Shown here piece after piece: positions 1 to 28,426 of a stretch of 28,426 nt of DNA; positions within the stretch are counted from its first letter, which is position 1; every line of letters starts with the position of its first letter. A model generated the notes under the pieces. It was not told the DNA's origin. It did no database searches and saw only the letters and a list, made by a program, of their open reading frames with translations. The position numbers were made by a program, and so were the translations under genes. Source of the stretch: a virus. Location of the stretch: positions 1-28,426 of IMG/VR virus record IMGVR_UViG_3300045010_000750; one strand, given 5' to 3'.

Positions 1-875
1 CAGCATCCATTTTTGTTGATCCAGTCTAAATAGTGTGCTTTGGCAGGTTCCAGCAGAGTTGGTTTGAACGTTGGATCTATCAATGTTGCCTGTTCGTTGT
101 CTTGCTCCCAGGCCTTTTCCCAAATTAGTAGATTCAGTCGCCAATTCTCTTCTGAATATCTTGTATCTCTGTATTGATAGACGGATATTGCCGTCTCGTT
201 CTCTGATACTGGGAGAAACACACAATTGATCCAGGCTCCCGGAAAATATTCCACAGTGGTGTAGGGATAGACTGCGAACCATGCTGCTCCATATTTTCTT
301 TCTCTGTCTTCCAAGAACATGGATTTGGTATAGTCGCTTTCGTACTGGCGGTTGTTAGGAGCCAATTGTATATTGCTTTTTTCTCTTATGGACCATTCCA
401 CGTTAGTGGTTTCCAATTGATCATACACTTTTGGGTGTACTACCGGTAGGTGATCTATATCTAAAAAGATACTGTAAATATTTTTGTAATTGGCTTTGAC
501 AGTATCAATTCTGAAGTTGCCTAGTGTGAGATAGTTCGTATTTAAAAAATCATATTCCGGTAGATCTGGATGCTCAGAAAATACAAAATTATTCCATATA
601 AAAACATCTTTGGTTGCTAAAGGATGTTCATTCTTGCACCAATAATCTGTGGTCCCCGAACCCATGGGATTCCCCTCGTTATCAAAACTCCATCCATGAT
701 ATGGGCAGAGACGAGCGTTCTTTCCTTGCGTGCCTTTAAGCAAAGATCCTTGGTGTGGACAAACGTTGCTGAGTAAAGAATATTTTCCGTTATTACGATG
801 CAGGGTCCAACGTTTTAGATGTGGTAAAACTTTCCATTCGTTGTCCTGTAAATCATTGATGTGTCCAAGAAACAT
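1..875 (-). CDS. Rieske non-heme iron oxygenase, first of two (3' end beyond window)
   Basis: Translated from ATG at 873-875; the frame is still open at position 1, so the C-terminus is missing. A Rieske [2Fe-2S] site is complete: C39-P-H41, then 15 residues, then C57-P-Y-H60-G-W. The catalytic-domain mononuclear iron motif D-x2-H-x4-H is also present (D139, H142, H147, in FLDIDHLPVVHP). A later E-Q-D stretch in a helix-like region could supply the carboxylate ligand. Such enzymes use O2 and electrons from a reductase to hydroxylate or demethylate small substrates; no reductase or ferredoxin gene is in the window. The next gene upstream on the same strand is a second, diverged member. An AATAAATA late-type box lies 9 nt before the ATG. 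The substrate cannot be inferred. The family call is firm, the physiological role open. Confidence 0.88.
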   Translation of the reverse strand, partial: MFLGHINDLQDNEWKVLPHLKRWTLHRNNGKYSLLSNVCPHQGSLLKGTQGKNARLCPYHGWSFDNEGNPMGSGTTDYWCKNEHPLATKDVFIWNNFVFSEHPDLPEYDFLNTNYLTLGNFRIDTVKANYKNIYSIFLDIDHLPVVHPKVYDQLETTNVEWSIREKSNIQLAPNNRQYESDYTKSMFLEDRERKYGAAWFAVYPYTTVEYFPGAWINCVFLPVSENETAISVYQYRDTRYSEENWRLNLLIWEKAWEQDNEQATLIDPTFKPTLLEPAKAHYLDWINKNGC

Positions 876-884
876 GATTAAAAA

Positions 885-892
885 TATTTATT
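885..892 (-). promoter_or_regulatory. Late-type promoter box AATAAATA
   Basis: The minus strand reads AATAAATA, ending 9 nt before the ATG of the first Rieske gene and overlapping the TAA stop of the second. It resembles the T4 late box TATAAATA. It would give the downstream Rieske gene its own late transcript with a leader of only a few bases. Confidence 0.5.
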
Positions 893-1952
893 AAGTTGAT
901 AATTTGTGCGATAATTCTTTTTCCTTCATCCATTTGAACCAGTGTGCGTTTGCCATCTCTTCAATTGGATGATTAAATTCTGGGACCTTTTTTAAATCTC
1001 TCGAAAGATTGCTTCTGCCAACCTGCATCAACCTGCTGATCTCCTCATCCTCAACAGCAGTCTCCATCCAGAAATCATAGGTCAGCTGGGCGAATTCTGG
1101 ACACTCTTTTAAGATATTTTCATCAAAATAAAATTCCACCGTGTTTGCATGTCGTCCTAGACTGAAAGGATACACCTGGCTTATGACGTTGCACCCTGGA
1201 TATGATTCCAGCATCACATTTGGGTACAGAGCCAACCAAAGCAATTTGAATGAATCATCTAATAATCCTAATCGTTCACAGGCCCCCAGCCAATCTTCGG
1301 TCTTCTTAGTGGTCGTTGCCCTGACTTCATTTAGATTAGCATGCTGGCAACTCCAACCATTGCCAAAAGTATATTGATAGTTGTTGACATCAACCACGCT
1401 CCTCAGATTGGGATGGCAGGATCTCACGTGATATAGATCTAGAAAGATTTCATAAAATATCTTCCAATCATAGTCAGACACAATGGTTTCTCTCTTCCAT
1501 GCTTTGTAGTTTTTTCCTTGAAAACGTTTTAGATCTTGTTTGAGTTTATCATTAATGCTGTCCATACAATCGCTGTTGCCGGACATGATAAATCCTTGCC
1601 ATTTGTATGCTGTTGATCTAATAAGATTTTTATCTGTTGAGGGGGTAAATCCTCTTCCAGCTAAAAAGTTTCCGCGCTGATCAAAGGACCATCGATGTAT
1701 TGGGCACACAATTCTATCTTTGGCCTCGCAGGAAGACTTATACAATTGTGAATGTTTGTGTGGACAAGCATTGTAGAAAGTTTGTTTAAGATCATCTCCA
1801 ATAACAAAAACATTATCGTTGGGAGGATAAGGCACGTAGCAGTGACCTGATGCTAGTTCTGCAACCATGCCCAAACATTTTACGCTATTTCTAAAAAAAT
1901 GTTCATCTTGTTCCGTTGTTCTAAAGTTCCAATGTAGATCTAACTGAGTCAT
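891..1952 (-). CDS. Rieske non-heme iron oxygenase, second of two (complete)
   Basis: A 353-residue protein with both hallmarks of a ring-hydroxylating or demethylating oxygenase alpha subunit. The Rieske cluster site is C63-P-H65, then 17 residues, then C83-P-I-H86. The mononuclear iron site is E168-x3-D172-x2-H175-x4-H180. The YPNVMLESYPG segment (about 243-253) and E301-D302 followed by a Q-x-G (310-312) match the usual layout of the C-terminal catalytic domain and its carboxylate ligand. Length is slightly below the usual 370-450. General shape recalls the choline/glycine-betaine/carnitine monooxygenase side of the family, but this is only an impression. It sits 15 nt upstream of the other Rieske gene. 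No clear Shine-Dalgarno or late box was seen before its ATG. The electron-transfer partner must come from the host. Confidence 0.9.
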   Translation of the reverse strand: MTQLDLHWNFRTTEQDEHFFRNSVKCLGMVAELASGHCYVPYPPNDNVFVIGDDLKQTFYNACPHKHSQLYKSSCEAKDRIVCPIHRWSFDQRGNFLAGRGFTPSTDKNLIRSTAYKWQGFIMSGNSDCMDSINDKLKQDLKRFQGKNYKAWKRETIVSDYDWKIFYEIFLDLYHVRSCHPNLRSVVDVNNYQYTFGNGWSCQHANLNEVRATTTKKTEDWLGACERLGLLDDSFKLLWLALYPNVMLESYPGCNVISQVYPFSLGRHANTVEFYFDENILKECPEFAQLTYDFWMETAVEDEEISRLMQVGRSNLSRDLKKVPEFNHPIEEMANAHWFKWMKEKELSHKLST

Positions 1953-2011
1953 TTTATCTAGTTATGCATAAAATGATTACCAAATTAAAAATTTGATATC
2001 TATGACCAAGC

Positions 2012-2019
2012 ACTAAATA
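2012..2019 (+). promoter_or_regulatory. Late-type promoter box ACTAAATA
   Basis: ACTAAATA ends 9 nt before the ATG at 2029, the same spacing as the box before the first Rieske gene. There is no Shine-Dalgarno between box and ATG. It likely drives the PP-loop gene late in infection. Confidence 0.45.
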
Positions 2020-2028
2020 TTTTTTCAT

Positions 2029-3219
2029 ATGAATCAACCGAACATAGATCAATACGGATATTACCAGTTTGGAGATTTCAAAACTTATAGCATCTATCAG
2101 CTAATGGATTATTATCAAAAAAATCCACATCCATACATGCCAATACAATGGATATATAATGATACTTTTTTTTCTCAGTATGACTGGTCACAAGAACCCA
2201 CAGCATCGTTGGATCAATTATATAAAAAGAGAGCCGAAGAATTAAGAAAAAAATATGATTATATTGTTATCTATTATAGTGGAGGATTTGATAGTTCTAA
2301 TATGCTTCGTGCTTTTTTAGATAATGGCATATATCCTGATGAAATATGCGTATTCTATAGTAGATACGATACGACAGGGCATCAATATCATGAATTAAAA
2401 GATTTTACATGGAAAAAACTTGCTCAAATTGAACAGCAATACCCACAAATCAAAATTAGGAGATTTGATTATGGTGATATTATTTGTAATTGGCCTAAAA
2501 TTATAGCAGATTTAAATTTAAACGTGGAGCCTATCTATTTGTTTGGTCCTCGTTTAAGTGTTAACAGGTTAGCTTTAGACGTAATGCATGAATATATTGA
2601 TGATTGGCAACAATTGTTGAAAGAGAAAAAAACATTATGTGTCTTGCATGGAGTTGATTCCGTGCAACCAAGACATGTTTATAAAGAAAATAGATGGATA
2701 CATAATTTTTTTGATACGTATGCACAAGGACATTTTACACCAATACGACAAATGATTAATAAAAATAATAGAGACACTCTTGAATTTTTTTATTGGGCTC
2801 CGACAGAAATATGTGCCAATATTATAATCAAACAAGGACATCTAGCAAAAAAATTTTTTACTGAAAAAGTTAATAATATAATTGAAAAATTATATGGTAT
2901 GAAAGAATTTGCAATAGTAAATAAAAAACAACCAGGAGAAATGAGTTTGCGAGTATGGGATTACGAACCTTTTAAAAAATTAATATATCCAAAAATTTTT
3001 ATTAGTGATGAAAAATACTATAACAAGAAAGAAATATCAACATTTTGGGGCAATAGAGATTTGTGGTATTATGATTCAGATTTACCTGGCAGCAAAGAAC
3101 ATCGTATTATGTATCATTCTCTTTTTCATAATGAAAAAAATCATTGGAAAAATTGGTTCCTTGATGGCGATATAGATAAAGGCCCGATTAAAATAAAAAG
3201 TAAAGATTATGTAATTTAA
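2029..3219 (+). CDS. PP-loop ATP pyrophosphatase-like protein
   Basis: A 396-residue protein with a clear N-type ATP-pyrophosphatase P-loop, YYSGGFDSSNML, at S84-G85-G86-F87-D88-S89-S90, after a hydrophobic strand (DYIVIYY). PP-loop enzymes adenylate a substrate carbonyl or base; family members include asparagine synthetase, QueC-, TilS- and NAD synthetase-type enzymes and sugar amidotransferases. No glutaminase domain is visible, so any amide nitrogen would have to come from elsewhere. The rest does not match a specific branch I can name. The gene is strikingly AT-rich compared with nrdA/nrdB, which suggests recent transfer. It is divergent from the Rieske pair and ends 2 nt from the convergent gene at 3222. 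Substrate unknown. Confidence 0.75.
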   Translation: MNQPNIDQYGYYQFGDFKTYSIYQLMDYYQKNPHPYMPIQWIYNDTFFSQYDWSQEPTASLDQLYKKRAEELRKKYDYIVIYYSGGFDSSNMLRAFLDNGIYPDEICVFYSRYDTTGHQYHELKDFTWKKLAQIEQQYPQIKIRRFDYGDIICNWPKIIADLNLNVEPIYLFGPRLSVNRLALDVMHEYIDDWQQLLKEKKTLCVLHGVDSVQPRHVYKENRWIHNFFDTYAQGHFTPIRQMINKNNRDTLEFFYWAPTEICANIIIKQGHLAKKFFTEKVNNIIEKLYGMKEFAIVNKKQPGEMSLRVWDYEPFKKLIYPKIFISDEKYYNKKEISTFWGNRDLWYYDSDLPGSKEHRIMYHSLFHNEKNHWKNWFLDGDIDKGPIKIKSKDYVI

Positions 3220-3221
3220 AT

Positions 3222-4433
3222 TTAAGAATAAGTGCTTGCTTGCCTATGCAATAAAATCTCTTGTTTCACTGTTTCTCTGTCATGGTTATCCATGTTCGCT
3301 AACAAACTCTTGCTCTGGGCATAGACATCCTTGCCTGTGATATTAATTCCTAACAATATACAGCTCTGCTCGATAATCTGTTCTGTAGTCCTGCCGCTGT
3401 CTCCCAATCTGGTCATGAGCCTCACGTCCCTCAGTGCTTTTTTGGCTACAGAATCTGTGTCTAGATAGGTGCCCACGTCAGGAAGATTTTTTCTTTTGAG
3501 GGCAGCATTGATCTGCTCTTCTTCGCTGCTGTCGGACACTGTGTCATACAAAGGATTGATTTGATTCAATCTTGTTTCATAATTGCTGAAATAATCCTTC
3601 CACACAGCGTTCTGTGCTGACATTGCGATAAGGTCATTTATTTTGCTGCTGCCGGCAAAACTCCTATAGGTCAAGATGCTGGTGAGAGATTCCGAGTAGG
3701 TCCTAATTGTTCCTAGATTATTTTTTTCTTTTTGGATCTGTTCCACTATAGTTGATCTATTCGTGATCAAAGAATTTTTTTGATTTTGAAAACTGCCCGC
3801 TCCCAGTTCCGAATGTAAAGTGGCTGCTGCGGCCCGTATGGCACTCAGCAAACTATTGAATGTGCTCTCATTGAAAAATGTACTGTCACCCAGTGTGTCC
3901 AAAAAATTGATAAAGTTTTGCAGTGCTATATCATATGCTGATTGCGAGGCCAAAGAAAAATTGTTTATTTGCCTCACGGCGTCGCCTACCGCTTCCACCG
4001 ATGGGATCAATGTCCCCCTCAGTGATCCAAAAAAATCATCGATGCCCTTGCCTCCCGCGTCGGCGTCTGTGCCGTAGAGGCTTTTATACACTCCCTGTAT
4101 GCCATCGACAAGTGACAGGTGTTCCAGGAATGTTGCCGGGGTGGTGTCGTTGGCATTGGTCTCTCCCAGAGATCCATCCAGTATATTAAAGGTGTGATTG
4201 TCTAGGTCTAGGAAATATCTGCCTATGTTGAGATATGACTGTGACTCCATGGAATCATACACATCGGTTTTTTGGCTGTTGGTCAGCACCACGCTGATGT
4301 CGGTCCTGTATGCTATGGTTCTGGTTTTGGCTATCCATGCCACAGTGGCATTGGCGATGGAATTTTGAATGTGTTGATTGCTGAAACTTGGATTGTTGTT
4401 GGCTAACGATGATAATCCTTGAGATACTGACAT
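3222..4433 (-). CDS. Putative virion/tail-associated protein, 403 aa
   Basis: I do not recognise a specific family. The sequence is rich in Asn, Ser and Thr, with one Cys, no signal peptide and no membrane segment. The middle and C-terminal parts (about 230-300) look helical with coiled-coil character. It lies only 3 nt after the PAAR spike-tip gene on the same strand and has no promoter of its own, so the two are probably co-transcribed from the late box at 4730. That context suggests a baseplate or spike-associated structural role, or a protein delivered with the spike. This is inference from position only. Confidence 0.6.
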   Translation of the reverse strand: MSVSQGLSSLANNNPSFSNQHIQNSIANATVAWIAKTRTIAYRTDISVVLTNSQKTDVYDSMESQSYLNIGRYFLDLDNHTFNILDGSLGETNANDTTPATFLEHLSLVDGIQGVYKSLYGTDADAGGKGIDDFFGSLRGTLIPSVEAVGDAVRQINNFSLASQSAYDIALQNFINFLDTLGDSTFFNESTFNSLLSAIRAAAATLHSELGAGSFQNQKNSLITNRSTIVEQIQKEKNNLGTIRTYSESLTSILTYRSFAGSSKINDLIAMSAQNAVWKDYFSNYETRLNQINPLYDTVSDSSEEEQINAALKRKNLPDVGTYLDTDSVAKKALRDVRLMTRLGDSGRTTEQIIEQSCILLGINITGKDVYAQSKSLLANMDNHDRETVKQEILLHRQASTYS

Positions 4434-4436
4434 TAA

Positions 4437-4724
4437 TTATCCATTGGCGAACACGTTGGGAGAACCCTGTATCACTATAGTGCAGGTGGGATCACCCACT
4501 CTGCCTAGAGGTAAGAATTCTGCGAAAACATCGGGAGAGCCCCTTCTGAGTGGGGCCGTGTGGGGGCAACATCTTTTTCCGCAAGGCCGTAGGTGTATTG
4601 TGTTGCTGTGACCTTGACAGCTCAATGGTATGCCGTTGGCGAACACAGTTCTAACATGACCTTTTCTTCGCGGCCGGCTACAATGAACTAATTCCGCATC
4701 TCCTAATCTTGCTACTGCTGGCAT
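4437..4724 (-). CDS. PAAR-domain spike-tip protein
   Basis: A 95-residue protein that begins MPAVARLGD, the typical PAAR opening. It contains repeated G-S-P-x-V-F-A and V-F-A-N-G units (about 27-31, 72-78 and 87-95) and a second R-V-G-D at about 84, as expected for the small cone that caps a phage or T6SS spike. His and Cys residues (near 14-15, 38, 43 and 48-55) are candidates for the metal site at the tip. By analogy with T4 gp5.4 it would sharpen the central spike and help pierce the outer membrane. A CATAAATA late box ends exactly 5 nt before the ATG and no Shine-Dalgarno is visible. The next gene, 3 nt downstream, is probably in the same transcript. Confidence 0.88.
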   Translation of the reverse strand: MPAVARLGDAELVHCSRPRRKGHVRTVFANGIPLSCQGHSNTIHLRPCGKRCCPHTAPLRRGSPDVFAEFLPLGRVGDPTCTIVIQGSPNVFANG

Positions 4725-4729
4725 ATCAG

Positions 4730-4737
4730 TATTTATG
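4730..4737 (-). promoter_or_regulatory. Late-type promoter box CATAAATA, 5 nt from ATG
   Basis: The minus strand reads CATAAATA, then CTGAT, then the ATG of the PAAR gene. With T4 geometry (box about -13 to -6) the A of the ATG would be +1, giving a leaderless mRNA. Confidence 0.6.
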
Positions 4738-4755
4738 GTATATGATTATGTGCTA

Positions 4756-5856
4756 TTATAACTTGAACTTCTTAAATGCGTCTTTTTTAACGTCTTGTTT
4801 GATACCACCCACTATGTAGGATTCCACTTCCGTTTCCTGTGGCGCCACCTGCATGCCTCTAGAGCTCAGCCAATTTTGCGTCCATGGCAGTGGATTTTGA
4901 TTGCCGGGTATGTCAAACTCGGGATCAAATCCCAGTGCCTTTAATCTCTTGTTAGCTGTGTATTCCACATACTGTCCCAACAGCCTCTCATTCAATCCTA
5001 TGATTGAACCGTCCCGGAATAGATGTTTGGCCCAGGCCTTCTCCTCTTCCACGCACTTGTGGAACATCTCGATCACTTTCTTGTCCTGCCCTTTCATCAC
5101 TCGCAGCATGTCCTTGTCGTCGCCCTTCTGCCATGCCTTGATCACATGAGTGGTCAGGTTGAGATGCGTGGCCTCATCTCTGGCTATCAGCGACAGTATC
5201 TTGGCGGATCCCTCCATCAGCTTCAGTTCACCGAACGCAAAGGTGCAGGCGAAACTAACATAGAATCTCAGTCCCTCCAACAGGTTCACGTTGATCATGG
5301 CCAGATACAATTGCCTCTTCAGTTCGTCAACGTCACCCTTGCCGTTCACTGTGTACTGCAGGGCCAGGTCTCCAAATGAGTCATAGTTCTCAGTGACGGA
5401 AACCGCCCTCTTCAGGATCTCTTTGTCATTCAATATGGTGTCGAACACTTCCGATGGATCAGCATACACGTTCTTCATGATGTGCGTGTAGGCCCTGCTG
5501 TGTATGGTTTCAAAAAAATCCCAAGTCACGATGCAACCTTCCAGCTCTGAGTTAGAACAATAGGGTAGGAAGTTTAAGCACGGTCCTCGACCTTGCACAG
5601 AATCCAGCAGTGTTTGATATTTTAAATTTGCAGTGAATATGTGCTTCTGTTCCGGACGGAAGTTGGCATAGTCTGAACGATCTTTCTGCAGCGATACCTC
5701 TTCGGGTCTCCAGAAGTAGCCCAGCATGGTCTGGTTCAGCTTGTCAAACTGTGGATATTTAAAAACGTCATATCTCTGTATGGCTTGGTCCTCTCCAAAG
5801 AACATAGGTTCTTTGCTCCAATCCACTTGATTCCTATTGAATACTGTTTTTGTCAT
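4756..5856 (-). CDS. nrdB: Ribonucleotide reductase class Ia, beta subunit
   Basis: A 366-residue radical-generating subunit that holds the diiron-tyrosyl cofactor and passes the radical to NrdA for NDP-to-dNDP reduction. It is nearly colinear with E. coli NrdB as I recall it: FWRPEEVS at 48-55, metal ligands D85, E116 and H119 (ETIHSRAYTH), radical tyrosine Y123, E194 in NLLEGLRFYVSFAC, and E228 and H231 in RDEATH. The C-terminus (DAFKKFKL) is where family members bind NrdA. It follows nrdA by 40 nt, and its own sigma70-like promoter starts right after the nrdA stop codon, so it can be expressed without nrdA. All catalytic residues are present. It supplies dNTPs for phage replication. Confidence 0.97.
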   Translation of the reverse strand: MTKTVFNRNQVDWSKEPMFFGEDQAIQRYDVFKYPQFDKLNQTMLGYFWRPEEVSLQKDRSDYANFRPEQKHIFTANLKYQTLLDSVQGRGPCLNFLPYCSNSELEGCIVTWDFFETIHSRAYTHIMKNVYADPSEVFDTILNDKEILKRAVSVTENYDSFGDLALQYTVNGKGDVDELKRQLYLAMINVNLLEGLRFYVSFACTFAFGELKLMEGSAKILSLIARDEATHLNLTTHVIKAWQKGDDKDMLRVMKGQDKKVIEMFHKCVEEEKAWAKHLFRDGSIIGLNERLLGQYVEYTANKRLKALGFDPEFDIPGNQNPLPWTQNWLSSRGMQVAPQETEVESYIVGGIKQDVKKDAFKKFKL

Positions 5857-5867
5857 ACGTCTTACTT

Positions 5868-5895
5868 ATTTTATATTATGTTTTATTTTTGTCAA
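5868..5895 (-). promoter_or_regulatory. Sigma70-type promoter of nrdB
   Basis: The minus strand has TTGACA (5895-5890), a 16-nt spacer and TAAAAT (5873-5868), ending 11 nt before the nrdB ATG. The -35 lies immediately after the nrdA stop codon. The same TTGACA-N16-TAAAAT pair occurs at 22191. Confidence 0.6.
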
Positions 5896-5896
5896 C

Positions 5897-8281
5897 TTAG
5901 ATGGTGCAGGCATCACAATTTTCCGGATCTTCCTTTTCATTATCTGTTAATAATTCCACGTCTTCCCCGTCGTCTTTGACATCTATAGGATCTATGCCCG
6001 ATGGTTGTAGATCTTCTTCTTCGCCTTTGAAGTCATAGGTGTTTTGATAATAAGATGTTTTCCAACCATATTTGTAGGCAGTTAGCATGTCACTAGCCAT
6101 CACGCTCAATGGCACTTCATTGTTTTCATAGTTGAGGGGGTTGTAACTCCAGTTGCCTGATATGGCCTGATCAAAATACTTCTGCATCATGGCCGCGATC
6201 TTGATGTAACCTTCGTTGCTCTTCATTTCCCATAGCAGTGTGTAGGAATTTTTTAGTTTGGGATAGCCTGGCACTATCTGTTTCAGTGGGCCTTTCTTGC
6301 TCTTCTTCACACTCAATATGGCCCTTGGGGGCTCTATGCCGTTGGTCTCATTAGAAACCACTGAAGAACTTTCTGATGGCATCTGCGCTGACAGTGTGCT
6401 GTGTCTCAATCCATGTTTGGCAATGTCCTTCCTTAACGATTCCCAAGCCATTCTGGTCTTATGTGGCACGATCTCATCGATCTCTTTCTTGTAATGGTCT
6501 ATGGGCAACTGTCCGTCCGCGTATTTGGTCCTGTCAAATGCCGTGCATTTGCCTTTTTCCTCTGCCAGTGTGCAACTCGCCCGCAATAGATAGTATTGGA
6601 ATGCTTCTGTCAGACGATCCACTGCTTCCCATGCCTTGGGATTGTCGTATTTTAGGTCCAATTTGGCAAGATAATGCGCCAGTCCGATGTAACCTATGCC
6701 CAATGAACGCCTTGCTTTGGTGGATATTTCGGCTGCCTTTACAGGATAGTCCTGATAGTCAATGATCTCATCCAGTGCTCTCACAGCTAGGTCGCACACG
6801 GATTCCAATTCGCTCAAATTATTGATGGCGCCCACATTGATGGCACTGAGTATGCACAGAGCGATCTCTCCATTCTGATCATCAATATGCTGTATGGGTC
6901 GGGTGGGCAGGGTGATCTCTTGACATAGATTGCTCATGTAGACTTTGTCCTTGAATGATGAGTGTGAGTTGCAGTGGTCCAAGTTCATTACATAGATCCT
7001 GCCGGTCTCCGCTCGCTCTTTTAAGAGGTCAAAGAATAACTCCTGTGCCGGGATAGTTTTTTTAGGAATCTCTTTGTCTGCTTCATATTTCTTATAGAGG
7101 TCATCAAACCTGTCTGTGCCGAAAGCGTCATAAAGTCCAGGCACGTCGTGTGGAGAAAATAGAGTGATATCCTCTTCCCTGATGAATCTCTCATAGAACA
7201 GTTTACTGATCTGAATGCTGTAATCCATTCTTCGCACTCGATTGTCTTCGGTGCCTTTGTTGTTCTTCAGCACCAGGATGTCCTCGATCTCGGAATGCCA
7301 GATGGGGAAATGCACGGTGGCGTTGCCGCCCCTCACTCCATTCTGAGTGCAGCATCTCACTGTGCTTTCAAATTTCTTGAGGAATGGGATCACTCCCGTG
7401 TGTTGTACCTCACCGCCTCTTATTTTTGAGTTGATTCCCCTGATCCTGCCAGAGTTGATGCCAATGCCCGCACGCCTCGCCACATAAAGTCCAATAGCCA
7501 TATCGCTGCTGAAAATAGAAGGAAGAGTGTCATCACTATCAACAAGAACGCAACTAGCAAACTGGCGGATAGGAGTTCTAACGCCTGCCATGACAGGTGT
7601 AGGAATGTTGATCTTGTGTGTTGAAATCGCATCATAATATCTTTTAACATAGTTCATCCTTTTGTTTTTTGGGTAGTCCGCGAACAGGGTGGCGGCGATC
7701 ATCATGTACATGTCCTGTGGGGTTTCATACAACTGCCCGGAGCTCCTGTCCTGCACCAGGTACTTATCCACTATCTGCCTCAATCCCGCATAGGTGAAGT
7801 TGAGGTCTCTGTCTCTTCTTATCCAGGTATTGAGTTTCTTGATCTCCGTCATGTTGTACTTGTCCACGATGGCTTTGTCATACACTCCCTGACGGATGTT
7901 CCTTAGTATCAATTTCAATAAGGGTATGTACTCATACTGGCCGTGTGCCTCCTTGCGGATGTCGTAGCTCAGCAATCGGGCCGCGGCGTATTGATAGTTG
8001 GGGTTCTCCAGGCTGATCAGGTCATTGGCAGATCTCACAAGGATGTGTTGGATATCCTTGGAACTCATGCCATCATAGAATTGTATGTTTGCATGCATCT
8101 CGATCAGTGATGCCGACACTCCCGGTAATTCTTCGCAGGCTTCCTCCACGACGAAATGTATCTTGTTGATGTCCAGTGGCTCCAATCTGCCGTCTCTCTT
8201 CTTGACTCTGATTGTGGAACTGTTGGCTGACATGCTCGTTTTTGGTTTCGTTTCTGATTTTGTTTTTGTTTGACTATGCAT
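5897..8281 (-). CDS. nrdA: Ribonucleotide reductase class Ia, alpha subunit
   Basis: A 794-residue catalytic subunit. An ATP-cone begins near residue 24 (IRVKKRDGRLEPLDINKI), indicating allosteric control of activity. Active-site residues align with E. coli NrdA: C244 (FASCVLVDS), N451, C453 and E455 (SNLCQEITLP), and C476 (GEIALCILSA). Radical-transfer tyrosines are Y744-Y745 (SYYQNT), and the C-terminal redox pair is C789 and C792 (NCDACTI). It is slightly longer than E. coli (761) because of a Lys/Thr/Ser-rich N-terminal extension; ATG 17 (MSANSS) is an alternative start. With nrdB it converts host NDPs to dNDPs. It has a sigma70-like promoter at 8327-8355, unlike the late-box genes around it. 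Confidence 0.97.
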   Translation of the reverse strand: MHSQTKTKSETKPKTSMSANSSTIRVKKRDGRLEPLDINKIHFVVEEACEELPGVSASLIEMHANIQFYDGMSSKDIQHILVRSANDLISLENPNYQYAAARLLSYDIRKEAHGQYEYIPLLKLILRNIRQGVYDKAIVDKYNMTEIKKLNTWIRRDRDLNFTYAGLRQIVDKYLVQDRSSGQLYETPQDMYMMIAATLFADYPKNKRMNYVKRYYDAISTHKINIPTPVMAGVRTPIRQFASCVLVDSDDTLPSIFSSDMAIGLYVARRAGIGINSGRIRGINSKIRGGEVQHTGVIPFLKKFESTVRCCTQNGVRGGNATVHFPIWHSEIEDILVLKNNKGTEDNRVRRMDYSIQISKLFYERFIREEDITLFSPHDVPGLYDAFGTDRFDDLYKKYEADKEIPKKTIPAQELFFDLLKERAETGRIYVMNLDHCNSHSSFKDKVYMSNLCQEITLPTRPIQHIDDQNGEIALCILSAINVGAINNLSELESVCDLAVRALDEIIDYQDYPVKAAEISTKARRSLGIGYIGLAHYLAKLDLKYDNPKAWEAVDRLTEAFQYYLLRASCTLAEEKGKCTAFDRTKYADGQLPIDHYKKEIDEIVPHKTRMAWESLRKDIAKHGLRHSTLSAQMPSESSSVVSNETNGIEPPRAILSVKKSKKGPLKQIVPGYPKLKNSYTLLWEMKSNEGYIKIAAMMQKYFDQAISGNWSYNPLNYENNEVPLSVMASDMLTAYKYGWKTSYYQNTYDFKGEEEDLQPSGIDPIDVKDDGEDVELLTDNEKEDPENCDACTI

Positions 8282-8326
8282 ATTTAGCTAAAAATTTTAT
8301 AAGTGTTATCTTTGATTTTGTTCTTG

Positions 8327-8355
8327 ATTATACAGCTAAAAAACTGCGTTGTCTA
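8327..8355 (-). promoter_or_regulatory. Sigma70-type promoter of nrdA
   Basis: The minus strand reads TAGACA (8355-8350), a 17-nt spacer, then a perfect TATAAT (8332-8327). It lies in the 90-nt gap between the SGNH-like gene and nrdA and would give a leader of about 40 nt. Host-type transcription fits a nucleotide-supply gene needed before late expression. Confidence 0.65.
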
Positions 8356-8371
8356 TTGATAAGAAAAAAAA

Positions 8372-9067
8372 TTAACCCTGTAATTGTAGATAATTTATTA
8401 GATAATTTTCAAGGTGACTGTACTGTAAAGAATTATGATGATGAGCATAGCGATCTAGATCATTTCTAGAATTATTGTCCATGGTGCTCCACATGTACCT
8501 ATTACCACAAAAACCAAAAAGATCAATAATTTTTTTATTTTGTTCTATAAGTTTTATTTTTTCAAATCCTTTGTAATTTGCTAGATGTTTTTTTTCAAAA
8601 TTATTACACATATCAAACATTAGGTAATTGATCTTTCTTTGTTCTAAAAAAGAGGCCAACGTAATAATCTCAGTAAAGCCCTTATCCCAGAATGTTCTTA
8701 TGTTGGGTATTAATTGGTAATATGTTTCTATCCATTTGTATAATTTTTTTGTATCAACAGATGATGGTAAAGCAACAGGGGGAATAGAATTATTTGTCAC
8801 TTGTATAGGCCACCATGTGCCATCGATCACATCATCTTTTTTGCCAATTGCTAACTCCCAACGAAATAAAAAAGTTATAGGAATTATAATCCAGTCAGGC
8901 TCACCATTTTGAGCAATATATTCTACTGTGGATCTATTTGTTCTTTGAAAACTAGTACCGGATTTTCCCAGATTGACTAATTTATCACATTGAAAAATTT
9001 TTTTAAATCTATTAGAAGGTTTCCAGCATTCTGCAAAACTGCAACCATTTATCAATAGAGTCGACAT
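8372..9067 (-). CDS. SGNH/GDSL hydrolase-like protein
   Basis: A 231-residue protein that starts with a strand and nucleophile-type turn, LLINGCSFAE (Ser10), as in many marine-phage SGNH-like proteins. A Gly-containing block (NLGKSGTSFQ, about 32-41) and an I-I-P-I-T segment (about 60-65) could be blocks II and III. The C-terminus has H209-H210-H211-N-S-L-Q-Y-S-H218, which resembles the His-containing block V (H-P-S-x-x-G-H). Canonical Gly/Asn oxyanion residues are not clear, so activity is uncertain. If active it would hydrolyse an ester on a glycan or lipid. It is AT-rich relative to nrdA and the tail fibre on either side and lies 7 nt after the tail fibre gene, so it may be co-expressed with it and act on surface sugars. 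Confidence 0.6.
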   Translation of the reverse strand: MSTLLINGCSFAECWKPSNRFKKIFQCDKLVNLGKSGTSFQRTNRSTVEYIAQNGEPDWIIIPITFLFRWELAIGKKDDVIDGTWWPIQVTNNSIPPVALPSSVDTKKLYKWIETYYQLIPNIRTFWDKGFTEIITLASFLEQRKINYLMFDMCNNFEKKHLANYKGFEKIKLIEQNKKIIDLFGFCGNRYMWSTMDNNSRNDLDRYAHHHNSLQYSHLENYLINYLQLQG

Positions 9068-9074
9068 TATGAAA

Positions 9075-10682
9075 TTATACTATTTCAATGATTCTGTAAT
9101 CCATTGTGGCATCTGCACTGATAGTTGTGGTAGTATATTTTACTTCTATTGTTTCATTTCCCGCAGTGCTATCCTTGCTAGAAAGTTCCACAGATAATGT
9201 TACTCCAATATCTCCGTTGCTTTCTTCATAATCATCATTAAAAGAAACGTAACCAGTGCTAGCATTAATTGTTAGGACCCCCACTCTAAATTGTATTCCT
9301 CGTTCAATTTTGTATTCTATTTTAATTGACTTTCCTTCAAGAGCCGGAAGATTTATTCCTGTATTATTAGGAGAAATACTGCTATCTGCCAGTGTTATTT
9401 GTCTTATTGATTTAGTATTAATACATATACCTTGCACCTCTGGCACCGGGCTTAAGTTACTTGCTCTTTTTTGAGAAAGTTCAAAATAATCTAATTCGCT
9501 CACGCACTCGTCAGTATCAAATTGAATGGCAGGATAGGTGTTAATGCTGTTGATCCCTTCATTATTGGTTCCCACGGTGCTGGCAAAGAAATTATTAAAG
9601 CTCACAATATTTCTAACTTCTCCCACCCCGGCGTCCGCTCCAACACCGGATCCCTTGACCAATATGGCGTTGGTTTTGATGGTTGCAAATTGACTGGACA
9701 ATATCTTAACGTCTTTAGGACCTAGGGTAAGACCATTCGTCGAGCCATCCAATTGTTCTCCTATGATCACCCCGTAATAACCTATAGAGAAATCACAGTT
9801 GATGAATTTTGCGCTGGTCACATCATAACTGAAGTCAACCAATCTCGCGAATTTGGTGAACTGGCAGCTGTCAAAAATTATGTTGGAGCAAGGCAATGCT
9901 GTGGTGCTGATCACTGTGACTGCTTTGCTGTTGGCAACATCTGCTCCACCCGCCGCATACGTGCCTTGGAACTTGCAATTATTGAATCTGATGTTGGATG
10001 CTCGCTCTATTTGAAAACCTGCATAGGCCTCTCCGTTTTTGAACGTAATGTTTTCGATGTTGATGTTTGTGGGCAGTGTGGCGCTGGAGTTTCCTATGTT
10101 GGCTCCCTGTTGTTTCAGACTGTCCTGCATCTTGGCCACGGCAGAATTACCACCAGACTGATAGATCACTGTCTTGTCAGAACCTTCGCCTGCCAACTGT
10201 GCATGTGGTGGAATGTATATCGGTCCAACTATGTTGTATTGTCCTGCTGGAAAGAATAATAATCTTCTAGATCTGACGTCTGTTCTATCAGTATCGCAGT
10301 ATAATTCATTCAACGCTCTTTGGATCGCTGCTGTGTCATCAGCGCTACCGTCGCCCACCGCTCCAAATGCTTTGACAGAAACGTAATCATCCAATCTCTC
10401 TTGCAGGCTTCTCACTAGATCGATGCCGTCTCCTGTGATGATCGGAGTAGCGTCTCCTAGATATCCTTTATAGACATAGGCCACAGCATCAGAGAATGAT
10501 GTGCTGTTCGCTGTCAGTATCTCTGTGTTGCCCACGGCGGGAGCACCATCGGCCACCGTGCCGTTTCCTATATACAATCGCTGCTCGTCAATGACCCAGC
10601 CCAGCTCTCCGGCCGCCAGTTGTGGCAGATCCGTGGCCCTGCCTCGTCTATGCTGTATCCTTGATATTTGAACTATTGGCAC
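9075..10682 (-). CDS. Tail fibre / beta-helix protein (Mtd-like N-terminus, pectate-lyase fold)
   Basis: A 535-residue protein. Residues 1-45 (IVQISRIQHRRG, then LPQLAAGELGWVID and LYIGNG) match the N-terminal domain shared by Mtd-type and T4-like marine phage fibres, which anchors to the tail. Residues 101-125 carry VKAFGAVGDGSADDTAAIQ, the classic opening of a pectate-lyase-like beta-helix. A long repetitive Asn/Ser/Thr-rich solenoid follows, then a beta-sandwich-like end. It would recognise or cleave a surface polysaccharide. The start is GTG at 10680-10682, supported by TAGGAG 9 nt upstream. A perfect TATAAATA late box lies 25 nt before the start. Its high GC and fibre fold contrast with the AT-rich gene downstream. 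Confidence 0.88.
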   Translation of the reverse strand: MPIVQISRIQHRRGRATDLPQLAAGELGWVIDEQRLYIGNGTVADGAPAVGNTEILTANSTSFSDAVAYVYKGYLGDATPIITGDGIDLVRSLQERLDDYVSVKAFGAVGDGSADDTAAIQRALNELYCDTDRTDVRSRRLLFFPAGQYNIVGPIYIPPHAQLAGEGSDKTVIYQSGGNSAVAKMQDSLKQQGANIGNSSATLPTNINIENITFKNGEAYAGFQIERASNIRFNNCKFQGTYAAGGADVANSKAVTVISTTALPCSNIIFDSCQFTKFARLVDFSYDVTSAKFINCDFSIGYYGVIIGEQLDGSTNGLTLGPKDVKILSSQFATIKTNAILVKGSGVGADAGVGEVRNIVSFNNFFASTVGTNNEGINSINTYPAIQFDTDECVSELDYFELSQKRASNLSPVPEVQGICINTKSIRQITLADSSISPNNTGINLPALEGKSIKIEYKIERGIQFRVGVLTINASTGYVSFNDDYEESNGDIGVTLSVELSSKDSTAGNETIEVKYTTTTISADATMDYRIIEIV

Positions 10683-10707
10683 TGTAAATTGCTCCTAAAA
10701 TTTATAG

Positions 10708-10715
10708 TATTTATA
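10708..10715 (-). promoter_or_regulatory. Perfect T4-type late promoter TATAAATA
   Basis: The minus strand reads TATAAATACTAT, identical to the T4 late consensus core, directly after the TAG stop of the exonuclease gene. It ends 25 nt before the GTG of the tail fibre, leaving a leader that contains a Shine-Dalgarno (TAGGAG). Confidence 0.8.
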
Positions 10716-11420
10716 CTATAAGATAGACTTGTAATATTGCTCTACTCTATTGAACCAGCGGCCAACCCAGTGATCATAATTGTCTATGTCAAATGTTTGA
10801 AATTCATTATTTTGCGTGCAGATAAAGACCCTGCCGTTGCGTATGCCTGTGCCAAACAATTTGTTGTGCGCCTCAGCATAGGCGACCAATTGCAGATAAT
10901 AATCTTCTATCCATTCCGCCTTTTTTAATTTCCGGGCCTGTTTGAAGTCCATTATGGCGGGGGCACCTTTGCACACTCCTATCAAGTCCGTGGTACCGGC
11001 ATACAATTCTGGGTAGTAGAGGTTGATCTCCGATCCCCACACTTCTGTCACATCCTTCAAACCATTTTCTATGATCACATTGGCCATGGCGTGGGCCTGT
11101 TGCTGTATGAGATTAGAACCGGGCACTCGGGCCTCGCCCTTGACATGCCGCTCCAGGCTGCGATGCATCACCGTTCCTATGTTGGCAGATTCTGTCGCGA
11201 TCCTCTGTGCCTCTTGCTCGCCCACTCTCTTCTTCCATGCGTTGAGATGGGTCATGTCCTTGGTCTGGCTCAGTATCGTGGTCACCGAAGGCACTGTGCG
11301 ACCGTCTGGTGTGGTGTAGTGCCTCTTGCCTTCAGGTCCTGTGCGATTTAATTCATTGTAAGGATATCGGGCCACATAGGTTATGCCTTGGGCCAGCAAA
11401 GTGTCGTTGGTAAACTTCAT
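10716..11420 (-). CDS. PD-(D/E)XK exonuclease, RecB/Cas4-like
   Basis: A 234-residue nuclease. Motifs in order: H86 in GTVMHRSLE (motif I of RecB/Cas4-type nucleases), E131 (SEINLYY), D145 (AGTTDLIG), D158 and K160 (IMDFKQARK), and Q177-x3-Y181 (LQLVAYAEAHN). The full H-D-(D/E)xK-QxxxY pattern argues for an active metal-dependent exonuclease. No iron-sulphur cysteine cluster of the Cas4/AddB type is visible. The role is probably recombination, replication or host DNA degradation. Its promoter is sigma70-type and fits exactly in the 35-nt gap before the gene, with the ATG 6 nt after the -10. That points to host-polymerase, early or middle expression and a leaderless mRNA, unlike the late fibre gene that follows. 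Confidence 0.87.
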   Translation of the reverse strand: MKFTNDTLLAQGITYVARYPYNELNRTGPEGKRHYTTPDGRTVPSVTTILSQTKDMTHLNAWKKRVGEQEAQRIATESANIGTVMHRSLERHVKGEARVPGSNLIQQQAHAMANVIIENGLKDVTEVWGSEINLYYPELYAGTTDLIGVCKGAPAIMDFKQARKLKKAEWIEDYYLQLVAYAEAHNKLFGTGIRNGRVFICTQNNEFQTFDIDNYDHWVGRWFNRVEQYYKSIL

Positions 11421-11426
11421 TATTGT

Positions 11427-11455
11427 ATTATAAGCTAGTTGTGCTATTCCGTCAA
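11427..11455 (-). promoter_or_regulatory. Sigma70-type promoter of the exonuclease gene
   Basis: TTGACG (11455-11450), a 17-nt spacer, TATAAT (11432-11427), then exactly 6 nt to the ATG. A -10 ending at -7 puts the A of the ATG at +1. It fills the whole gap between the two genes. Confidence 0.75.
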
Positions 11456-11815
11456 TTAACTTCTTCTCTTCATGGCTGCTTTGGCCATTTTCTTCACGTT
11501 ATCGGTGCTGCCGATGTTGTCCTTGTTCATCGCGGGATCTTTCTCTGCCTGTTTCTCTGTGTTGAGTATGATCTTGTCTTGATTGAAATCTGCCACCACG
11601 TTCTTTAGGACGGTGCCTTTGTCATAGATGCTCTTGAACAGGTTGTAGTTGAAAGTGGGATAGCCCGTGTTCTTGATTATCTGTGCCAATGCTTCAAAAC
11701 TAATCTCTGCTGTCTGTCCCTGCTCGTCGGCGTCTCCCCTGAGATTCTGCAGGGTGTTGACTATGACCGATTCCAGTTCATTGTTGGTGTTGTTGAGGAA
11801 CTCGGAGAAACGCAT
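11456..11815 (-). CDS. Hypothetical phage protein, 119 aa
   Basis: No family recognised. A soluble, charged protein: helical N-terminal half (FLNNTNNELESVIVNTLQNLRG), a central segment (TGYPTFNYNLFKSIYD, about 51-66) and a basic C-terminus (KKMAKAAMKRRS) that could bind nucleic acid or a virion partner. It follows the 341-residue gene by 4 nt and ends the run that starts at the double late box at 13519-13538, so it is probably a late protein. It has no Cys and no membrane segment. Confidence 0.6.
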   Translation of the reverse strand: MRFSEFLNNTNNELESVIVNTLQNLRGDADEQGQTAEISFEALAQIIKNTGYPTFNYNLFKSIYDKGTVLKNVVADFNQDKIILNTEKQAEKDPAMNKDNIGSTDNVKKMAKAAMKRRS

Positions 11816-11819
11816 GGGA

Positions 11820-12845
11820 CTACTTCCCAGCTAGTCTTGAATATATTCTGTTGCTGGCCTCGAACACTTCTCGGCTTTCTCTCTTCTGCCTGCCTTCGGG
11901 TTCCGTGCCGCCTGCGTTGGCGTCCGTGGCCGCGAACTCATCAGAAGCCGGAGCGTTTAAAGTGTCCAGTTCATCGCCTGTGGCGTCCAATGGCTCGTCC
12001 AATGCGCCCATTGGCTCTGTGCTGACTTCCTCGCCTGTTAATATTCTTACTGCTTGATCTAATTCTGTTCTCGTGGCTGTGAGAGTTTGTTCTGCTGAAT
12101 CCAGCGCTGGCTTGACTTTCTGAGCAAAGGCGTCTGCCTTGTCTGCTCCCATCTCATCTCTGATCCTGTCCGACAGTTCCAGCATGCTCTCCGTCTTCAT
12201 GGTGGCCAGTTCTTCCAGATATGCGGTTACCTTGTCCATCATGTCCTTGGCGGCCAATATCAATTCTGATTGGTTCTCTATGCCTTCCTTGATTTCGAAC
12301 TTGACTCCGGGGAATTCTTTCTTCTTCAGAGCGCCTCGGGCGTCCATGTGAGATGCTCCCTTGGCTATGCCCGGCTTCAGTTTCTCTATGGTGCCTCCCT
12401 TGGCCAGATAGTGCTTCATCAATGCGTCACGCTCGGCCTTCTTTTCCGGGGTGTCATATTCATTCACTGCTGTCTCTTTTTGTACCATTGCTCCAATGAT
12501 TTGATCTTTGTCTTGATCTTTCAGTGCCGGCGCCTGTTGAATTTTTTTAACGATCATCTGTTGCTGTGGAGTTATCTGTGTGTTGATCCCACCGGCGGCT
12601 TCTCTCACTGCTTGGTTCAGGATGTCCAACATCATTTGATGCTTGTGATAGTTGTCATCTTTCAAGTCCTGTCCAAAGTGTTGGTTGTTGGTGATCTCGT
12701 GAATTTTGGTCCTGACCATGTTGGCCATGTCTTCCAGTTGTTCCTGTGCCAAGCCTTGCAGGTTCATTGTCTGTCCGAATCGTGATTCGAATTGAGCCAG
12801 CAGGCCTTCGGTGGTGATATCCTTTGTTAGGTCAGTTGACTTCAT
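11820..12845 (-). CDS. Hypothetical phage protein, 341 aa, helical, possible virion or scaffold component
   Basis: No named family recognised. It is a Gln/Ala/Glu/Lys-rich, largely helical protein without Cys or membrane segments. A conserved-looking block lies near the middle (YDTPEKKAERDALMKHYLAK, about 134-153), then an acidic low-complexity region (about 276-320, Asp/Glu/Pro/Ala/Thr), and a short basic end (ASNRIYSRLAGK). A helical, Gln-rich build with a flexible acidic linker is common in scaffold or core proteins, but this is only an analogy. It is 3 nt downstream of the 103-residue gene, without its own promoter, in a four-gene late run. Confidence 0.6.
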   Translation of the reverse strand: MKSTDLTKDITTEGLLAQFESRFGQTMNLQGLAQEQLEDMANMVRTKIHEITNNQHFGQDLKDDNYHKHQMMLDILNQAVREAAGGINTQITPQQQMIVKKIQQAPALKDQDKDQIIGAMVQKETAVNEYDTPEKKAERDALMKHYLAKGGTIEKLKPGIAKGASHMDARGALKKKEFPGVKFEIKEGIENQSELILAAKDMMDKVTAYLEELATMKTESMLELSDRIRDEMGADKADAFAQKVKPALDSAEQTLTATRTELDQAVRILTGEEVSTEPMGALDEPLDATGDELDTLNAPASDEFAATDANAGGTEPEGRQKRESREVFEASNRIYSRLAGK

Positions 12846-12848
12846 TTT

Positions 12849-13160
12849 TTATTCGTCTGTGATCGTTTGTGTGAAATCAATATTATTTTCTGCATTATAG
12901 GCATCTCTTTCTGCAATGTAAGGAGAAAGTATTGCCAGGTGTGCGTCAACATCGGCCTGTGTAGGGTATTTATGTGTGGAAGTTATTCTTGTTTTTCCAT
13001 TTGGCAATTCTGTTGTGGTTACTTTGAATTGACAGTTCTTTGCTTTTCTTAATACATTGAGCTCTATTGATAGCTTATTATTCGTTTCTATATCTTTTTT
13101 AACATACCATCTAACAGTATTTTTAGGCACGTCCATTGTGTTTGTTAATATTTTTGCCAT
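12849..13160 (-). CDS. Hypothetical phage protein, 103 aa
   Basis: No family recognised. A small soluble protein with alternating charged and beta-prone segments (VRWYVKKDIET, then FKVTTTELPNGKTRITSTHKY) and an acidic C-terminus. It has one Cys. AAGGAG lies at a good distance before its ATG. It is 16 nt downstream of the 108-residue gene, and both share beta-rich Thr-heavy composition. It is probably a late protein from the promoter pair at 13519-13538. Confidence 0.55.
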   Translation of the reverse strand: MAKILTNTMDVPKNTVRWYVKKDIETNNKLSIELNVLRKAKNCQFKVTTTELPNGKTRITSTHKYPTQADVDAHLAILSPYIAERDAYNAENNIDFTQTITDE

Positions 13161-13176
13161 ATATTTTTTCTCCTTC

Positions 13177-13503
13177 TTATTCTTCTGTTTCAGTAACTAC
13201 CTGTGCCACTCCTTTTCCTGCATGTCCTATTCCGATAGAATAGTAATATTCAGATTTTAAAAGATGATAATTTGCTATGGCCCAGTCTTTAAATGTGTTA
13301 TAATCGTTTTGATTATTCCAAATAGTAGTTGTAGTGGTTGTAGTGTAACCGTCTCCATGATCAACTATCTCTTGAGGTAGATGTGTGACTTTTCCTTCTG
13401 ACACTTTTGCAAGAAAAGCATTTTTAAGGGCTGGCACGGTCTCTTGGAAACGAGGTGTACCTGTTGGTAATTTAACAATTTCTTTTACTCTAATTTTTGG
13501 CAT
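13177..13503 (-). CDS. Hypothetical phage protein with poly-Thr tract, 108 aa
   Basis: No family recognised. It starts MPKIRVKEIVKLPTG and holds a run of seven threonines (about 54-60, GYTTTTTTTIW), which would form a strongly beta-prone edge. A C-terminal part contains EYYYSIGIGHAGKG. It is the first gene of a four-gene late run. TTTGGAG precedes the ATG at a suitable distance, and two late boxes (AATAAATA) lie 15 and 27 nt upstream. The Shine-Dalgarno, absent from genes whose box abuts the ATG, supports the start chosen. Confidence 0.55.
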   Translation of the reverse strand: MPKIRVKEIVKLPTGTPRFQETVPALKNAFLAKVSEGKVTHLPQEIVDHGDGYTTTTTTTIWNNQNDYNTFKDWAIANYHLLKSEYYYSIGIGHAGKGVAQVVTETEE

Positions 13504-13518
13504 TTTATAACTCCAAAC

Positions 13519-13538
13519 TATTTATTGTAATATTTATT
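13519..13538 (-). promoter_or_regulatory. Tandem late promoter boxes (two AATAAATA)
   Basis: Two AATAAATA boxes at 13526-13519 and 13538-13531 on the minus strand, 12 bp apart (about one helical turn), upstream of the 13503-to-11456 gene run. TGGAG lies between the nearer box and the ATG. Confidence 0.55.
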
Positions 13539-13624
13539 CTTTTATACTAGAATTAGAATTAACTGTCAGCAAACTTATTGTTATTTTAATTATATTCTTG
13601 CAAAAATGTTGTATTTTGGCAATC

Positions 13625-14167
13625 TTATAAAGATATTGTGGGTTGTATTGAATATTGCATGTGCTCAAAAGGTACATGATAAGGTAGGTACTCCGTTTTA
13701 GTTGTATATGGGCCTTCTGATAACATGAATCTATAATTTTTTGTAATAACCTGTTTAACAAAACTTATGTCATGTATTTTATTCCATTCATCGCGAGTTT
13801 TGTTCCACCCAGACTCAATCATCCATATCCAAGTAGGTAAAAAATCCGCTTCTTTAAACCATTTCATGGTGATCCTAATTTGTGTTTTATAGGCGCTGTT
13901 TAATATTGGTTTGGTTTCTGTAGATATCAATACTTTTTTATCACCAGCAATCTGTTTAAAAAAATCATGTGAAATTCCAGTTATACCAAAACTTTTTTGT
14001 CCATAAAACCTTGTTTTGCCTGGTGGCAGGTGGTAGGTATCTATAACCAACGCTTGGTCTGTTTGTGATTCGCACCAGTGTGGCTCATTTTCTAATTTAG
14101 GAGTCGCATTTTTTCCTAGGCAACTGCATCTACCCTTATAGATTTTATCACACTCTGATCGTAACAT
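13625..14167 (-). CDS. Hypothetical AT-rich phage protein, 180 aa
   Basis: No family recognised. The N-terminus carries four cysteines and a histidine (C6, C14, C16, H31, C32) that might bind a metal. The rest is rich in aromatic residues (FKEADFLPTWIWMIESGWNK) and looks like a compact alpha/beta domain. It is clearly more AT-rich than the 166-residue gene upstream, like the other probable cassette genes. A perfect TATAAATA box overlaps the end of the upstream gene, 6 nt before the ATG, with GAGG between, so it has its own late promoter. Function unknown. Confidence 0.55.
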   Translation of the reverse strand: MLRSECDKIYKGRCSCLGKNATPKLENEPHWCESQTDQALVIDTYHLPPGKTRFYGQKSFGITGISHDFFKQIAGDKKVLISTETKPILNSAYKTQIRITMKWFKEADFLPTWIWMIESGWNKTRDEWNKIHDISFVKQVITKNYRFMLSEGPYTTKTEYLPYHVPFEHMQYSIQPTISL

Positions 14168-14172
14168 TACCT

Positions 14173-14673
14173 CTATTTATATTTGAAGGTATTGTCAAAT
14201 AATGCGTGTATTTTTTCCTTAAGGTCATCGGCTTTGCGATTGGCCTCTACGTACTTGTTTTCATATATGAAGGCCTGTGCTTCGTCGTTGAGTTTTTCAG
14301 CCGATCGCCATTTCATTTTGAAACTCTTGATTTCAAATAATCTGCTGGCGAACTGCGAATCAAGGTCCAGAATTCTGAAAGGCACTTCTTTGCCATCTGC
14401 CAGATAGTGAGCTATCAATATGGCGCTCTGTTTGAGATGTATGTCATCGTGCAGTATCTTGGCCTGAATCATGTCCGCTATCACATACACGAAGCGGGTC
14501 TCGTCGGACCTGCGGGGAACGATGGCTATGTTGCCGATCAGGATGCCCTTGCTGAACTGCTTGGGCAGGTGGCGGAACGGTCGCTGCCGTTCGCTGTTGC
14601 GAGCCAACTGCTGCAACTTGTGATCCAGTTTATAGGCCTTGATCTGCCTTATCAGTTCATTGCGGTCACGCAT
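14173..14673 (-). CDS. Hypothetical phage protein, 166 aa
   Basis: No family recognised. A soluble, strongly charged protein. Basic N-terminus (RNELIRQIKAYKLDHKLQQLARNSERQRPFRHLPK), a beta-prone centre (GILIGNIAIVPRRSDETRFVYVIADM, about 42-67), and a long helical Lys/Glu/Asp-rich C-terminal part with coiled-coil character (about 130-160). It has no Cys. The last codons (Lys-Tyr-Lys-stop) contain the TATAAATA box of the next gene. It follows the 74-residue gene by 1 nt and belongs to the late run from the box at 15249. Confidence 0.55.
   Translation of the reverse strand: MRDRNELIRQIKAYKLDHKLQQLARNSERQRPFRHLPKQFSKGILIGNIAIVPRRSDETRFVYVIADMIQAKILHDDIHLKQSAILIAHYLADGKEVPFRILDLDSQFASRLFEIKSFKMKWRSAEKLNDEAQAFIYENKYVEANRKADDLKEKIHALFDNTFKYK
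14174..14181 (-). promoter_or_regulatory. Perfect late box TATAAATA inside an upstream stop region
   Basis: The minus strand reads TATAAATA, spanning the last sense codons and stop of the 166-residue gene, then 6 nt (GAGGTA) to the ATG of the 180-residue gene. Confidence 0.65.
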
Positions 14674-14674
14674 A

Positions 14675-14899
14675 TTATTCTGTTGTGAATTTTATGTGTT
14701 TATTTAATGCGTATTGTGTGTTGTTGTCAAGTTTTTTCCTGACCAGTATGGCCTTGTCGCTCAGGGTCTTGGCCGTGATGGCTTCTTCTATTGGTAATTC
14801 GGATTGTAGGAAATGCTCGTGGATCTTCCATTTGTTTATAAAGTCATATTGCTTCTCAGTGATGAACACTCGCACGTGGCGAGATATGTGTACGTACAT
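14675..14899 (-). CDS. Hypothetical small phage protein, 74 aa
   Basis: No family recognised. A small basic protein (MYVHISRHVRVFITEKQYDF at the start, then helical, ending in NKHIKFTTE). The N-terminal strand VHISRHVRVFITEKQ followed by helices could be a small winged or ribbon fold, but no motif decides this. It lies 9 nt after the coiled-coil membrane protein gene and 1 nt before the 166-residue gene, so it is translated as part of one run. Confidence 0.5.
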   Translation of the reverse strand: MYVHISRHVRVFITEKQYDFINKWKIHEHFLQSELPIEEAITAKTLSDKAILVRKKLDNNTQYALNKHIKFTTE

Positions 14900-14908
14900 T
14901 ATTGGGGG

Positions 14909-15211
14909 TTAGTTTATCTTCATCAATACCACTACTATGGTGCTCAGCAGTCCCGCCACCACGGTGCCAGCGGTCATTATCAGGGTCTTGGTCTGGCTCT
15001 TCTGGCCTTCCAGCACATCATCGCTCAGTCGTTTAAGACTGTTTTCGATCGCGGACAGGCGATCGTGTAAACCTTTATAGCGCTCGGCGCAAAGGTCCAC
15101 GTGTGCTTCTAAATTGGTCTTTTCTAGGTCACTCATAAATTGTCTCAACTCTCGTTTTATTTCCGCTATCTGCGTCTGTATTTCTCTTAACCGAGCCTGT
15201 ATAGTTGCCAT
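14909..15211 (-). CDS. Coiled-coil protein with C-terminal membrane anchor, 100 aa
   Basis: Residues 1-75 are charged heptad-like helix (IQARLREIQTQIAEIKREL, then RLSAIENSLKRLSDDVLEG). Residues about 77-97 form one hydrophobic membrane span (TLIMTAGTVVAGLLSTIVVVL) followed by a short Lys tail. This tail-anchored layout matches XhlA-type holin-accessory proteins and other phage inner-membrane proteins, so a role in lysis or membrane attachment is possible but unproven. GGAAG precedes the ATG. A perfect late box is 37 nt upstream. It heads the run 15211 to 14173. Confidence 0.65.
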   Translation of the reverse strand: MATIQARLREIQTQIAEIKRELRQFMSDLEKTNLEAHVDLCAERYKGLHDRLSAIENSLKRLSDDVLEGQKSQTKTLIMTAGTVVAGLLSTIVVVLMKIN

Positions 15212-15248
15212 TGCTTCCTGCCGTGCCTGTGAATGCCTTGAGTAGCAT

Positions 15249-15256
15249 TATTTATA
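15249..15256 (-). promoter_or_regulatory. Perfect late box TATAAATA
   Basis: TATAAATA on the minus strand, directly after the TAG stop of the 153-residue gene and 37 nt before the ATG of the coiled-coil membrane protein. The leader contains GGAAG as Shine-Dalgarno. Confidence 0.75.
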
Positions 15257-15718
15257 CTAGATCGTGTGTTTAGTAAAGTAGGTGTTTATGTAGCGTGGAT
15301 CCTGCGTGTTGAAAACGTTGCGCGGGAAAGCGGCCGTCTCCTTGCAGAAATTTATTATGGGCACTTGGTCGAAATCCTCTATCAATCCTCCACAGTCGTC
15401 GTTGTCGAATGCGTAGACACCGGGCTGCTCCACCTGCCACTCGAACTGCCATATATTATGTTTTCCCTCGTAGGCGGTGCCGAAGCGCCAGTCGGCCACT
15501 GGCTCGGTCACACGCCTTGGAGTGCTCTCCCAAGTGATGTTGCTCCTCATCTGCAGCAGTTGTATCAGCGTGGTGAAGTTGGACTGCTGGTTGCGGGCGA
15601 TGGTGAGCGTGGCGGCATCATGCACCAGCTCGCCGCTCTTGGTGGTGAATGGGAATTGGCTGCGCAGCACGCCGTTCTCCGTGATGTCCACCATGGTGGT
15701 AATTGAATATGTGTGCAT
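15257..15718 (-). CDS. Conserved-looking hypothetical phage protein, 153 aa
   Basis: No named family. A beta-rich soluble protein with no membrane segment: MHTYSITTMVDITENG, then a middle part with WRFGTAYEGKHNIWQFEW, then an acidic patch (DNDDCGGLIEDFDQVP, about 104-119) and a conserved-looking end (CKETAAFPRNVFNTQDPRYI). The style is that of short structural or assembly proteins of T4-like marine phages. It has its own ATTAAATA box 9 nt before the ATG. Function unknown. Confidence 0.6.
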   Translation of the reverse strand: MHTYSITTMVDITENGVLRSQFPFTTKSGELVHDAATLTIARNQQSNFTTLIQLLQMRSNITWESTPRRVTEPVADWRFGTAYEGKHNIWQFEWQVEQPGVYAFDNDDCGGLIEDFDQVPIINFCKETAAFPRNVFNTQDPRYINTYFTKHTI

Positions 15719-15727
15719 ATAAACAAC

Positions 15728-15735
15728 TATTTAAT
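15728..15735 (-). promoter_or_regulatory. Late-type box ATTAAATA
   Basis: The minus strand reads ATTAAATA and ends 9 nt before the ATG of the 153-residue gene, the same 9-nt class as at 885 and 2012. No Shine-Dalgarno is present. Confidence 0.4.
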
Positions 15736-15743
15736 TTAAAGCA

Positions 15744-15772
15744 AGAAAGGGCGCACAGTTTCCTGCACGCCC
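15744..15772 (-). terminator. Rho-independent terminator after the 101-aa gene
   Basis: The minus strand forms a 10-bp stem GGGCGTGCAG / CTGTGCGCCC (two wobble pairs) with a GAAA tetraloop, followed by TTTCTT. It sits 29 nt after the stop of the gene at 15802 and isolates it from the next gene. Confidence 0.85.
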
Positions 15773-15801
15773 TACTTGGGTATCAATTGCGTAAAACAAT
15801 A

Positions 15802-16107
15802 TTAGAACACTGCTAATACAGTTGTTACTCCACCTGCTAAACCGTGTGCTGGGTCAGACTCAGCGTTGTATGTAGCTGTGCCTTGCAGCGCGATTTTCAA
15901 GTTGTCAGTGGCACCAGATTCAAAAGCTGAACCATCGGCAGTTGTTACACCAGCGATAGTGAAGCCATCGAATTGGATGTCTTGTAACACACCAGCAACT
16001 TCAGCATTGGTCATGTTGGACTTTGCCAAGTTGATGATTTGTGTTTTTGGACCAAGACCTTGATTATTAGAAATCTTGGGTTGGTTCGCGTTTGTGACTG
16101 TAGCCAT
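15802..16107 (-). CDS. Highly expressed small phage protein, 101 aa, probable virion component
   Basis: No family recognised. A small, soluble, Thr/Ala/Gly/Asn-rich protein with no Cys, no membrane segment and few charges (MATVTNANQPKISNNQGLG, later DGFTIAGVTTADG and LQGTATYNAE). This is the composition of abundant capsid or tail accessory proteins. It forms a self-contained transcription unit: a CATAAATA late box at 16167, a 5' leader with a 6-bp hairpin, a strong AAAGGAG Shine-Dalgarno 6 nt before the ATG, and a strong terminator. That layout indicates one of the most expressed genes here. Decoration or tail-tube-associated protein are guesses. Confidence 0.65.
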   Translation of the reverse strand: MATVTNANQPKISNNQGLGPKTQIINLAKSNMTNAEVAGVLQDIQFDGFTIAGVTTADGSAFESGATDNLKIALQGTATYNAESDPAHGLAGGVTTVLAVF

Positions 16108-16139
16108 TTTTTTCTCCTTTTTCTCTTGTTAAATGGCAA

Positions 16140-16156
16140 ATCCACGCTCAGTGGAT
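16140..16156 (-). promoter_or_regulatory. Leader hairpin upstream of the 101-aa gene
   Basis: The minus strand reads ATCCAC-TGAGC-GTGGAT, a 6-bp perfect stem with a 5-nt loop near the 5' end of the predicted late transcript. Such a stem could protect the mRNA from decay. Confidence 0.5.
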
Positions 16157-16166
16157 CTGTTGCAAG

Positions 16167-16174
16167 TATTTATG
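16167..16174 (-). promoter_or_regulatory. Late-type box CATAAATA
   Basis: CATAAATACTTG on the minus strand, 59 nt before the ATG of the 101-residue gene. It lies within the spacer after the metallothionein-like gene and gives a long structured leader. Confidence 0.65.
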
Positions 16175-16199
16175 TTCTAGATTGGTAAATTTTACGGTA

Positions 16200-16343
16200 T
16201 TATAATGGATAAGAGCTGTCTTTGATGGGCACAGGCTCCTGTTTGCAGTGCCCACAGGCACAGGTGCCACATTCCATGCACTGAAAGCATTCTTCGTCGC
16301 AATGATGCTCGCAACCGCATCTTTCACATACACATTCTATCAT
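16200..16343 (-). CDS. Metallothionein-like Cys-rich peptide, 47 aa
   Basis: A 47-residue frame with 11 cysteines and 3 histidines in the first 33 residues: C4, C6, C9, C11, H13, H14, C15, C19, C22, C25, C28, C30, H32, C33. C-x-C and C-x2-C spacing dominates (CVCERCGC, then CFQCMECGTCACGHC), as in bacterial SmtA/BmtA metallothioneins. The tail (KQEPVPIKDSSYPL) has none. Such peptides chelate Zn(II), Cd(II) or Cu(I); a zinc-ribbon-like role is the alternative. The ATG is supported by an AATAAATA box exactly 5 nt upstream, shared as a palindrome with the divergent gene at 16367. It is too short for routine gene finders. A competing 61-residue frame on the same strand lacks any such pattern. Confidence 0.78.
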   Translation of the reverse strand: MIECVCERCGCEHHCDEECFQCMECGTCACGHCKQEPVPIKDSSYPL

Positions 16344-16366
16344 GACGATATTTATTAAATATTGTG
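16344..16366. promoter_or_regulatory. 23-bp symmetric divergent late promoter
   Basis: Between two divergent ATGs lie 5 nt, the 13-bp palindrome TATTTATTAAATA (16349-16361), and 5 nt. Each strand reads a TAAATA box (AATAAATA on minus, ATTAAATA on plus) ending exactly 5 nt before its ATG. There is no room for a Shine-Dalgarno on either side. Confidence 0.65.
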
Positions 16367-17491
16367 ATGAAAAAAACTTATATCATTCTTGATGCCATGA
16401 GCACGGGCAACATTCCAGAAATCCGGGGTTATCTAGGTTATTTTGATCACGCTCATATAACCATTGACATGTCTGACCATTACTTTGAGTATGAGTCTGT
16501 GCCTTTGGATCTATACGCATACAAATATGTCATAATTGACACGTTCTTTGTCAATAGATTCTCTGTAGGCAAAGAATATAGAGAAGATTTAAAAAGAAGA
16601 ATTAGATCTCTTACAAAATTAAATTTTATACCTGTGTTTGCAAATCTTTGGGAAAGATATGATTTTAAGAGCTCTAAACCCAATACCACACAGCTTTTTA
16701 AAGATTTGAGAAATTTAAATATATCAAAATATTGTGAACTGCATGGCAGCAGGTCATTTTTTTGGTGGCTGATGCATGAGAAATATATCAAAAGCGATGT
16801 GATTAGATATTTAACAATAGATCATTCGAGCAAACTTTATGATTTTTTATATCTAAATAAACAACCTCGTCCACATAGGGTACATTTGTATAATCAGCTG
16901 CTGTTATCTAATTCTTTAAAAAATTGTTTGTATACCTATAGAAATGATCAGCATTATCATTATGGTATAGACACGAGCATGCAAAAAATTAATAAAGTTT
17001 TACCACCACAATACGAAATTCCTGAAGTTAGATATAACTACCCTCTGCATGGATATGATCAACAGATATACCCCATACCTTATAATCACTCAAAAATCAG
17101 CATTGTAACTGAAACCCTTGCAGATGATCCCAAGAATTCAGGATTCCCTTTATTTTTAACAGAAAAGATATGGAAACCTATAATCTGTCAGCAACCTTTC
17201 ATAGTTTATGGGCAGCGAGGTTATTTGAAATGTCTTCGCGAAATGGGATTCAAAACATTTGATCGCATGTGGGACGAGTCATATGATGATGAACCAAATT
17301 GGTTGAGGAGAGGAACTAAGATAGCTAATCTAGCGAGATCTCTAGAGGGAATAGATGCTGCAAAGTTATATGCCGAAACAGAAGGAATAAGATCCCATAA
17401 TTTTAAAATATTTTCTGACAGTGCAATGTTGAGATCTGTCATTGTGGAGGACGTGGTGAAGTCCTTGTTCAACAGCTTTGTTAAGTTTTAA
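16367..17491 (+). CDS. Putative glycosyltransferase (marine-phage type, GT10-like C-terminal motif)
   Basis: A 374-residue protein from ATG 16367, chosen over GTG 16364 because the ATG is 5 nt from the late box. The C-terminal half holds SIVTET (245-250), then FLTEKIWKPI (263-272), CQQPFIVYG (274-282) and GYLKCLREMGFKTF (285-298), with DESYDDE after. The T-E-K-I-x-K-P-I and P-F-I-V-x-G signatures resemble the nucleotide-sugar-binding part of GT10 fucosyltransferases and exostosin-like enzymes. The N-terminal half is not recognised. It is AT-rich compared with the convergent gene it overlaps by 11 nt at the 3' end, so it is likely an acquired cassette. It may modify a virion or host-surface glycan; acceptor unknown. 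Confidence 0.65.
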   Translation: MKKTYIILDAMSTGNIPEIRGYLGYFDHAHITIDMSDHYFEYESVPLDLYAYKYVIIDTFFVNRFSVGKEYREDLKRRIRSLTKLNFIPVFANLWERYDFKSSKPNTTQLFKDLRNLNISKYCELHGSRSFFWWLMHEKYIKSDVIRYLTIDHSSKLYDFLYLNKQPRPHRVHLYNQLLLSNSLKNCLYTYRNDQHYHYGIDTSMQKINKVLPPQYEIPEVRYNYPLHGYDQQIYPIPYNHSKISIVTETLADDPKNSGFPLFLTEKIWKPIICQQPFIVYGQRGYLKCLREMGFKTFDRMWDESYDDEPNWLRRGTKIANLARSLEGIDAAKLYAETEGIRSHNFKIFSDSAMLRSVIVEDVVKSLFNSFVKF

Positions 17492-18695
17492 ATTTATTGA
17501 TAGCAGTTAGATTTTTTCTGCTGAATCCCAATCGATCCACCAACTTGACTGCATCTCCGGCCGTGCCCACCGCCACGAACCCTTCTGGATCTGTGACCTC
17601 CAGTCCCGCGTCGGTCTGTGCGAACGTGCCGATGGCCGTGGCCTTGTTCAATTTCACCAGTGTTAGATTCTTGAGTGCCATCGCTTCCTTGTAGAACGCC
17701 ATCATGGCCGCCAAAGGTTTTTGCATCTGTCGCAGGAATTGGGGCATGTCTTTCATCTTCTGCTGTCTCAGTTGCAGGGCCTTCTGTGCCTTCAGCCCCG
17801 CTGCCTGCTGTTGCATCCTGCCCTTATAGAATTGTGCAAAGTCTTGGAGATACTTGCTGGTGTCTGTGGGTATCCGGCCCTGCCTTATTTGATCATTGAT
17901 GAACAGCATGAAGAAAGGAAGGAAGTCCTTGTTCACTCCCAGCATGGCAGAAAGATTAGTTGGCACCTTGCTCAGCAAAGACTTCAGCTGCTCTATGCCT
18001 GCTGTGAACTGCTGTTGCTCTTCTGCTGTGAAGTTGGCTGTCCCGCTGACATTCTTGTACGTGGCATTGTCGAACCACACATCTGGTGTGCGGGTGAATG
18101 ACTCCACGTCAGCGCCATACTCTGCCTTTAGATTGGCTATGGTATCTCCCGTGTAGGTGGTGTGGAATATGATGCCCACCTGTGCCGCTGCCATCTGTCT
18201 ACCCAGGTCGCTGTTCTCGGGCACTGCGTATGTGATGGTATTGGGCCGGAAGGTTATGTAGTTCTCTCCCGACATGCTCCGCCTCGTGAGCGTGTCCCTG
18301 TCGAACATGAAGTCGCCCTGCACAATGCCCTGGATGTTCAATTTTTTCAGATGCACCAGGCACTTCAGTAATTTCTGTCCCAGGTCGTCCGTGCCATGGT
18401 TGCGGGCTATGTCTTCCTTGGTGTAGTTTAGCTTGGGAGTCTTGGCGAATATGCCCTTGGTGCCCACGAACCATCGGCCGTTCTCGGGATTGATTCCACA
18501 CACTATGGCCGGTGCGCCATCCCACTTGACCGACACGTTGATGGGTCGATCGGCCGATCCCTGCAGTGTTTGCAATATGCCTTGGAAGTAATTGATCACT
18601 GCTTCACCGCCCGAGTGGCCATCGGTTAGGATGACATCTTCTATGTGTTGCAGGTGAGTTCTCTTAAACTCGTTTAGTACTTCTTCTATCAGCAT
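17481..18695 (-). CDS. Phage protein with ligase-like KWDG nucleotidyltransferase motif, 404 aa
   Basis: Residues 55-81 read VSVKWDGAPAIVCG, then RWFVGTKG. K57-W-D59-G60 matches the K-x-D-G active site of covalent nucleotidyltransferases (DNA/RNA ligases, capping enzymes), in which Lys takes AMP or GMP. Later VQGDFMFD (125-132) sits where motif III (D-G-E-x) would fall, and YITFRPNTITYAV (146-158) resembles a further strand. Motifs IV and V are not certain. The C-terminal half (about 240-350) is helical, Gln/Lys-rich and not typical of ligases. This family is seen as a conserved hypothetical in T4-like marine phages; ligase activity is inference. It overlaps the stop of the 100-residue gene by 1 nt and shares its late box at 19003. 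Confidence 0.6.
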   Translation of the reverse strand: MLIEEVLNEFKRTHLQHIEDVILTDGHSGGEAVINYFQGILQTLQGSADRPINVSVKWDGAPAIVCGINPENGRWFVGTKGIFAKTPKLNYTKEDIARNHGTDDLGQKLLKCLVHLKKLNIQGIVQGDFMFDRDTLTRRSMSGENYITFRPNTITYAVPENSDLGRQMAAAQVGIIFHTTYTGDTIANLKAEYGADVESFTRTPDVWFDNATYKNVSGTANFTAEEQQQFTAGIEQLKSLLSKVPTNLSAMLGVNKDFLPFFMLFINDQIRQGRIPTDTSKYLQDFAQFYKGRMQQQAAGLKAQKALQLRQQKMKDMPQFLRQMQKPLAAMMAFYKEAMALKNLTLVKLNKATAIGTFAQTDAGLEVTDPEGFVAVGTAGDAVKLVDRLGFSRKNLTAINKFKT

Positions 18696-18997
18696 TATTC
18701 ATCCTCGTCGCGGAGTTCACCATCTTTGAGGCTGAGGCTGTTCTTGATCTCTTTGGATTCTTTTATTTTGGTAACACCTCTGCTGAATTTGGAGGGATCT
18801 AAATTTTTTATGGCAGAATTAAATCTCTTTTCCAGCAGATATGCGGTCTCTTGATCGAAGTTCTCTCGGATATAGTTTATGAGATTGATTGAAGAATCAA
18901 TGATGTGGCTGGCCCTGCTCTCCACAAAGTGTTCTGGGTTCTTGTTCACCTGTACCGAGCTTAATTCTTCTAGGATACTGCGAATTTTTTTCTGCAT
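18695..18997 (-). CDS. Hypothetical phage protein, 100 aa
   Basis: No family recognised. A charged all-helical protein (MQKKIRSILEELSSVQ, then SSINLINYIRENFDQETAYLLEKRF, ending in an acidic DGELRDEDE). It has no Cys or membrane span. GAGG within its last codons serves as Shine-Dalgarno for the KWDG protein, with stop and start overlapping, so the two are translationally coupled and may act together. The GTTAAATA box ends 5 nt before the ATG. Confidence 0.6.
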   Translation of the reverse strand: MQKKIRSILEELSSVQVNKNPEHFVESRASHIIDSSINLINYIRENFDQETAYLLEKRFNSAIKNLDPSKFSRGVTKIKESKEIKNSLSLKDGELRDEDE

Positions 18998-19002
18998 ATG
19001 AG

Positions 19003-19010
19003 TATTTAAC
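19003..19010 (-). promoter_or_regulatory. Late-type box GTTAAATA, 5 nt from ATG
   Basis: GTTAAATA, then CTCAT, then the ATG of the 100-residue gene on the minus strand. It is embedded in a short palindrome ATGAGTATTTAACTCAT (18998-19014). No Shine-Dalgarno. Confidence 0.55.
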
Positions 19011-19062
19011 TCATACTATAGCACAATAATATAGGTTGTCTACGTATAAAAATACCCTTATA

Positions 19063-19887
19063 ATGGTTAAATACAAAATGATCACTAATTTGATACAGAA
19101 TGGCAAAACACAGACCATACAAGAATTAGATGTGTATCAGCAGAGCCTGCTGTTTGCTGAGCTCAGCATGATAGCCTACAATTCAGAGAAACAGGCCATG
19201 GCACAGGCCAAGGAAATGGGATTCACAGAAGTACATTTCTTTGACCACAAGGGCGCTCAGGGCTACACTTTTGAGACCGAGCATGATCTAGTGGTATCTT
19301 GTAGAGGCACGGAACCCACGCAGTTGAATGACATAGCTGCGGACCTCAGGGCACTGCCGGTCAAGAGCCAGACCATGGGCAGGGTTCACGAAGGATTCAA
19401 ATTGGAAGCGGACAAGATCTGGGCAGGTATTAAAACACAGATCGAGCAATCAGAAAAAATGACATGGTTCACCGGACACAGCCTAGGTGCTGCCATGACC
19501 ACACTATGCGCCGCAAGATGTTTTTACCATGCTCCGCAGATCACCATAGGAGCCATATTCACATATGGTTCACCCCGAGCAGGCTGGAGAGGCTTCATCA
19601 AAAAACTACACGTGCCACACTGGCGTTGGGTCAATAACGCAGACGTTGTTACCAGGGTGCCACTAGCCGTCATGGGCTATGTGCATCATGGCGACATCAG
19701 ATACATCAACACCTATGGCAATGTGAGAGAGTTCACCTACTGGCAACGATTGAAAGACAAGTTCCGAGGCATATGGAAGGGATTAAAAAAATTCTCATTC
19801 AAGAATTTCAGTGATCACGACATAACCAACTATGTGGCACACATCGCCCGCAAGGTCAGTGGCACGGAATATCCACAACCTAAATAA
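19063..19887 (+). CDS. Class 3 lipase (alpha/beta hydrolase)
   Basis: A 274-residue hydrolase from ATG 19063; TTG 19036 and ATG 19078 are alternatives, the latter 4 nt after a GTTAAATA box. It has the class 3 lipase pattern: VVSCRGTEPTQLNDIAADL (78-96), nucleophile elbow TGHSLGAA with Ser140, FTYGSPRAG (166-174), Asp194 in NNADVVTRVP, and His252 in SDHDITNYVAHI. The full Ser-Asp-His triad is present. No signal peptide is visible, so it would act in the cytoplasm or after lysis. It likely cleaves acyl glycerides or phospholipids. The next gene, 35 nt on, is a membrane protein, so the pair may act on the host envelope at lysis. Confidence 0.87.
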   Translation: MVKYKMITNLIQNGKTQTIQELDVYQQSLLFAELSMIAYNSEKQAMAQAKEMGFTEVHFFDHKGAQGYTFETEHDLVVSCRGTEPTQLNDIAADLRALPVKSQTMGRVHEGFKLEADKIWAGIKTQIEQSEKMTWFTGHSLGAAMTTLCAARCFYHAPQITIGAIFTYGSPRAGWRGFIKKLHVPHWRWVNNADVVTRVPLAVMGYVHHGDIRYINTYGNVREFTYWQRLKDKFRGIWKGLKKFSFKNFSDHDITNYVAHIARKVSGTEYPQPK

Positions 19888-19922
19888 TCATCATCTACTA
19901 TAATAATAATAATTAATATTAT

Positions 19923-20390
19923 ATGATGCCCCCGCAGTTTGGTAAAAAATCACGCAAGGGATATGTTTATCACTCGCACCATGACGATCCGGACGAAGGA
20001 GATGGCATCATCGTGGGCGGCATACTGCTGGTCATATGGGCAGTATATTGGTTTGTGGTGCACTGGGTGGATCACTTCCTGGGCAATCTCATGGTGTGGT
20101 GGGTGGAACCTCTGACCCTGTTTCCGGCACTGCCCGTGCTGGGATTCTTCGTTATGGTCATAGACAAATACGACAGCTGGAACCCCCTGCACTGGTGGCC
20201 CTTGTTCTGGGGCACCAAGATCATGATAGACAGGGAATCGGACTGGCACATCGCTTTTGACAGCGAGGAGTTCGTGCAGAACAATGGTGGCCCATACAAC
20301 GTGTTCTGCGGTTGGGACAGAAACGAGGATCTGTATATCAAATTCCGCCGGCGCCGAGATGCTGTGATTTATTCTTTGAAGAATTTTTAA
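19923..20390 (+). CDS. Membrane protein, 155 aa
   Basis: No family recognised. A short basic N-terminus and a His/Asp cluster (YHSHHDDPDEGDG, about 16-28), then a hydrophobic stretch with two likely spans (GIIVGGILLVIWAVYWFVV about 28-46; LTLFPALPVLGFFVMVI about 64-80). An unusually Trp-rich amphipathic segment follows (WNPLHWWPLFWG, about 86-97), then a soluble C-terminus ending in RRRRDAVIYSLKNF. It follows the lipase gene by 35 nt and overlaps the convergent gene by 4 nt. Trp-rich membrane-interface segments fit membrane remodelling or lysis, but no motif proves it. ATG 19926 is an equally good start. Confidence 0.6.
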   Translation: MMPPQFGKKSRKGYVYHSHHDDPDEGDGIIVGGILLVIWAVYWFVVHWVDHFLGNLMVWWVEPLTLFPALPVLGFFVMVIDKYDSWNPLHWWPLFWGTKIMIDRESDWHIAFDSEEFVQNNGGPYNVFCGWDRNEDLYIKFRRRRDAVIYSLKNF

Positions 20391-20608
20391 ATATTTTTTT
20401 CCAATAGAGCTATCCTGTCGCTGAGCTCTTTCACTATCTGTTGGTAGTCCGCTATCTGCACCTGCATGTTACCTACGTGCGCTCGCAATCGCTTAATCTC
20501 ACGCACCTGTTCCTCCATCAGCAATAGATCCTGCTCGGGGTCTCCGGTGTGTTGTCCAAATATGTGATTGCTATCATGTGCGTGGGTCTCATGAGCTGTA
20601 CCATTCAT
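20387..20608 (-). CDS. Small coiled-coil protein, 73 aa
   Basis: His-rich N-terminus (H6, H9, H11, H15, H20) followed by a single long heptad helix (EEQVREIKRLRAHVGNMQVQIADYQQIVKELSDRIALLEKN, about 32-72). It likely oligomerises. The ATG overlaps the TGA of the upstream 297-residue gene (ATGA), so it is translationally coupled to it. Its 3' end overlaps the convergent membrane gene by 4 nt. Function unknown. Confidence 0.6.
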   Translation of the reverse strand: MNGTAHETHAHDSNHIFGQHTGDPEQDLLLMEEQVREIKRLRAHVGNMQVQIADYQQIVKELSDRIALLEKNI

Positions 20609-21498
20609 TTTTTCTTCTTGCCCTTTGCTTTCTTCTTGGCCTTGGTTTTGGATTTCTTCTTCCCTTCATCCGATGCTTTCGGTTGTTCTGGGGTCATTGG
20701 TAGCTCATTGTCATCTTCTTGCACTGTGTCTGTGTCTGGCTGCGGCGCCTCCGCCTCGGCCCTGGCTATCTCCTCCTTAAACTTCTTGCTCATGCTCTGC
20801 TCGTCCATGTAGCCCTCCATCACCCTGCACTCCTGGCTCTTGCCGGTGCTGTCTTCCTCCAGGTGTATGGGCTCGCCATCCGCATAGCTGATGGCATAGC
20901 AGATGTCCGATCCCTCGATCTGTTTGTAGTGCAGTTTCACTTGCTTGAGATCCAGCTCGCCCTCGATCTCGATGTCATTGTCCACGGTCCAACTGCCCTT
21001 GTTGACAGTGTAGGCGTAGAGATAGTATTGATTCTTCAGCGAGGGATGATCCACGTCGATGCACTCCTCGTCCGCATACTGTATGCCAAGTTTATGCACG
21101 TTGTCGTTGTCGAGATCTATGGGTTCACGCAACACTAAATTTCCCTTTTCATCCTTGATGGCGTTGCCGTCTTGGTCAAATTCGTCTATGTGCAGGCAGG
21201 CGCCCGACTCGATGGGTGCTCCACACATGTGGACCACGTTGTCAATCTCATACCAATCACTCGCGAATCGTGCATCTTCGGGTAGGTCGTGTTCGGTCTG
21301 GTAGTTATCTCTATCGCCGCCCATGATATAATCCGTGAGCTCCTGCTGGCGGTTCTTCCAGTAGTGATACTGGTAGGGAGTGATGGTGCCCACCACGGTC
21401 TCGCCGCCGTATCGCTGTATGCTGAATCGGTATTTTTTTACGCCGTGCTTGATCCTGTCGATCAACTGTTTCTTTTTCTTCAATGAAACTTGTGCCAT
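20605..21498 (-). CDS. Hypothetical phage protein with acidic body and poly-Lys tail, 297 aa
   Basis: No family recognised. Basic start (SLKKKKQLIDRIKHGVKKYRF), an acidic central region rich in Asp, Glu and Tyr (about 80-210), an acidic Pro/Gln linker (about 245-277), and a C-terminal tail of about 20 residues that is nearly all Lys (KKKSKTKAKKKAKGKKKK). The charge split suggests binding to DNA or RNA through the tail. The start is ATG 21496-21498, overlapping the end of the 53-residue basic gene by 1 nt. It precedes the 73-residue coiled-coil gene with an ATGA overlap. Confidence 0.6.
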   Translation of the reverse strand: MAQVSLKKKKQLIDRIKHGVKKYRFSIQRYGGETVVGTITPYQYHYWKNRQQELTDYIMGGDRDNYQTEHDLPEDARFASDWYEIDNVVHMCGAPIESGACLHIDEFDQDGNAIKDEKGNLVLREPIDLDNDNVHKLGIQYADEECIDVDHPSLKNQYYLYAYTVNKGSWTVDNDIEIEGELDLKQVKLHYKQIEGSDICYAISYADGEPIHLEEDSTGKSQECRVMEGYMDEQSMSKKFKEEIARAEAEAPQPDTDTVQEDDNELPMTPEQPKASDEGKKKSKTKAKKKAKGKKKK

Positions 21499-21659
21499 TA
21501 TGCCCTGCCCTGCCCGCGGTACACCTTGAAGCTTCTCTTGCGGTGCTTGTTCATGGATGACGTCTTGGTCTTGGGAGAGGGCCTGCCCGAAGATGTGGTT
21601 TTCTTCTTGCCTTCCCTGCGGATGAACGCTCCGCCACCCAATGCTACCTTTTTTGCCAT
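21498..21659 (-). CDS. Small basic phage protein, 53 aa
   Basis: MAKKVALGGGAFIRREGKKK, then GRPSPKTKTSSMNKHRKRSF and a final YRGQGRA: about a third of residues are Lys or Arg. It is probably disordered and nucleic-acid or virion binding. I chose ATG 21657-21659 over one 36 nt upstream because the residues between overlap the divergent promoter and read as spacer. It shares the palindromic -35 region with the DUF1178 gene and heads the run to 20387. Confidence 0.6.
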   Translation of the reverse strand: MAKKVALGGGAFIRREGKKKTTSSGRPSPKTKTSSMNKHRKRSFKVYRGQGRA

Positions 21660-21666
21660 AATAATA

Positions 21667-21707
21667 AATTTAACATTGTTTGACAGATCTGTCAACTAGT
21701 GTATAAT
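21667..21707. promoter_or_regulatory. Divergent sigma70-type promoters sharing a palindromic -35
   Basis: TTGACAGATCTGTCAA (21680-21695) is a perfect 16-bp palindrome. Rightward: TTGACA, 16 nt, perfect TATAAT (21702-21707), 10 nt to the ATG at 21718. Leftward: TTGACA, 17 nt, TAAATT (21672-21667), 7 nt to the ATG at 21659. The palindrome could also be an operator. Confidence 0.75.
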
Positions 21708-21717
21708 AAGTAATTGC

Positions 21718-22161
21718 ATGATCAAATATCAACTTCGTTGCCAGCATGACCACCAGTTCGATGGCTGGTTCCCAAGCATAGCAGAGTTCGAGCGGCAGCA
21801 GAAAAAGCACTTATTAGTATGTCCCATGTGCGACAGCACACGTGTGGACCGAGACATAATGTCTCCCAGCGTTGGTAAAAGCAAAACAGCGGTAAAGAAA
21901 AAGAAAGATCTCACAGATCAGATCACATCAGACACCATGATCCCCGCCGCACAGGCCAAGAACATACTGCGACGCATACGAAAACACATCGTGACCCAGT
22001 TCGACAACGTGGGCAACAACTTCGTCAAAGAGTACAGGCGACATGAAAAGGGCGATCGCGATGACCGGTTCTATGGCACTCCTAATCAGGATGAAATCAA
22101 CCAATTGGTGAATGAGGGCATCAATCTATTCCATGTTCCGGACATAAAGGACGACGCCTGA
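21718..22161 (+). CDS. DUF1178 zinc-ribbon-like protein
   Basis: A 147-residue protein. The opening MIKYQLRCQHDHQFDGWFPS, followed by LLVCPMCDSTRVDRDIMSP, is the signature of DUF1178, a family common in alphaproteobacteria and other proteobacteria. Candidate zinc ligands are C8, H12, C35 and C38. The C-terminal part (about 95-147) aligns with the family style (FDNVGNNFVKEYRRHEKG). Molecular function is unknown for the family. In a phage it looks like a host-derived gene, and it is the main clue to a proteobacterial host. It has a near-consensus sigma70 promoter and a very short leader, implying early expression. Confidence 0.82.
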   Translation: MIKYQLRCQHDHQFDGWFPSIAEFERQQKKHLLVCPMCDSTRVDRDIMSPSVGKSKTAVKKKKDLTDQITSDTMIPAAQAKNILRRIRKHIVTQFDNVGNNFVKEYRRHEKGDRDDRFYGTPNQDEINQLVNEGINLFHVPDIKDDA

Positions 22162-22190
22162 CAATTTACCACTCCGATATAACAAAGCGG

Positions 22191-22218
22191 TTGACATTTC
22201 TTTAATTTCGTGTAAAAT
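22191..22218 (+). promoter_or_regulatory. Sigma70-type promoter
   Basis: TTGACA (22191-22196), 16-nt spacer, TAAAAT (22213-22218). It drives the 128-residue gene with a leader of about 57 nt containing AGAGG. Confidence 0.7.
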
Positions 22219-22281
22219 ATATTTTTATATGTCGTCGGAATGTTCTGTCGGCATCATTAACTAACGAGAAAGAGGACTACA

Positions 22282-22668
22282 ATGTTTTTTAACTTATTTG
22301 GTAAGTCTAAAAAAACTAGCTCAGCTTCTCACACTACAAAGGAAGAGAAAAACATGTCAAGAACTAGCAACTTCGTGATCTACACGAGAGAGTTCAAAAC
22401 TAGAGCAAGACAAATCGGCGTGTTCGCTGAACCAGCATCTGCATATATGGTGGATGGTGAAGTACACGGTGGAAAGATCAAGTTCAAGAATCTGAACGTG
22501 AAAAACACTGCGAGAAAGACAGCGACTAACAAGCTGATTTCCAAAGGCGTTGATTTCAACGTGAACGTTTTAGGAACTGCTCCTAAATCATCTGCGTTAT
22601 CGATCAAAGCTAATGTGATTTCTTTATTAAGAAAATCAGGAAGAAAAGTAATCAATTATAACGCATAA
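22282..22668 (+). CDS. Hypothetical basic phage protein, 128 aa
   Basis: No family recognised. It has two plausible starts, each with a Shine-Dalgarno 6 nt upstream: ATG 22282 (after AGAGG) and ATG 22354 (after GGAAGAG, giving MSRTSNFVIYTREF, 104 aa). The first adds a short hydrophobic, Lys/Ser-rich extension (MFFNLFGKSKKTSSASHTTK). The body is Lys/Arg-rich and beta-prone (GGKIKFKNLNVKN, VDFNVNVLGTAP) without Cys. It is a single-gene unit with a strong host-type promoter and a strong terminator, so it is probably made early and in large amounts. A nucleic-acid-binding role fits the charge but is unproven. Confidence 0.62.
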   Translation: MFFNLFGKSKKTSSASHTTKEEKNMSRTSNFVIYTREFKTRARQIGVFAEPASAYMVDGEVHGGKIKFKNLNVKNTARKTATNKLISKGVDFNVNVLGTAPKSSALSIKANVISLLRKSGRKVINYNA

Positions 22669-22693
22669 TTGAGTCGACGTTAAAATGGCAAAG

Positions 22694-22718
22694 AGGGCGG
22701 CCTAGTGTCGCCCTTTTT
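22694..22718 (+). terminator. Rho-independent terminator
   Basis: Stem GGGCGGC / GTCGCCC (7 pairs, one wobble) with a CTAGT loop and an extra A-T closing pair, then TTTTT. It ends the 128-residue transcript, and the T-run reaches the last base of the convergent dehydrogenase gene. Confidence 0.85.
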
Positions 22719-23851
22719 CATTTGCCGTAATAGACCACATTATCCGCAGGTGGATAACTCCTCCAGGTATCAAACACCACACATCGACCATCGTCCACAA
22801 ATGAGTCGCTCTCGTGTACCCTCACGATCACTTGCACGGAATCATCCTGTTGGCTCGCTATTAGGCCTTGATGTTTCTTAATGTAATGCTGGACCAGCAG
22901 TGAATAAGATCCATCCACAAGGTCCGTGCCGGGCTTGTAGGCATCGGAAGTGAAGTATATCACTCGGCCATGCCGCAATATCTCCCGGGACATGTTCTCC
23001 GCCTGCTGTTCTCGGGCCGTCATGATGGCGCCAAACAGGTCATAGCCCAAACCTAACTCTTTTGCCAGCCAGCTGAGTGCTATGTTGTCTCTGGGATGGC
23101 AGGCACCACCATCGCCCATGCCCGCCTTCATGTATCGTGGGCTTGTGATCCGCTTGGTGCTGTGGGCCAGGGCTCGGGTGACCACGTCCGTGTTCATGTG
23201 CCCCAACCTGTGCGCCACGTCCTGTATCATGTTCACCAGCGTCAGTTTGTTGCTGATGAATGTGTTGTAGAATATCTTTATGGCTTCCACTTCTTCCCAT
23301 GTGCCCACTTCCATACGGGCATTGAATCCCAACAGCTCTCGATAGAAGTGCTGGAGCATGGCCGTGGGCCTGTCCATGCCACCGTGCTCGTTTCCCATCA
23401 TGATCATCTCCGGATCCAGGAAGTCCTGCTTCACGGAGCCCATGGCGATCAGATAGGGATTGTATATGAAGTTGGTGCGGGTGACCAAGGGCGCCAGTTC
23501 TCTCCTGATGGTGCCCGGCAGCACCGTGGATATGAGCGCCAACAGCTGATGATCGGTCATGTGCCCGTCGCACTCTCTGAGGCTAGCCATTACGGAAGCA
23601 TAATCAAAGTCACGGGGTGGCAATCCACTGCTGGGCGTGCGACCATCATATCCCGGGGAGTGTGGCGTGGGCACCGCTACGAACACGATGTCCCGGTCCT
23701 TCACTGCCTCCGCCAGCGTGAACTTGACCTGTATCCTGCCGCTGACCTTGGCCATGTTGGTGTCATAGCCCGTGACGTCAAATCCCCGCTCCGCTGTGGC
23801 CTCGGCACAGGGCCGGCCCAGTTTACCAAGTCCTATGAATGCTATCTGCAT
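22718..23851 (-). CDS. UDP-glucose/GDP-mannose 6-dehydrogenase-like protein
   Basis: A 377-residue nucleotide-sugar dehydrogenase, oxidising an NDP-hexose to the uronic acid with two NAD+. The N-terminal Rossmann motif is AFIGLGKLGRP (4-14), then VFVAVPTPHS (56-65) and STVLPGT (108-114). The central part has VEAIKIFYNTFISNKL with K192 and N196. The catalytic cysteine is C251 in GDGGACHPRDN, where Arg-Asp replaces the usual Lys-Asp. The C-terminal NDP-binding part ends in a short segment (VVFDTWRSYPPADNVVYYG). Length is slightly below the usual 390-450, but all key regions seem present. It may supply uronic acid for a phage or host glycan, possibly with the glycosyltransferase at 16367. GC-rich, unlike that gene. 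Confidence 0.87.
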   Translation of the reverse strand: MQIAFIGLGKLGRPCAEATAERGFDVTGYDTNMAKVSGRIQVKFTLAEAVKDRDIVFVAVPTPHSPGYDGRTPSSGLPPRDFDYASVMASLRECDGHMTDHQLLALISTVLPGTIRRELAPLVTRTNFIYNPYLIAMGSVKQDFLDPEMIMMGNEHGGMDRPTAMLQHFYRELLGFNARMEVGTWEEVEAIKIFYNTFISNKLTLVNMIQDVAHRLGHMNTDVVTRALAHSTKRITSPRYMKAGMGDGGACHPRDNIALSWLAKELGLGYDLFGAIMTAREQQAENMSREILRHGRVIYFTSDAYKPGTDLVDGSYSLLVQHYIKKHQGLIASQQDDSVQVIVRVHESDSFVDDGRCVVFDTWRSYPPADNVVYYGK

Positions 23852-23861
23852 AGTTGTAATT

Positions 23862-23908
23862 ATGGCTCGCTATTAGGTAATTTCAACATAAATGGCTCGC
23901 TATTAGGT
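23862..23908. repeat. 17-bp direct repeat, two copies, 30-bp period
   Basis: ATGGCTCGCTATTAGGT occurs at 23862-23878 and 23892-23908, separated by an AT-rich 13-nt spacer, in the 72-bp gap between the dehydrogenase gene and the basic gene at 23924. The 30-bp period is about three helical turns. It could be a regulator binding pair or a recombination trace. Each copy also reads Met-Ala-Arg-Tyr-stop on the plus strand, which is probably meaningless. Confidence 0.8.
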
Positions 23909-23923
23909 TTTAGAATTTTGTGA

Positions 23924-24160
23924 TTAGGCAGAGTAATCTGGCAAAGGTCCGCCATAGGCCTTGCCCTTGATCCTCTTGCCCGCCACCTTCTGCGTGCGGC
24001 CGTGTATCTTTTCCGGCCTGTTGCCAGATCGTTTCATTCGACCTTGGCTCTTACAACTGGATACCCATGACGACGGTAAACTGGATTTAGGACGACTACA
24101 AACCCCTCGCGGAGCGGGTCCTATGTTCTCATGGGGTTGACATATTTCACGGATCTTCAT
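23924..24160 (-). CDS. Small basic phage protein, 78 aa
   Basis: No family recognised. From ATG 24158-24160 (MKIREICQPHENIGPAPRG), chosen over the ATG 6 nt upstream because an ATTAAATA box ends exactly 5 nt before it. Rich in Lys, Arg, Ser and Pro, with Cys at 7, 21 and 36 and a C-terminus KGKAYGGPLPDYSA. It is probably an unstructured nucleic-acid or virion-binding protein. It is one of three small basic proteins in this stretch (with those at 21498 and 24356). Confidence 0.55.
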   Translation of the reverse strand: MKIREICQPHENIGPAPRGVCSRPKSSLPSSWVSSCKSQGRMKRSGNRPEKIHGRTQKVAGKRIKGKAYGGPLPDYSA

Positions 24161-24165
24161 ACTCA

Positions 24166-24173
24166 TATTTAAT
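24166..24173 (-). promoter_or_regulatory. Late-type box ATTAAATA, 5 nt from ATG
   Basis: ATTAAATA, then TGAGT, then ATG 24160 on the minus strand. It fixes the start of the basic 78-residue gene if the 5-nt rule holds. Confidence 0.5.
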
Positions 24174-24342
24174 CATTTGTTTGGAGTTGATCATGGCTTT
24201 ATAGTTGTATCATATGCAGATAATTGATAAATTCTATAAGCATATATTCTTTTGAGATGCTAGTTCATTTCTAAGTTTTTGTTTAAGATTATTTGCTTAA
24301 GGTGTTAAGATGTGATTAAGGTTTAATCTTGTCAGTTGGAAC
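24174..24342. other. AT-rich divergent spacer without a gene
   Basis: About 170 bp, strongly AT-rich. It holds four TTAAG elements between 24280 and 24320 and an AAGATTA/TAATCTT inverted pair (near 24284 and 24325) that could bring these together. No convincing open frame, tRNA or terminator was seen. Confidence 0.5.
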
Positions 24343-24350
24343 AATAAATA
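24343..24350 (+). promoter_or_regulatory. Late-type box AATAAATA, 5 nt from ATG
   Basis: AATAAATA, TTGTC, then ATG 24356. No Shine-Dalgarno. The ATG would be the transcription start by T4 late geometry. Confidence 0.6.
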
Positions 24351-24355
24351 TTGTC

Positions 24356-24808
24356 ATGAAGATCATAGAAATTTTAAACTTAAAAACTTCTAATACCATC
24401 AATGCTAATAAAACACAACATCTAGTGCCACAAGCTGTTGTGGCCTCGGATAATTCCACCACAACGGACTCTGCCATAGCGGAGGGCATCAATCGAGTGT
24501 TGAGGCGAGTGGCGGGCAAAGGGTTGAAACAGGGTTTCCGCTGTACCTCGGGGCCTAGGAAGGGCCGTGTGGTGGCGAAATCATCCACCTGCAACGCCAG
24601 GCTGAGCCCACTGAAGGGAGCCAAGATCGCCCAGAAGAGACAGCGGGTGGCCAAACAGACCGCCATGAAGAGATCCAGGACCATGCGGTCGGGCGGGGCA
24701 TCCAGGAGATTGAAAGGCATACAGATCGGGCGAGGCAAGGGCACCGCTCCACTGAAAAGGGGTTCTCGCCTTCAAAAAAGCAAGATAATCAAGCCCAAAA
24801 AGAAATAA
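24356..24808 (+). CDS. Highly basic phage protein with conserved RCTSGPRKGR motif, 150 aa
   Basis: From ATG 24356, chosen over TTG 24329 because of the late box. Residues 1-50 are Asn/Thr/Ser-rich and roughly neutral. From about 50 on the protein is extremely basic (Lys/Arg over a third), with FRCTSGPRKGRVVAKSSTCNAR (about 61-82) holding two cysteines 16 apart, then RRLKGIQIGRGKG and a final KPKKK. I recall similar CTSGPRKGR-type proteins as conserved hypotheticals in T4-like marine phages; this is memory, not a search. The charge suggests DNA packaging or virion-internal binding. Late expression fits that. Confidence 0.65.
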   Translation: MKIIEILNLKTSNTINANKTQHLVPQAVVASDNSTTTDSAIAEGINRVLRRVAGKGLKQGFRCTSGPRKGRVVAKSSTCNARLSPLKGAKIAQKRQRVAKQTAMKRSRTMRSGGASRRLKGIQIGRGKGTAPLKRGSRLQKSKIIKPKKK

Positions 24809-24864
24809 ACAAGCAAAATCAAACATTTAGATCCAAGATCTGAAATGATCTGGCTCTGCCTGGA

Positions 24865-24893
24865 TTGACCAATACAGTATATAATAATATAAT
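24865..24893 (+). promoter_or_regulatory. Sigma70-type promoter
   Basis: TTGACC (24865-24870), 17-nt spacer, perfect TATAAT (24888-24893), then 7 nt to the ATG at 24901. Leader is at most a base or so. Confidence 0.6.
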
Positions 24894-24900
24894 GTAGATT

Positions 24901-25140
24901 ATGATTACCAATACAAATTCAATGACCATCGACCAGATCTATGAGCAGATCCTGGAGAGCTATTTCCGGGGTGAGCTATTAGATGGCGAGTGGATGATGA
25001 GCCCAGGCCAGGTGGTAAAGGCATTCGAGACGGAGTGCCTACAACACGGCCACGCCGCGTCGGACTACACTTTATATAATGAGAGCCTGGCGGACGAGTG
25101 TGAATGCCATGTGGACAAATTGAGAACCAAGTTCATCTAG
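24901..25140 (+). CDS. Hypothetical small acidic protein, 79 aa
   Basis: No family recognised. A soluble acidic protein (MTIDQIYEQILESYFRGELLDGEWMMSPGQVVKAFETECL) with three Cys (50, 71, 73) and two His (53, 55), mostly helical. It is the first gene of the right-hand plus-strand block with host-type promoters, so it is probably an early host-interaction protein. It ends just before the GATAAATA box of the next gene. Function unknown. Confidence 0.55.
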   Translation: MITNTNSMTIDQIYEQILESYFRGELLDGEWMMSPGQVVKAFETECLQHGHAASDYTLYNESLADECECHVDKLRTKFI

Positions 25141-25148
25141 GATAAATA
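25141..25148 (+). promoter_or_regulatory. Late-type box GATAAATA, 5 nt from ATG
   Basis: GATAAATA right after the TAG of the 79-residue gene, TCAGC, then ATG 25154. It follows the 5-nt rule, yet lies in a block otherwise served by sigma70-type promoters; chance cannot be excluded. Confidence 0.4.
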
Positions 25149-25153
25149 TCAGC

Positions 25154-25420
25154 ATGGACATCATCAGCATCATCACAGGCATTTTGAGCTGGGTTCAGGT
25201 AGGAATGGGGCAGGCCCCGATCACGGCGGCCACCATATACCAGGGGGCGGCGGTCTTGGACAAGATCACCACAGAGGACTTACGCGGCACATGGACGGCG
25301 GAGATACAGGAGCACAGCATCAAGACAGTGAAAAGTTTCATCATGAGGGTGGAGGACAGCGGCACCATGCAGGGCTATTTGATAGAAGTAGAGGACCCCA
25401 GAAAAATCCAAAAAAAATAA
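25154..25420 (+). CDS. Small secreted-type protein, 88 aa, paralogue of the next gene
   Basis: Residues 1-23 are hydrophobic (MDIISIITGILSWVQVGMGQA), like a signal peptide or anchor. The rest aligns without gaps to the gene at 25500 over about 43 residues with about 16 identities: ITA, G, V, K, T, then GTW-[TS]-A-x-I-x-E and VK-x2-I. They are tandem duplicates. This copy has a longer C-terminus (GTMQGYLIEVEDPRKIQKK). No family recognised. Expected place is periplasm or inner-membrane surface. With the neighbouring two-span membrane protein it could form an envelope system such as superinfection exclusion; this is inference. Confidence 0.62.
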   Translation: MDIISIITGILSWVQVGMGQAPITAATIYQGAAVLDKITTEDLRGTWTAEIQEHSIKTVKSFIMRVEDSGTMQGYLIEVEDPRKIQKK

Positions 25421-25435
25421 TACTCATCTAGATAA

Positions 25436-25492
25436 GTCATTGATTCCATTGACCTTTTAAGCGATTGACATATTACCAAACGGTATTAATAT
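25436..25492 (+). promoter_or_regulatory. Repeated early promoter, copy 1
   Basis: Upstream GTCATTGAT (25436-25444), 20 nt, TTGACA (25465-25470), a spacer containing the dyad TACC-AAAC-GGTA (25474-25485), and a -10 TAATAT (25487-25492); the ATG at 25500 is 7 nt on. Copy 3 is identical over 26 bp from 25463. Confidence 0.75.
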
Positions 25493-25499
25493 AATAGTC

Positions 25500-25706
25500 A
25501 TGAGGATATCGGCAATGGCAATGATTGTACTTCTGATCACGACAGCGACCACGCGAGCGGAGATAACCGCCCGTGATGTGTGGGTTGGATTGCTGGTCGC
25601 CAGCAAGGTGATCACCAAGATCCAGCAAGGCACTTGGTCGGCGAGCATTCATGAAGAAGCACATCAGGTGGTCAAGGACGCGATCAGGAAAGCGGGTCAG
25701 CAATAG
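25500..25706 (+). CDS. Small secreted protein with signal peptide, 68 aa
   Basis: A clear signal peptide (MRISAMAMIVLLITTATTRAE, cleavage likely after A-T-T-R-A, residue about 20). The mature part is about 48 residues: ITARDVWVGLLVASKVITK, then GTWSASIHEEAHQVVKDAI. It is a tandem paralogue of the 88-residue gene at 25154. It has no Cys. The stop codon abuts the ATG of the two-span membrane protein, so the two are co-translated. The promoter is copy 1 of the repeated early promoter. It likely acts in the periplasm; a superinfection-exclusion or envelope-protection role is a guess. Confidence 0.65.
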   Translation: MRISAMAMIVLLITTATTRAEITARDVWVGLLVASKVITKIQQGTWSASIHEEAHQVVKDAIRKAGQQ

Positions 25707-25940
25707 ATGTTGTCCACACTGGATCTCATCTCCGCGGGCCTGTTCTGGTTTGCGGTGGCGGCGTGGCTGAGCATATTCGCCATGCAGGCCTACATGATCT
25801 ATGTCAAGAAGGACCTGCCAAGCTTCGAATACAGCCAAAAGGTTCGATGGGTGGTGCTGGCGTGTGTGATTATGTCATTGATATTGTTGATCTTTAACTG
25901 GATTGACAAATTACCAAACGGTATTAATATATTGAACTAA
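25707..25940 (+). CDS. Two-span membrane protein, 77 aa
   Basis: Two hydrophobic spans (LISAGLFWFAVAAWLSIFAMQAYMI about 7-32; WVVLACVIMSLILLIFNW about 48-65) joined by a short charged loop (YVKKDLPSFEYSQKVR). Size and layout resemble T4 Imm (two spans, about 83 aa), but I see no sequence match. The last 12 codons (IDKLPNGINILN) are encoded by copy 2 of the repeated promoter, so coding and promoter DNA overlap. It starts directly after the stop of the secreted-protein gene. Probably early. Confidence 0.62.
   Translation: MLSTLDLISAGLFWFAVAAWLSIFAMQAYMIYVKKDLPSFEYSQKVRWVVLACVIMSLILLIFNWIDKLPNGINILN
25874..25930 (+). promoter_or_regulatory. Repeated early promoter, copy 2 (inside a CDS end)
   Basis: GTCATTGAT (25874-25882), 20 nt, TTGACA (25903-25908), the same TACC-AAAC-GGTA dyad (25912-25923) and TAATAT (25925-25930). 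It differs from copy 1 by one base over 31 bp and lies in the coding end of the two-span membrane gene. It serves the gene at 25963. Confidence 0.75.
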
Positions 25941-25962
25941 AACTAAACAAGGGAGGTTGATT

Positions 25963-26625
25963 ATGCCAAATTGGTGCAACAATGTAGTGGAGATCAGAGG
26001 ACCAAACCGGATAGTGGAAAAGCTGGTGGACCACAAGTTGGATTTCCAAAAGATATATCCATGCCCCGAGGATCTCGACATCACGGCGGGTCGCGAGGGT
26101 GCGGACGAGGACGAGGCACAGAAGGCCTTGGTGGCGAAAGAAAAAGCGAATTTGAAGAAATACGGCTACAAGAACTGGTATGACTGGTGCTGTGCGGAGT
26201 GGGGCACCAAGTGGAACGCGGGTGGCGAGGACAACGATAACATGACGGTGGACTACGACGACGACCTGCACGACACAGGCATAGCCCTGTTTCAGTTTGA
26301 CACAGCATGGGCGCCACCAGTTGGAGTCTATAGTAAATTGAAGGAACTACACCCGGAACTCTACATCCAGGGCAGGTACTACGAGCCCGGCGTGGGTTTC
26401 ATGGGAGTGTGGGACGACGGCGAGGACCGTAGCTACAATTTCGAGAACCTGGACAAGGGCTCAAAGGATGGATTCTGGAAAACCGAGGACGGCATGTTGC
26501 TGGACGAGAACTTTGACATCGTGGAGCAGATGATCCAAAACGAGGAGTACCAGATGGACGAGGGTGCCAAGAAGGTCAGGGACTATGTGAAGGGCCAACC
26601 GCAGAACTGTGAAGAGACTGTATAA
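25963..26625 (+). CDS. Api92-like protein with ferredoxin-like fold domain
   Basis: A 220-residue protein from ATG 25963, with GGGAGG 6 nt upstream; a TTG 6 nt earlier overlaps that Shine-Dalgarno and is rejected. The start MPNWCNNVVEIRGP and the later FDTAWAPPVGVYSKLKELHP and YYEPGVGFMGVW are the signatures of the Api92-like family with a ferredoxin-like domain, common in phages and plasmids. A charged insert with many Glu, Asp and Lys lies between (about 40-80). Molecular function unknown for the family; it is often an early or accessory protein. It is driven by copy 2 of the repeated promoter. Confidence 0.8.
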   Translation: MPNWCNNVVEIRGPNRIVEKLVDHKLDFQKIYPCPEDLDITAGREGADEDEAQKALVAKEKANLKKYGYKNWYDWCCAEWGTKWNAGGEDNDNMTVDYDDDLHDTGIALFQFDTAWAPPVGVYSKLKELHPELYIQGRYYEPGVGFMGVWDDGEDRSYNFENLDKGSKDGFWKTEDGMLLDENFDIVEQMIQNEEYQMDEGAKKVRDYVKGQPQNCEETV

Positions 26626-26642
26626 TTTGGAGGACTGAAAAG

Positions 26643-26822
26643 ATGAGACAGTATCACTTTAGATTACGAGCGGGCAACTTTGAGAACAGCTATTTCATTG
26701 TTGACAGCAATCGGGACCGGGCATTCGATTCGGCCCAATTGGAGTTCTTAAAGGACTGTGAGGCACAGGGCTTCACTTGTATTACTTGCAGGTTGGAATT
26801 GGAAGAGGTCAATGAGATCTAG
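26643..26822 (+). CDS. Small hypothetical protein, 59 aa
   Basis: ATG 26643 is preceded by TTGGAGG at a workable distance. The product starts MRQYHFRLRAGNFENSYFIV and ends LELEEVNEI, with three Cys (44, 51, 54), the last two as C-I-T-C, and an alpha/beta pattern. No family recognised. It lies 17 nt after the Api92-like gene and is likely in the same transcript. The codon pattern and Shine-Dalgarno support it despite its size. Confidence 0.6.
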   Translation: MRQYHFRLRAGNFENSYFIVDSNRDRAFDSAQLEFLKDCEAQGFTCITCRLELEEVNEI

Positions 26823-26831
26823 CCAGGATAA

Positions 26832-26887
26832 GTCATTGATTTTAAAGACTAATAAATGATTGACATATTACCAAACGGTATTATTAT
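26832..26887 (+). promoter_or_regulatory. Repeated early promoter, copy 3
   Basis: GTCATTGAT (26832-26840), 19 nt, TTGACA (26860-26865), TACC-AAAC-GGTA dyad (26869-26880), and TATTAT as -10 (26882-26887). It drives the gene run starting at 26921, which has a leader with AGGAGG. Confidence 0.75.
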
Positions 26888-26920
26888 TAGAGTATAACAA
26901 GAACTTAGGAGGGTTCAAAG

Positions 26921-27217
26921 ATGAAGAAACTAGAGATAAGTGATATCGTAAGTGGCATATCGCACATGGAAACCGATGAAATCAACAAGCTCGTTAGGGC
27001 CCTGATGATTAGAAGAAATCAATTGCATTTCCAAAATGCCAAAAACTTCAAGACTGGCGACAGGGTGGAGTTCACTTCATCAAAGACGTGCCGAGTGATT
27101 ACTGGTTCGGTGTCTAAGGTGAAGAAAAAGTACATCCTGGTAGAGACCGACAACGGCCAGAGATGGAACATACCGGGCGGTATGCTGAGACCAATCCAAC
27201 AGAAGGTGGTGGCATAA
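26921..27217 (+). CDS. Small SH3/KOW-like phage protein, 98 aa
   Basis: ATG 26921 follows AGGAGG. N-terminal helix (EISDIVSGISHMETDEINKLVRALMIRRNQL), then a small beta domain: FKTGDRVEFTSSKTCRVITG, VSKVKKKYILVETDNGQRW, IPGGMLRP. The order G-D-x-V, later G-x-V-x-x-V and a final N-I-P-G-G-M-L resembles KOW/SH3-type modules found in phage early proteins. It may bind nucleic acid. Its TAA overlaps the next ATG. It is the first gene after promoter copy 3. Confidence 0.65.
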   Translation: MKKLEISDIVSGISHMETDEINKLVRALMIRRNQLHFQNAKNFKTGDRVEFTSSKTCRVITGSVSKVKKKYILVETDNGQRWNIPGGMLRPIQQKVVA

Positions 27218-27576
27218 TGACCAAGACAAAATTATATGTGAGAGCAGAAGACCTGGGCAAGAACGCCTACAGGAAGAGAACCTACTACACCCTGCTGGTG
27301 GAGCAGGATGTGTTGGCTAAGAACCAAGACGAGGCCGATGAGCTGTTCAGAGATGGTGGTGGTGTCAACTATGAAAAAATCACTTCAGATCTTCTTCTGG
27401 AGGACAAGGGTGTGGAGACTGTGCTGGTGGATGCGACATGGACCGGAGACACTGGCAAGACAGAATATTTGGGCAAGGTGGTATTGAACCCCGACAACGA
27501 CTACGCCGAAGAGGATGGCGACGTGGTGTTGGATGCCTATGCAGATGAGATCAACCCAACCAAGGAGACGGCATGA
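27217..27576 (+). CDS. Hypothetical early phage protein, 119 aa
   Basis: No family recognised. It starts MTKTKLYVRAEDLGKNAYRK at an ATG that overlaps the previous stop (TAATG), preferred over an in-frame ATG 54 nt upstream inside the preceding gene. An acidic beta-rich protein (YYTLLVEQDVLAKNQDEADE, then VLVDATWTGDTGKTEYLGKV), very acidic toward the end. No Cys, no membrane segment. It is translationally coupled on both sides, so it probably works with its neighbours. Confidence 0.6.
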   Translation: MTKTKLYVRAEDLGKNAYRKRTYYTLLVEQDVLAKNQDEADELFRDGGGVNYEKITSDLLLEDKGVETVLVDATWTGDTGKTEYLGKVVLNPDNDYAEEDGDVVLDAYADEINPTKETA

Positions 27577-27731
27577 TGATAGACAACATCACAACCCAGG
27601 ACCTGATCGACAGGATGAACTCCGTGATCGACGACATAGAACAGGACAGGCTGGACTACGCCAGGGACACGGCACAGGTGGTCAGAGACGCCCTGCTTGA
27701 GATTCAACAAAGAGAAAAGGAGACGGCATAA
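27573..27731 (+). CDS. Small helical hypothetical protein, 52 aa
   Basis: It starts at ATG 27573, overlapping the preceding TGA (ATGA); ATG 27576 is next in frame. The product is one long charged helix (LIDRMNSVIDDIEQDRLDYARD, then VVRDALLEIQQREKETA), likely a coiled coil. Its TAA overlaps the next ATG (TAATG). The frame is supported by the coupled overlaps on both sides and an uninterrupted helix pattern. Function unknown. Confidence 0.6.
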   Translation: MMIDNITTQDLIDRMNSVIDDIEQDRLDYARDTAQVVRDALLEIQQREKETA

Positions 27732-28279
27732 TGGCCACACGAGCTAGGATAGGAATACAACTGCCGGACGGCAGTATCAAGGCCGCCTACAATCACTGGG
27801 ATGGATACCCGGGCGGACTGGGCTACAACCTCATTGACAACTGGACCAACCCCGAAAAGGTACTGAAGGCGATCAAATTGGGCAACGCCAGCACCTGGGG
27901 CGTCATAATTGGTGACAAGACCGATTTCGACGACACGAGCAACGAGATGCACGACGTACAGAACATATACTACGGCAGGGATCGCGGAGAACGGGACCAG
28001 AAGGCCCGAACCTATGCGACGGAGCAGGAGTATCTGGCGGAGGGCTGGGGTTCCGGCGAGGAGTACATATATCTCATGAAGGATATGGGCCACAAGGATC
28101 CATATGGCAAGGCACGGGGCGAGTGGCACTACGCCACGAGGATATGGAGCGACAGCAAGAAGGATTATGATCCATCCATGGGCTTCCTGCCATTGCGAGA
28201 GGCGGCCATACAGGACAGGATCCGTATGTTGCAATTTGAACTGAAGCAGATCAACGATAACAGAAAGAAAGTGGCATGA
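27731..28279 (+). CDS. Conserved-type phage protein (ATRARIG / HWDGYP), 182 aa
   Basis: MATRARIGIQLPDGSIKAAY, then NHWDGYPGGLGYNLIDNWT, is a pattern I recall from conserved hypothetical proteins of T4-like and other large phages, with a strand-turn-strand start and a W-D-G-Y-P core. The middle is rich in Asp, Gly and Tyr. The C-terminus has a helix (LREAAIQDRIRMLQFELKQIND). No catalytic motif recognised. It overlaps both neighbours (TAATG before, ATGA after), so it belongs to the run from promoter copy 3. Confidence 0.68.
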   Translation: MATRARIGIQLPDGSIKAAYNHWDGYPGGLGYNLIDNWTNPEKVLKAIKLGNASTWGVIIGDKTDFDDTSNEMHDVQNIYYGRDRGERDQKARTYATEQEYLAEGWGSGEEYIYLMKDMGHKDPYGKARGEWHYATRIWSDSKKDYDPSMGFLPLREAAIQDRIRMLQFELKQINDNRKKVA

Positions 28280-28426
28280 AACTGAAGAGCATAAAGAAAA
28301 AAGCGGACAGAGAAGCGGCCATACAGTGGCTGGTGGACCGGGACTTTGATTACATAACCTACAGCGACGGCGGTGGGCTGGAATTGCTGAGGAGCATGTT
28401 GGACGGTGGCTTCAGGGGCTACGGCA
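28276..28426 (+). CDS. Hypothetical protein, 5' part only
   Basis: ATG 28276 overlaps the preceding TGA. The first 50 residues (MKLKSIKKKADREAAIQWLV, then YSDGGGLELLRSMLDGGFRGYG) run off the window. A basic start and a Gly-rich later part; no family recognised. Confidence 0.55.
   Translation, partial: MKLKSIKKKADREAAIQWLVDRDFDYITYSDGGGLELLRSMLDGGFRGYG

Follow-up and report, generated by a model that had tools for sequence, protein, structure and literature searches.

When a late promoter ends only five bases before a gene, does the messenger RNA begin at the start codon itself? The question was raised by a virus record of 28,426 bp (hereafter the window, meaning the whole stretch of DNA that was analysed), in which several open reading frames (ORFs) had been predicted to begin exactly at the start of T4-type late transcription. 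The T4 late consensus TATAAATA occupies positions -13 to -6 relative to the transcription start (PMC1524935), as the original prediction had it. The T4 late promoter precedes the start by about one helical turn and lacks a conserved -35 element (PMC2988020), and variation at -13 has been reported in other T4-like phages. A box at -13 to -6 followed by five spacer bases therefore places +1 at the A of the ATG.

The NrdA protein encoded in the window shares ~70% identity with its cyanophage and pelagiphage counterparts, and the closest named phage for its phrog_455 protein is Pelagibacter phage HTVC008M (41%). Judged by these similarities, the window phage is T4-like and related to Kyanoviridae. 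Relatives were found on 33 viral contigs, mostly at 64-93% identity. A scan of the window for tRNAs found none, and no gp55, gp33, or gp45 was found on the window contig, which is a fragment.

Late boxes at a fixed distance from start codons

The following sites in the window were examined. Each line gives coordinates, strand, the elements present, and their state in orthologues where available.

4722..4735, minus strand: late box, 5 nt, and ATG of the PAAR-motif gene 4437-4724 (phrog_281); spacing 5 in four of five orthologues with an aligned ATG
16341..16354, minus strand: late box, 5 nt, and ATG of gene 16200-16343 (47 aa, Cys-rich); spacing 5 in 12 of 12 orthologues
16356..16369, plus strand: late box, 5 nt, and ATG of gene 16367-17491, which diverges from 16343; arranged alike in G013, L007, and L008
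18995..19008, minus strand: late box, 5 nt, and ATG of the virion-structural-protein gene 18695-18997 (phrog_11854); spacing 5 in 18 of 22 orthologues, 6 or 7 in the rest
19068..19080, plus strand: late box, 4 nt, and ATG of the esterase/lipase-like gene 19078-19887 (phrog_21992); spacing 4 in five of five orthologues
24158..24171, minus strand: late box, 5 nt, and ATG of gene 23924-24160; spacing 5 in five of six orthologues
24345..24358, plus strand: late box, 5 nt, and ATG of gene 24356-24808; spacing 5 in five of six orthologues
25143..25156, plus strand: late box, 5 nt, and ATG of gene 25154-25420; TAAGTA at spacing 5 in two close orthologues, no box in others
14165..14179, minus strand: late box, 6 nt, and ATG of gene 13625-14167, leader of 1 nt predicted; spacing 6 in two of two orthologue rows
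873..890, minus strand: late box, 9 nt, and ATG of the Rieske-domain gene 1-875, which the window end truncates, leader of 4 nt predicted; G013 likewise at spacing 9
2014..2031, plus strand: late box, 9 nt, and ATG of gene 2029-3219, leader of 4 nt predicted; G013 likewise at spacing 9
15716..15733, minus strand: late box, 9 nt, and ATG of gene 15257-15718; in orthologues, spacing 9 in eight, 5 in five, 6 in one, none in others
10680..10713, minus strand (contrast): GTG start preceded by a late box at 25 nt, AGGAG Shine-Dalgarno; read directly
13501..13536, minus strand (contrast): ATG 13503 preceded by late boxes at 27 and 15 nt, GGAG Shine-Dalgarno; read directly

The seven starts that had been listed with TAAATA and a five-base spacer (4724-, 16343-, 16367+, 18997-, 24160-, 24356+, and 25154+) were all read at these positions, as were the 6-nt spacing at 14167 and the 9-nt spacings at 875, 2029, and 15718. 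The sites of that list are real, but it had omitted 19078+ with its spacing of 4, a start that had been masked by a TTG upstream. At 24160, another ATG two codons upstream overlaps the box, and orthologues favour 24160. The core TAAATA is exact at every listed late site, whereas the leading bases of the 8-bp box vary. Comparison with orthologues indicates that 25154 and 15718 are less conserved than the other near-box starts. The starts at 16343 and 16367 diverge, with ATGs 23 bp apart and opposed boxes that overlap.

The observed spacing does not resemble that in randomized sequence. TAAATA-N5-ATG occurs seven times in the window, compared with a mean of 0.37 ± 0.58 (maximum 2) in 100 dinucleotide shuffles of the window, none of which reached seven. 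The window contains 30 TAAATA sites; an ORF start lies at exactly 5 nt from seven of them (Poisson P about 2e-9), at 6 nt from one, and at 9 nt from three. We scanned all hexamers at all distances (d) from 0 to 59 nt upstream of ATGs that open ORFs of 60 aa or more. No other signal in the window is as position-specific as TAAATA at d=5 (P 9e-7), which also ranks first in six clade contigs comprising the window and five relatives (P 1e-23). Note that pooled contig counts include orthologues, and P values based on them therefore overstate independence. Tabulated against shuffles and other genomes, the box-to-ATG distance is far sharper than expected by chance, as had been anticipated.

Coding starts, Shine-Dalgarno sequences, and sigma70-type promoters

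In orthologues of the window genes, the spacing between box and ATG is conserved while flanking bases differ. Differences downstream of the ATG fall mainly at third codon positions (212/137/385 by position), whereas those upstream are evenly distributed (369/346/307). Because the third-position bias is present only downstream, coding starts at the ATG, and the expectation of an AUG start with coding sequence beginning there is met.

Near-box starts in the window clade mostly lack a Shine-Dalgarno sequence, which was present at four of 104 near-box ORFs versus 29 of 64 far-box ORFs. The corresponding Fisher P of 6e-11 again overstates independence because the pooled contigs include orthologues. 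HTVC008M yielded the same contrast, with a Shine-Dalgarno at two of 16 near-box and 11 of 19 far-box ORFs. Within the window, the far-box genes 10682, 13503, 15211, and 16107 all carry Shine-Dalgarno-like sequence, as had been claimed. The companion claim that all seven five-base starts are free of it needs a qualification at 25154, where a weak AGGA overlaps the box. Other genes keep a Shine-Dalgarno, and the phage would therefore use both initiation modes. The suggestion that a large share of the transcripts is leaderless accordingly fits promoter-proximal genes but does not extend to these others.

The -10 element of a sigma70 promoter ends at -7. Three promoters of the host type had been proposed to lie equally close to an ATG in the window, and two of them could be read clearly:

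11418..11455, minus strand: TTGACG-17-TATAAT-6-ATG of the exonuclease gene 10716-11420 (phrog_298); TATAAT lies 6-8 nt from the ATG in all 15 orthologue rows
24865..24903, plus strand: TTGACC-17-TATAAT-7-ATG of gene 24901-25140; read directly

The spacings of 6 nt at 11420 and 7 nt at 24901 thus agree with the proposal. The third, at 25500, is ambiguous, since TATAAT 4 nt from the ATG would imply a 19-nt spacer, and AATATA 6 nt from it a 17-nt spacer. Across the window clade, the distance from promoter-like TTGAC...TANNNT sites to the ATG has its maximum at 6 and 7 nt (12 starts among 49 sites), and some sigma70-type promoters of the clade would therefore be positioned in the same way as the late boxes. 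Although the late box and the sigma70 -10 element differ in geometry, they imply the same +1, and thus two promoter classes agree.

Distribution of the spacing among T4-like phages

As far as sequence comparison can establish, the feature is more general than the original prediction knew, reaching the cultured phage HTVC008M and a deep T4-like lineage. In HTVC008M, 12 ORF starts fall at d=5 in the distance histogram, and TAAATA at d=5 ranks second in the hexamer scan. Twelve of its 14 exact pattern matches are depositor-annotated starts, including those of gp2, gp3, gp4, gp25, and the tape measure gene. The depositors' annotation of starts was independent of the box analysis. Its gp2 and gp4 genes diverge, and the 26-bp gap between them contains two opposed boxes. 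More generally, the start codons of divergent gene pairs lie 23-32 bp apart, which leaves no room for leaders. The gp4 start retains TAAATA-N5-ATG in contigs whose gp4 protein is only 43-59% identical to that of HTVC008M. Among 44 gp4 loci from viral contigs, there are 79 sites at d=5 versus 0-12 at other distances; with the closest relatives removed, 19 remain versus 0-7 elsewhere. In at least 120 viral stretches with one exact site, the other boxes still peak at d=5 (72 versus about 10).

The deep lineage is represented by G017, a 154-kb contig that differs strongly from HTVC008M (30% identity in gp23, 34% in gp17, and 50% in gp55). It has 27 starts at d=5, including those of the tail sheath and prohead protease genes; the spacing at gp25 is 6. 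Its hexamer scan is led by TAAATA at d=5 (P 4e-28), and the late box there occupies the position held by the Shine-Dalgarno in T4. However, a Shine-Dalgarno was found at none of 12 far-box genes in G017, and its absence from the near-box genes of this contig is therefore uninformative. Another contig, L384, has its own box before the terminase, sheath, and tube genes. The boxes thus precede T4-type late (virion) genes in HTVC008M, G017, and L384, and also in the window (the PAAR and virion protein genes). All three of gp55, gp33, and gp45 are present in HTVC008M, Mosig, and Melnitz; a simple tblastn search of G017 found gp55 but not gp33 or gp45.

Mosig has a smaller peak (six starts at d=5), and that of Melnitz is weak and doubtful. 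S-CRM01 yielded five pattern matches versus none in the control, and CP220 yielded six versus two. Only 0-1 matches were found in the T4-like phages phiM12, phiM9, phiW-14, and C48C1, and PAU has no excess. In a tree of the phrog_455 protein the window groups with its clade. Long branches make the deep branching order among HTVC008M, G017/G015, and Melnitz uncertain, and we therefore make no claim of one versus several origins.

T4 and Syn9 have no peak at 5; their boxes peak ~20-30 nt upstream. The leading signals in the T4 hexamer scan are AGGAGA (d=5), GGAGAA, and GAGGAG at Shine-Dalgarno distance. T4 does contain ten TAAATA-N5-ATG sites, but all five that were checked against the annotation lie inside genes, and T4 was rejected as a case. 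A sample of ~400 kb of Pelagibacteraceae genome contains -10-like motifs without an ATG peak at 6-7 nt, and therefore a leaderless-rich SAR11 host is not demonstrated. Exact pattern counts in four Pelagibacteraceae genomes are only modestly above the control. The phage-encoded ribosomal protein bS21 of HTVC008M has been proposed as a means to favour late phage mRNAs (PMC9723584), as leaderless starts could also do. However, bS21 does not track the leaderless trait and was rejected as its cause: Melnitz has bS21 with a weak peak, whereas G017 has a strong peak and no bS21 was found in it.

A proposed leaderless late regulon and its alternatives

We propose that host RNA polymerase with a phage gp55-type sigma factor recognizes TAAATA as the core element of a late promoter of the T4 type, and that this promoter would be fused to the coding sequence, with the box ending at -6, five bases following, and +1 falling on the A of the ATG. 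Under this arrangement, genes next to the promoter would yield late mRNAs with no leader, or with one of 1-4 nt at spacings of 6-9. Translation would proceed without a Shine-Dalgarno, most likely by 70S-type leaderless initiation at the 5′-terminal AUG, a mode of initiation reviewed elsewhere (PMC9031893). We hold it to be very probable that polymerase with the gp55-type sigma initiates late RNAs on the A of the AUG and that ribosomes, probably 70S, start there, although the 5′ ends and the ribosome mode are inferred. The activity of the boxes as gp55 promoters with T4 geometry is likewise an inference. All the computational tests (spacing, orthologues, Shine-Dalgarno scarcity, periodicity, and the sigma70 peak) agree with an ATG at +1, as was originally suggested, with the RNA 5′ end predicted only. 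Readthrough transcription from upstream genes could also give leadered copies.

Three other explanations must be weighed against this proposal. The box might be a translational element, an AU-rich motif at a fixed distance from the AUG that aids ribosome binding, with promoters located further upstream. An exact spacing would suit such an element equally well, some of the genes sit in same-strand runs that upstream transcription could reach, and the box-bearing genes of G017 generally lack Shine-Dalgarno signals. Nevertheless, we judge this explanation improbable, because the same hexamer is the late promoter of the T4 family and marks leadered genes when it lies at 20-30 nt in T4, Syn9, and the window. 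In addition, the box is present at divergent starts with ATGs so close together that no other promoter fits, and sigma70 -10 elements give a matching peak at 6-7 nt.

Alternatively, the box could be a late promoter whose transcripts start elsewhere. Leaders would be very short if RNA synthesis began slightly upstream, for example, and if it began within the gene, the real start codon would lie further downstream. Where gp55-RNA polymerase starts in these hosts has not been measured, and a minor peak at d=6 and scattered spacings of 7-9 nt leave some scope for this. It seems to us no more credible than a translational element, since the spacing is sharpest at the very value that T4 geometry predicts, codon periodicity begins at the ATG, and the N-terminus of the G017 tail sheath aligns with other sheaths almost from its start codon. 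TAAATA and ATG are both frequent in AT-rich sequence, yet chance or an artefact of start annotation can be practically dismissed: AT-richness was ruled out by the shuffles and the hexamer scan, the spacing is conserved in orthologues, and the equally AT-rich T4 (0.35 GC) lacks the peak. A leaderless late regulon is therefore the best explanation, with the reservation that no 5′ ends have been mapped in any member and that gp55 was not seen on the window fragment.

Relation to known systems and significance

The boxes described here share the core TAAATA with T4 late promoters, which depend on gp55, gp33, and gp45, and like these they lie upstream of sheath, tube, gp2, gp3, gp4, and gp25 genes. 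The late promoters of the related cyanophages S-PM2 and Syn9 (NATAAATA) have the same box. In T4 and Syn9, however, the box is distant from the gene, in T4 mostly with a Shine-Dalgarno, whereas here it ends 5 nt before the ATG and none is present; Syn9 thereby differs from the window phage. A 5′-terminal AUG without a Shine-Dalgarno, as predicted here, is likewise a property of leaderless mRNAs of Caulobacter, mycobacteria, Deinococcus, and lambda cI. The cI message of lambda is a leaderless phage mRNA from a single gene, whereas in the phages considered here leaderless messages would be usual for the late regulon under a phage sigma factor.

Leaderless genes are already known and are frequent in certain bacteria. 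Caulobacter has 375 (PMC4117421), cI is named in a review of leaderless messages (PMC9031893), and phage transcripts "are often leaderless" according to a passing remark (PMC5312081). In the publication on the late promoters of S-PM2 and Syn9 (PMC2984593), these are described as ordinary promoters located upstream, and the late box is viewed in the same way in work on Melnitz and on marine T4-like phages. Full-text searches on T4-like late promoters, cyanophages, and Pelagibacter found no description of leaderless T4-like late transcription, in agreement with the original prediction, which knew of none. A T4-like leaderless late regulon would therefore apparently be new, but this is provisional because most subscription papers were outside the scope of the literature search.

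T4 late transcription is the textbook case of late mRNAs with leaders and Shine-Dalgarno sites. It is about an even chance, in our estimation, that many aquatic T4-like phages have merged promoter and translation start in a module of ~14 bp that makes the gp55 late regulon largely leaderless, in which case the late sigma factor would also switch the mode of translation initiation. If true, these phages would offer a large natural collection, of a rare kind, of leaderless genes that a lytic phage expresses at high levels, and translation mode would be tied to a phage sigma factor. Promoters and start codons could then be annotated precisely in uncultured phages, and HTVC008M on Pelagibacter would provide a cultured model for how and why ribosomes accept leaderless messages.

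Predicted double promoters and gene starts

Two divergent start codons in the window are separated by a 23-bp gap that is occupied in its entirety by a pair of late boxes, and the ATG of the longest nrdA ORF overlaps a TAAATA core.

16341-16369, both strands: two opposed, overlapping late boxes
8279-8286, minus strand: longest-ORF nrdA start, ATG overlapping TAAATA (TAAATATG)

A similar double promoter (26 bp) lies between gp2 and gp4 of the cultured Pelagibacter phage HTVC008M, and others resembling the window's pair are present in G017, a 154-kb contig of a deep T4-like lineage. Because of its overlap with the box, the nrdA ATG may not be the true start, which could lie further downstream. 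For the lipase-like gene (start region 19036-19078, plus strand), the mechanical ORF call placed the start at TTG 19036. Judged from sequence, this assignment is probably wrong, and ATG 19078 is favored because orthologues and a late box at a spacing of 4 nt support it.

Accessory genes

1-1952, minus strand: two neighboring genes with Rieske and ring-hydroxylating-oxygenase domains
L063:13991-14067: tRNA-Arg(tcg)
L073:8949-9025: tRNA-Arg(tcg)
L074:19687-19929: three tRNAs (Arg, Leu, Val)
L126:7562-9557 (HTVC008M): curli-type CsgF homologue, annotated beside CsgG and CsgB

The oxygenase pair is a metabolic combination unusual for a phage. No tRNA genes were found in the 28,426-bp window; those listed belong to relatives. 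CsgF homologues are common to the T4-like phages HTVC008M, Melnitz, G015, G016, and G017.
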